A stretch of 64,000 bases of DNA, taken from positions 156,408,817 through 156,472,816 of the forward strand of contig CM061132.1 in assembly GCA_030789695.1 (NCBI GenBank), read 5' to 3'. A program made the position numbers and the translations under genes. This stretch comes from Scilla litardierei. Taxonomy: Eukaryota; Streptophyta; Magnoliopsida; Asparagales; Asparagaceae. Below, one piece after another: positions 1-64,000 of this stretch; position 1 is the first letter of the stretch; each line of letters starts with the position of its first letter. The notes beneath the pieces are model-generated. The model was not told the origin of the DNA. It searched no databases and worked only from the letters and a program-made list of their open reading frames with translations.

Positions 1-320
1 AGAGACATCAAGATAAGTAACATTAACAATGGTTCAGTATGAAGGGTAACTAACATGGTAAACTTAATAGCTACTAACAAGTTTAACAGAAACAAGAGTG
101 CCATTTTCCAATGCCTGAGTTAGGCATGGTTGCTTCGGAAAAACGAGGGCCCAGACTATCTACCATATAGCAAGACGCTTTAACTTTGGCACAATCTTCA
201 CTTCCTACAAAAAGGATGTTCATAGGCAATCTGTACACCCTGTATGTTGCTCTTAACTAGTGAAAGCTAGGCTATTTGTAAGACTTCTTGACGCAGGACG
301 GAAGCATGCAAAGTGTGGCG
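1..320. other. Unassigned left edge (intron 5 of the DHHC gene)
   Basis: No exon, RNA gene or recognisable repeat was seen here. The reverse strand was read for the expected next DHHC exon, which should begin with the Asn-Asn-Cys-Ile-Gly-Glu type block, and nothing matching was found. By position it should lie inside the DHHC gene's fifth intron. Confidence 0.4.
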
Positions 321-775
321 AGGATTTGAGGAAGAAAAAAATTGGGGATTTGATAGCTTTTCGGGCCTCGCATCCCAAAAATCCATCGATCACCGCTCGC
401 ACACCTCGTACGCGGAGAATTTTCAAACCTCACGTCCAGACAACTAAACCCACTCTCGTACTTCAATTCAATGAAAAAAATTTAATTTTTAGCAAACACA
501 AAGTTTACACCAAAATTTCAATTTCTAATCAACTCTTTATGAAAAATAAAATAATTTTGCGACCATTATATAAGCTTATAACTTGATTTCTAAAAATTAC
601 ATCTAATAAGGGACACTAAAATTTTAAATTAACTAAAATACTCGAAAGAATTCAAATTCTATCTCAACTAAAATAGCTAAAAAACTCAAATGACACAAAC
701 TTCATCTCAAATAAAATTTTAAAAAATATTCTATCTCAAAATCTAAATAGATGGATCCTCATCACTTGACACATT
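321..775 (+). repeat. AT-rich dispersed repeat family R, copy 1
   Basis: First of three diverged direct copies in the first 4.2 kb. Shared landmarks in order are a CTCGCA..CC / GATCAC..CTCGCACA block, a region around AACACAAAGTTTACA, a TATATAAGCTTATAACTTGA-type stretch, and a terminal GATGGATCCTCATCACTTGACAC box. The short open frames inside it are not supported as coding. No transposon proteins or target duplications were found, so the class is unknown. Confidence 0.6.
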
Positions 776-789
776 ATGGAAGCAGGAAT

Positions 790-1250
790 GATGTGGATTT
801 AGGAAAGAACAAAATTAAATATTTGATAACTTTTTATGTCTCGCACCCCATAGATCTAATGATCACAGACTCGCACATCTCGCACGTGGAGATTTTTTGG
901 ACATTTCGGCTAAGCAACCAAGCCCACTCTTGCACTCTGATATAAAGGATTTAATTTTTAAAAAACACAAAGTTTACATCAAAATTTCTCAAATTATATT
1001 ATCTTTATTGAAACTATAAAATAAGTTTATGATATTTATATATGCTTGCAACTTGACTTTAAAAAATTGCATCCAATATGAGACTATAACTCTAAATAAC
1101 TAAAAACATAAATAATTAAAAGACTCAAAATGACACAAACTTTATCTTAAATAAAATAACTAAAAGACTTAAGTGACTCAAAATTCTGTCTTAAATAAAG
1201 TATCTCAAATCCAAACTGGATAGATCCTCATCATTCTATCTAACTTGACA
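790..1250 (+). repeat. AT-rich dispersed repeat family R, copy 2
   Basis: Second copy, almost head-to-tail with copy 1. It shares the block ATCACAGACTCGCACATCTC, the AACACAAAGTTTACATCAAA segment, the ACTTGACTTTAAAAAATTGC segment and the terminal GATAGATCCTCATCA box. It is diverged by many substitutions and small indels. Confidence 0.6.
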
Positions 1251-2246
1251 ACTTCACCACATGTTGAATGATAGTAGGAATACCACAATCAGGTAGTAAT
1301 CAACATGAGAAGTCTCATGTAGTAGTAGAAGAGGCGCCCGTAAACTTTAAAATATAGCATGATGTAGATTTATAAACGAATATTTTTGAAAAATATTTCC
1401 AACTCACAAAAGGTATGAAAGCATTGTTTGTTGGACGATATGAAGAATTTGCAATCATAAACTCAACATGTGCAAATACCTCAAGCTGAAAAGGTGGCTC
1501 CAACGATGACTTTTCCTAGGGATCGAAGCTCAACTGTGGACTTGGGCTCGGACTCAAACTTGATCATGAACTGATCATATGGCTTGGGCTCAATTGCAGA
1601 CTCAACATTTGGCTTGGGCTCTTGTTCAGGCTCAGAGGATTCCTTACGCCTGACTCATTGGAGTTCAACCCAATCTTTTTATTAGCTCAAATCTTGGGTT
1701 GGAAAGTTTTCAACATAACTTTTATCCCATTAAATATGAAAGCATGTGTGTTTGACCTTTTAGAACTCATCACATCTAGGTTGTATAACCAAGGCTTTCC
1801 TATCAAAATGTGTTCAGAATCCATGAATAATATATAAGGTCACACCAAATATGATCCCGATAGCTTACTGGATATGCACTAAACATTACAGGGTAATTGA
1901 ATGAGCGGTCTTATCAACCCAAGTGACATTATATAGCTGTGGATGTAGTTTAGCTGTTAGACCCATTCTATCTAAGACTGATTTGGCAACAATATTAACA
2001 TAAGTTTCTTTATTGATCACCAATTTATATGACTTATCACCTATAATGATATATGTATAAAAATGCTAGTCATGTGCTAATCTTTCTCACCATAATGTGT
2101 TATAGGCAAGCACATAACGACATCGATATGAGCACACATTCACATAAATCTTCATGTGCATTAGCAGTAGTTTTAGTAGTTTCGATGCATAGATTTTTTT
2201 TCGATCATTCCTCCAAATATATATTGATTTGAACTGCCTCTAGAAT
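1251..2246. other. Unassigned AT-rich sequence
   Basis: Around 1510-1640 a short motif with a GGCTTGGGCTC core recurs about three times. Otherwise no gene or element was recognised up to the solo LTR that follows. Confidence 0.35.
2242..2246 (+). repeat. Target-site duplication AGAAT (left)
   Basis: AGAAT at 2242-2246 is repeated at 3271-3275 on the other side of the solo LTR. A perfect 5-bp duplication fixes the LTR boundaries. Confidence 0.85.
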
Positions 2247-3270
2247 TGTTACGATCTCAAGATCGGCACATATGATCTAGGCCCACTTATTCAAGGCCCG
2301 AATCTTGGCCCGCCAAATCTCCATAGGGAAGCCTAGTTCGCCGAAGCTCGTCGAGGTTTAAGAAAGCACGCCTAGCGGAACGACAAGCTCGCCATCAGAA
2401 TCAGAAGAGTCCTTCAGCTGATCACACAAGTCCACGCTAGCTCACCCAAGAGTAGCTCGCACCCAGAGTGGCTCGCCCCACAGGAAGTTGGTCCGGACGC
2501 GGCTCACCTACCTGTTCGTCCAAGGAGAAAGACGACATGCCACTGCCAATTTCACTACAAACAAAGCCTGACAAAAGTGCACCCGGCCGCTTCGCCGCCT
2601 GACCTTCTGCCGAAAGCGCGCCCCGCCGTTTTGCCGCTAGACAGCCTAACAAAAGTGCCACCCGACATTTACGACTCTGACCGCATGCCAAAAACACGCA
2701 CGACGCATCCGGCCCTGACACCAACGGTCGGATCCCTGACGTCTTGACACCGCCAGTCCAGCAAAAGCAACCGACTCCAGTAGGCTATAAATACCACCTC
2801 TCCTCCAACGAGAAGGGGGTTGGGTTTTCGCGTATTAGTAAGAGACTCTTGACACATCTAATCTCCTTCGCATTCACATCTCCACAATAGTCCGCCACAC
2901 AAGTGCTGATTAGTCTTTTAGATCGCTCTTCATGTCCGACATCTTTTTCTCAGTCATCTACTGACTTAAGCATCGGAGGGGCTGCGGGCTGAAAGCCGGC
3001 CCGGCCTTTCTGACAGGTTGCTCCTCTTACAGGAAGTTCGCCATTGCTGCCACCGGACGAGCGACCTGTGCCACTCTTCACCATCGTTCAAGCTTCCTTC
3101 ATTAAATAGCGGGCGACCTACTCCTCTTGACAGGTGACTTCAAGATCCTCTTCCTCAAATCGCCCTCAGATTGCAGTTATCCTCGTCGTCGCCCCCAAAC
3201 ACTTGTAACCATCGTGCCCTTGGTTCTCCACTCAATACAAATTCATTGTAGCGGATTCTACCACGCAACA
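2247..3270 (+). mobile_element. Ty3/gypsy-type solo LTR, 1,024 bp
   Basis: It starts TGTTACGATC and ends ACGCAACA, and is flanked by the 5-bp duplication AGAAT on both sides. It contains a TATA-like CTATAAATACC near 2784 and the box CTTAAGCATCGGAGGGG near 2964. That box is also present in the incomplete LTR at the right window edge, so both come from one broad gypsy lineage. I infer a non-chromovirus (Tat-like) group from the box alone. No internal coding region remains, which fits LTR-LTR recombination. Confidence 0.85.
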
Positions 3271-3682
3271 AGAATAAATCAAAATAACGGACTTAGTGTG
3301 CTGAAATTCCTTCAAAATCTTAAAATTTGACAAACATAATTGTCGCAATGAGAAAAATCCAAAAAATCTGCTGAAATTGAGAATTAATACTGTAGCAACC
3401 AAATTTTGAAAAAAATTCAACCAAAGTTTTTATATCTATTCTGAGTTTTTTCTTATCTCAGTTCTTTGATATATATTTTTCTCTTTTTAAATTTTTTTCC
3501 TCGCATTTTTCGCCCGTCTCTTTTTTGAATTTTCTCTCTTTTTGATCATATCTTTTCATTAATTAAATCCTAACTAAAAGAAAAGGCTGGATGATGAACA
3601 CAAGAAAGAATTTTTTAAAAAAAGAATTCGGATTTGGCTCGGACACCAAGTTTGACACAAGACGGAAGTTGGAAAATTACAA
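3271..3682. other. Unassigned AT-rich sequence with a T-rich tract
   Basis: After the AGAAT duplication the sequence is AT-rich, with a pyrimidine tract near 3430-3550. No gene or element was recognised. Confidence 0.35.
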
Positions 3683-4117
3683 TGAGAATTTAGGGATAAA
3701 GAGAATTAGGAATTTGATATATATTTTGGCCTCACACACTGTAGATCTAATGATCACTGACTCGCATATCCTGTACGTGAAGATTTTCGAACCTCACGCA
3801 AGACAATGAAGTTCACTTTCGAACTCCAATACAAAAAATTTATTTTTTAGCAAACATAAAGTTTACACCAAAATTTTAATTTATATTCAACTCTTCATGA
3901 AAAATAAAATAAGTTTACGTCATTATATAGGTTTACAACTTGAATTTTACAAATTACATCCAATGTGGAACTAAAATTCTAAAACAACTAAAAGAATCAA
4001 AATAACTAAAGGCTTAAAACTATCACAAATAAAATAACTAAAAGATTCAAACTCTACTTCAAATAACATCGTTAAAACTCTATCTTAAATCCAAATTGGA
4101 TGGATCCTCCTCACTTT
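3683..4117 (+). repeat. AT-rich dispersed repeat family R, copy 3
   Basis: Third copy, about 2.4 kb from copy 2. It shares the GTAGATCTAATGATCACTGA block, AACATAAAGTTTACACCAAA, the TATATAGGTTTACAACTTGA segment, and the terminal GGATGGATCCTCCTCACTT box. A more distant partial relative may be present near 15040-15330, where TTATAGGCTTACAACTG is followed by a CCAATGTGG block. Confidence 0.6.
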
Positions 4118-4659
4118 TGCACGGATTGATAGGAATGATGAAATGCTAAAAGTGTTGAATTGAATTAGTAATAATAAATGGACAATCTAGGGCTGTGCAT
4201 GGGGCATGCATGCTCGGACTAGTGTTAGATTTGTTCAATGGAAAGCGCGATGCATTCACATGCTTGCCCATGTATGGAACTGCAAAAGCAATTGTCGTCG
4301 TCATTTAAGCCTTTTTCCATTGTGTCCACATGGAGCAAGGTTCCACAAAAAAAAATTTGCAAAGATTAATGCATGTTTATTGACCTAACCTAATGTCACT
4401 CTGTTAATTAGTGTCGATTTCTTGTCAAGGACACTGTGAACTTACGAAAATCCCAAAAGACCAGTGAAAAAAGGACCCATTGTCCTTTTGTCTGTCTTTG
4501 ATATTTGAATTTATAGATTTAATACCATTTTCACATTCATATCAATGGTCACGATCTAAAGAGATGGACCTCAACGGGCATTACCCTGCTTTTTATAAAT
4601 TTTGCATTCTGGCATGTGCTTTGTCCTAGGTATAAGGCTATTTTGGTAGAATGCCATTC
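4118..4659. other. Unassigned AT-rich sequence
   Basis: No coding region, tRNA or recognised repeat was found. It leads into the LINE-like remnant. Confidence 0.35.
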
Positions 4660-4975
4660 GGTGAGAATTTCACACTTTTACATGGCCTCCTGTCCAAATC
4701 AAGTTACTTGGGAAGAAAAAATTGATTAAATGGGAAGAAACAATCTCTTTCAATCAACCTTGTGTTTTTTAAAACAAGAGACAGAATACTCATGGCATAT
4801 ATTTGTTGAATGTCGTGCTCTTAATTTTCTTTAGGATTTTTGTTGGTGGCATATTTATGTTAATGTCAGTTCTATTTCTTCTTATTCTTGGTATACTTTT
4901 TGGAAGAAGAAAAGGGGAACAAAAGGGATTAGTATCATATCAGCTATGTTTAAGGTAAATTATATACACACCCTA
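4660..4975 (+). pseudogene. Probable LINE (L1-type) 3' remnant, zf-RVT-like
   Basis: Read on the plus strand with frame changes, this stretch gives a pattern like the zinc-binding tail of plant LINE reverse transcriptases: a Cys-Val-Phe step, then HIFVECRALNF, then a Trp-rich WYTFWKKKRGTKGISIISAMF block. It has stop codons and shifts, and no upstream endonuclease or RT core is visible. The assignment rests on pattern recall of the zf-RVT family and is tentative. Confidence 0.4.
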
Positions 4976-4985
4976 TGTACTATTT

Positions 4986-5640
4986 AGGGGTGGCAAAATG
5001 AACCCGACCCAAACCCGGCCTCTTGGGCCAGGTATGGGTAGGGGCAAAACTGTGTCAGGTAGGATCCGGATCGCCCCGACCAACCCAGATAAAATCCGGG
5101 TCAGGTACATGCTTGACACTCAACCCAAATTGACCCAAATACCACCAACTTAATATTAAATATATATATATTAAATATAATGCACACCTACATTATTATC
5201 TCCAGTGGGAAAGTTGGTTATCCGGTTTGATCAATTCTCTTCCTGTTGGAGGTCACATGTTCGAGCTATGTTAGTTGCAATAATTTTAAACATTTTTTCT
5301 CAATTTTTAAATAATAGGATTGATTGAAAATTTGAAATGATATAAATTAATTGAAAATAAAAGTTAACCACCTTTGTAGCTTGTTGGTAATGACAGTTGC
5401 AAGCATACTTGAGGTTGCACGTTCAAGGCCTACTCTATGTTATTTGTTTGAATTAATTTTTCATATTTTCCATCCGAACCCGACCCGAACCCGAACCGCA
5501 CGACCCGCAAGGCATACCGGGTCAGGTACGGGTGACCCGGTTTACACCCGGGTCGGGTACGGGTATTCGAACCTTGATCCAGATTTAATCTGGGTCGGGT
5601 TCGAGTTTACTCTTATCCGGGTTCCCTTATCCCATTTCTC
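4986..5640. repeat. CCCGACCC/GGGTCGGG inverted-repeat element
   Basis: It begins AGGGGTGGCAAAATG with CCCGACCC-type repeats and ends in CGGGTCGGGTACGGGT-type repeats, around an AT-rich centre. The AGGGGTGGCAAAA start resembles termini of plant hAT-like MITEs, as recalled. The centre holds two stretches with weak tRNA-type A- and B-box similarity (5190-5275, 5365-5450). No clear target duplication was found. Confidence 0.4.
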
Positions 5641-6070
5641 ATGTTCCCTTATCCCCTCCAACATCATGCTCCCTCTCTCCCCTCCTTTCCCTCCTTGTCT
5701 TCGTTGCTCATTGGACCCTGCCAATAGATTAGGCACCAACTCTCTCCTCCTTAACCATATCCTACACTAACGATAACATACATCACTCCGGTAGATAGAT
5801 AAGAGATAGAGGAACTGTGAATGATAGAATGGGAAAGTTAAATGAGAAGAGCGAGAAAAGGGGGAACATGAGGAAAGAGAGATAAATGAGCATAACAAAG
5901 CGAGGAGATAAAGAGAGCATAACAGAGAAAGAGCAGAGAGGGGGAGTGTGAGAGGGTGAAAGAGGAGAGGGAGCATGAGAGACTATATTTACGCAATGGG
6001 AGAAGAGAGCATAATAGAATAACAAGGAGTTGTGTGAGAGAGAGCGAGCAATGGTAGCAAAAGGAGAAAT
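5641..6070. repeat. Low-complexity purine/pyrimidine tract
   Basis: A pyrimidine-rich stretch is followed by a long GAGAGA-rich purine stretch. Apparent Leu/Ser/Pro-rich open frames on the minus strand are products of base composition and should not be called genes. Confidence 0.7.
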
Positions 6071-6840
6071 AGGATAAAAAGAAAAAACAATTTCTAATGA
6101 TTGTCAACCCTTGCCAATGGGTATTTGTGCTAATAACATAAATGGAAGGTCATTCGTTATACCGTGTCAATAGTAGGAGGGTGACTGTGCAATTTACTGA
6201 TATGTTTATGATGGACATGGCTTGGGTTGCATATGGGAAGGAAAAGTACAATATTTACTAAAAAGGCTTAATCTGACACCAATACTCTTGAATCCTGTTG
6301 AATTTTCAATTTTGGGCTGGTAGTTTAACTTTCCCAAAAATATTATGGTTGATGTTTATATTCTCATGTTTGGTCATTAGAAGCACTTTGGTGGATCTGC
6401 TCAAGGACATAGTGTCACAACCGTTAGTGGTGGGGCAAGTGGTCTTCCTCATGTTGATACTAGCAATGGTGGGCACTTTACTTCCTACTCTCTAGCTAGA
6501 GTTCCCGGGTTATAAACATTTTTTTGCTGTTGTAATTTCGTTATAGAAGTTGTAATGCAGGGGCTTTATGTGGTTAATATGATGTTGTGAGGTGTTGACT
6601 GGTACAGACTTGATGATAATTGGTGCATGGCTGGAGCTTTGCTCCATCCTACTCTCTTAGGGAGGGGGGAACAATGAGACCACTTGGCATCCTCCAGATT
6701 CTTCTAGACTGGGGACATGTTTGTAAGAAGATGAAGGGTGATACATTTGCCAGAGGAAAATATGTTCAACTCAGCGGCATACATAAGGTGAGCCAACAAA
6801 ACACATTTCCTTTATAAATCCAGACGCAACATTCCCCTTG
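6071..6840. other. Unassigned sequence with a weak coding-like trace
   Basis: Plus-strand frames near 6220-6500 give short protein-like segments broken by stops, for example LNLTPILLNPVEF. No family was recognised. On the minus strand nothing resembles the C-terminal exons of the DHHC gene. Confidence 0.3.
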
Positions 6841-6924
6841 ATTGGTTGTATAGTGCAGATGTAATATAAAAGATAACCAAAGATTGGTTGTATAGCGCAG
6901 ATGTAATATAATAGATAACCAAAA
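6841..6924 (+). repeat. 42-bp tandem duplication (2 copies)
   Basis: A unit beginning ATTGGTTGTATAG occurs at 6841 and again at 6883. The copies differ at only a few positions. It lies in intron 5 of the DHHC gene. Confidence 0.85.
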
Positions 6925-7130
6925 TTTAAGTGTGAAAAAGACCCATACTCACCAGAGTAGAAAAACCATGAAATATCGAGTATTCTTCTCCCCTATGCAA
7001 TTATTCTGCATTTAAATGTAACAAGTCAAATCATCTGGACCCCCCCCCCCAACCAATTTGATAAGTTTGGCACTAAGCACTGGCAAGAAAACAATAATTT
7101 ATAAAGTACAGTTATTTTGTAAACACACAC

Positions 7131-7203
7131 CATCCACCCACAATGGTGATCAAATCGGGCAACGCATCGATCACAGATGCCACAGTGCTTAGACCTAGCA
7201 GGC
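7131..7203 (-). CDS. DHHC gene exon 5 (catalytic motif)
   Basis: 73 nt encoding [20 protein letters not shown] and then Cys-Gly-Trp-Met, followed by a GTGTGTG donor. It contains the catalytic DHHC cysteine. An 86-bp intron separates it from exon 4. The family normally continues Asn-Asn-Cys straight after this point, so the next exon must lie left of position 1 or be lost. Confidence 0.93.
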
Positions 7204-10200
7204 CTGCCTTGCAATGAAACTTGCATCAGATCAAAAAGAATAAAAAGAAGATGCAAAACGACCCATATGACCGCTAAAATAACACGTACTTCGGAATTTT
7301 GCAAGTTGGACATTCCTTTTCCACATATAAGACCTTGTCGTAAGGATAGGCAGATAGGTAGTTTGAAACATTTTCAGAATTCACAGTTCCTGGATCAGAG
7401 AAACTAGTCAAGAGAAAGAGTTGAATCCCCACACCAACAGCTAGCATACTCAAGTACCTGCAACATGAAATTGAAAATACGGCTACACTGAATATAAGAA
7501 ATTCAGTAACTAGCATGGTTACAAGAAACTTGAACTTCTACTTTACCTATGAAATTCGTTGACATGGTAATTAGGAATATATTTGAAAGTAGTGGTTGCA
7601 ATGATACCATAAGTTACACCAAGTATGCTGAGATAAAATAGCTGCAATAAATACAACATATCAATGTCATGGATAATGCATTAGAACCAAGAAGAATAAA
7701 TGGGCAAAAAGCAAGTGTACAGCTGCACAACATGGAAAAGAAAGACAGATTTAGATGCAGAACCAACACCAAGTTTCAGCTGTCTAAGCTACATAAAACA
7801 AATGTACACAGACCTAACTGCAATAGTACTAAGAATGGATGGAATAGTTACAATATTCGGTTACTATATCGAATGCACTTGCCATATTTCCTGATAAGTA
7901 TATATCATCCAATTAGTCTCATACAAGTACGCCAATATCGAGTGGAACTCAGTTAATTCTAACAACATCCGGAATGCAGATGCTTTCACTTTTATGCTGG
8001 ACCAGTACCAAGTAGAAGATCCACACCATGAGATGTGTGATCTACTATCTAAAACCCATCTAGGAACAAAGTTTTAAAGTATGTTGACATTTATTTTTAA
8101 TACATCAATGAGGCCAAAATCTAAGAACCTTGCATTATTTTAAGGTGTCTTTTTTAATCTATATGTTATATGATCAAATTCCTTTAAAAACTTTATTTCT
8201 ATATAGTTTCTAGATTGTTTTTAGCTACAAAAAACATGTCAAAATCCTTAGAACATTTTGCTTTTATATAGTATTTAAATCATATAGCACACGTAATGGT
8301 GTGGATCTTCTATTTAGTAGGCATATTTACCAAACCAAAGTGCAAGCATCTACCATTGGGATGCTCCTAAAATAGCCTACCTTCGCACCAACAATATCCC
8401 GTCATTATTTTATGTATCAAATTTTTTACTTGAATGTTTAAGGATACTACAAGACCCTCTCTTCAGCTTCAAAATTAGAGAAAGAGTTAAGAGGGTGGAA
8501 AAAGAAAAAAGAAAGAAAAATCCAATGATATGATATACAGGAAATATTGATTGACATATTGTAGAACGTTAAAAGAGCATTTAATACAGATAAATTTAGC
8601 GTACCTGTAAGATAGGATTTGGCCTATCGCAACAATAATGTTCAACTGAGAGGATAGCATTTCTTCCTCTAGAACCACATATGACTGCCACGAATCGTCT
8701 GTTACAATGAAAAATGGCAATCAGAACACTGGTATAAAAACTCACACATGAAAGAAGAAGAGAGGAAGTAGGTGAAGCTGACAACAAAACAGCAAAGTAA
8801 CCAGCTTATTCAAGTAAATTAAGTTCATCAAATAACATTGACAATTGCATCACCTACTGAGCTCTCTAAACTTACAGCTAACTGACCTCTCATCCAGGTT
8901 CCACGTCCCTTTCCCTCCTTGCTCTAAGTACTAAATTACTATAGTCATGAGTCAACTTATACTCTATACAAGATATAGGGTGCAAAGCCCAATATTAAAG
9001 ATGGATTGGTTGATAAGCTTGCAACCAACAAATGGAACCCAGAAAGGGCAAGCATTATATTAGAGTCGGGTCCCTACTGTTCAAACGTATGTAGGGTCGT
9101 TAAAGTGAGCCGAGGAGCCTAGCTTTAAGTTGCCCCTGTTTGTTTGACTTAAAAGATCTTAAAAATTGTGTTCAATCTATTTTCCTATTTTCCTGAAGTC
9201 GGTGAATGTCTGAGCTTCTGCAACCCAATTAAATTCAAGAGTCTGAAGAGCATCGGATCCTTTTGACACTCAAGAATTTTGTTGGTTTTCTTATATTTTA
9301 GAAAAATACTTTATAACAAACATGTTGAGACATCAAGACAACATGGTTTTACAGCAGCTCAAACAAGAGTAGAGTTCGCCTAGGCTACACCCATGTTTGC
9401 GGATTTATTTTTATCAACATTGATTTATCAAGCATGGGTAGCCTAGCTATCAAATGAACAAGAGCATGCTTTTATTGATTCAAGTTTCAAGCTTTTGTTG
9501 TTATTTACAGTCCAATCATATGGGATAAAAATCAGAACTAGACCTTTGCCATACTAAACCAATATGAATTCAAGACGTATATGAGAGTTGGGTCCCTACT
9601 GTTCACGTATGTAGGGTTGTTAATGAGAGCCGAGGAGCCTAGCTTTAAGTTGCTCGTGTTTGTTTGACTTAAAAGATTTTAAAAAATTTGTTCAATCTAT
9701 TTTCCTTAAGTCGGTGAATGTCTGAGCTTCTGCAGCCCAATTAAATTAAGAGCAGATGATCATTTTGACACTCAAGAATTTTGTTGGTTTTATTATATTT
9801 TAAAAAAATATTTAAAAAACATGTTGAGACATCAAGACAACATGGTTTTACGGCAGCTCAAACAAGAGTTGAGTTCGCATAAGCTACACCTATGTTTGCG
9901 GATTTTTTTTAATCAACATTGATTTATCAAGCATGGGTAGCCTATCAAATGAACAGGAGCATGCTTTTATTGATTCAAGTTTCAAGCTTTTGTTGTTTTT
10001 TACTGCCCAATCATATGGGATAAAAATCAGAACTAGGCCTTTGCCATACTAAACCAATATGAATTCAAGACAAGATACTCCCAAGAATCTTCACCTTAAA
10101 TCATGCCAATTCAAAATCCATCCTACCAACAAATGGCCAAGTGATATAGATTCCAATAGAAACAAAAAAGTTTACAAGAGGACAAACCTATACCATGCGT

Positions 10201-13200
10201 GACAATGAAGCTCATGATAACTAGTCAATGGTGATAACTACGGATAACTCTTATCCAACCAGTTTAATAAGCAGTTTACCTTTTCCCCCGTGCAACCTAA
10301 CATGAATGACCACATAAGGGCGAATCCATGTATGCGAATGTGTGGGCCACATGCCTCCGCCCCCCAAAGAAAAAAAATAAAATACCAGGGATCATGGTTA
10401 TTTTTGCTGGGATTTTCTTTCCATTTTAATTTCCCTTCACAGTTGGCCCATCCACAATTTAAGCTAATCAATAATTAACAGTGTATCATCATTATAATTA
10501 ATGTGAGCACATGCAAATCTGCCTTCTAAAAACTCTACAACAAAAATTCCTAAATGTAAGCGCCTTTTCTTGTTGCCTCTTATAAGATCATATTTTATCA
10601 ACTTTTTCAGATTTAATGTTCTCTCTGGTAGCACCTAGTTATCTCTACCACCATAAGGTTTGTCTGCTTCTATTGGAAATATTTATTATTGAAACCTTCC
10701 TTTAAAATACTAATTTCAAAAACTAAATTTATGTTCATATTAAGTTTATTACCCCCATCAAATTTAATACATTTATTAGTCTTTATTATTCGTTACCTAT
10801 AATATTACAATTATGTAGTAAGTTGAATCTGTACCATATTTACATTGTTGATATACATTTACATATAAATATGCATAAGTACACACATATACGCTTTGCT
10901 TCATCCACTTCAAACATCATATGCTCATGCTTCTATTTTGGTCCCACCAAGGTCAAATTTGTGGCTCTGTTCCTATGCATAAGACCCTTTTTGTTTGCTT
11001 CACACAACACGCACATACGTACATGGAGACACATGGTACAAAAATCACACCACCCAAAGGCATCTAAACTCTCTAACCATCCAGACGTTTTTTGTTTAAT
11101 TTGAACTTAGTATGTACTTATTGTATGTGTTAAAACATTAGAATTTTTTGAAGAAAAATTTGATGTGCTTGGGATTTGAACTTCTCTATGTATTGCAAAT
11201 TAATGGTAAGAAATAACCAGCGATGGATTTGTTTTATGTAGTGCATTTATTCCCTCCCCTCCCCTCCCCTCCCTCCCTTTCTATTGCATGACACAATAAG
11301 TTGTTTTATACAACGTATCAAAATTTCAAAATTTGAAAGCAAGCACAAACACACGTGTGGCACAAATGCACATGTGGCACGAAAGCACACACGTGCGCAC
11401 ATGCATATATTTATGAACTAACGGCTTATTGAGAATGAGATTGTAACCGTTGAAATAGTTAGGCCAACACAACTGTCAAATTAAAATGGAAAGGTAGGTG
11501 AGCATCACTTCCTTCCTCACATGCTCGTTTTAATGTACATACAGACATGTATATGACAACAAAAATGTACAATTTTCAATTTATTAGAAAATTTGCTTCA
11601 TTTATTGTGATCTTCGTATTCTAAAACATTAATACACCAAAGATTCAGTGAACCTAAAGTTTTTTTCTTGTTAACCTAAGGGTGAAAAAATTTGTTGTAA
11701 ACCCGTTAAATTTCCAACTGGTAGATCACTTTTAGCTCATTGATTTACTTGTTTGAAATTTAATGGTTTTACAACTTAGAACTTTTTTCACCCTTAGATC
11801 ATCAAGCAAAAAAATTTAGGTTTACTGGATCTTTGGTGTATTTAGATTTTAAATGATGCAATATTATCCAAAAATTGTGGAGAATGGACTTTTCGATGCA
11901 ATCATATGATGCAAATACACATATGCCCTATAATATCATTATTCTTTCTTAATATATGTATGTGTGTGTATATGTGTATGTATATAAAAAGTTCAGTAAT
12001 ACTACAAATCCAACTTTCGAATTCCAAGACTTATGTAGGACCCACTTCATATGTATTGCAAGTGTGTCCCACTTGTCATAGTCATATTAGTACCAAATTT
12101 GTAGTACAAGTAGCGTTCTTCATTCACAAGCACACACGCACAAATATATCTATATATAAAGGATATATGCTGTCAACGCATGAAATTTCATGCGATGGCA
12201 GAACAAATCCATAGTATTCGTGATTTTTTTTTCAAATTTTGATTATTTAAGAGCAGTAAACACATATTAAAACCTCATCACATCAAAAATCAAGTGAACT
12301 CAAGCTTATGTGAGTCTTGATAGGATCGGTACAAAAAGTTCTATTGTTAGAAACGATCTGATCGAGGCTCAACTAAGTTAAGATTTTCTGAAAAGTTCAT
12401 TTGATTTTTGGTATGTAAGATTTTATGTGTAGATCACTCCTAAATAATCAAAAATTAAAAAAATGAAAAACCCTATAGATTTGTGCTGCATCGTAGGAAA
12501 TTTTTATGCTAACACATATCCATTATTATATATATAATAAATAAGTAATGACGTCATAAAAAATTCTATTTGCAAGCAGTACAATTCCATTAGAGTTTTG
12601 AATTTTTTAAGTTTTAATACTTTAAGAGTGATCTACCCTATAGATCACTCCTAAAACTATATCACACCAAAAATTAAACGAATTCAAGCTTATTTGTTCG
12701 TTAATCGATTTGTTACAAATTCAATGATTTATGCTAACAACACTTTTTAGTGATCTGATCGATGACTAAATATGCTAGAATTCATTTAATTTTTAGTGTG
12801 CTATCGTTTTAATATGTGTAGCATACTTCAAAACATTAAAGCTCGAAAAAATTAAAAACCTAATGAAATCATTCTTCAATCATACAAAATTTTCTGTGCC
12901 GACGGCATATATTCATTATTCTCATATGGAATTAATGTAGAACAGGTGACACCCAATCCAATGGATCAGGTGCAAGACACAAAAAAGATAGGGCCCCACG
13001 AGTACAAGCCCATGTAGGCGCTTGTGCTTCCCACCTTTTTATTGTCTTGCCACCTGATCCATTGGATCAGTTGGCAACTTTTCTACATTAAATTATTCTC
13101 ATATATAGATTCTTATTGATACCAAACAAGCTACAACCAAGTGCATATGTAACCCTATTATGTAGATCGAATTAAGTTTTACATATTAAGCAATTTCAAT

Positions 13201-16200
13201 CATATAAAACGCCTTATTTATTGTAGACTTGTATTTTTTAAGTCCATTTGTATTTCTCTTGTCGAGTCCTTTTAATATTTCTATTTTAAGTCTTTTTAAG
13301 TTATAAGAAGAGTCATTTGTTTTGTTTTTGTCTGAAATTTGAGCTTATTAAGAGTTTTATATTTATATGGTTTTTTCACTAGAGTTTGAATCAATTAGAC
13401 TTTTAACTTAGAGTCTTTTTGTAGCCCAAGTATAAAAGGCAACATTATTTTTTTAAATTCAAGTTTAAGTTTGATTATGATTAATTTTCTTAGGAGTCAA
13501 ATACTGTTTCTATATAAATGCATTTATGCTTTTTATTGTAAAGAAATCATAAAAATTGAATAAATTAAATTAAATTTGCATACCCTGTGGTTTTTGAAAC
13601 TATTAAATCTTTTGTATGGAATGTGTGAGTGGATAAGCTATTCATTTAGGCATGAGATCTGAATAAATATTCTACATGTGTGATGTTAAAGTCGGTAATC
13701 AATACGATCTTCGATGTAAAGGACCCGAACCCCAATCTTTATCTTTTAAGCTTGAACATCTTAATTTAGTTCTTCTTTAAATCCAACCACAAATCCCAGA
13801 TGGTAAGCCGTTTCATTTCCACATCACGTCAATTTGTATCAAGATAAATTTCATGTCTTAGTTTTATTTTTAAAAAAGAAATAAGAGTCAAAATTCAGTT
13901 TACCAAAGAATTGATTTCAGTTTAGACAAAAATGTTTCAGGGAACTTTCAAAAAATCAAAAAAAAAAAACCTTCTACAATACCGCAATGGCTAAAATATT
14001 GAATCTGTTATAGTATCAAGTCAATATTAAATCTGTTATAGAATCAAGTCTGATATGTTACTTTATGCAGGCTACTACAATAATTTTTGCATATTACTAT
14101 GATAATATTTAATCTATTTTAGGGATATTTTGCTGATTTTGGGCTATTCTCGAGCCATGTAAAGCCATAGTTAAGCTTGAACTAAAGTAGGCAATTTAAA
14201 TTTCGAATATTATGAAATACTTTGAGCTACTTTTGTGCATATTTCACATAACTTTATAAAAGAACTTGCTTATCTAGCAAGGTGATGAAAAGCGGTAGCG
14301 GAAAAAAACAACACCTTACTAACACCTTACTGTAACACTTACGCAGGGCTTTGAGTAGCAAAAAGAAAAAAACACTAACAAGAAGTGGTAACAAACCAGA
14401 ACAAAAAACCATAATGATATGGAAACAAAGGAAAAAAGACATGAAGAAGAATTATGATAATATCTTTTTGATGATTGATATTGACTTGAAAAAATTGATA
14501 GTAATAATTCAATATAAGAATATAATTATAAAAATCCAACATGTTCAATAATGCTATCAAGAGATCAATTTAATAAAAATATTGGTGTCATAAGAGGAGA
14601 GGTTGTCAGCGGGTTTATAGATGTAGGACAGAATAGATTTTAGGGATTTTGTGGAGGATTTAAGGAAGAATTGATAAATTTAGGGTTTCTTGGCTTCTCG
14701 CCAAGGGTTTCCGAGGCTTCTTGCTAAGAAGGATGAACCCTTCTAATGTTTGAAGAATTTCTCCAAATTTTAATTCATTCATCGACTCATGGTCGTCAAG
14801 AAACTGGGCCAGGAAGGGATTCACCAGCGTTGTGGCAACATCGACAAGAGGAAGGAGGGGTTTGAAGCGATAATGGTATCCGTTACGACGGAGGATGTTG
14901 ACGGAAGTGGCCGTGGTAGTGTGCGTCGCCGGAGGGGGTGATGGCAGTGCAAGTTTTAGGGTTATGTTTTCTTTTTATTTTTTTAGATTTAGGAATCGGA
15001 AAGAGCAAAGATATGATCTTCGACTCTGATACCAAATTAATGTAGGACATGGTGGATATTAAGAATTTTATAGATGATGTGGGAAAGATTTGCGAAAGAA
15101 ATTGATAAATTAAGATTTTAGTTTCTTACCAAGAGTTTTCGAGGCTTCTCATCAAAGAGACGGAACATTTCTCATATTTGTGGAAATCTTTCCATTGATT
15201 CTTTCAATGATCGTTGAATGATTGAAAATAAAACAAGTCTATGGCCTTTTATAGGCTTACAACTGCTCTTCTTCACTCATCCAATGTGGTACTAACCATT
15301 AAAATACTTAAAAATAAATAAAAAAGACTCAAAATAACTAAAATTTTAAAACAAAATTAAAATTAAAATTAAAATTAAAAAGATCTTGATCCGATCACTA
15401 TCATTTATATTTGGTGAAATGTTATGATGAATGTTGCCAGCAATGGTCACAAATGAAATGTAAGTTTCAACATTGGTATCTTCCTAAACATCAACAAATC
15501 CAACGTTCATAGCAACCATCTTAAAAATCAAAGCCAGATCCATAAGATAACACAAAAGCAGCATTAAAAGCATGGTCTAAGAGATGAAGATGTGACAAAT
15601 GCTAAACTATATGCTTTTATGGATGTGTTAGAAGATGTAAACCCAAAAAATAAAATCAAAGCCATCAGAATTAGAAATGGTATCATCGTCTGAATCTGAA
15701 TCTCAATCAAAGTTCGAGATTGAGTTACAACTCGAACCCGATTCTTATGTAAAGCAAAAGTTGGTGTTCCACTATAAGTCCAAGCCTCCAAGCCTAAGCC
15801 CGAGCCAATCTTAGAACTAGAGATATAGATCGAGTTAAAGCCCAATCCAGAGAAGGAGCTCATGTTAGAGACAAAATCAGAGACAAGGTCCAAATCAAGG
15901 TCCCAAGCGAAGAACACATTTGACCCACCATTCAAGCCAAAAAGTAAACATAAAGCAAACATGAGGTAGAACACAGACTTTGTTGTTCATGTTGATTAAC
16001 TACCTATGAGTCAACGGATAATGATTCATATACTCATTTTGCCACAGCTGGATCATACCGACATTGTTTCCTGAGTTACTTTGTATTACGCTATTCAATA
16101 CCCCAAGGTCGAGTTTTCTCGAATCATAAAAGATTTAATATAGAACAAGATATAACCAAGTGCCTATTATCGAGATTGAAGTAAGTTTATATGGAGCAAT

Positions 16201-19200
16201 TTCAAGCATGAAAAGTCTTATTTATGTGAGACTTAGTTTTGAATCCTTTTAATGTCTCTTTTAGGCCTCTATGGTATTCTTTTTACAGTCTTATTTTATT
16301 TTATTTTATTCGTATTTTATTTTATTTTATTTTTTAGTTTAAGGTAATTAGAAGGTGTCTATTTTTATTTGGTTTCTTTTATTAGAATTTGAGTCAATTT
16401 AATATTTTAATTTGAGTCTTTTAGCCTTAATTATAAAAGGCAAACTTCTTTTTTCAGAATTTAGTACAAGCTTAGTTTTCTTAGAAGTCAAATTTTTTTT
16501 TCTGTATAAAGGCCGTTATACTTTTCGTCGTAAATAGATTATGAAAGATTGAATAAAGAAAATTAGGTCTATAAACTCTGTAGTTTATAAAACCATTGAA
16601 TGTTTTACATACAAAATAAGTGAAAAGTTATTCACCTGAATGTGCGGTTTTAAACGAATCTTCAGCATGCGACATGTTGAAGTCTGTGATTGAATTGATT
16701 TTCGAGATGAGAAATCAAAACCAATATCTTTTAGCTTAAAACCTTAATTTAGCTCGTCCTAATTCCCAACACAAACCTTAGATCTTATGACCTTTCGTTT
16801 TTACATCTAAATCACGTTTCATATTTCATATCTTTATCAGAAAATCTATTACATCCATGTTGGCTAGTAGTAATGATAGAAAAAATGACAGCATTAGAGC
16901 ATAATAGCATATGAGATTTGCTACATATTTAGCTAGAAAAGAGAGCAATTGGTTGGGATAGATGTAACAATCAAGCTTAATCCAAATGAACCCCTTTCAG
17001 TAAGCCACTATTGCAGTAAGCTTGGATACATCAAATTAGAGTGTCGACTATTTCTAAACCTTTGACTGATCTGCGGATCGAAGGAGCATAGTGCTAAAGA
17101 CTGTCCTCATGGGATAGCGACCCGCAACACCAGCTCCTCTTGCTCTTGTCCTAGCATGAAACGCTCCTTGCAGAACACTGCTTCCTTCTCAGTAGAAAGT
17201 CTTCTAGCAGGCGAGACCACAAGCACCACCCCCGAGGTGCCAGGTATTTACGATGACTGCAGCAAATGCCGAGGTTACATGTCAAGTGATCACTGGTATG
17301 ATTTTACCGATTTCAATTATTTATTTTCATATGTTAGTAGCTACTTACTTAGACATAGTATCTGTGACTCTAGATGTCGTACTAGTAGCTGGTAGACATG
17401 TCCTTGTTCGACTCAGAAGCCTCTTATTGCTTAATGGCAAGTCGATTTGTTAACACTCATACTAATCTTATTAAACCATTGACTTCTTGCTGGAGTGTCA
17501 ATATGGGCAGTGATATGTTAAAGACGACTAGTGGGTATCAATAATGTCATGTAGTGATTTGTGGATGTGAGCTATTCGCGGACTTCATGGTGATCGAGAT
17601 GTTGAGTTTTGATGTTGTATTTCGAATGGATTGGTTATGAACATTCCACGTCACCATTAACTATCGTCAGAGGGTAGTGTTCGAGATGTCCAATCATCCA
17701 AAGTTCGAGTTCATCAGCGGAAACCGATCTTAAAGACCAGTGCAATTCAGAGCCAAACCAACAGAGGCAGTGGCGACTACCATGTATGCTGAACCAGAGA
17801 GACCATATGTGGTGCAAGAAGTCATGGACGTATTTTAGAACAATCTTATAGTATTGCCTCCGGATCAAGCCCTTGAATTTTCCATCGAACTGATGCCAGG
17901 AACCCAGCCGATATCTAATGCACCTTATCATATGGCACCACCTAGGTTAGAGGAAGTTCAAGCTCAGTTGGATGATCAGTTGAAGAAGGGATGGATACGC
18001 CCTAGTGTATCCTCGTGGGGCGTCCATGTATTATTTGTGCAAAAGATAGATGGATCCCGATGCATGTGCATCGATTACAAGTTGACGATGAAGAACAAGT
18101 ATCATCTTTCTCATATCGATGACATTTTCAATCAGCTCAAAGGATTGAGCGTCTTCTCAAAGTTGGACTTGAGGACCGGGTACCACCAAATGAGGGTGAA
18201 GGAGAATAGACAAAAGACTGTATTTAGAAACAAGTATGAACACTACGAGTCCTTGTTAATGCCGTTTGGTGTGACCAATGCACATGTGGTATTCATAAGC
18301 CTCATAAACCAGGTATTGTACAAATATCTGGGCAAGTTCATAATGGTCTACATCGATGACATTATAATATATTCGAAAGATGCTCGGGAGCATGCTGAAC
18401 ATTTGAGGAATGTCCTGGAGACTTTGAGACGACATAAGTTGTTCGTCAAATTCAACAAATGTGAATTCTAACCAACCAGGTGACTTTCTTAGACCACGTG
18501 GCCTCTGGAGAAGACACTAATTTGAAAGACCAGTGCAATTTAGAGCTAGACCAACAGAGGCAGAGGTGACTACCATGGATGCTGAACCAGAGAGACCATA
18601 TGTGGTGCGAGAATTCATGGACGTATTTCCGAGCGATTTTATAGGATTGCATCCGGTTCGGGCCCTTGAGTTTTCCATCGAACTGATACCAATCACCCAA
18701 CCGATATCTAATGCACTTTATCATATGGCACAACATGAGTTAGAGGAAGTCCGAGCTCAGTTGGATGTTCGGTTGAAGAAGGGATGGATACGCCCCAGTG
18801 TATCCTCGTGGGACATCCCTGTGTTATTGGTGCAGAAGAATGATGAATCACGACGCATATGCATTGATTACAGAAAACTGAACAATGTGCCGATGAAGAA
18901 CAAGTATTCTCTTTCTCGTATCAATGACATTTTCAATCAGCTCGGAGGATCGAGCGTCTTCTCAAAGTTGGACTTGAAGACCGAGTACCACCGAGTGAGG
19001 TGAAGAAGGAGAATATCCAAAAGACTGTATTTAGAACCAAGTATGGGCACTACGAGTCCTTGATAATGTCGTTTGGTGTGACCAATGCACCAGCGATATT
19101 CATAAGCCTCATGAACAAGGTATTGTGCAAATATCTTGACAAGCTCATACTTGTCTACATCGATGACATCCTGATATATTCAAAAGATGCTCAGGTGCAT

Positions 19201-22200
19201 GCAGAAAATTTAAGGAAAGTCCTGAAGACTTTGAGGCAACACAAGATGTTTCCCAAATTCAGCAAATGTGAATTCCGACTGAACCAGTTGGTTTTCTTAG
19301 GCCACGTGGTCTCTGGAGAAGGAATTTCAGTAGACCCTAAGAATGTAGCAGCCATTCAGAACTGGCCAGTCTCTCAGACTATGACGGAAATTTGGAGCTT
19401 CTTGAGATTAGCAAGCTACTACCAGTGGTTTATCCAAGACTTCCCGAAAATCGCAGAGCCTATTACGTGATTGACAAGGAAGGATGTGGTGTTTGTTTGG
19501 TCTAAGGCATGTGATGATGTTTTTCAGGAGTTGAAGAGAATGCTGACCTCAACACCGATTTTGATTATTCCAGACCGGACGGGAGGATTCGAAGTGTTTT
19601 GTGATGCGTCTGACAGGGGGACTTGGGTGTGTGCTACATCAGTATGGCCGAGTCGTGACATACAAATACACGCAGCTAAAGACCCATAAGAGAAACTACC
19701 ACTCATGATCTTGAGTTAGCGGCGATTATCTTTGCTCTGAAGATTTGGAAGCATTTTTACTGGGTGAGCAGGAGAAGGTATTTACAGATCACAAGAGTCT
19801 GACGTATCTCTTTACTTATAGAAGGATCTCAGCATGCGACAGCGTCAGTGGATTGAACTTCTGGCAGATTACGATATTGACCTTCAGTATCATCCTGTGA
19901 AGGTCAATGTTGTACCAGATGCATTAAGTCGTCTTCCAGCAGTGATGACACACACGACACAGTGGAGGCAACAACAAGAGATTAGAAAGATGGAGATAAA
20001 TGTGATTTTGTCTAGAATGACTGCATCTCTAATGAACATGCAAATTCAGTCAACTATGGTGGATATAGGATGATCAAGGCCGCTCAGACGGGAGATGAGA
20101 AGCAACTGATAATCAGAGGCTTAGTTGTGGCATGTCAGAGGCCAGAGTTCAGGGTTCATGAGGATGGGTCCTTGCGGTATGCAGTATGATTTGTATACCG
20201 TTTGGAGATGTTTAAGAAGAGCTGTTGAAAGAAGCTCAAAGTTCTTAATCTTCTATTCGTCCAGGCAGAACCAAGATTTACAAGGATTTGAGGCAGCATG
20301 ACATAACATGAAGATGTGCATTGCAAGAAGAGTGTCGAAGTGTATGGTATGCCAGTAAGTGAAGGCTGAACATCACCGCATGCCAGTTTTCTACAATCTT
20401 TGCCCATCCCGGAGTGGAAGTGGCATCATATTATGATGGATTTTGTGAATGGACTACCTCGGAGTACAAAGCAGAATGACGTGTGGCTGACCGTTGATCA
20501 GTTGACCAACTCAGCGCACTTTATTCCTTTCAGAGTTGGCCAGACAATAGAAGTGCTACCCAAGAGATACATGGAGTGATTGTGAGGCTGCACGGTGTTT
20601 CTGTGAGTATTGTTGTAGACATGGACACTTGGTTCACATCTCATTTCTGGAAGAGTCTGCAGGAAAGTTTAGGCACCTATCTGAGTTTTAGTACGACCTA
20701 CCATACGCAGATAGATGGCCAGTCAAAACGCATTATTCAATTACTGGATTATATGTTGCGTGCTTGTATGTTAGATTTCAAGTGATCATGGAAAGATTAC
20801 CTTCACCTCGTGAAGTTTCCATACAACTATTAAGTCAATATTGATATGACGCCCGTTGCAGCACTATACGAGAGGAAGTGGCGTCCGCCCCTGAGTTGGG
20901 ATGACGTGGGTGACCAAGAGCTGATTGGACTAGAGCTGATTGTAGAAGCTATGAATGTTGTTCGGACTATCAGAGAGAAGCTTCGTGTAGTGCAGGACTG
21001 ATACTAGCATTGGACAAATGCGAAGCGTGGGCATTTGGAGTTCAGCCTGACAACCATGTCTTCTTAAAAATCTCTCCTAACAGAGGGATGATTCAGTTTA
21101 GTCGAAGAGGGAAGCTCAGCTCATGTTACATTGAGCCTGTTGTCATATTGGAACGGGTAGGAGATGGCATACAGACTTGCATTATCTTCATCCTTAGAAG
21201 TAGTGCATAATGTATTCTGTGTATCTCAGCTGCACAAGTATGTGGGTGATCTGACACACGTGATTGATCATTCCAAAATCACAGTGCAGCCTGACTTGAC
21301 TTATAAGCAGCAGCCAGTAGAGATTATCGACCGTCAGCAAAAGACCCTTCGGAAAGAGTTGTCAGCTTGCTGAAGGTGATGTGGCATCGAGACTTACCTA
21401 AAGAATCGGCGTTTTAACCGAAAGAACTTCTTGCGCTACCTGGGAGAGAGGATGAGATGCGTGAGCGTTATACTCACTTATTTGATGTATCTTAGCTTTT
21501 AATTTAGATGATGAAATTTTTGTAAGGATGGTAGGATATGGTGACCTCAATTTTTGGAGTGTATATATATGTCTCGCTATTTTCTTCTAATTCTTTTTCT
21601 TTCTTTCTTTCTTTATTTCTTCTTTTCTTCGCAGCCCGCAAGCAAAAGCTCGTCCAAACCAATGTCTCTTTCTTTTCTTTTTGTTCTTTTCTTCGGCCCA
21701 AACACCAGCCCATCCCCCAACGGATAACTCTCTCTCCTCTCTCCTTACACGTGACACAACCCATTTCTCTTGAAGCTTCGCTCGGTGCTCTTTTGTTTCC
21801 TTCGTTCGATCGACACAGCAAAGAAAATCCACGACAACCCCTAAAATTATGTCGTCGCCTCTGTCAGATCTACACCACTCGAGTATTTCAGTGTCACTCT
21901 CCAGTCGATTCACCTCTCCAGGTCTCTCAAATCCCTCGATCTCTCTCTCTCGTCATCCAAGCTAAAATCTTTCTCTACAATTGGCGTTTGTCACCGTCCC
22001 GTCAAATCCATCGTCCCTTTGTCCCCTCAGCTCTCATGCTCATCTATTTAAAGCTTTGGCTAGATGATTTCAGTGGTTACTTGCAAAACTTTGTTTTTCT
22101 CTTTCAAAAGAATTTTAGTTGTCATGGATGCTTGATTTCAAGTTTGGGCCTCGGATTGCTTTCGGTTTTTGCCTCATTCCCTAGCATGCAGGCCGCAGCC

Positions 22201-25200
22201 GTTCAACGACGAGGTGGCGTGGCTCGGACCCTTTCGTCGGTCATCGGTATTTGGTAAATCATTTTAATCTTGATTTTTGACTTTAAATTTTGTATTTTGC
22301 CTGCAATGATGTTTCTGAGCATGGCTCGTAAATTGTCGGGGCTTGGCAGTGACCCTCGATCATCACTTGACATGGTTGTGGTTGTTTATTTGGATGGTGT
22401 TGCTTTACCATGACTTTAGCTTGGGGCTTCGCCCCTGCCGTGAGTTTTCATGGAGCTTTGGCCCTCTGTCGTGGCTTCTGTTTGGTCCATGTCCCCTGTC
22501 GTGGCCCTGTTTGGGGTCTAGGCCCATGACGTGACTCTCCTTAGGGCTTTGCCCCTTCTGTCGTGACCCCTTTGGGCTCCTTGCCCTTGGCCGTGACCTC
22601 CTTAGGCTCTGTCCTCTCACATGTTCCTATGCTGATTGATGACGTTGGCTGTGGCTTTTGATGTGGTTGGTGTTGTTTGGTGATGGCTTGGGATTGGTCG
22701 TGAGTTGGTGTTGGTGCTGGATGTTTGTTTTGTTGTTATTGTTGGCTTTAGGTTAAGGCTATGCATGTGAGTTATTGGATGGGCTTTGCCCTATAGTTGG
22801 ACTTGGGCTTTTGCCCTTCTTACTTACTGGATCTTTGGGCTTTGCACTGGGCTATTGCCCTAATGACGGACCCTCGACTTAGATTCATGCTTATAAAATT
22901 TTAAAGATCATCTTTGATGATCATGTTTGCTGGTGACATGTGAAGCATGAATAAATAAATATGACCCTTACAACGATCGATGATGAGAAGTCTGTGCGAT
23001 CATCATGAATGTCCGTCTCCCCGTTGTTATTTTCCCTATGTTTTATGTTTCAGTTTGTTGTATCGTTCGCTACATGCTATCCAGGTTAGACTATTATACC
23101 AATTGTTACATGTTATTCATGTTTAGACTGTTACATCACTTGTTATATGCTTAGCCTGTTATTTCATTTGTTGCATGCTATCCATATCTAGATCGATATA
23201 TCACCTGCCACATGTTATCTCATGACATCAAAATTAGTAATATGTTGGATGTGATATGATGAAGACATGATCGTGAGAAAACTGCTATCTTTCTTGTATA
23301 TAACATGTAGTTGGTTTTGTTATTTAAATGTCATCTTAACATTGGCATAAACTCATGTAAATTGCTGGAATTATGAAACATGAATAGACTTGAATCACAT
23401 AGCACACCAACCATATTAGTTAGTTTTCATGTGACTCATGGATTTGTTTAGAAACATTATTACATGATGCACGTTCAACCAAATATTGGCATCTTAGAAC
23501 ACTTGATCTACACTACTATAACACTTAAAGATGTACACCTTGACATACACTTGGCACTTCAAACTCATTGGATTTTTGGGGTAACTCGTGTTAGAGTGTG
23601 TGCAACTGGAGTCATGCTTCTGATCACACGACCGCATCAGGTGTTCCGACCGGTTCCCATCATGCATCCATGTTGCCTTCTTAGTATCGTCAGACATAAT
23701 TTTGAGTCCCTCGTGATTCTATTTTGAACTCAAAGCCCTCCTTATTTTCTATGTAAGGGCTCGTTCTAGGTGAGTATCCCCTGGTACAAGGTGAACTACT
23801 GATTACTTATTGTACTCTCCTATATGTGTCACAATTAGAATTGGTATACTTGTTAGAACCATAATTATATAACTTTAAACTGTAAACTCTCTTGCATGTT
23901 TTGCATGCCTGTTTTTCTTGTTTTCCATTCCTACTTTTAGTTAGCTTATAGTTGTGCTCGTATAACTGTTTACTTTCAAATTCTAGAATTACTGTAATTT
24001 ACCTCTGACATACTGGCGGCTCTTCGGTTTTCTTCCATCGTCGGGTGCTGAGTTGTAACCAAAGGAGGCCCCCGCTTTTACGGACATTGAGTTTGCCATG
24101 GAGAGCGCGGATTTCTGAATGTGAGTTTGTGAGCGCATCTCTGATGAATCTTTTGTGTTTTGTGAGAGTATGATGTATCTGACTTTTGTAACTCTCATGT
24201 ATTAATGGAATTTTCATATGAGCATTTTGGTACATCTCTATTTGTAACCTAGATTGTTTTTACGAGTTATCTGCAGGACATGCCAATTATTGCGAAAAAC
24301 GGTCGCATACCCGAGTTGCGAGGCGTGACAAAATCTTGCAAGATTAAAGCTCGTTTGGTGGCCAAGAAGTATTCTTAAATGCATCGAGTTAATTACCAAG
24401 ACACTATCTCATATGATAGAGATGACCTTTTCAAGACTTCTCATCTCATCAGTGGCTACTTAACATTGGCTATTGCACCAATTTAACATTAACAACACCT
24501 TCTCAACTGTCATTCTTAATGAAGTATACATGGAGCATTCGCTTAGATTTATAACTCAAGGAGAGTTAGGAAAGGTGTGTTGATTAATACTCATTACATG
24601 TCCTTAAAGCGGTTTAGTAAAGCTTGGTTTAGAAGATTTATCACAGTTGTTCAGAAACTTAGACTCAACGGTCATAGAAGGACTACCCCATTTTCTTCAT
24701 GAGAATAATGGGTATTATACGTCATATAAGAGGGTGTCTCATATTCCCTCACATAAACGGGGCGAGTACAAGCCCATGTGGGTTTGTACTTGTTGTACTT
24801 GATTCCCTTTATATGAGAGGACATATGAGACACCCTCTCATATGGCATATGATACCCATTAATCCCTTTCTTCATATGCATTAAGATAAATGCTGTCCAT
24901 TGGTTGTTTAGGTTGATCAAAACATTGTGATAACATTGTGATCACTGAGATGATGTAAAGGGCATCAATAACCCAAAATCATACTTGTAGCATCATTGCC
25001 AGACACAATATCTTGAACCATTACATCACATCTTAGCAATAGAAGTGGAAAACTTGAAAAGATGGATTGTTTTATCACAACAAAAGTATGCCTTAATCAC
25101 GCTTCTAGAGATAAGCTTTATAGGTTATCAATCAACTAATTTACCTATAGAATTCAAACAGAGTACCAAACCAGAGCAAATATTAAATAATACCAGACAA

Positions 25201-28200
25201 TACATAAGACTTGGAGGCTAAACTGTCTTACTGTGATACTATCTGGTAGTACATATCCAGTAAGTAGTAAGTGTAGTTAGCCCGCGTATGTTTGCTCCAC
25301 AAACGAGTCACTTGGATGCCTCAGAACAATGTTACTTGAAGGATGCTCCAAGGTGAGAATTCATATTTTCTAATAGTGGCCACAGGTTGTTGGTTTCTTA
25401 GATACTGATGAAACAAAATCGCATATTGGTAGAACGTTAGTTACATGGTATTATGTTTTGGCAACGGCAACCATATAACATGGATGCACAAGATGTAGTG
25501 TCTTGGTTGATAAAAGAATTAAGGTTATAGTTGTGACAAATATTATGTTTATGTTACTTTGGGCTAGTGATTCTATGAATGAGCTTCAGTTCACACTTTC
25601 ATCTCCCATGCGCTAATTTATAGAAATAGTGTAACAATTCATATTGTAGAGAATCATGTCTTCCATAAATGTACCTAGCATATCAATGTAAAATGCTATC
25701 TTGTTTGAAAGTTGAAAAACAAGATTTTGGATACTTAAAATGTAATTTATATTAATCATATGACATACGTGATAAAAAAACCACTTGAAGGATCAACAAA
25801 TTAGTTTATTTGTGGTGAGCTAAGCATGTATGATGTATTCGTTATGGTTTATGAGATAGCATTAGAATATATGTAATTATATATAGTGTGAAATGGTTTT
25901 TATGTAAACTTGCTTATGCTACATAAATAAACAACAAGGAGATATTTTGGAATATTCTCCGCTGTCTAACATTTTCTCTTTAATCATCTTTATTAGCACA
26001 ACTTATAGAGTTAGAGATATTCTCTGTTGTCTAACCTTTTCTCTTTAACTATCTTTATTAACACAACTTATAGAGTTACGCATACCATTTTATAAAGAGA
26101 GAGATTGTCATTCATTTAAAAGGATCAAACAAGCAAATCATACCAACTCAAATTTAAAAATCAATTATTATATATATATATACACACATATATAGTTAAA
26201 CTATGGTACACTTATAAGGATTAAATATTCAAATCTTACCAACCCAAATTTAAAAATCAATTCTGTTAGATATGATACAACATGTTTAAAGTACTTAAAA
26301 ACTAAATTTCAAAAGATTTAGACATGTTACATATACATCAAGTATGTGCCAATTTTGTTGGATTCTAATACATTGATATTGTCGCCATTTTTTCATGGAG
26401 AGAGCATATTCAACTCATTCAAAATTTAGTAAGTCGCTTAAATGTTTGGAACACATCCAACATAATGCATTTTTAATTTTAGTTGTTAAAATTTAGAATG
26501 GTACAATTTGCATGTTTAATCCTTTTGAGTACAGTTTAACTTTACGTGTGCATATGTACACGCATATACATATACATATGCTTGTATAGAATAATAGGGA
26601 TTAGATAACATCTAAGAAATTTGGATGTGCTAACATAGCAGTCACAACACTACATCTAAGGCATGGAAAAGTCATTGAATTGAAATTTTTTACAGATAAC
26701 CCTTAACATCTTGAGAAGGGAAAACACCAACCCCACGATAAGCTGTGCCCCTCCATCTCTTTCTTTCTCTAAATTCTATTTCAGATCCCTGGCTTGTTGC
26801 CCGCCCCACTTTACCCAACCATATCGCTTGGACCACTCCATTATACCATCTAACTCTATGATGTAATAAACCAAAGTGATCCATTTCTCTTTCATGCATC
26901 CTCATCTCTTTATCTCTCTTAAATCCTCCATTTTCTCTCCCATAAACTCTTTCTCGGATCCATGCCCCGTTGCCTACCCTACACTCCTTTTTCTCACACA
27001 TATGCATCTCTCTCTCACCACTATCTTATATCCAGTGTTGCCCTATCCGTTCGAGCCCCCTAACCTCATCGTTGAAGTGATATGTGAGAGAATGTGAATT
27101 TAAGAGATTTGAGAGAAAGCTCGGATGAATGACATGAATGCGGGCCGAGTGGGTCAGGTGGTCGGGCGACGATGTTGGGGGAGGACATAAGATGACTAAG
27201 AGAGAATTAAAGAAAGATATGAAGGTGTGGGAGCGATATGATGGATGCATGTCATAAATGGGGTCCTCCTTTCTATGTATGAGATTTCATCGCACGAATG
27301 GATCCAAGGAAACTTCTTCGATGCCATCTGATATCAATTATTCCCCAACATATGATTGGAACAATAAACTTATTGTGGAGATGTTGATAACTAAACAGTG
27401 CAAACAGCTACATCCAATGCTAAGATGATGGGATGACATAAGTGTACAAAATGAAAAACGATGTATTATTCAAAATCTAGAATTGTTGTAAAGAGTGTGA
27501 TGACCAAAAAGTGTACTAAATGCAAGACCATGTATTCTCCAAAATCTAGAATTGTTGCAAAGGGTGTTTTGTTAATATTTCATAAGATGATCCACAACAA
27601 AAAATCCATTCATATATACCGTGTATTTTAACTAATGACTTGAAAATTCTTAAGAAATTTAAAATTTTCCATGAATATCATATATATATTGAACGATACA
27701 ATCTTGGCGACATTAAGTAGCAATGTTTAAATGAAAACAACATATCCTTCCCGTTGATTCTAACTCAAAATGCAAGTTCATTTTTTTATTGATGATAGTG
27801 ATGGGTTTATGTATCGCATCTAGTTGAACATCCAAGAAACTTTATTTCTAATGGCATTTGATGAACCGAGAAATCCATTTGATTAGCTTGGGTCTATAGA
27901 TCAGTATTATTTAGTTGTGTCTCTACAACTAAATGATGGATAAATGCTAGGCTAAAGTTTCCTTATAACACTATACTCTCATATTGAGTTGCAAGGTGAC
28001 TTCAAAAAGGATGGAGATGAGATACGAAAGAGATGAAAGAAATTTGAAAGACAAAGACCACATAATAGATTTATATATCATTACCTCATAGATATTAGTT
28101 ATAATCTTGCTTTTCTTTACATGATAAATTTCTTTATCGGTATCACTTAGATGTAGGCTAACCTTGATCGATCAAACCATGTAACATTATGGATTCTTCT

Positions 28201-30898
28201 TCTTGTGTTTGTGCATGATTTTCTTCATCATGTGCGCTTATGTAATCATAGGTTTTGATCCCTAACAGATAGGATGATCCCAACATGGATGCAAAGTGCT
28301 GAGAACAAGAAAAAAGAAATAGAAGTTTCCGAGGACTTACACCCATATTTTTTTCGGAAAATTGCATTAGCCATTAATGGCAAAGCAAGTAGACAACAAC
28401 TATAAGTTTACTCAATTAAAAGAAAAGAAGAAGAAAAGATACTTTTCTCAAGAATATTAAAGAGAAATTTAGAGTTTTTTTACAACCCTTCCAGGAACAT
28501 GTGCCCTATGAAGTATGGACACTCCATATATGGTGTCGTGTCAAAGTTGGACATGTGTAAAACACCAACACTGGCACCATACTTCTCTAACACATATTGA
28601 ACACTTCAAATCTAAGCCATCTCTGTTCTTAATAAAATCTAAACGTTGTGTGTTTGACACTTAAAACTATGTCTCTTCAATATATATTTATATTTATGTG
28701 TGTATGTATATATGGCTTTATTAACCAAGTGAATACTATGCCAACAACATCATTCGAACTAAATTAGGTATCTATTAGAATCTTTTTAGCTCTTTTTATT
28801 TGCTTTCATTACTTGATAGAAACAATTTTGCATTGAAATTTATATTGCTCTTTTCAATTTTAAAAGAACACGCCATAATCGTTATAAGATTTTGACGTGT
28901 ATTATACATAGATAAATATGCATATATAGAAGCTATATCATGTATTCACATGTTCTACTTTTTAAAAGTATGACATGTCTTCATGTCAATGTTGTGCCAT
29001 ATCCATGTTGTGTATGTGCCTCTGCTACATAGCATGTCTTCACCCTTTCAACACAGCTCTTATATGAAGATTGCCCAAATTGAAGGCACCGCTTGCTCCT
29101 ACTCTGTTGAAAAGTTACACGTGAACTCTCATACTTGACCAACTATAATTGTGAGAATCTATTGTGTTGGAAGATATCCTTGGACCACCTATTTTTTTCA
29201 ACACAAATGCCTAATGTCCCTGCCATGACCAATGAGAAAAATCATGGCTCTAGCATGTACCTCTCTCCTTGAACGTCCCACTACCAAGTCTGAAGCTGAT
29301 TGGCGGTATTCTAAGCCCTTCCTTGTAGGTTTTATAATCATTTGATGTGGGTGGGAAGCCATTTAGCTTTTGTTGTGTTAGATCCCTAAAGTTTCCCAAA
29401 CCAACTAAGAAAAAGAAAAGGACCCCTTTATGTAAGTCGCCACATTTTCCTAAGTAATGATCTCTCTACTCCTAATTACCCATGGAACAATACACTTATC
29501 AACTCATACAAGTAATTAAAGAAGAATGTTGAAGCGAATGAGATGTGAACACATCCCCTCTTGCCATGAAAATCCCAACCCAATAATTAACACAAACAGA
29601 CAGCTTCCTCTCAATCTTCTCTATTAACAGGAACCCTCATTCATGTTAGAGCCCAAGAATTCTATATGTCTCCTACTTGGACAAATAAAGATATTGGAAA
29701 ACATAGTTTTCTTTAGTTTTATTTATCTTTGCGTAACCCAATAGGATCTCGAATGTTTTGTGAAAATTGAACATCATCCTTGACACTTTGAAGCAATATA
29801 GGCTACATGTCACAGTGATGACTCAACCAAAGACACACATTTCAAAATGTAAGATGCCCTTGCTGAGAGAAGTTATGGTAATCCTGATTTGCTACCCAAA
29901 ACAAAGCCTGAAAATGATAGCAGAAGTTCATGTCAAAGACCACTCTAGCAAACAATTTGTTGTCCCGCAACCATATAGACATAGAGTAATAACTCTCTAT
30001 TATATATGCTAATTTTAAATCTAACCTACCAAGCTCACCCAAAACGTCTAGTTTACCGTGCCAATACAACCACCCATCAGAGTTCTCAAATGGTGATACA
30101 CATCAAAATCATTGTTTTCCATAGTAAAGTATCCCACATATTACATCATGTGCCGTAAGATATGTTATCTCATATAAGACAGACCTCAAAAAGTTTCTAC
30201 AAACAGAACAACCATGGGTTAATAGCTTAAATGACATTTCATATGTCTCGTTGTTGTACCAAAAAAGATGAAATACTAAGGTGGTCAAATACTCGTGCTA
30301 AATTGTGTTGCCTAACAAGAACAGCTACTCTCACTTTGATTTAGCCACCAAAAACCTATAGCCACATGCTAAGTACTCGGTCAAGACGGAAGACCAAGCT
30401 CCTGGTAAGCTTATAAACAACTATCTACTTATTTTTGTAATAAAAAGAAGGGAAGATTACACAAAAAGCACTCTTTTTGAGTACAAATTAGGCGTAGGCA
30501 ACTCAATAAGTCATGAATATTGTAACTTTTGCATGCAATTTCACAAGAAGCAAACGATTCACATAGTCTATAAACTAGTCAGTTCATAAACCAATCAAGA
30601 ATTTGAAGTTTTTACTTAGAAATTAATAATTCGAAAAACAAAATCAAAAATTACAGAAATATGGTCACTTGCGAGACGATTATTTCATTTCAGACCGAAA
30701 TCAATAGAATAGAAATGGAAATTCTGTGGAAAGTTAGAATTGTTCTTACAAGAAGTAGTCATAGGCGCCGTATGTGATAAAGTAATGAATTCGCTCGATT
30801 AAGGTCCCCTGAAAAATTGGCCAATGCCCGCAGAGGAGCGACACCACTGCGACCGCGGTGATGAGGCCGTGCGCCACCAGAACCCACTGCATCTCCAT
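7131..30898 (-). CDS. DHHC-type protein S-acyltransferase, PAT17-like (3' end outside window)
   Basis: This membrane enzyme transfers palmitate from its own DHHC cysteine to cysteines of target proteins. Five exons, all with GT donors and AG acceptors and matching phases, join into 193 codons. Hydrophobic segments lie near residues 5-23, 82-100 and 115-131. A Ser-Asp-Pro-Gly motif follows at 133-136 (the DPG motif of this family). The Cys-rich domain has C162, C165, H175, C176, C179, C182 and Asp-His-His-Cys at 187-190. The Met codon at 30898 was chosen as the first in frame after a GA-rich leader. A second in-frame Met is two codons on. The last fragments of the domain, the fourth membrane segment and the TTxE region are missing because intron 5 runs off the left edge. 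From memory it is closest to Arabidopsis PAT17. The family call is certain and the subgroup probable. Confidence 0.9.
7290..7457 (-). CDS. DHHC gene exon 4
   Basis: 168 nt. It opens with a membrane segment ([15 protein letters not shown]), then [13 protein letters not shown] with the DPG motif, and ends KECPTCKIP with two bases of a Lys codon. It supplies the first Cys pair of the Cys-rich domain. It is separated from exon 3 by an 89-bp intron. Confidence 0.94.
7547..7641 (-). CDS. DHHC gene exon 3
   Basis: 95 nt encoding [14 protein letters not shown] and continuing to HVNEFH, with two bases of an Arg codon before GTAAAG. It forms a membrane segment plus a short loop. It is not part of any long open frame, and was placed by splice sites and by phase with its neighbours. 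Confidence 0.9.
7642..8604 (-). other. DHHC gene intron 2
   Basis: 963 bp with a GTACGC donor and a TTGCAG acceptor on the minus strand. No repeat element or RNA gene was recognised in it. Confidence 0.85.
8605..8698 (-). CDS. DHHC gene exon 2
   Basis: Bounded by a TGTAACAG acceptor and a GTACGC donor. It encodes [11 protein letters not shown] and, near its end, [11 protein letters not shown]. The first base completes the Leu codon split with exon 1, about 22 kb away. Confidence 0.92.
9064..9576 (+). repeat. 0.5-kb tandem duplication, copy 1
   Basis: It begins AGAGTCGGGTCCCTACTGTT and ends AATATGAATTCAAGAC. It is repeated almost immediately after, with scattered substitutions and small deletions. 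No protein or RNA gene was recognised within the unit. Confidence 0.9.
9584..10071 (+). repeat. 0.5-kb tandem duplication, copy 2
   Basis: Second copy, 488 bp against 513 bp in copy 1, with the same start (AGAGTTGGGTCCCTACTGTT) and end (AATATGAATTCAAGAC). Small deletions account for the length difference. Confidence 0.9.
10072..11564. other. Unassigned intron sequence
   Basis: AT-rich, with a CCCTCCCCTCCCCTCCC simple repeat near 11252-11280 and a TATG/CATA-rich stretch near 10820-10900. No element was recognised. Confidence 0.4.
11565..11880. mobile_element. Foldback MITE-like hairpin
   Basis: Long inverted arms: ATACACCAAAGATTCAGTGA continuing to AAGGGTGAAAAAA on the left is matched in reverse complement by TTTTTTCACCCTTAG through GGATCTTTGGTGTAT on the right. 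Weaker pairing extends outward to about 11565 and 11880. There is no coding capacity. It is a non-autonomous DNA-transposon-like repeat of uncertain superfamily. Confidence 0.75.
12160..12530. mobile_element. Foldback MITE, family F, copy 1
   Basis: Nearly the whole element folds on itself. GGATATATGCTGTCAACGCA at the left pairs with TGCTAACACATATCC at the right. AACAAATCCATAG pairs with CTATAGATTTGTG. ACATCAAAAATCAAGTGAAC pairs with GTTCATTTGATTTTTGGTAT. It is AT-rich and non-coding. Confidence 0.75.
12537..12925. mobile_element. Foldback MITE, family F, copy 2
   Basis: Adjacent relative of copy 1. Its arms include CACCAAAAATTAAACGAATTC pairing with GAATTCATTTAATTTTTAGTG, and GTTTTGAATTTTTTAAG pairing with CGAAAAAATTAAAAACC. 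It shares GATCACTCCTAAA and GATCTGATCGA segments with copy 1, so the two belong to one family. Confidence 0.72.
12932..13091. mobile_element. Short MITE, 160 bp, family P
   Basis: Terminal arms AATGTAGAACAGGTG.. and ..TTTTCTACATT, with the inner block CCAATGGATCAGGTG pairing with CACCTGATCCATTGG. A 13-bp direct repeat ATTATTCTCATAT lies just outside it (12915-12927 and 13092-13104). The core around GAGTACAAGCCCATGT is shared with the MITE at 24706-24861, although the arms differ. Confidence 0.8.
13120..13870 (+). repeat. LTR-like direct repeat, left member
   Basis: Homologous to 16135-16860. Shared landmarks are ACAAGCTACAACCAAGTGC, AGCAATTTCAATCAT, AAGTATAAAAGGCAA (TATA-like), TTTTCTTAGGAGTCAAAT and a tail through AACCTTAATTTAG-type sequence. 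Order and spacing suggest the two LTRs of a very old element, or two related solo copies. Confidence 0.55.
13871..16134. mobile_element. Interior of an old LTR-pair element (LARD-like?)
   Basis: Sequence between the two LTR-like repeats. It has no recognisable gag or pol domain. It contains a second pair of diverged direct repeats (about 14610-14790 and 15045-15250; shared GTTTCCGAGGCTTCT / GTTTTCGAGGCTTCT), an (AAAATT)n run near 15355 and an unassigned minus-strand frame (15564-15974). If the flanking repeats are LTRs this would be a large non-autonomous element. Confidence 0.35.
16135..16860 (+). repeat. LTR-like direct repeat, right member
   Basis: Matches 13120-13870 in the same order. 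It has ACAAGATATAACCAAGTGCC, AGCAATTTCAAGCAT, TATAAAAGGCAAACTTC, TTTTCTTAGAAGTCAAAT and a closing TTAAAACCTTAATTTAG. A (TTTTA)n run near 16290-16335 expands one part. Confidence 0.55.
16990..17720 (+). pseudogene. Gypsy gag zinc knuckle and protease remnant
   Basis: CCHC-like residues appear in [14 protein letters not shown] and [12 protein letters not shown] near 17007-17110, split by a stop. A protease motif [15 protein letters not shown] lies near 17410, where chromoviruses have Asp-Ser-Gly. The Gly is replaced by Glu, so the active site is damaged. A following block ending [16 protein letters not shown] fits the end of the protease domain. Confidence 0.7.
17732..18513 (+). pseudogene. Gypsy reverse transcriptase, duplicated unit 1
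   Basis: The longest intact frame, 17854-18471, covers [37 protein letters not shown] and the catalytic [13 protein letters not shown]. The unit ends with a remnant of FLDHVASGE and then jumps back to sequence matching its own start. The next unit begins about 793 bp downstream of this one. Confidence 0.85.
18525..19321 (+). pseudogene. Gypsy reverse transcriptase, duplicated unit 2
   Basis: Tandem second copy starting AAAGACCAGTGCAATTTAG. It carries [24 protein letters not shown], a one-base shift near 19003, then [12 protein letters not shown] and [14 protein letters not shown]. It continues into the rest of the polyprotein, so this copy sits in the normal position and unit 1 is the extra one. 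The YIDD core is intact in both. Confidence 0.85.
19322..19960 (+). pseudogene. Gypsy RNase H remnant
   Basis: After the RT connection ([19 protein letters not shown]) the frame shows [11 protein letters not shown], the first catalytic Asp region of RNase H. Frameshifted pieces follow, such as [19 protein letters not shown] and the Tyr-His-Pro tail ending NVVPDALSR. Several shifts and stops interrupt it. Confidence 0.75.
20250..21400 (+). pseudogene. Gypsy integrase and GPY/F-type tail remnant
   Basis: [17 protein letters not shown] holds the first catalytic Asp. [13 protein letters not shown] holds the second. [11 protein letters not shown] stands where Glu is expected, so the third catalytic residue is replaced by Lys. 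Downstream are [19 protein letters not shown] and [13 protein letters not shown], typical of the GPY/F module. Stops are frequent. Confidence 0.8.
22400..22870 (+). repeat. Degenerate GGGCTTTGCCCC tandem repeats
   Basis: Short palindromic units such as GGGGCTTCGCCCC, GGGCTTTGCCCC and GGGCTTTTGCCC recur every 35-45 bp, interspersed with TGTCGTGAC. They lie inside the gypsy LTR. Confidence 0.65.
23050..23225 (+). repeat. About four diverged 45-bp tandem repeats
   Basis: Repeated pattern CACTTGTTACATGCTATCCA then TCTAGACTGTTAT-like. The copies are strongly diverged and internal to the gypsy LTR. Confidence 0.6.
24331..25700 (+). pseudogene. Ty1/copia pol remnant (RT to RNase H)
   Basis: With frameshifts it reads ARLVAKKYS, a block near [19 protein letters not shown]-like remnants near 24610, a run like [19 protein letters not shown], and then [16 protein letters not shown] and [14 protein letters not shown] pieces. 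This is the normal order of the C-terminal half of a copia polyprotein. It is interrupted by a MITE at 24706-24861 and is unrelated in detail to copia family A-D. Confidence 0.7.
24706..24861. mobile_element. MITE, 156 bp, inserted in the copia remnant
   Basis: Nearly perfect arms: TAATGGGTATTATACG and AGAGGGTGTCTCATAT on the left match CATATGATACCCATTA and ATATGAGACACCCTCT on the right. The core GAGTACAAGCCCATGTGGG is itself palindromic (AGTACAA..TTGTACT) and is shared with the MITE at 12932-13091. Confidence 0.85.
25952..26081 (+). repeat. 65-bp tandem duplication (2 copies)
   Basis: Units at 25952-26016 and 26017-26081, both starting ATATTCTC and ending ACAACTTATAGAGTTA plus a few bases. 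They differ at a few bases only. Confidence 0.85.
26183..26565. mobile_element. MITE-like inverted repeat, about 380 bp
   Basis: Left arm ATATATAGTTAAACTATGGT followed by AAGGATTAAATATTCAAA is matched in reverse complement by the right-arm TTTGCATGTTTAATCCTTTT and ACAGTTTAACTTTACG. An AAGGATCAAACAAGC-type copy of the arm also occurs just upstream (26120-26165). Confidence 0.65.
26566..30749. other. Unassigned 3'-proximal part of intron 1 (gene-start side)
   Basis: About 4 kb of AT-rich sequence. A pyrimidine-rich stretch lies at 26750-27010. The minus strand at 29700-30400 gives protein-like pieces (for example [20 protein letters not shown]) broken by stops, possibly an old transposon, but no family was recognised. 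No exon fits between exons 1 and 2, which join in phase directly. Confidence 0.4.
30750..30898 (-). CDS. DHHC gene exon 1 (codons 1-49 plus 2 nt)
   Basis: It starts [16 protein letters not shown] and ends with Tyr-Asp-Tyr-Phe and two bases of a Leu codon before a GTAAG donor. It encodes the N-terminal membrane segment. Joining to exon 2 completes Leu and continues Arg-Phe-Val, so the phase fits exactly. Confidence 0.92.
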
Positions 30899-30950
30899 AC
30901 TCCTCTCCCTCTCCCTCTCCCTCTGATCTCTCGGTCGATCCAGCGATCGA
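30899..30950 (-). promoter_or_regulatory. GA-rich 5' leader of the DHHC gene
   Basis: Between the TATA-like site and the start codon, the minus strand carries GAGGGAGAGGGAGAGGGAGA directly before GGAGTATGGAG. GA/CT-rich leaders are common in plant genes. The transcription start was not determined. Confidence 0.55.
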
Positions 30951-30972
30951 GCAATGGACTTTTCTTGCCCTT

Positions 30973-30986
30973 TTTATTTAAATAAA
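30973..30986 (-). promoter_or_regulatory. TATA-like box of the DHHC gene
   Basis: A palindromic TTTATTTAAATAAA lies about 75-90 bp upstream of the start codon at 30898, a plausible distance for a TATA box with a short leader. The T-rich flank makes a chance match possible. Confidence 0.45.
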
Positions 30987-31080
30987 AAAAGTGAAAAAAT
31001 CGAAAGAGAAAAGATAGTCAAAGGGATGAAGAAATATATTTAGCGAGAGGGCGCTTCAGGAACGGACTCGGAATCCATTA

Positions 31081-31404
31081 GGGCTTGTTCTTTTGAGTGT
31101 AAATGAGTGGGAATCCCACTTTTTTCACTGTTGTGAACAGTGTTTAGGAGGAAAATCGATTGAGATTCCCCAAACCCGTTCTTTTACTTTCCCAGCGTAA
31201 AGGGATTCTCAAGACCCCTTTCCCTCTCTATTCCCCTCTTTTGAAGAAACTCTAAAATGAGGGATTTCATGAGGAATTCCTTTCTCCTCCCCTTTCTCCT
31301 CCCACTTTCTCATCCAAAAGAACACAAAACTCAAATTTTCTCTCTCTTGATTCCTTTATTCCCCCCACTTTCCCCAAACACATTACACTCAAAAGAACAG
31401 GCCC
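31081..31404. mobile_element. Tourist/PIF-Harbinger-like MITE, 324 bp
   Basis: Terminal inverted repeats GGGCTTGTTCTTTTGAGTGT and, at the other end, ACACTCAAAAGAACAGGCCC. A TTA duplication lies on both sides (31078-31080 and 31405-31407). TTA targets and GGGC..GTTC termini are hallmarks of PIF/Harbinger (Tourist) MITEs. It lies about 180 bp upstream of the DHHC start codon, so it may form part of that promoter. Confidence 0.85.
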
Positions 31405-31464
31405 TTAGTTGAAACTAAATGCTCACATGACATACAAGGTTAAGTCTCTCACTTCAAAAACTCT

Positions 31465-31469
31465 CGTCC
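31465..31469 (+). repeat. Target duplication of element A (left, CGTCC)
   Basis: CGTCC at the left end of element A corresponds to TGTCC at 57324-57328. They differ only by C to T at a CpG, as expected from decay of methylated cytosine in an old insertion. Confidence 0.7.
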
Positions 31470-31644
31470 GGTTAGAAAATTAAAAGAACGAGTAATCATG
31501 GCACAAACCCATGGTTCTCTATTTATTCATAATAGTAGAATATGAAAGGACACGTGATACCAAAGCTCCCCATTAGTAAGCTTGATGAGGATTAATAGGG
31601 GGATAAAGATGAGGGGAGGCCAAAGACCTCCCTCATTCATAACA
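31470..31644 (-). mobile_element. Element A 3' LTR (175 bp)
   Basis: On the minus strand it begins TGTTATGAATGAGGGAGG and ends ATTTTCTAACC. The expected terminal CA has become CC. It matches the LTR at 57148-57323 along its length. A purine tract (TAAGAGGGAG, minus strand) adjoins it at 31645-31654. Confidence 0.88.
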
Positions 31645-32010
31645 CTCCCTCTTATCCATCCATTACTTTAGTCTTAGCGTATAATGCTAAAGGGGGTGAA
31701 TACTTCTGGATCCAGAGTAATCGTGTTTGCTTCGTTAAAAACCTTAGCTGTGGAAAACCCAGTGGGAAAAACCAACAGCTTAAGGAAAAAGAGTGCAACC
31801 CACATGTTACTCCCTTTGATCCGTACAAGCTTCAGGCTTGGAGCTCTTTTAGCTTTCATTAGGGGTGGACACTTCAGGGTCCTGAGTTAAATGAGGTTGC
31901 CTCATTAAAACCTTTGGCTATGAAAAACCCAGTGGGAAAACACATAGCTAAGGGAAAAGAGTACAACTCTAATATCAACTCCCCCTGATTTGTACAAGCT
32001 TCAGGCTTGC
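31645..32010 (-). repeat. Element A 3' untranslated tandem repeats and PPT
   Basis: Two diverged units, each with an AACCCAGTGGGAAAA box and a TTAAAACCT box (plus-strand reading near 31755-31790 and 31890-31940). Each is associated with a GGGGGAG-like purine run on the minus strand. The same module is duplicated in B and C. Confidence 0.75.
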
Positions 32011-34800
32011 AGATCTCCTATGTATCTATACAATCATTTCCTATTCTTTTATACATCCATCATGTTCTGAAAACAAATAAAAGTTTCACTCATTAGTCAT
32101 TATACAAGTTTCACTCATATCTAGCGGCTACTGGAAGATAGTGGCGCTCTAGAGTGTTACGCTCTTCGAAGTCAGTAGATTACTCCATGAATGAATTCTT
32201 TTACTCAGTCTTCACTGTGTCTGCAAGGTACTGCTGGACCTGGCTGAGCGTATTCTAGACTTGCTTCTTAGATGATGAGCTTCTCAGAAGATGTAGACTT
32301 TGGAGAATGATGTGAAGATCTTTAGGAGGTGGCCGAACATTTGTGCGTAGTCATCGCGATGATCTGTAAACCTGCATATGTGATATTCCTTGACCCTTGG
32401 AAGTTGCGCCGGAGCAGCTTATCCTTGGTCCAGTGGTGCTCTCCAGGGCAGCATTGTACCTGGCTAACAGCTTTACTGCAGACATTCTAATAGAGACACG
32501 TACAGTTGGCCAGATAAAGGAGTGTATCTAGTACACTAGAACTAGGCTCTTCAGACCTAGGATGTCCTCCCCCTCTTCCAGCGACTAGAAGTGGTCATAA
32601 ATAAGCATCCATTTTTAATAGATTGCAAATGGCATCTTTCTTCATAAACTCCGTTGAATGAAGAATATAAAAGGATTCCACCACAAAAGGTGTTTTAATC
32701 TGTAAGCCGAGACAATACCCTGTTTTGACTAGGTATCTGATATCTCAATGGTCTCTGCAGGAGCACCTATTAGAATCATATACTGATCTTTGAAGCCTTT
32801 ATAGAGAAGACTTTCCTATGTATCTCTTTCATCTCTAAGGGTAGAGTATACCCTTCTGGAAGTTTCATATAGATCTCTATATCTATATTGCCGTATAGAT
32901 ATGCAGTCACAACGTCCATGAGCTGCATTTTTTGGATTTTCCAGAGGCGTTAGGCTTAGTGTGAAAATAAGAAAATGATCACATTTCCTTCATTTATTTA
33001 TGAAAACCCAACTTATATTCCACAAGTTTTACACATTCAGGTGTATGGACTACTGGTCCAAAGACTTTGCTTTTCAAGAGTGAGTCCAGCTCTACTCTTA
33101 TTGCCTCGTCCCACTTTGGCCAATCTATGCGTTTACGCTATAGAAAAGTGGTAGAACGTCATCGTCGTATTCAGCGACGTGAACGACAATAGCGAAAGCA
33201 AAATCATCATCGACGACTGTGATATATCTATCCAGTACCTCTCCAGTACGTACTTAATAGAATGATGTTTATCATATTGTTTCCTCTGCAGGGGAAATTA
33301 GGAGGGGAGAGGTCGCTGGTTTGAGCTCAGCATCTTGTGGTGGGATCATTTTAATATATCCAGGAATCTACCTCTTTCAAGGAACTTTATATTCTGAACC
33401 TGGCGGACGTCCTCTTTTCAATTGAGGTACAGCCAATTCTGATGCCGGTAGATTGCATCCATCTTTGGGGATGTCAATCCTATCTGGCGTGTTGGCAGCA
33501 GGGACGTGTGAACGAACAATCTTAGGGTTGTCCGTGGATTTATCCGCCAATTGATTTACTTTAGTCTGAATTTGAAGAATCTTCTAGATATCATCTTCAC
33601 ACAGAAATAGTATGCAGAACATAACGCGATTAGGACTTTTGTGTCTCATGATATGGTCTCAGAAGCTTCAGGATTCTTTAGACTGCGTGCCTATTTTAAT
33701 TAGACTTTGCTCATCAAATTCACAGTTATCAAGATGTGGTGCTATGGGGACAAATATTAGCACATCCAAACACTCTCAAATGAGATATGTTTGTTGGTGG
33801 ACCATAAGCAAGCGGCATCAGTTATAAGATATGGCCACGAGAGGACCATATCATGATAAGAGATGCAGAATGCAGTATGGCGTATCTCTAAACATCCACA
33901 TCAACTGGGTTTTAACAATGGACGGAAATCCATTGGAGTCTCTTTATCAGAGACTCTGATAACCCATTCTGAGTATGAACATGATGCATGATGTTCAATT
34001 TCAATGTCAGTTGCTTGGCAGTAGTCTTGAAAGACATGTGTAGTGAATTCACCCACATTATCAGCTTTTGAGAAAGCTAGATTGCGGGTGGACAAAAAGG
34101 CACACATAAGACCATCTAGTAGATGCATCTATCAGTACAATGAAGTACCGAAATGGGCCACTTGCAGGGGGAATAGGCCCGCAAAGGTCACCATGTTTTC
34201 TCTCAATGAAGTCATGAAACTCTAATCCCACTTTCTGGAGTGAAGGTCTCTCTATAAGTTTTCCCTTTTGACAAAGGGGACAAGGAAACTCAACCTTTTG
34301 AAGAATCTTCAGGTTCTCCAAGGGATTCATTTGATGATGCATCCATCATCGCTGATCCATGATGACCAAGTTTATTGTGCCAGAGTTGAAAACTCTGGCA
34401 ATGAAAGGCACTTCTGGTGCACAGTCAAGTTGGCTTTATATAGGATGAATATCTATAATGATATGGACCCGACGGGGGTCCAACGAATCGTGCGCAGATG
34501 GTCTTCTGGCCATCTGTTTGACGAGTTATATAAAGATATTCACTATTATTATCCATAGTTTCCAAGGTATGTTCGTTTTAAATGAAATATCCTTGAAACT
34601 TGGAGATTCCTATATGATTAAGGAGAGAAATTTGCATCTTATAGTCTCGTTGCATGTGGGAGCAATTTTAATGCTTCATCAGTGCATCGAGGCACTGTCC
34701 ATAATATATCACGCTTCATCTATATATTTGAATGACTAGACTTTATAAAATAAAGCTAAATATGCATTCATAAAGTTTTTTTGTTTAAAAAGAAAATACA
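32011..34800 (-). pseudogene. Element A pol (protease to RNase H), degenerate
   Basis: The clearest block is 33901-34342. It has CPLCQKGKLIERPSL, then GDLCGPIPPASGPFRYFIVL with the first integrase Asp, then KADNVGEFTTHVFQDYC, which retains the second catalytic Asp. RT and RNase H regions toward 32000 are heavily shifted. Apart from its own decay, A keeps the integrase Asp that B, C and D have lost. Confidence 0.75.
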
Positions 34801-34854
34801 GATGAAGTAAACTAGTATTTAAAATACATATATAAAAGCAAACTAAGATAAGAC

Positions 34855-35874
34855 TCAGTCGAGCAAGTCGTCGTGATTGAAGTCTTTGCGGTCAGCTTGG
34901 TTGAAGGATGAGATTCAATCAGATTTGTTTCAGGACGAGGCTGAAGGCTCACCTGATAAAGATCCTGGAGATTACGTGGAGTGCGGCAGTTCCTGGACCA
35001 ATGTCCAGTCATGCAACATCTATGGCACTTGTCCACCCAGTTCTTCTTGGGAATAGACGGTTGACCATTGTTGTTACTTGTCCACGTATTATTTTTCTTC
35101 CCCTGGTTGTAGTTATTGTTCTGTGGAGGTCCTCTAGCCGGTTACATCACAGCTTTACCCTTGTAATTTCTGGCCTTCTTCTTGTTCTTTGTATTCTGGG
35201 AAGAAACAAGATGTGCTTCAAGGAAAGGAGCAGTCCCAGCAGGGCATAGGTTGTGCGTGGTTAGTAACAAGGCTCTGTTCTGCTCCGCCCTTAGGAGGCA
35301 GGAGAGTAAGTCGGAGAATTTCGTGAAATGTCTTTCACGGTACTGTTGCATGAGGATTGCATCCTTTTCATGGAAAGACGTGAAAGTCTTTTCCAACATG
35401 CGTTGCTCCGAGACTTCTTCACCGTACAGCTTCAGGCTTGAGGTGATATTATAGAGTGCTGAGTTATATTCAGACACGGACTTGAAATCCTGAAGTCGGA
35501 GGTTTTCCCACTCATAACTAGCACGAGGCAGTATAACATCATTCTGATGTTTATAACGTGCCTCCAGTGTCCTCCACAACTTAAGTGGATCCTCAACTGT
35601 CAGATATTCGCCTTTTAAGGTCCGATTTTTGTGTCTCCTAATATAGATAATGGCCTTCGCATTATCTATATCAGAGACAGATGACTGTGCCGCTTCAGGG
35701 GTCGCGGTTGAAATAGCCTGGGTCGCTACTGGGGCTGCAGGCACAGTAGTAGTAGCCAGATTCATACTCATAAGAGCCATTGAGCGCAAGTGACTTCAGG
35801 TCCACCCGACAGCTCAGATAGTTCTTTACTGCCGCATCCAGTACATCAAAATCAACGCTCGCCAATATTGTCAT
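34855..35874 (-). pseudogene. Element A gag with intact CCHC knuckle
   Basis: Start at 35874 (MTILASVDFDVLD), with a frameshift soon after. An open frame of 215 codons (35789-35142) covers the UBN2/DUF4219-type gag body: IIYIRRHKNRTLKGEYLTVE, LEARYKHQNDVILPRASYEW, LSCLLRAEQNRALLL. The zinc knuckle CHRCCMTGHWSRNC near 35030-34990 has intact CX2CX4HX4C spacing. A late frameshift precedes the family's DDLLD terminus at 34855. Confidence 0.82.
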
Positions 35875-36003
35875 TTATTTATGCAATTAAATACACATGA
35901 ATTAATATTTCTGAAAAATAAATTCACGCAAAAATAAATAAATAATCAGTCATGTGGGGATCGGTCAGATACCCTTAGAAATAAAAATGTCCAAAAAGTG
36001 TCC

Positions 36004-36008
36004 AAATA
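36004..36008 (+). repeat. Target duplication AAATA of solo LTR 1
   Basis: AAATA at 36004-36008 is repeated at 46015-46019. This perfect 5-bp duplication is 10 kb apart because element B later inserted into the solo LTR. Confidence 0.88.
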
Positions 36009-36981
36009 TGTAATGACCCAAGTGCATATATACCTAGGGTATGCATATTAATGGATGTGTGTATAGTATTTGTACTTGTTTGCTGATAAATGTTGAGTAG
36101 TGTGCATAACAATTGTGTCGTGTAAATATAAATGGTGTCTGTGTGTGTAGTAATTCAGTGGTGTGCACAGTAATTTGTCTACGTGAATGCGTGTGTGCCT
36201 ATATGAGAGGCTTATTGGATGCTAATGGGTGAGTATTGAGAAGTGTAGTGAATAGTGGTGTTGGTTTTATTGCTGTAAAGTAATTTTTATGTTGGTGTGT
36301 GTGAACAGTAAAATGTATTTTTAATACTATTTTAATATGAAATATTTTATGATGCTTATTTGGTGAAGCCTATTTTAAAGAGAATATTTTTATTACTATT
36401 TTATTCTTATTAATTAATTTTGCAATGTCATTGTTGTGATATAGAGACTTGTGTATGTATTAGAGAGGTGTGTGCATAAAGGGAATGTCATACTTGTAAA
36501 TAGGTATATTGTGTGTGTAAGGAGGGATGGCATGTAAAGAAATGGCATACTTGTAATTAGGGTTGGGTTGTGTGTATAGGAGGGATGAGAAGTTTGTAGA
36601 GGGTGGCAAACTTGTAAATAATTGGAAGCTTAGAAGAAATATCTTCCCTTTTAATTATGTCTCATTCTTCTACATTCTTCTAAATTCTTCTCATTCTTTC
36701 CTTTTCTTTTTCTTTTTCTCCATTTTCTTTCCTTATTGGGGTGGCCGAAATTTACTCATCCACAAAAAAAAGAAAGGAAAAAAAGGGAAGGAGAGAAAAG
36801 AAAGGAGGAGGAGTGATGGAGGGAGAATTAATGAGGAACTTGTAAAGGAAATAGAAGATGATGAAAAGAGGAGCTAAAGGCCTTGATTAAAGGAGAAATA
36901 AATGGAGCTTAAAGAGGAAGTTTGGAGGAGAAGAATTAAGCTTCATATTATGTAGGAATCCTACTTGTGCTTTAAATATTA

Positions 36982-36986
36982 ATTTG
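36982..36986 (+). repeat. Target duplication ATTTG of element B
   Basis: ATTTG immediately before the 5' LTR of B is repeated at 43703-43707 immediately after its 3' LTR. Confidence 0.92.
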
Positions 36987-37132
36987 TGTTGTGAACGGTT
37001 ATTTAACCGTAGTTGGGTGAGATTCTAGGCTATCCTAGAGATAGGCCCATATCATTGTAAGCCCATATCTGTATTCCCCAATTGCCTATAAATAAAGAGC
37101 TGGGCTCCTCCCCCAGTAGTTGATTCATAACA
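36987..37132 (+). mobile_element. Element B 5' LTR (146 bp)
   Basis: TGTTGTGAACGGTTATTTAA at the start and TTGATTCATAACA at the end. A TATA-like CCTATAAATAAAG lies at about 37086. Short LTRs are typical of this copia group. Confidence 0.93.
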
Positions 37133-37147
37133 CGTTATCAGCACGAC
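37133..37147 (+). other. Element B primer-binding site (anticodon-arm type)
   Basis: CGTTATCAGCACGAC directly follows the LTR. It lacks the TGG start expected for priming by a tRNA 3' end. Its reverse complement GTCGTGCTGATAACG matches positions 26-40 of plant tRNA-Ile(AAU) as recalled, with G read at wobble position 34 where the gene has A and the mature tRNA has inosine. Confidence 0.7.
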
Positions 37148-37479
37148 TCTAAAAATTTTCTTTTCCACAAAATTTTCTCTATTCGTTGCGAAGGCGAAGG
37201 CTAGACGGGAGATCCACGAGCGCGGTGCAAGGCCTCCTCCATCGAGCGTCGTCATCCGCGTAGGGCTTCGAGCAACCGTCGCTATATCCGGAGGACGGAT
37301 ATAGAGGTAAAAACACTAAAAACGATATTTTTTTTCATTCGTATGATTACCCCTCCCCTAGATCTCGCAAGATCGATATGGGGATTATTTGTCGCCTTGA
37401 AAACGACGGACTTTTCATCCCAAAAACTCAATTTTTAGGGTCAAAACCCTAATTTTTTGAACCCTCCGGCGGATAGCCG

Positions 37480-37690
37480 TCACCGGAAACCCCCCCAACC
37501 TCGACGGAACCCCCCGACCGCTCCCCCCGCGCCGCTCCCCCCTGCAGGGGGGGGCGGCGGCCCCTGCCGTCGCGCCCCCCTGCAAGGGGGGCGGCGGGAT
37601 CGCCACCGCGCCCCCCTGCAGGGGGGGCGGCGGCCCCCGCCGCCGATCCCCCCTTCAGGGGGGCGGCGGCGGCGCCTTCCCCCCAAACCC
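37480..37690 (+). repeat. CCCCCTGCAGGGGGG palindrome array in B leader
   Basis: Four or so units of a CCCCCTGCAGGGGGG-type palindrome spaced by GCGGCGG-rich linkers, within the leader intron. Proline- or glycine-rich open frames on both strands here result from composition. The sequence should form strong hairpins and G-rich structures. Confidence 0.85.
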
Positions 37691-37717
37691 TAAGACAGGG
37701 TTCACAAAAAAAAATTC

Positions 37718-37915
37718 CAGATCTGTGGGCCTGAAGCCCACATCAGATCTGTGGGCTTCAGGCCCACAGAATTAAAAAAAATCCAGATCTGTGGGCCTGA
37801 AGCCCACAGCAGATCTGTGGGCTTCAGGCCCACAGATTTCAAAAAAAAAGAAAGAAAGAAAAGCCTATGGGCCTGAAGCCCATAGGTCGACTGCGGGCTT
37901 CAGGCCCGCAGGCTG
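37718..37915 (+). repeat. GTGGGCCTGAAGCCCAC hairpin array in B leader
   Basis: Units GTGGGCCTGAAGCCCAC and GTGGGCTTCAGGCCCAC alternate in three pairs (37725, 37785 and 37865 regions). Each unit is a short palindrome, and each pair is also an inverted repeat. The last pair has changed to ATGGGC/GCGGGC but keeps stem complementarity. Confidence 0.85.
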
Positions 37916-38857
37916 GTTTATCTGAAAAAAATGGGGGAGGCAAAGGGCTATAAACTCGCCTCAAAAGGTAACTTATTGGCCTAAAAATTAATTTAAAAGG
38001 GGAATTTAAGGGCAAAATATTCGTGAAAAATCACGGTAAATTACGTGACAAATACCGGGCAGGCGAGGACTTTTTGGGGATTCTTGGGGGGGCTTTTGGG
38101 ATGATGAGGGAAACTTTTCCCTCTGACAAAGAAAATGTTTATTTTGGGCTCTTAATCAATTTAATTGATTAAACCCATTTACTTTACAACCTTTGCATTG
38201 TAATGATTTTTTCTACAAAAATCATATTTACATGCTTTGCATCTCTGGTATATTCTGTTGGATATTATATGCGTGGTTGTGCATTGTATTTAAAACTTAA
38301 TAATTAGGAAGATCCTGCGACCGCTCTGCCGTTAGTAACATAACCTAACGGTGTATGACGTTGCCCATTGGTCCAATAATTATTAAGTGTTTAAATTATT
38401 TATCCATCTCTGCGAATATTAAATGCTTGTGATGCCTGTGATGAAAATGTCTGATGAAAATGTTGATGAGCACAATATTTCTGCATGAATTGCTAAATGT
38501 GGTTTTTGGATCGGCCGTTTAGTCCCACAGTTTATTTCCCGCACTTTTCTTTTATTTTTGAGAGAAATTGTAGTGAGGAATTTATGTAAATGTCAAAGAA
38601 AGAAGACCAACTTCCATGGAGACGGAGACCACACTTGAAGATGGAGATATCATATGGGACCCACGGGGTTTCCAAAGTTGTATTTTCATTTTCTTTAAGC
38701 TGCAAATTTGTATAATTTGGACTGTGGACTTTTTTGGAATCTTTCTTGTGGGACTGGCCGATCCACACATTTAGTTTTTCGTTAAATATTACCTCCGCAT
38801 GAAAATGTTTTCTCTGATTAATTATTAATTCATGCATGTTTGTGCTCTGCTAGATAA

Positions 38858-39818
38858 ATGGCTAATATTGCAAGCGTTAATTTCGAAGTACTGGAAGCAT
38901 CAGGTAGAAACTATCTAAGCTGGCAGCTAGATGTAAAGTTTCACATGCGGGCAAAGTCCCTCATCGCTGTTGTGACTGAAAAAGAAAACGTTAGCGATAT
39001 AGAGAAGGCGCAAGCCATCACCAATATTCGCCGCCATGTGGACAAGACCTTAAAGGCTGAATACCTTACGGTCGAAGATCCACTTGAGCTATGGACTGCC
39101 CTTGAGGACAGGTATAAACATCAGAAAGATGTTATACTCCCAAGGGCACGATATGAGTGGGAGAACATGAGACTACATGACTTTAAGTCCATTGCTGAGT
39201 ACAACTCAGCACTTTTTAGCATCACCTCACGCCTGAAGTTGTGTGGTGAGAATGTCTCAGAAGATCGCATGCTGGAAAAGACGTATACGTCCTTCCATGA
39301 AAAAGATGTGATACTCATGTAGCAATATCGTGAACACAGGTTCACCAAGTATTCTGAGCTGCTGTCATGTTTACTCATGGCTAAGCAAAACAGAGAGCTT
39401 CTTCTCGCCACTCACAATATGCGCCCTCCCGGCACTGCCCCCCTACCAGAAGCTCATCATTCCTCTTCCTTCAAAAAGAAGAGAGATATTAAAAGAAAAG
39501 AAAGACCACAGAAGGGGGGGTCAACAGAAAAATGCCAAGGGCCGTGTACAGCAGCAGCGAAATAATGAAAGTAAGCGGAAGTTCACGTGGCACAGAAATA
39601 ACAAAAATGATTCACCCCCACCCAAGAGGGAATGGGAAGACCAGTGCCATAATTATGGCATGGAAAGCCACTGGTCCAAAATGTGCCAAACATCGCAGCA
39701 CCTCCAGGATTTGTATAAAGAGAACAAGAAAAATAAAGCTGAAACAAACCTGATGACCTCTGATGCTCCAGTCAAGTTTTCAGCTGACAACTTCGGAAAT
39801 GATGACTTGCTTGATTAG
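38858..39818 (+). pseudogene. Element B gag
   Basis: Starts MANIASVNFEVLEASGRNYL. The body has ITNIRRHVDKTLKAEYLTVE, LEDRYKHQKDVILPRARYEW and SITSRLKLCGENVSEDRMLE. A TAG at 39320-39322 stands where C, D and A have Gln. The frame resumes through HNMRPPGTAPLPEAHHSSSF, then changes at a seven-G run (near 39514). It ends with a knuckle-like CHNYGMESHWSKMC, in which the second Cys is Tyr, and with DDLLD. Confidence 0.85.
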
Positions 39819-39959
39819 CCTTTATTTTTATCTTAGCAATTTGTTTTGAGAATAATTTATGAGAGCATTTTAATTATGAAATTTGTTCTGAATGAAAATG
39901 TTTAGTAGACAATAAATGAAAATGTTTATCTGAATATTTATGTGCCTAACGATTCATCT

Positions 39960-42900
39960 TTCAATAGATGAAACTGCTCTCATAAATAATTAGTAGACAA
40001 TAAACACGTACGATCTCTTTCAATACAAAGCCCAATATCAGGGCTATATTGAAGATCCAGGGACTGCAACACTGTTGCCCCCAAACGACACAAAAATAAA
40101 GGATGCACTAATCCCTCCGAATTCCAAAAGAGACTTTCTAAGTTTCAAGGACATCCGGTTCAACGGATTCCACTTGGAAACAGCAAATGTAAATGAAAAA
40201 AAAAATTACCGTATGCAACGTCTCAAGAAAAAGGAGTAAAATCCACACTTGAACGTTTTGAGAGCCTTATAGGCCTCCACCATACGAAGACTCGGAGAAA
40301 GGAAGCAGAATTAAACGGAGCACCTGAAGTGCCCGACATCAGCCGAGTTTTTACTCCGGCATGATGGACTTGGCCACCCTGGATTTGTGATGATGCATCG
40401 CACCTTATCCTATGGGTATGACTTGAAGAACCAGAAGATTCTTCAGAAGGAAAAAAATCCCTCGCATCCCTTACTATAAGGGAAAACTAATTGCAAGGCC
40501 ATCTACACGATAAGTTGAAAAAGAATCTCCACGCTTCCTCAAAAAAGAATACAAGGAGATAGATGTGGATAAAATCCACCACCCCTAGTGGGCTATTTCA
40601 GTATTCACTGTACTGATAAATGCATCCTCAGAATATTCGTACGTGTGTCTACTACAGACCCGCAACTTAGCTTTTCCAAAGCTATTGGCACAAAAATAAA
40701 AATGTTGCGGGCACATTTTCCAGACAATAAAATGTTGTAAATAAGTCTGGTTAATGTTGGGAAATATAACTCCCAGTCTTTTCAAGAGTACTGCCAATCA
40801 ACGGGAATTGAAAATGAACATACAAGTGCCGCATGTTCATACCCAAAATGGGTCGGCAGAGTCACTGAAAAGTAGACTCCAATGGACTGAACGTCCATTA
40901 AATCCCGATTGCCTATGGATGCATGGGGACATGCAAACTCTGCATGCTGCATCGTAAATGAAAATAAGACCCTCTAGAGGTCAGAGTCTCCAATGCAATT
41001 TGCATATGGAATGCCACCGAACATTTCTCATCTGAGAATCTTCGGTCGTGCAGTCTTAAATCCCCATTGCACCACCAAAGAGGACCAAAACGGTACTCAA
41101 CGTCGCCTAGGTATCCATGCAGGGTTTGACTCACCCTCACTTATAAGATAGCTAGAACCCCAAACGGGGGACGCATTTAAGGCACATCTTGAAGACTGTG
41201 ATTTCGATGAGACGAGTTTCCCAAAAATATGCCCAGATACTAGAAAATCTGGCGCGAAGAAAATTATAACGTGGGATACAAAAAGTTTGACCCACTATGA
41301 TCCGGTAACAATACAATATGTAGATGAGATCCCGAAGATCCTCCACATACAGAACACTGTCTACCGGAATCATTTATCGACAACCAGAAGATTGTCAGAT
41401 CACACATCCCTGCTGCAAAAACTCCAGCTAGGATTGACATCCCCGAGAATGGATGCAATCCACCAGCAGCAGAAGTGGCTGATCCTCAACAGAAAAGAGG
41501 CAGACCACCAGGCTCCTAGGACAAGAAACTCCTGGAGACCTTAAGACAATACTACCACAGGACAATGAGCTCATGTCCACACCATCACCCTTCCCGGAAT
41601 CCACTACAGAGGAATTGCCGGGAAAAAGTGAAATTAAGTAAATGTTGTACGTACTGGGGAGGTGTTGGACAGATAGAACATAAATTGTCGACAATGTATT
41701 CACGTATCATATTGTCATATACATCGTAATGGCGATGATGTTTATAAATTATTGTTCCACACTCCGTTGCTAGAAGGCAAACGTAGAGATTGGCCAAACG
41801 TGGAACGTGACAATAAAGATGAGCTGGACTCACTTATGAAACGTGAAATGTTCGGACCTGAAGTCCAGACACCAAAAGGTGTCAAACCTGTGGATAAAAC
41901 AAAGTATTGCAAACATAAGAAAAATAAATACAAAATCGTATGCTATATGGTACAACCTATAGCCCAAGGAAAATTTCGCTGAAACTAGGGATCGAACAAA
42001 TTCAAATGAGCATGTCTCATAAATGATGCATCAGTCTCCCTAAGTTATCAAAAGCGAATACCTTACGATTTGGCGAAGGAAAATTTTGGATATGCCGTTA
42101 TTGGATGTTGTGACGGCATACCTTCGTGGATATCTTGTAAAGATAATTTCCACATTTCCTTAAAATGCCTGAATAGACTTCGGGACGTCTATTCAAATGA
42201 AGAAATATAAGTATAACAAATAAATGTACAACCAAGAGAATCACTTGACAAGTCAATGATTCATACTGAAGGTTGTCTTTGCATCTGTGCAAAGAACATG
42301 ATTAGAGATCATAGTTGGAGACAACTAAAATCTCATCGGATCTCCTTAAAAGAAAACCGAACTACATGTACAAGCCTGACCTTTGAACATGAAAAGACCT
42401 AGGCAAATATAAAGTCATGGCTCATAGAATCCTGTTACAAACGCCCAGAAGTGCGTTGGAGAAATTAACAGGACCATAGTCATCCAAAGTACACCTACGG
42501 TGGTACACTTACTGGATGTATAAAAAGAACCCTTCCGATCGCTGGAAGAGGTGGAGGATATAACTGGTCCTAAAGTCCCTTATCTAAGTGCAATCATGCA
42601 CTCCTGGCTAACTGCATGTGTCCCGGTATAGCAATTGCAGTAAACTCATTAGCCAGAGATAGTTGGCACCTAAAAAAGGCCATTAGACCGGAGTTAAGCC
42701 TTCTGCGCTTCCTCCAAGGGTCTAAATATTTGGACTTACAAAATGTAGTAGCATCCTCCAATGTTTATGCGAATGCAGGTTACAGGTCCGGTCCCTATAC
42801 TGAGAAATCACAGAACAGGTACCAACAGTGGGATGACCATCTACTGCAAATATGCAAAGCAACTTATGAAGGCAACATCATCCTATAATTCCGAGATCCT

Positions 42901-42990
42901 CACCATTCCAGAATCACACAAATGGTGTATTTAAGGGCGCCTGGTGGTACATCACATCCCAGTGACGACTGGGATAGAGGCTGGTTCTGT
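39960..42990 (+). pseudogene. Element B pol, degenerate
   Basis: Protease tail (LLPPNDTKIKDAL, DFLSFKDIRFNG), the pre-integrase motif LRHDGLGHPGFVMMHR, the integrase segment LVNVGKYNSQSFQEYC with the catalytic Asp replaced by Val and the following Glu by Lys, then ESPMQFAYGMPPNISHLRIF. The RT start GPEVQTPKGVKPV is followed by a shrunken RT. The RNase H end is AGYRSGPYTEKSQNRYQQWDDH. The YVDD core was not found. The protease Asp region appears deleted. Confidence 0.8.
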
Positions 42991-43175
42991 GGAGCTGACC
43001 ATATAGTCTGAAGACCACATCAGAGGCGACAAAACTTAGCACACCTCTCCAGAGTTTCTGGATTCAGCAGCTGCTTGATGGTGACAAAATTTGTAATCTG
43101 TGTACATTTTCGGAATATTGTAAATAGGAGTGATGAGATAAGCCTAAGAGATCTGAAAGCCTAAGAGCTTTTACA

Positions 43176-43556
43176 GATCAGGGGGAGTTGAGGGAATTTG
43201 TACTCTTTTCCCTTAGTTATGGTTTTTCCCACTGGGTTTTCCATAGCCAAATGTTTTAACGAGGCAAATCAAATCAACTCTGGATCCCGAAGTATCCACC
43301 CCTCTGTGATGCTCAGAATCCAGAAGTATTCATGAGCAGAGTCACTTGTACAAATCAGTGGGAGTTAAAGTGCGTTTGCACTCTTTTTCCTTAACTATGG
43401 TTTTTCCCACTGGGTTTTCCATAGCTAGAGGTTTTAACGAGGCAAATCTCACCAACTCAGGATTCTGAAGTATCCACCCCATGTGAGACTCTTATACGCT
43501 CAGAATCCTGAAGCATTCACGAGCAGAGTCCACACCTATGGCTAGATAAGGGGGAG
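43176..43556 (+). repeat. Element B 3' duplicated module with PPT-like runs
   Basis: Two units (from about 43176 and about 43352), each beginning with ATCAGGGGGAG or ATCAGTGGGAG. Each continues with TTTTTCCCACTGGGTTTTCC and GTTTTAACGAGGCAAATC and closes with a GAAGTATCCACCCC box. The true polypurine tract AAGGGGGAG (43548-43556) adjoins the 3' LTR, so three PPT-like runs are present. Confidence 0.85.
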
Positions 43557-43702
43557 TGTTGTGAACGGTTATTTAACCGTAGTTGGGTGAGATTCTAGGC
43601 TATCCTAGAGATATGCCCATATCATTGTAAGCCCATATCTGTATTCCCCAATTGCCTATAAATAAAGAGCTGGGCTCCTCCCCCAGTAGTTGATTCATAA
43701 CA
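43557..43702 (+). mobile_element. Element B 3' LTR (146 bp)
   Basis: Identical to the 5' LTR except one visible base (GATATGCCC here, GATAGGCCC there). Followed by the ATTTG duplication. Confidence 0.93.
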
Positions 43703-43707
43703 ATTTG

Positions 43708-46014
43708 GGATTTGTTGTAGAGTTGTAGTATTGATTAGTTCATGATAATAGGAGAAAGTTGGCATTTTCATGTCATCTCCTAAGTATTTTGCTAAAGATT
43801 GCATTTTTAGGACAAATCTCTTGTAGTTTTTAATAAAGTTTGTAACTTTATAATAAATTGTTGTGTAGTTCCTTAGAAGTTTCATTTTTAAGAATGTTAA
43901 TGCTAAAGTTGCAAGTTTTTATGTTGGTATACAAAAGGAAATGATGGCATCTTTTAAGTTGCTCTTCCAAGTTGCCACTTTTGCATTATGGAGATTAAAG
44001 GTGGGGCCTTTTTTTAAGCAAAGTTGGGCTTATGCCAAGATTTAGTTTCCTTAGGATATCAAGGTTTTCATCCTTCACTAAGAACCATGCTATGATTACC
44101 AATGTCGCTAATACTTGCATCTTAGGTACTAAAGTTATTAAAAGTTTACATGTTGTAGATTAAGTTTGCCACAATTTGCTAAAGGATGTGTGTAAGTTGG
44201 TAAAATTGCTAAGTTGCCTAAAGCTAATATTTCCCTTCTTAACATATGCTTATGGCGATGAGTTTTCCACTAATTAAAACTTTATTAGCAATGATGCCAT
44301 GATGGAATTAGTGTTAATTAAAATGGTATTAGATTCATGCAATTTCCACTAGCCTTTATAAAGATGGCATGTTAGTGTAGAATTGTTTAAAGTTTCACCT
44401 TTGTACAGACTTTACTTTCATGCAATTCTTATTAATTGACAAATGTACATTTTTAGTGAATTGCTTAACTTGTAACTAAATGTGGGTGTTGTTAAGTAGT
44501 TACAAAATGGGTATTACTTAACCTTGCATTTTATTGGTTGTAATGGTTAATGAGGTTTCTTGGAAAATGGTTCGTGGTGCTAGTGAACCCTAATGATGAT
44601 GTGTTATGTTTGGGAAATGGTTTATGTTGATGGAGGGTGGTGTTGTGGAAATTTGCAAGAGAACCCTATATATATTCCTTTTGTTTAAACATTGCATTTG
44701 GTGGAAGTGGGTTGCTAAAGCAAGTTGTCCTCCATGAAATGGCTAAGTGATTTGGAAATGTGGTTTGTTTTAATAAGGCCAAGTGCCGGTTGGGATAAAG
44801 AATGGAGACGTGATTGTGGTTACTCTATCATTCATGAAACCCGTATGTTGTTACTCATTTCTTAAATTTCAATGCATGTTAAATGTCGCATTCTTCATGA
44901 CGCATGTTTTATGTTCTCATATGTTATCTTAATTCTTCATGTTGAATTGATGGCAAATTTGAATATGCAAGCCATGATTACAACCTAATGTTGTATGTAT
45001 TTAATGTTAGGGTGCTAATAATTGGATAAGTCCTCTTAAAAGAGGGTGACACTGGGATTGGGGGACACTATGTAGTGGGGAACACATGAGGGGCTGGATA
45101 GTTATGGTGGTTGGTGGCCCTCCTATCCTGCCCGAGTGACAAGGAGTGGCGGAAATGTGGAGAATTGGAGAAAATGTGAAGGGGAAATAAGGAAAAAACA
45201 TGGCTCCTTTGTTAACAGCATTGCACACTGGGCCGAGTGCCCAGTTAGCTTGGGGAGTTTGCCTGTGTCACCCCAACTGGGGGTGAGGTCCAGTCCCAAG
45301 AGGGTCTACCCACTACTTAGGGCCCAAACCACTACATGATAACCTTCATTACTTTTTGTAGCATTGGTAAATTTTGTCTACTTGTGTGTTCTTTACTTGC
45401 AGCTCTCTTATGACGTATACCCTTGTTATACCCTTCGTCTGTTGTATTTGTTGTTCCTTCCTTTTATTGGCATGTTGTACTTATGGTTCCTTCCTTTATG
45501 ATTAAAAACAACATTCCCTAAATTAATATTTACATGCACGAGTTGGGATATCCTACTGGGTCACGCTGTGACGTGTCCCCGTTGACTTTTCAGGTGTTGG
45601 CTCTTGGAGTTGGTGACAGAGGTGGAGTTTGGGACTAATGGTCGAGATGTTGATTGTAGGTTTGGATGGAGAGGAGAGAGGAGAGAGACTTGTACATTTG
45701 GGGCTTGCTTTGGGTAGAGGGATGTTTTGCCTATAATGGATGTATAATGGACATTGGTGATGTATAAGGATTATGGTTACTCTTTGGTTTAGTCGTTGTC
45801 TCTGAGTTATTGGGTAGTTTCTATGCTTCTCTCTGTGTTTTTGTGTTGTGTTGTTGGTCCGTATTTTGGACATTACAGGTGCTACCCCAGCAGTGTGCAG
45901 TGGACCTGCAGATTATTGCATTTCTTTTCTTCCTTTCTCCGTAACACTCACTACTCTGGTATCACCTGGGACGGATTCGTACTTCCCGGGTATCCTGGGG
46001 AGCGGGGCGTTACA
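43708..46014 (+). mobile_element. Solo LTR 1, right part
   Basis: Continuation of the gypsy solo LTR after element B. AT-rich, ending GGGGCGTTACA before AAATA. The open frames inside are unsupported. Confidence 0.82.
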
Positions 46015-46019
46015 AAATA

Positions 46020-47678
46020 CAGTCCATGAAGATGAAATACAAAAGAAATAAAAAATACAAATTGGAAACCCATTTTAGGTCCCAGCATATTGCAGATTTC
46101 ATCTACGTCTTCAATTTGGCTGAGCTCCGGTCTTTTAGCATCTTACATTATAACCTCACTACAATTCCTCTCAAAACAGAAAAAGAAAGCGAGAAATGTA
46201 AAAAGGTGTATCAAAATGGCCGATCCCAAATCACAAGACTGAATTATTTATAACATCCACATAGTTTTATATATGCTACAGGCAAATAATAATTTCACAA
46301 CATCACAGACATTTCAAAATTCATCAAACGCAATTTATTAGATAAAAATATTAAATTTACGTTAAAAAGGTTACTTGGACCACGGGGAAACGTCATTACC
46401 CGTTAGGTTAGAAAACTAACTTAACTACAGAGCGGTCTCAGGATCCTCGTAATCATTAAAACGTAAAATAAATTTTTTTAAAAAAATCTAATATTAAATA
46501 AAGCGATAAAAAATGAATTACACATAAAATTCATTAACAAAATTTTATTTTGCGCCAAAAACTCCGAAAGGAGTTAAAATATCATCAACATGATATTCCC
46601 TGATTTTTTCTGGATTTTTCCAGGATTTTCAGGGGGTATTTATTAAAAAATGGGTATTTTATGAATTTAATAATAAATTGGCCTGCAGGCCGGAGGCCCG
46701 CGGGCTGGCTGCGGGCTGCAGGCCCGTTAGCCAAAAAATATACCCAGTTTTTATGTTCAATTTTTGTTAATTACTAGGCTTCTGATCCATCAGGTGAGGC
46801 CCATGCCCCTTCTCCCCCAAACCCTAATTAGAGTTTTAAAGTGAAAAACAGCCGCCAGGGGAGTCAAAAAGACTTTTCCATTTCCCCTTCCTCTACAAAC
46901 GCTACAGGCAGACATATATATTGATATAATAATGATAAATGATGTGCATTTAAATGATAGCCCCTCTCGCAAAAATAATACGCGAGCCATTACCACTCAT
47001 CACATCCCGTTTACTGCCTGAAGGATCATGCTCATGCCGGTCCCTCACAATTCCTTTTTATAGCCAGCGCTTCCCATTCCTTTTCTCTTGCTAACCAATG
47101 TGGGACTATAAAAAATCCCCATAAGTCTCACATTAGTTAATTAGATTTTAATCTGACCCAAAAACTCACAGACCAATTAATCTAAGATTCACAATCATTG
47201 GCACAATAGTAACTCGTATAAAAGGTGAGCATAATGATACAAGTGTTTGATGTGCCAATGCGTCTACCTCTTCTCGGTAGTATTTTCGGCATTGCTGTAG
47301 TTCTCAATGGAGTGCAAGTTTTGTAATGATCATTGCTGATTTTTTCCTTTTTAAGTATTGATGTTTGTATCTCTTGACAAATATCGTGGTCCGTGGAAAT
47401 TAAAAAGGAATGGTGAGGTGTAAATTGGGAGGTTATAGAATGATGTCCATAATCAGGCTAGGCCTAAAAGTGTACTAGTGTGAAGCTGATGCAAGGGAGC
47501 AATCAAAACTTCAAACTCAAGAACACGTTGAGCATGTATAAAGCTGATGCAAGGGTTGCGAAATGATCGGCCCCTCCCCCTCCCACCAGGGGATCGGAGC
47601 TACATGAGGCCCCACCCCCCGTCAAGGGGCGTTGCGAATCGAGGTGCCCCCCGACAGGGGGGCGGCCAGGCTGGAGCC
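46020..47678 (-). mobile_element. Element A leader, middle segment
   Basis: Resumes A after solo LTR 1. It matches C's leader in the order CCTCACTACAATT, GGCCGATC, a GACCAC..CAACGTCAT-type block, CAGAGCGGTC and a CCTGCAGGCCGGAGGCCCG hairpin area near 46680-46730. From about 46800 it diverges from C. A GC-rich stretch near 47565-47675 (CCCCCCGACAGGGGGG-like) corresponds to the palindrome array of B and C. Confidence 0.7.
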
Positions 47679-49696
47679 TGCCTCGTCTTAAATGATGTGA
47701 GAACTACTCCCAAGCGCAGGAGATCGTGCAAGTAATATCCTGGTGAGTCCAGGTATCGAATCCGCAGGACAACTGACCTGCAAAACTACGATCGTCAATC
47801 TGAAAAGAGTAATAATACGATGTTAACCAACCACCTATCGAACACAAAGATATAGGATCAAGATTATGGAATAAGAAATGAAAATCCTACGATATTTACG
47901 GTGACTTTGGTAGAGGTACAAGTATGTGGAATTTGTGTTGGGTTTGATTTCGTTAGGGTGTGTGCAACCAATGATTATCAATACCTTCTCTATAACTCAA
48001 CGTCTCGTCCGGTCAGGGCACGAGAACGTCGGAAAGTATGGCGATCACGCATATAGAAACGTGCCAAAGAATTATACAATTAAAATAGGGCGAAAAGATA
48101 TAGAAGTCAATAATCACGACACCCTAACTACGTCAACACCAACACATATAAAGTGGATGTGCTACGGTTGTGAGTTCATTAGGAGTTAATAATCGATGGA
48201 ATATCATGTCTTTTATATAGCTCAACGCTTCGTCCGGTCAGGGCACGAAGACGTCGGAAGATGAAACGATGAAAACTAGTCAAATTGGCCATATACGCAT
48301 TACTAGCAACATTGATTTCATTAAACGATAAACTCAACAATAAGTTCAGATTAGTGAACATAAATAGGCTAGCCTTGTCAGGGCCTAGCCATACGGGATG
48401 TAAATAATATCGACAATAAGCAAATACCCAACAAATACGTTGTAGAAATCAACATTACTAGCAATTTGGACGTGATAATAGGGCTAAAGACATGAAATTC
48501 ATCAATTAAATACTCCTAATTACTTCACTACCATAGCACAAAGATCTTAGCCACGCATGGTGCAAAGAAAATCAGATTTCATAGCCAAATACATCGTTTT
48601 AGTAGCCAAAATACAATGAAATACACCAAATACGGGGTATAAGTTCCAGAATTTATCACCAAATCTTCACTTTAGAACCCAAAACTCCTTTAGAATAGGA
48701 AGAATAGCCTCTGGAATATTTCAGAATTTTCCCCTGGAGAAATACGCACAGTAGCCGCTCCAAAAGTCCCAAAATACGCCAGAATACCCCCAAAACCCTA
48801 GAAATACGCTTATATAATAGGCATTGCGGGTTTGGGGGTGTTAACGGGTCGAAACCCGCTTCTATTCGCATCTGAATCCGCAATTCACGAAGCGGATTAA
48901 ATCGCCGCCGCTCATCAAAAGGCGGGATGGCCTAGGAAGAGGCCACGTGTCCTCGATAGCGGATTCGCGCCCGCATCCGAGTCGACTTCGGATCGAACTC
49001 GGTTTCGATCTCCGCCGCTGGATCTCGGGGCAACGGACATGATAATGCCACGTAGCTCAAGAAATTTCGCTGCTTCGCCTTCAAATCGCGGGGAGCGTAG
49101 GGACCGTTGGATCACCATCGCCCGGTCTTCATTGAGCCACGTTGCCGCATACGCTGAATAAATGCGGGGGAAATAGCAGCCGTCGGATCACAGATGGACG
49201 TCCCCGATGATGCCGCGTCGCCCGCTTATTTCCTCCTTTTGCTGTCGTTTGAGAACGCTGGTGTCCGTTGGATCGTAATCCAACGGATCTAAGTTGGCCG
49301 CGTCGCCACTCATTTTGATCCGCTTGATGTGAGCGGGAAGGCGTGAGATGATACCACGTGGCGATGGATGAGCGGGCGGCGTATATACGCCATATTTCGA
49401 GCGTATTTCCGCCGTATTTCCTCCAATTAATAGGTATTCTGCATTCAAAAATTCATAGAAATTAGCACAGATCTCAGAAAAATACAAATAAATAGTCGTT
49501 GGAATCGTGAGATCAAGACGATGCTATAAAAATGTAGAAATACACAATCAAATTCACATTTTGTGCACAAATAAGGTGATTTCTCTGATAAATAATGATG
49601 TACAAAATACACACACATTAGAGAATAATTAAGCATTATGTAGGCACATCATAGGACTAATTAGGGGGTTAAATACACAATTTTCACTTAGAATCA
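47679..49696 (-). mobile_element. Solo LTR 2 (2,018 bp), orientation inferred minus
   Basis: TGCCTCGTC at the left end, AGAATCA at the right end and GAGCC duplicated on both sides (47674-47678, 49697-49701). On the minus strand there is TATATAAG near 48811 followed by an AGGGTTTTGGGG (telo-box-like) stretch. Upstream of it are repeated CACGTGG- and CCGTTGGATC-type modules. Two 60-bp blocks with CGTCCGGTCAGGGCACGA (48008 and 48231 regions) lie in the other half. It lies inside A's leader. The lineage was not recognised. Confidence 0.72.
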
Positions 49697-49816
49697 GAGC
49701 CCCCTCCTGACTGGGGAGGGGCGGCGCGGAGACGAGCCCCCTCCCGACTGGGGGGGCACCGACGAAGAGCCTCCCCCCACGATTGGGGGGGGCAGGGAAA
49801 GAGCCCCAAAAAATTG

Positions 49817-49821
49817 TGTTT
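49817..49821 (+). repeat. Target duplication TGTTT of element C
   Basis: TGTTT at 49817-49821 is repeated at 56760-56764. Confidence 0.88.
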
Positions 49822-49970
49822 TGTTATGAATCAACTACTGGGGGAGGAGCCCCCAGCTCTTTATTTATAGGCAATTGGGGGAATATAGATATGGGCTTAC
49901 AGTGATATGGGCCTATCTCTAGGATAGCCCAGAATCTCACCCAACTACGGTTAAATAACCGTTCACAACA
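49822..49970 (-). mobile_element. Element C 3' LTR
   Basis: 149 bp, TGTTATGAATCAACTACT on the plus strand through AACCGTTCACAACA. Followed by the purine tract (minus-strand TAAGGGGGAG) at 49971-49980. Confidence 0.92.
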
Positions 49971-50365
49971 CTCCCCCTTATCCAGCCATAGGTGTGGACT
50001 CTGCTCGTGAATGCTTCAGGATTCTGAGCGTATAAGAGTCTCACATGGGGTGGATACTTCAGGATCCTGAGTTGGTGAGATTTGCCTCGTTAAAACATCT
50101 AGCTATGGAAAACCCAGTGGGAAAAACCATAGTTAAGGAAAAAGAGTGCAAACGCTCTTTAACTCCCCCTGATTTGTACAAGTGACTCTGCTCATGAATA
50201 CTTCTGGATTCTGAGCGTCACAGAGGGGTGGATACTTCGGGATCCAGAGTTGATTTGATTTGCCTCGTTAAAACCTTTGGCTATGGAAAACCCAGTGGGA
50301 AAAACCATAGCTAAGGGAAAAGAGTACAAATTCCCTCAACTCCCCCTGATCTGTAAAAGCTCTTA
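49971..50365 (-). repeat. Element C 3' duplicated module with PPT-like runs
   Basis: Same two-unit structure as in B. AACTCCCCCTGAT occurs on the plus strand at about 50160 and 50338, and AACCCAGTGGGAAAAACC occurs twice. Confidence 0.83.
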
Positions 50366-50589
50366 GGCTTACAGATCTCTTAGGCTTATCTCATCACTCC
50401 TATTTACAATATTCCGAAAATGTACACAGATTACAAATTTTGTCACCATCAAGCAGCTGCTGAATCCAGAAACTCTGGAGAGGTGTGCTAAGTTTCGTCG
50501 CCTCTGATGTGGTCTTCAGACTATATGGTCAGCTCCACAGAACCAGCCTCTATCCCAGTCGTCACTGGGATGTGATGTACCACCAGGCG

Positions 50590-53540
50590 CCCTTAAATAT
50601 ACCATTGGTGTGATTCTGGAATGGTGAGGATCTCGGAATTATAGGATGATGTCGCCTTCATAAATTGCTTTGCAGATCTGCAGGGGATGACCATCCCACT
50701 GTGGGTACCCGTGATTTCTCAGCATAGAGACTGGACCTGAAACCTGCATTTGCATGAACATTGGAGGATGATACTTCATTTTGTAAGCCCGAATCTTTTG
50801 ACCCTTGGAGGAAGAGCAGAAGGCTTAACTCCGGTCTAATGGCCCTTTTTAGGTGCCAACTATCTCTGGCTAATGAGTTCACTGCAATTGCTATACCGGG
50901 ACACATGCAGTTAGCCAGGAGTGCATGATTGCACTTAGATAAGGGACTTTAGGACCAGTTATATCCTCCCCCTCTTCCAGCGATCGGAAGGGTTCTTTTT
51001 ATTCATCCAGTAAGTGTACCGCCGTAGGTGTACTTTAGATGACAATGGTCCTTTTAATTTCTCCAACGCACTTCTGGGCGTTTGTAACAGGATTCTATGA
51101 GCCATGACTTTATATTTGCCTAGGTCTTTTTATTTCATGTTTAAAAGTCAGGCTTGTTCATGTAGTTCGGTTTTCTCTTCAGGAGATCCGATGAGATTTT
51201 AGTTGTCTACAACTATGATCTCTAATCCTGTTCTTTGCACAGATGCAAAGACAACCTTCAGTAGGAATTATTGACTTGTCAAATGATTCTCTTGGTTGTA
51301 CATTTATTTGTTATACTTATTGTTTTTCTTCATTTGAATAGACGTTCCGAAGTCTATTCAGGCATTTTAAGGAAATGTGGAAATTATCTTTACCAGATAT
51401 CCACGAAAGTATGCTGTCACAACATCCAATAACAACATATCCATAATTTTCCTTTGCCAAATCGTGAGGTATTCGCTTTTGATAACTTAGGGAGATTGAT
51501 GCATCATTTATGAGACATGCTCATTTGAGTTTGTTCGATCCCTAGTTTCAGCGAAATTGTCCTCGGGCTATAAGTTGTACCTTATAGCATACGATTTTGT
51601 ATTTATTTTTCTTATGTGTGCAATACTTTGTTTTATCCACAGGTTTGACACCTTTTTGGTGTCAGGACTTCAGGTCCGAACATTTCACGTTTCATAAGTG
51701 AGTCCAGCTCATCTTCTATTGCCACGTTCCACATTTTGGCCAATCTCTACGTTTGCCTTCTAGCAACGGAGTGTGGAACGATAATTTACAAACATCATCA
51801 CCATTGCGATGTATATGGCAATATGATACGTGAATACATTGTCGACAATTTATGTTCTATCTGTCCAACACCTCCCCAGTACGTACAACATTTACTTAAT
51901 TTCACTTTTTCCCGGCAATTCCTCTGCAGTGGATTCCGGGAAGGGTGATGGTGTGGACAAGAGCTCATTGTCCTGTGGTAGTATTGTCTTAAGGTCTCCA
52001 GGAGTTTCTTGTCCTAGGAGCCTGGTGGTCTGCCTATTTTCTGTTGAGGATCAGCCACTTCTGCTGCTGGTGGATTGCATCCATTCTTGAGGATGTCAAT
52101 CCTAGCTGGAGTTTTTGCAGCAGTGATGTGTGATCTGACAATCTTCTGGTTGTCAATAAATGATTCCGATAATTGGTAGACAGTGTTCTGTATGTGGAGG
52201 ATCTTCGGGATCTCATCTACACATTGTATTGTTACCGGATCATAGTGGGTCAAACTTTTTGTATCCCACGTTATAATATTCTTCGCGCCAGATTTTCTAG
52301 TATCTGGGCCTATTTTTGGGAAACTCGTCTCATCGAAATCACAGTCTTCAAGATGTGCCTTAAATGCGTCCCCCGTTTGGGGTTCTAGGTATCTTATAAG
52401 TGAGGGTGAGTCAAACCCTGCATGGATACCTAGGCGACGTTGAGTACCGTTTTGGTCCTCTTTGGTGGTGCAATGGGGATTTAAGACTGCGCGACCGAAG
52501 ATTCTCAGATGAGAAATGTTCGGTGGCATTCCATATGCAAATTGCATTGGAGACTCTGACCTCCAGAGGGTCTTATTTTCATTTACGATGTAGCATGCAG
52601 AGTTTGCATGTCCCCATGCATCAATATGCAATCGGGATTTAATGGACGTTCAATCCATTGGAGTCTACTTTTCAGTGACTCAACCGACCCATTTTGGGTA
52701 TGAACATGCGGCACTTGTATGTTCATTTTCTATTCCCGCTGCTTGGCAGTACTCTTGAATTGACTGGGAGGTGTATTTCCCAACATTAACCAGACTTATT
52801 TTCTGTATTTTATTGTCTGGGAAATGTGCCCGCAACATTTTTATTCTTGTGCCAATAGCTTTGGAAAAGCTAAGTTGCGGGTCTTGTAGTAGACACACGT
52901 ACGAATATTCTGAGGATGCATTTATCAGTACAGTGAAGTACTGAAATAGCCCACTAGGGATGGTGGATTTTATCCACATCTATCTCCTTGTATTCTTTTT
53001 TGAGGAAGCGTGGAGATTCTTTTTCAACTTATCGTGTAGATGGCCTTGCAATTAGTTTTCCCTTATAGTAAGGGGTGCGAGGGATTTTTTTCCCTTCTGA
53101 AGAATCTTCTGGTTCTTCAAGTCATACACATAGGATAAGATGCGATGCATCATCACAAATCCAGGGTGGCCAAGTCCATCATGCCGGAGTAAAAACTCGG
53201 CTGATGTCGGGCACTTCAGGTGCTCCGTTTAATTCTGCTTCCTTTCTCCGAATCTTCGTATGGTGGAGGCCTATAAGGCTCTCAAAACGTTCAAGTTTGG
53301 ATTTTATTCCTTTTTCTTGAGACGTTGCATACGGTAATTTTTTTTTTCATTTACATTTGCTGTTTCCAAGTGGAATCCGTTGAACCGGATGTCCTTTAAA
53401 CTTAGAAAGTCTCTTTTGGAATTCGGAGGGATTAGTGCATCCTTTATTTTTGTGTCGTTTAGGGGCAACAGTGTTGCAGTCCCTGGATCTTCAATATAGC
53501 CCTGATATTGGGCTTTGTATTGAAAGAGATCGTACGTGTT
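50590..53540 (-). pseudogene. Element C pol, degenerate
   Basis: Longest intact piece 52631-52014 (205 codons): ESPMQFAYGMPPNISHLRIF, RRLGIHAGFDSPSLIRYLEP and IVRSHITAAKTPARID, i.e. the C-terminal integrase region. Integrase core at 52979-52680 has LVNVGKYTSQSIQEYC, the same Asp to Val and Glu to Lys changes as B. The RNase H tail (CPGIAIAVNSLARDSWHLKR) lies near 50906-50658. RT is shortened as in B. Confidence 0.8.
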
Positions 53541-53724
53541 TATTGTCTACTAATTATTTATGAGAGCAGTTTCATCTATTGAAAGATGAATCGTTAGGCA
53601 CATGAATATTCAGATAAACATTTTCATTTATTGTCTACTAAACATTTTCATTCAGAACAAATTTCATAATTAAAATGCTCTCATAAATTATTCTCAAAAC
53701 AAATTGCTAAGATAAAAATAAAGG

Positions 53725-54686
53725 CTAATCAAGCAAGTCATCATTTCCGAAGTTGTCAGCTGAAAACTTGACTGGAGCATCAGAGGTCATCAGGTTTGTT
53801 TCAGCTTTATTTTTCTTGTTCTCTTTATACAAATCCTGGAGGTGCTGCGAAGTTCGGCACATTTTGGACCAGTGGCTTTTCATGCCACAATTATGGCACT
53901 GGTCTTCCCATTCCCTCTTGGGTGGGGGTGAATCATTTTTGTTATTTCTGTGCCACGTGAACTTCCGCTTACTTTCATTATTTCGCTGCTGCTGTACACG
54001 GCCCTTGGCATTTTTCTGTTGACCCCCCCCTTCTGTGGTCTTTCTTTTCTTTTATTATCTCTCTTCTTTTTGAAGGAAGAGGAATGATGAGCTTCTGGTA
54101 GGGGGGCAGTGCCGGGAGGGCGCATATTGTGAGTGGCGAGAAGAAGCTCTCTGTTTTACTCAGCCATAAGTAAACATGACAGCAGCTCAGAATACTTGGT
54201 GAACCTGTGTTCACGGTATTGCTGCATGAGTATCACATCTTTTTCATGGAAGGACGTATACGTCTTTTCCAGCATGCGATCTTCTGAGACATTCTCACCA
54301 CACAACTTCAGGCGTGAGGTGATGCTAAAAAGTGCTGAGTTGTACTCAGCAATGGACTTAAAGTCCTGTAGTCTCATGTTCTCCCACTCATATCGTGCCC
54401 TTGGGAGTATAACATCTTTCTGATGTTTATACCTGTCCTCAAGGGCAGTCCATAGCTCAAGTGGATCTTTGACCGTAAGGTATTCAGCCTTTAAGGTCTT
54501 GTCCACATGTCGGCGAATATAGATGATGGCTTGCGCCATCTCTATATCGCTAACATTTTCTTTTTCAGTCACAGCAGCGATGAGGGACTTTGCCCGTAGG
54601 TGAAACTTTACATCTAGCTGCCAGCTTAGATAGTTTCTACCTGATGCTTCCAGTACTTCGAAATTAATGCTTGCAATATTAGCCAT
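53725..54686 (-). pseudogene. Element C gag
   Basis: Open for 176 codons from 54686 (MANIASINFEVLEASGRNYL) to a TAA at 54156-54158, where relatives have a Gln codon (C to T). It then continues through HNMRPPGTAPLPEAHHSSSF and an eight-G run frameshift, and ends with DDLLD at 53725. The body is otherwise better kept than pol. Confidence 0.85.
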
Positions 54687-55627
54687 TTATCTAGCAGAGC
54701 ACAAACATGCATGAATTAATAATTAATCAGGGAAAACATTTTCATGCGGAGGCAATATTTAACGAAAAACTAAATGTGTGGATCGGCCAGTCCCACAAGA
54801 AAGAGTCCAAAAGTACACAGTCCAAATTATACAAATTTGCAGCTTTAAAAATGAAAATACAACTTTGGAAACCCTGTGGGTCCCATATGATATCTCCATC
54901 TTCAAGCGTGGCCTCCGTCTCCATGGAAGTTGGTCTTCTTTCTTTGACATTTACATAAATTCCTCACTACAATTTCTCTCAGAAATAAAAGAAAAGTGTG
55001 GGAAATAAACTGTGGGACTAAACGGCCGATCCTAAAACCACATTTAGCAATTCATGCAGAAATATTGTGCTCATCAACATTTTCATCAGACATTTTCATC
55101 ACAGGCATCGCATGCATTTAATATTCGCAGAGATGGATAAATAATTTAAACACTTAATAATTATTGGACCACTGGGCAACGTCATACACCATTAGGTTAG
55201 GTTACTAACGGCAGAGCGGTCGCAGGATCTTCCTAATTATTAAGTTTTAAATACAATGCACAACCACGCATATAATATCCAACAGAATATACCAGAGATG
55301 CAAAGCATGTAAATATGATTTTTGCAGAAAAAATCATTACAATGCAAAGGTTGTAAAGTAAATGGGTTTAATCAATTAAATTGATTAAGAGCCCAAAATA
55401 AACATTTTCTTTGTCAGAGGAAAAAGTTTTCCTCATCATCCCAAAAGCCCCCCCCCAAGAATCCCCAAAAAGTCCTCGCCTGCCCGGTATTTGTCCCGTA
55501 ATTTACCGTGATTTTTCACGAATATTTTTCCCTTAAACCCCCCTTTTAAATTAATTTTTAGGCTAGCAAGTTGCCTTTTAAGGCTTGTTAATAGCCTTTG
55601 CTTCCACCATTTTTTTTTCAGATAAAA

Positions 55628-55832
55628 CAGCCCGCGGGTCTGAAAACCCGCAGTCGGCCTATGGGCTTCAGGCCCATAGACTTTTTTTTATAATAAAGAA
55701 AAATCGGCCTGTGGGCCTGAAGCCCACAGCCGGCCTGTGGGCTTCAGGCCCACAGGCTTTTTTTTGAAGAAATAATTGGCATGTGGGCCTGAAGCCCACA
55801 GGCCGGCATGTGGGCTTCAGGCCCACAGGCTT
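55628..55832 (-). repeat. Hairpin array in C leader
   Basis: Alternating GTGGGCCTGAAGCCCAC and GTGGGCTTCAGGCCCAC units in pairs separated by T- or A-rich spacers, as in B. The distal pair is changed to CGCGGGTCTGAAAACCCGC while still palindromic. Confidence 0.85.
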
Positions 55833-55884
55833 TATCAGTTTTTTTTTGTTTTTTTTGAATCACATGTTAGGGTTTTTGGGGGGG

Positions 55885-56240
55885 CCGGTGCCGCCGCCGC
55901 CCCCTGCAGGGGGGGCGCGGCCGCCGGGGCCGTCGCCCCCTGCAGGGGGGCGAGGCCGCGGAGGCCGCCCCCCTGCAGGGGGGAGCGGCTGGGGCCGCCC
56001 CCGCAGGGGGGCGCGGCCTCGGGGGCCGCCGCCCCCTGCAGGAGGGGCGATGGGGGCCGCCCCACTGCAGGGGGAGGCGGCCACGGGGGCCGCCACCCCC
56101 TGCAGGGGCGGCGGGGGGGGGGGGGGGGGGGGGGGGCGCCCCCCTGCAGGGGGAGGCGGCCGCGGGGGCCGCCCCCCTGCAGGGGGAGGCAGCCAAGGTG
56201 GGGGGGGTTCTGGCGAGGGGGGGTTCCGGCGAGGGGGGGG
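55885..56240 (-). repeat. CCCCCTGCAGGGGGG palindrome array in C leader
   Basis: About nine units of a CCCCCTGCAGGGGG palindrome at roughly 30-40 bp spacing with GGCCGCGGGGGCCGC-type linkers, plus a G-run of more than 20 near 56113. The open frames on both strands are artefacts. Confidence 0.88.
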
Positions 56241-56596
56241 GGGGGGTTTCCGGCGACGGCTAGCCGCCGGAGAGATCAAAATTAGGGTTTTGGCCCTAAA
56301 AATTGAGTTTTTGGGATGAAAAGTCCGTCGTTTTCAAGGCGACAAATAATCCCCATATCGATCTTGCGAGATCTAGGGGAGGGGTAATCATACGTATGAT
56401 TAAAAATATCGTTTTTAGTGTTTTTACCTCTATATCCGTCCTCCGGATATAGCGACGGTTGCTCGAAGCCCTACGCGGATGACGACCCTTGATGGAGGAA
56501 GCCTTGCACCGCGCTCGTGGATCTCCCGTCTCGCCTTCGCCTTCGCCTTCGCAACGAACGGAAAGAAAATTTTGTGGAAAAGAAAAAAATTTTAGA

Positions 56597-56611
56597 GTCG
56601 TGCTGATAACG
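56597..56611 (-). other. Element C primer-binding site (anticodon-arm type)
   Basis: Minus strand CGTTATCAGCACGAC directly after the 5' LTR. The same 15 bases as B, again with C at the position facing the tRNA wobble base. Confidence 0.7.
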
Positions 56612-56759
56612 TGTTATGAATCAACTACTGGAGGAGGAGCCCCAGCTCTTTATTTATAGGCAATTGGGGGAATACAGATATGAGCTTACAATGATATGGG
56701 CCTATCTCTAGGATAGCCCAGAATCTCACCCAACTACGGTTAAATAACCGTTCACAACA
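56612..56759 (-). mobile_element. Element C 5' LTR
   Basis: 148 bp. On the minus strand it starts TGTTGTGAACGG and ends TTGATTCATAACA. A TATA-like CCTATAAATAAAG is present. Confidence 0.92.
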
Positions 56760-56764
56760 TGTTT

Positions 56765-57147
56765 TTGTTTTTTGTTTTTTGTTATATATTGTTCTAATAC
56801 AGTAAAAACAATTGTAAATATATTTCCCTACTTGCAATGATCTGGAGATTGAATTGCAAATGTTTCTCACCTCAATTAACGAGGTGTATGTTCTTGATTT
56901 GTGGCAAAAATGTATGAAATATTTTTGCATAATCTATCTCGATGGGATAAGTAATTTTACCTCTAGATCAATGATCTAGGGAAGATTGATAAAGATCCAT
57001 AGAAAAGAAGAAGAAAATTCCCCGCTCCCGTAACGCCTTGCAGGTTCGTCGCAACTTTGTCGCAACAAACAAGATTCCTTCGCAAGAGGGAAATTTTGTG
57101 GGGATAAAAGGAGAAGCTCAAGAACGAGAGCTAAAGTGCTGATAACG
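56765..57147 (-). mobile_element. Element A leader, 5' segment with PBS
   Basis: Minus strand: PBS CGTTATCAGCAC at 57147-57136 right after the LTR, then a GCGAAGG-containing leader exon to GATCTAGAG (56961), then the donor GTAAAATTAC. The PBS matches the B/C/D version for 12 bases and then diverges. Confidence 0.78.
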
Positions 57148-57323
57148 TGTTAGAAAATCAAAAGAATGAGTAACCATAACACAAAGCCGTGGTTCTCTAT
57201 TTATTCATAATAGTAGAATATGAAAGGACATGTGATACCAAAGGTCCCCATTAGTAAGCTTGATGGGGATTAATGGGGGGGATAAAGATGAGGGGAAGCC
57301 AAAGGCCTCCTTCATTCATAACA
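57148..57323 (-). mobile_element. Element A 5' LTR (176 bp)
   Basis: Minus strand TGTTATGAATGAAGGAGG to TGATTTTCTAACA. Its partner at 31470-31644 shares most positions. TGTCC at 57324-57328 is the right target duplication. Confidence 0.87.
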
Positions 57324-57647
57324 TGTCCTTTTTTCCCCGAGTATCAGATCAATTCATTTTGATGTTCATATTCTAAATATTCAAAACACCGGATTTCGAT
57401 TAAAACCAAAGGGTTTCACCCTTTTAACCCTCATCACAAAAGTTCTATTCATGTAAACCCGTTAAATTTGCGACGTGTAGATGAATGGGTAAAACCCATT
57501 GTGTTCATATCATATTTAGTATTTTGGGGTTTCAAAATATGTAGGCCAAAATGAACAGTTTTGATCCCCGGAAAAATAGCCGTGGTTGAAGTTTTGGAAG
57601 CCACATTCGAGGCTTAGCCTCTCATGTCATATGATATCCATTTTTTC
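57324..57647. other. Unassigned sequence right of element A
   Basis: After the TGTCC duplication the sequence is AT-rich with no recognised element. This is the original insertion site of A. Confidence 0.35.
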
Positions 57648-58105
57648 ACAAAATTAAAAATAATTACAAAAATCGAATAAAATTTAAAAATATTTACCAA
57701 AATCGACCAACGTACCATGTTATGCCAAGGGGTGATTCCGCGCTGAGGTGGCGAAGTTTCAATTTGGCATGGGTTGATTTGGCCGAGTTGCCTACCCCAG
57801 CCAAATCGAGGTAATGAGCATAAGATGTGATTGTTTGGCCAAGAAGCTAAAAGATGAATGTAATGTCATATGAAAGAAGGGCTTGAATTGATTTTGATTA
57901 ATAATTTTTAAAGATTTGAACGGCTGCCAGAGTTCCCAATTCTATCTCCCGCATTGACCTCGATTTGGCAGGAGTTGGCAACTCTGGTCAAATCAGAACT
58001 CTGTCACTCGGTGCGGAATAACCACTGGCGTGCTAAAATGGAAAAAGTTGGTTGATTTTTGTAGTTATTTTTAACTTTTGGCTTTTTTTCAAATATTTGT
58101 CCTTT
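57648..58105. mobile_element. MITE-like inverted repeat, about 450 bp
   Basis: Arms: TAAAAATAATTACAAAAATCG and GATTCCGCGCTGAGGTGGCG through AGCCAAATCGAGGT on the left. CCTCGATTTGGCAGGAGTTG through CACTCGGTGCGGAATAACCA and GATTTTTGTAGTTATTTTTA on the right. Pairing is imperfect but long. Confidence 0.6.
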
Positions 58106-58712
58106 CCACAATTTTTATTAAACTACATAATATTTTAAAACTTTTAATTTATTACCGGACCTTTTGCATTGACTAACAACACAAACAGTCACATGTTTTT
58201 TGATAAAAATATCCTTTCATTCATACCTTCTGATCTTCTACATGTTCAAAGCCTCGTCATCACTTATAATCATCATCTTTCTGGTCATTATTGACTCCTC
58301 TATCTGTTTCCTTCCCAAATTGTAAGTGTAGTGTTTGATCTAATTCTTTGAAAGTGAAGTTTACCCCGTTCCATCAAATTAAATCCCCTAATTTTAAAAA
58401 GTTATTAGATTTCATCTCTTATTCATGTTAAAGGTAACAAGAGCAAAAATAGCCAAAGTTTCATCATGTGATGTGCACACTTTTTTTGGTTGCCAACTCA
58501 TGATGAGTAGAAATGAAATTAGTCCAAACATTAAGGTATTTAGTTGGAAGGTTTTAACCATTAAGTATTTTATTGAAAATGGGACGAAACATTAATCTAT
58601 TTCGATGTAATATCACATATATTGCTTTTTAAACTTTTGATTAGGTTTTGTGAAGGGAGAAAATGGAAAAATTCGGATTGTTAAATTTAATTTTTGGTTA
58701 ATGATGGGAGTT
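58106..58712. other. Unassigned AT-rich sequence
   Basis: No gene or element was recognised before the LTR of element D. Confidence 0.35.
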
Positions 58713-58838
58713 TGTATTGGGGATTACATCCTATTCATAAGATAAGATCATATCTATTGTACCTCTATCCATATACGTTCTTCCCTCTATTATAAATAAA
58801 TGACTGAGGTCTCCCCCCAGGTTTGATGCTTCACAACA
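58713..58838 (+). mobile_element. Element D 5' LTR (about 126 bp)
   Basis: Ends GATGCTTCACAACA directly before the PBS. The start is taken at TGTATTGGGGATTACATC but is not confirmed by a second LTR. A TATA-like TATTATAAATAAATG lies near 58789. Confidence 0.7.
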
Positions 58839-58852
58839 CGTTATCAGCACGA
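58839..58852 (+). other. Element D primer-binding site (anticodon-arm type)
   Basis: CGTTATCAGCACGA, identical to B and C for 14 bases although the adjoining LTR has diverged strongly. Conservation across different LTRs supports function. Confidence 0.7.
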
Positions 58853-58997
58853 GCCTCCACAAACCCAGATCGTTGCGAAAGCGAAGGAAAGGCGATAGAT
58901 CCATGCGCGTAGCTTCGTCTACTACCAACTGGCGTCGTTTTCCACGCGTAGGCTTCGTCAACCATCGCTAGATCTGGAGGACGGATCTAGAGATAAA

Positions 58998-59956
58998 ATG
59001 GCAAAAATCGCAAGCGTTGATTTCAAAGTGCTGGATGCATTAGGCATGAATTACTTGAGCTGTCAGCTCGATGTTAAATTTCACCTGTGGACTAAGTCCC
59101 TCATTTCTGCGGTGACAAAAGATGGAAAGGCGACTGACATTGAAAAGACGCAAGCCATTATTTATATTCGTCGTCATGTGGACAAGACCCTAAAGACTGA
59201 ATACCTTATGGTCGAAGATCCACTTGAGCTGTGGACTACCCTTGAGGAAAGATATAAACATCAGAAAGATATTATACTTCCAAGGGCACGATATGAGTGG
59301 GAGAACCTGAGACTGCAGGACTTTAAGTCCATAGCTGAGTACAACTCAGCTCTATTTAGTATCACCTCACGCTTGAAGTTGTGTGGTGAAAAGGTCTTAG
59401 AAGATCGCATGCTGGAAAAGACGTACACGTCTTTCCACAAAGAGGATGCGATACTAATGCAGCAATACGGTGAACGAAAGTTCACCAAGTATTCTTAGCT
59501 GCTGTCATGTTTACTCATGGCTGAACAAAACATGGAGCTTCTCATCGCCACTCATAATATACGCCCCTCGGCATTGCCCCCCTCTCAGAAGCTCACAATG
59601 CATCTTCTTTTAAAAAGAAGAAAGATAATAAAAGGAAGGGAAAATCACAGAAAGGGGGACCAAATAAAAAGGACAGGGGACAAGTCCACCCGAATAGAAA
59701 TGAAGGGAGGCGGAAGCTCACTTGGCGCATGAATGACAATAACAGAAAAGATGCACCCCCACCTCAAAGAGAATGGAAGACTAGTGCCATAGCTTGGCAT
59801 GAAAGTACACTGGTCTAGAATATGCAGAACTCCGCGACACCTACAAGATTTGTACAAAAAAGCTTGAAGAAAAAAGCTGAAATAAATCTGGTGACCACAA
59901 ATGCTCCAGTTTAGTTCATAGCTGACGACTTCGAAAGAGACGACTTGCTTTATTAG
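58998..59956 (+). pseudogene. Element D gag
   Basis: Starts MAKIASVDFKVLDALGMNYL, continues IIYIRRHVDKTLKTEYLMVE and LEERYKHQKDIILPRARYEW. A TAG at 59496-59498 follows KFTKYS where relatives have Glu. The frame goes on through the basic region (five-G run here, no shift), but later stops break the knuckle area. It ends DDLLY. The leader joins ATCTAGAG to ATAAAATGG with no intron. Confidence 0.85.
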
Positions 59957-60119
59957 CTGTTTTTATCTTTGCTTTGAACAATAATGTTATGAGAGCTGTT
60001 TGACTGATTGAATGAAGTATGAATAAATGAAAATGTTTTTCTGAAATAAAATGTGCTTATATGATTCATCTTTTAATAGATGAACTGCTCTCATGACTGA
60101 TTAGTAGACAGTAACACAT

Positions 60120-63100
60120 ATGATCCTCCAATACAAATGCTATTTTCATAACATATGAAAACCCAATAAATATCAGGGCCAATGAACATAATTGAAGGTT
60201 CTAGGAACGCAACACCGTTACTCCCAAATGACACAGAAATTGAAAATAAAGGATGCATTATTCTCTCCGAATTCAAAAAGGAACTTACTAAGTTTCAAGG
60301 ACATCCGTCTTGCAAATGTAAATGAAAAAGAATATATGTATGTAACGTATCAAGAAAAAGGAGTAAAATCCATACTTGAACGTTTTGAGAGCCTTTCATC
60401 AGGCCTCTATCATACAAAGATTCGGAGAGAGGAAGCTAATTTGACGAAGCACCTGAAGTGCCCGATATTAGCCAAGTTTTTACTTTGGCATGATAGATTT
60501 GGCCACCATGGATCGGTTATGATGCACCACATCTCATCCCAATCATATGTGCTTGACATGAAGAACCAGAAGATCCTTCAGAAGGGAGAATTCCCTAGCA
60601 TCCCTTGCTATAAGGGAAAACTAATCACAAGGCCATCTCTACTAAAAGTTGACAAAGAATCTCCACGTTTCCTCAAAAGAATATAAGGAGATAAATATGT
60701 ACAAATCCACCCCATGGTGGGCTAATTCGGTACTTTATAGTACTCATAAATACATCCTCAAAATATTCGTATGTGTGTCTACTATCGACCCGCAAAATAG
60801 ATTTTCCAAATCTATTGGCACAAATAATAATGTTGCGGACGAATTTTTCAGACAATCAAATAAGGAAAATATGTCTTGTTAATACTGGGGAATTTACCTC
60901 CCAGTCATTTCAAGAGTATTGCCTTGCAACTGGTATAGAAATTGAACATTCAGTGCCACATGTTCATACCCAAGACAGGTTGGCAGAGTCATTGATAAAG
61001 AGACTCCAATAGATTACACATCCATTATTAATGAAATCCCAGTTGCCGGTGAATGCATAGGGACATGCAATTTTGCATGCTGCATTGTTAATAAAAATAA
61101 AACCATCTGAAGGTCAAAGTCTATCTCCAATGCAACTTGCATATGGAATATCACCGAACATCTCTAACTTGAGAATCTTCGGTTTCACAGTTTATATCCC
61201 CATAGCTCCACCACAGAGGACAAAAATGGGTCCTCAACATCGTCTAGGTATCTATGTAGGGTTTGACTCACCCTCAATAATATACCTAGAACCCCAAACG
61301 AGGGACGCATTCAAGGCACTTCTTGAAGACTGTGAATTTGTGAGACAAATTCCCCCAAAATGGGCCCAGATACTGAAAAATCTGGAGCTACACGAATTAT
61401 ATCGTGGGATACAGAATGATTGACCTACTATGATCCGGTAACAAAGAAATGTGAAAATGAGATCCTGAAGATCATACATATACAGAACACTGTTCACCAG
61501 TTACCGAACACATTTACTGACAACCAGAAGATTGTCAGATCACACATCACTGCTGCAAATACTCCAGCTAGGATTGACATCCCCGAGAATGGATGCAATC
61601 CACCAGCAGCAAAAGTGGCTGTTCCTCAACAGAAAAGAGGCAGACCACTAGGCTCCAAGGATAGAAATCCAAGAGAAAAAAAGGAAAAAGAAAAACTCCT
61701 GGAGACCTTGATATAATACTACCACAGGACAATGAGCACATGTCCACACCCTCACCCTTTCCTGAATCCACTGCATAGGAAATACCGGGAAAAACTAAAA
61801 TGAAAGTAAATGTTGTACGTACTGGGGAGGTGTTGGACAGAAAGAATACTAGTGTCGACAATATATTTGCGTATCATATTGCCAGATACATCACAAAAGC
61901 GATGATATTTATATAATATCGTTCCATACTCTGTTGCTAAAAATGCAAACGTAGAGATTGGCCAAATATGGGAAGAGGCAATAAAAGATGAGCGGACTTG
62001 CTTATGAAACATGAAGTGTTCGGACCTAAAGTCCAGACACCAAAAGGTGTCAAACCTGTGGGTAAAATAAGTATTTCACACATACGAAAAAATAAGAACA
62101 AAATCTTATGATATAAGGTACAACCTATAGCTTGAGGATATTTTCGCTGAAACTGGGGAATAAACAAATTAAAATGAGCATGATCATATATAAATGATGC
62201 ATCAGATTCCTTAAGTTATCCACTGCGAATACTTTACAATTTGGCAAAGGAAATTTTGGATATGCTGCTATTGGATGTTGTGACGGCATACCTTTATGGA
62301 TATCTTGGTAAAGATAAATTCCATAATTCCTTAAATGCCTGAATAGACTTCGGGACGTCTATTCTATTGAAGAAGAATAACAATAATAATAAATAATGTA
62401 CAACCAAGAGAATCACTTGACAAAGGAATGATTCCTACTAAGGGTTGTCTTTGTATTTGTATAAAGAGAAAAGCACATGATTTGAGATCATAGTTGTAAA
62501 CAACTTAAATATCATCGGATCTCCTGAAGAGAAAACCGAAACATGTGTTCAAGCCTGACTATCAAACATGAAATGAAAGACCTAGGCAAAATAAATTAAG
62601 TCATGGCTCACAGATTTATTGTCTTAAAGATAAAATCATGTTACATTAAAATTCATACGCCCAGAGTGCATTGAAGAAATTATAAGGACAATTGTCATCC
62701 AATAAGTACACTAATGGTAGTACGCTCAATAGATGTACAAAAAGACACCTTCTAGTCGCTGGAAGAGGGGGAGGATATACCAGGTCCTAAAGTCCCTTAT
62801 CTTAGTGAAATCAGTGAACTCATGGCTAACTGCACGCGTCCCGATATAGCAGTTGCAGTAAATTCACTAACAAGTGTCAGTTAGGCACCTAAAAAGTGCC
62901 ATTAGATCGGAGTTAATCATCTTATGCGCTTCCTCCAAGGGTCGATAGATTTGGGCTTACATTATAAAGGATTATCATCCATGCTTATGCAAATGCAGGT
63001 TACAGGTCCGACCCCTATAATGAGAAATCATAGACCGGGTACCCACAGTGGGACGACCATCTACTGCAGATCTGCAAAGAAAACTATGAAGGCAACATCA

Positions 63101-63200
63101 TCCTATCATTCCGAGATCCTCCCCATTCCAGAAACAAACTAATGGTGTATCTGAGTGCGCCTGGTGGTACATCACATCCCAGTGACGACTGGGACAGAGG
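60120..63200 (+). pseudogene. Element D pol, degenerate
   Basis: Contains IKDALFSPNSKRNLLSFKDI, FLLWHDRFGHHGSVMMHHIS, CLVNTGEFTSQSFQEYCLAT (catalytic Asp replaced by Val, Glu kept), HTQDRLAESLIKRLQ, LAYGISPNISNLRIF, an RT start near 62020 and an RNase H end TMKATSSYHSEIL. Many stops. No clear YVDD core. Confidence 0.8.
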
Positions 63201-63424
63201 CTAGTCTTTTATAGCTGACCACATAATTTGAAGACCATGCCACTTGCTTACCCCATTTTTTAGGAGACCACATCAGAGGCGACGAAACAAAGCACACCTC
63301 TCTAGATTTTTTGGTTTCAGCAGCTGCTTAATGATGATGATATTTGTAATCTGTGTATATTTTCAGATTGTTGTAAATAGGAGTGATGAAAAATGCCTAA
63401 AAGATCTGAAAGAATACGGGCTTA

Positions 63425-63520
63425 TACAGATCAGGGGGAGTTTGAGGGAGTTTGTACTCTTTTTCCTTAGCTATGATTTTTTCCCACTGTGTTTTCCATA
63501 GCCAAAGGTTTTAGCGAGGC
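63425..63520 (+). repeat. Element D 3' module, interrupted
   Basis: One partial unit of the 3' untranslated module with a PPT-like ATCAGGGGGAG, then TTCCCACTGTGTTTTCC and TTTTAGCGAGGC, after which the gypsy LTR begins. Confidence 0.8.
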
Positions 63521-64000
63521 TGTTGAATCATCGGGCCGGCACTCGAGATGACTTGTCCGACGAGTGAATGAGGCCCAAAGAGCCCACGAGAGACGCCTGA
63601 TACCGACTCAGTCAAGGCCCAGCTACCAGTCGCCCGTTGTACTCTCACCCATTAAACGTGTGATTGAAGGTGGGCTCATAAATTGTGGGAACGTGGGCTA
63701 CGGTTACTCCTATTAAAGGGGGAGGTCATGTCACCATAATAGGTGACAGTTATTCCCCCAACGTCACTGAAAATACCCAGGAGGTCTATAAATACATGAA
63801 GTTCCAACTCCCAAGATACAAAATCTAATACTCGGACTTTACATTCTCCAACTTATATTTCTTCTATAAAAGAGCTTGCAACGTCAGATCTGAGACGAAC
63901 CTCCGTGGGTCGATCTAAGTTGCTCCAAGCTCTCTCCCTCTCTTAAGTTCCGTTCTAACTTAAGCATCGGAGGGGTTTTGGGTTGGGACCCAGATCCGAC
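63521..64000 (+). mobile_element. Ty3/gypsy LTR, running off the right edge
   Basis: Begins TGTTGAATCATCGGGCCGG inside element D's 3' module. It has TATAAATACATG near 63787 and the box AACTTAAGCATCGGAGGGG near 63958, shared with the solo LTR at 2247-3270. Whether a full element or a solo LTR follows cannot be seen. The candidate target 5-mer is GAGGC at 63516-63520. Confidence 0.8.

What the first reader, a model, noticed from the sequence alone, without database searches (positions are those of the whole stretch)
37133..58852. Copia family primed by the anticodon arm of tRNA-Ile, with an inosine footprint in the PBS
Seen: directly after the 5' LTR of B (37133), C (56611, minus), D (58839) and A (57147, minus) stands CGTTATCAGCAC, extended to CGTTATCAGCACGA in B, C and D. 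It lacks the TGG start of sites that pair with a tRNA 3' CCA end. Known, recalled without a search: plant tRNA-Ile(AAU) has an anticodon arm reading UCGUGCUAAUAACG, whose A34 is deaminated to inosine. The reverse complement of the PBS is TCGTGCTGATAACG. It agrees at every position except wobble 34, where it has G, which is how inosine is read. Known: Drosophila copia and yeast Ty5 use half-tRNA(iMet) primers cut in the anticodon stem. Inference: this family uses a 5' half of mature tRNA-Ile(IAU). Its PBS is regenerated by copying the edited tRNA, so it records A-to-I editing. I do not know of this primer being described for plants.
Basis: partly seen in the sequence, partly recalled or inferred. 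Interest (0 to 1): 0.9.

Follow-up and report, generated by a model that had tools for sequence, protein, structure and literature searches.

The report
Plant Copia elements primed by half-tRNA
These plant jumping genes carry a docking site for half of an edited isoleucine tRNA, a primer already described for the Bianca lineage; the new point is a sister family whose site fits the unedited tRNA gene instead.

Summary
In detail: four LTR elements (A-D) carry CGTTATCAGCAC directly after the 5' LTR. The primer reading also holds: host tRNA-Ile(AAT) genes match the reverse complement of the 14-base site at 13 of 14 positions, missing only wobble 34. But it is not new. Neumann et al. 2019 (PMC6317226, passages read) report that Bianca-lineage Copia elements have a PBS complementary to edited half-tRNA-Ile and name the A-to-I change. 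I file A-D as likely new members of that kind; a reverse-transcriptase tree against Bianca references could not be made.

Two results go further. Two CCA-tailed, 5'-truncated copies of mature tRNA-Ile in the host genome read G at position 34, an inosine readout independent of these elements. And LTR-anchored sites are 7623 C to 283 T, yet one old subfamily is 50 T to 8 C. T was therefore passed on there, so rewriting of the site from edited tRNA is not universal. In passing: the published ice-plant 'miRNA' mcr-miR6 is antisense to such an LTR/PBS junction.

The parts
37133..37146 (+). PBS of element B, CGTTATCAGCACGA, facing tRNA-Ile positions 40 to 27
   Evidence: tRNA match
56598..56611 (-). 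PBS of element C, CGTTATCAGCACGA
57136..57147 (-). PBS of element A, 12 bases CGTTATCAGCAC
58839..58852 (+). PBS of element D, CGTTATCAGCACGA
36987..43702 (+). Element B with both LTRs (36987-37132, 43557-43702; 99.3% identical), TSD ATTTG; inserted inside A; coding broken
49822..56759 (-). Element C with both LTRs (56612-56759, 49822-49970; 96.6%), TSD AAACA; inserted inside A, opposite to B; coding broken
31471..57325 (-). Element A, oldest, LTRs 57148-57325 and 31471-31644 (91.4%), TSD GGACA/GGACG; split by C and B; gag remnant 35145-35795
58684..64000 (+). Element D, 5' LTR about 58684-58838 (start not confirmed by a second LTR), gag 58899-59495, then gag_pre-integrase, rve and SH3-like pieces; runs off the window
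38858..39319 (+). gag piece of B (Retrotran_gag_2, PF14223)

Best explanation
A-D are Bianca-type Ty1/copia retrotransposons. Minus-strand synthesis is most likely primed by the 5' half of nuclear tRNA-Ile(AAU), cut after G40 in the anticodon stem, whose bases 27-40 pair with the 14-base PBS. In the common form, C in the PBS faces inosine 34. Copying of the primer into plus-strand DNA, halting at or just before the modified G26, can rewrite the PBS and write C opposite I34. Rewriting is not universal: one subfamily kept T, the letter that fits the unedited tRNA. Shown here: the anatomy, the match to host tRNA genes, the C and T counts, and that two tRNA-Ile retrocopies read G at 34. Inferred: use of the half-tRNA as primer, the cut site, the halt at G26 and the copying step. 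The primer type and its inosine explanation were published before.
For: LTR-PBS anatomy, 4 of 4 elements. Host: 28 matches to the tRNA arm with the wobble letter left free, 26 A and 2 G; all 11 A-type loci fetched (of 26) are tRNA-Ile(aat) genes by ARAGORN. The PBS complement matches the tRNA at 13 of 14 in the anticodon arm and at most 8 of 14 elsewhere. Both G-type sequences carry a 3' CCA and lack the 5' part; none of the 11 A-type loci has CCA after the gene. 7623 C to 283 T. The base opposite G26 varies (B C, C C, D G; L005-L012: T, C, G, G, T, C, T, T), so the shared match ends at T27. Gag, INT and RT-side pieces in Copia order. Published for Bianca.
Against: No RNA or particle data: the primer itself was not seen. 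The T subfamily (50 of 58) does not fit rewriting in every cycle. A's PBS matches only 12 bases. Bianca is reported to have two ORFs, while the only intact relative found here, L004, has one ORF of 1306 aa. Letters A and G at the wobble site were not counted with the LTR anchor, and the mutation control count did not complete.
Confidence: 0.8

Rival explanations
1. The C is held by selection for pairing with inosine (I:C being the best pair), and the PBS is inherited from the element's own RNA; the primer is not copied into progeny. The letter then reflects fit to the edited tRNA and is no footprint.
For: T can persist as the main state of a subfamily (50 of 58), which inheritance from element RNA explains simply. 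Modelled duplex: C with a G-like 34 is -22.4, C with A -16.0 kcal/mol (G stands in for I).
Against: The shared match ends at T27 with a free base opposite G26, as expected of a copy that halts at a modified base (the modification is recalled). Reverse transcriptases in this genome did copy tRNA-Ile as far as G26, twice. Primer copying is the general rule for LTR elements (recalled).
Confidence: 0.3
2. The T copies are only decay of C by methylated-cytosine deamination at the CAG site.
For: T is 283 of 7906 C+T sites overall. Of the 12 T loci fetched, 6 are outside the T family; 5 of these resemble by eye C-type families of L008-L010 and L034 is unplaced.
Against: Within one subfamily T is 50 of 58 with the rest of the PBS intact and lies on nearly all branches of its tree. 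Two T pairs share their flanks and count once each, leaving 24 T to 4 C among the 30 of 58 loci fetched. The direct control, the count of CAG to CAA, did not complete.
Confidence: 0.08
3. The primer is another tRNA, or a tRNA-Ile gene that already encodes G34.
For: Two host sequences carry the arm with GAT.
Against: Both lack the 5' half of a tRNA and carry a CCA tail; ARAGORN finds no gene in L014 (L025 was not run). No site with the TGG start of a 3'-end PBS adjoins these LTRs. Other tRNAs of the host were not scanned here.
Confidence: 0.04

Closest known systems
Bianca lineage of plant Ty1/copia (Neumann et al. 2019, PMC6317226; passages read)
   Same: PBS complementary to half-tRNA-Ile edited from A to I at the first anticodon base; Copia gene order; 5-bp TSD, as in 93.4% of the elements in that survey.
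   Different: The passages read mention no T-type subfamily and no rewriting of the PBS. The two ORFs about 172 bp apart reported for Bianca could not be checked in the broken copies here.
Osser, Bryco and part of Gymco-II Copia elements (half-tRNA-Met), and Drosophila copia and yeast Ty5 (recalled from the finding and memory)
   Same: Priming by a tRNA half cut in the anticodon stem.
   Different: They use tRNA-Met, with no inosine at the wobble position.
miR845 against the tRNA-Met PBS (PMC8824631, passages)
   Same: A small RNA antisense to a PBS, like ice-plant mcr-miR6.
   Different: mcr-miR6 matches the half-tRNA-Ile type PBS plus the LTR end; no function has been tested.

Membership tests
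Bianca (Ty1/copia) | PBS complementary to edited half-tRNA-Ile | tested here: met
   13 of 14 bases to host tRNA-Ile(AAT), mismatch only at 34; C in 4 of 4 window elements
Bianca (Ty1/copia) | Copia domain order gag - INT - RT | tested here: met
   Pfam gag, gag_pre-integrase, rve and SH3 pieces; pieces of the L004 ORF (gag to RVT_2) match B, C, D and A in order; no Pfam RT hit in the window pieces themselves
Bianca (Ty1/copia) | Placement of RT/INT/RH with Bianca references | not testable with these tools
   No labelled Bianca reference sequence was available; supplements could not be read
Bianca (Ty1/copia) | Two ORFs about 172 bp apart | tested here: inconclusive
   A-D are broken into short frames; the intact relative L004 has one 1306-aa ORF
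Half-tRNA-primed Copia elements | PBS complementary to an internal anticodon-arm stretch directly after the LTR | tested here: met
Half-tRNA-primed Copia elements | tRNA half joined to minus-strand cDNA | not testable with these tools
   Needs particle or small-RNA data

The most novel reading that the evidence does not exclude
The PBS letter facing wobble 34 is a heritable two-state mark: C-type lineages are primed by inosine-containing tRNA-Ile halves, while a T-type subfamily is, or was, primed by unedited A34 tRNA-Ile halves and so keeps T. One genome would then hold sister families that sample the edited and unedited pools of the same tRNA.
Probability: 0.25. Interest if true: 0.65.

Novelty: new member of a known kind. 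Interest (0 to 1): 0.45.

Why it matters
It backs a published but brief remark with independent evidence from one genome: the genes say A, two retrocopies of mature tRNA say G, and thousands of primer sites say C. The T-type subfamily is a natural contrast for asking whether a half-tRNA primer is really copied into the next generation's primer site, and from which tRNA pool (edited or not) the primer is drawn.

Tried and rejected
Viral contigs held no match to the LTR-anchored PBS or to the tRNA arm, and no confirmed relative of a D protein piece. The scan of genome contigs gave 4 contigs: L004 encodes a Copia relative; L001-L003 were not tested for coding and look like chance matches in bacterial records. 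Of the papers that print the PBS letters or their complement (21, of which 20 listed), I opened only the ice-plant one; the two papers found for the tRNA arm look unrelated by title and were not opened. PMC5659011 (passages) treats TGTT and AACA elements of the Ale lineage and PMC3852365 (passages) elements with a tRNA-Met PBS; both were set aside. A G34-encoding tRNA gene as primer was considered and rejected. A test for excess T-to-C change at the wobble site in the T subfamily was not significant: 11 of 189 T-majority columns are as high. Dating T copies by their LTR pairs failed: no 3' LTR was found in the four 9.5-kb stretches L071-L074. A gag search in the 3-kb loci hit 0 of 8 C-type, 5 of 12 T-type and 2 of 30 T-family loci, because most end before gag. 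The control count for AACACGTTATCAACACGA did not complete.
Full report
What is there. Four Copia-type elements lie in the right half of the window. A (minus strand, 57325 to 31471) is the oldest: LTRs 91.4% identical, target-site duplication GGACA/GGACG. C (minus, 56759-49822; LTRs 96.6%, TSD AAACA) and B (plus, 36987-43702; LTRs 99.3%, TSD ATTTG) both sit inside A, in opposite orientations. D begins near 58684 and runs off the window. Each has CGTTATCAGCAC directly after an LTR ending in AACA. The LTRs of A, B/C and D do not match each other at BLASTN E 1e-3, so the shared 12-mer is not simply shared LTR sequence.

Which tRNA. The window's genome (3.68 Gb) holds 28 matches to GTCGTGCTNATAACGCGAAGG, 26 with A and 2 with G at N. 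Twelve of the 28 came as loci: all 11 A-type loci are tRNA-Ile(aat) genes by ARAGORN, and in the one G-type locus (L014) no gene is found. The other 15 A-type places were not examined. Along the tRNA-Ile gene of L015 plus CCA, the reverse complement of the PBS matches 13 of 14 bases at canonical positions 27 to 40 (numbering recalled) and at most 8 of 14 elsewhere (an earlier run, used a slice off by one base). The one mismatch is the wobble base: A in the gene, G implied by the PBS. Other tRNAs of the host were not scanned.

An independent inosine readout. The two G-type sequences (L014, and L025 fetched) begin at G26, lack the 5' part of the tRNA, and end in GGGCCACCA, with the CCA that none of the 11 A-type genes encodes. 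Read from the other strand, each follows an LTR-like end and starts TGGTGGCCCATGCAGG, the complement of the tRNA 3' end. I read them as tRNA-Ile primers of other elements copied by a reverse transcriptase as far as a modified G26 (that eukaryotic G26 is dimethylated and halts reverse transcription is recalled). Both report G at 34. These are two cases only, but they show the edit in DNA without any of the elements under study.

Already in print. Neumann et al. 2019 (PMC6317226; [quoted passage not shown] They name Bianca as the group using 1/2tRNA-Ile. The main claim of the finding is therefore known. That copying the primer rewrites the PBS is not in the passages I read, and no title or abstract start in the listings pointed to it; I opened only five of the listed papers, and those for passages.

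The wobble letter in the wider family. With the LTR end as anchor, AACACGTTATCAGCACGA occurs 3876+3747 = 7623 times and AACACGTTATTAGCACGA 154+129 = 283 times; A and G were not counted. Twelve of the 283 T loci were fetched: 6 share one family (TCCAAACA before the PBS), 5 others resemble by eye the C-type families of L008-L010, and L034 is unplaced. That T family, counted with the letter free (TCCAAACACGTTATNAGCACGAAGCTC), has 58 copies: 50 T, 8 C, no A or G. Thirty of the 58 were fetched (26 T, 4 C). On a quick tree without the wobble column the 4 C copies need four changes, as in shuffles (mean 3.8), so they are not a clade; few branches are firmly supported. Two T pairs share their flanks and are each one duplicated insertion, which leaves 24 T to 4 C. 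Of four long stretches fetched, L071 and L072 (one duplicated insertion) show gag, INT, RT and later pol pieces in Copia order, and L073 and L074 (likewise) show gag and INT. So T was passed on through transposition in a diverged subfamily. The C copies within it are not clearly commoner than ordinary transitions (11 of 189 T-majority columns reach 4/30). The control I wanted, the count of CAG to CAA, did not complete.

What this means for mechanism. If each cycle overwrote the PBS from I34 tRNA, T should not persist. Either the T subfamily used unedited A34 tRNA-Ile, or its PBS was inherited from element RNA and not overwritten. For the C-type majority, rewriting and selection for I:C pairing both fit. 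The shared match ends at T27 and the base opposite G26 varies (C in B, C, L006, L010; G in D, L007, L008; T in L005, L009, L011, L012), which fits a copy that halts at a modified G26 and mildly favours rewriting; A's site is shorter still. The modelled duplex is -22.4 kcal/mol for C with a G-like 34 and -16.0 for C with A, while T pairs about equally with A (-20.1) and G (-20.2) (G for inosine is an approximation).

Breadth. L004, a 6376-base contig filed under an uncultured Trichormus MAG, has the same PBS after TATAACA, a 1306-aa ORF with gag, gag_pre-integrase, rve and RVT_2 domains, and 58.5% identity to the D piece over 94 aa. Trichormus azollae lives in the fern Azolla (recalled), so this may be fern DNA; that was not tested. 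A search with the D piece found 107 proteins of 110 candidates, a few of them named from Tanacetum, Cucumis, Malus and Paulownia.

A small RNA against this PBS. The ice-plant 'novel miRNA' mcr-miR6, TTCGTGCTGATAACGTGTTGAA (22 nt; PMC4977306, passages), is the exact antisense of TTCAACA plus CGTTATCAGCACGAA, that is, of an LTR end and a C-type PBS. The main text of that paper does not use the word retrotransposon. By analogy with miR845, which targets the tRNA-Met PBS (PMC8824631, passages), it may be a silencing RNA aimed at half-tRNA-Ile-primed elements; this is inference.

Verdict. The primer and the inosine reading are supported and already published for Bianca. A permanently rewritten footprint holds at most for the C-type majority. 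The new points are the T-dominant subfamily, the tRNA retrocopies and the mcr-miR6 match.

Noticed in passing
PMC4977306 (ice plant), compared with the LTR/PBS junction at window 37126-37147: The published novel miRNA mcr-miR6 (22 nt) is the exact antisense of an LTR end TTCAACA plus the C-type half-tRNA-Ile PBS, so it is probably a small RNA against such elements, like miR845 for the tRNA-Met PBS.
   Followed up: partly
37500-37920 and 55647-56240: The leaders of B and C carry arrays of GC-rich palindromes (CCCCTGCAGGGG and GGGCCTGAAGCCC types); 37700-37920 folds at -141.9 kcal/mol, z -17.9. In the best 220-base stretch, 8 of 13 elements read fold below -120 (B, C, L005, L008-L012); D, L006, L007, L004 and the 388 bases of A do not.
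   Followed up: partly
36987-43702 and 49822-56759: B and C lie in opposite orientation inside A and form a long inverted repeat (arms of 95-99% in pieces). Their interiors are 97.0% identical over 4819 aligned bases with 12 indels, and both lack long ORFs although B's LTRs differ at only 1 of 146 bases: broken copies probably moved with help from elsewhere.
   Followed up: partly
43703-49821: 6.1 kb between C and B inside A, without terminal repeats found or Pfam matches in the three pieces tried; it puts A's gag about 7.7 kb from its PBS, so another insertion or a very long leader may be there.
   Followed up: partly
17839-19467: Broken reverse transcriptase of the RVT_1 type, probably a LINE remnant.
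   Followed up: no
L014, L025 (longer: L026, L027): CCA-tailed tRNA-Ile copies truncated at G26 and joined to LTR-like ends, probably cDNA ends that kept a copied tRNA-Ile primer.
   Followed up: partly
L004: A contig binned as Trichormus holds an intact plant-type Copia polyprotein ORF, with direct repeats 4.9 kb apart: probably host plant DNA in a bacterial bin.
   Followed up: partly
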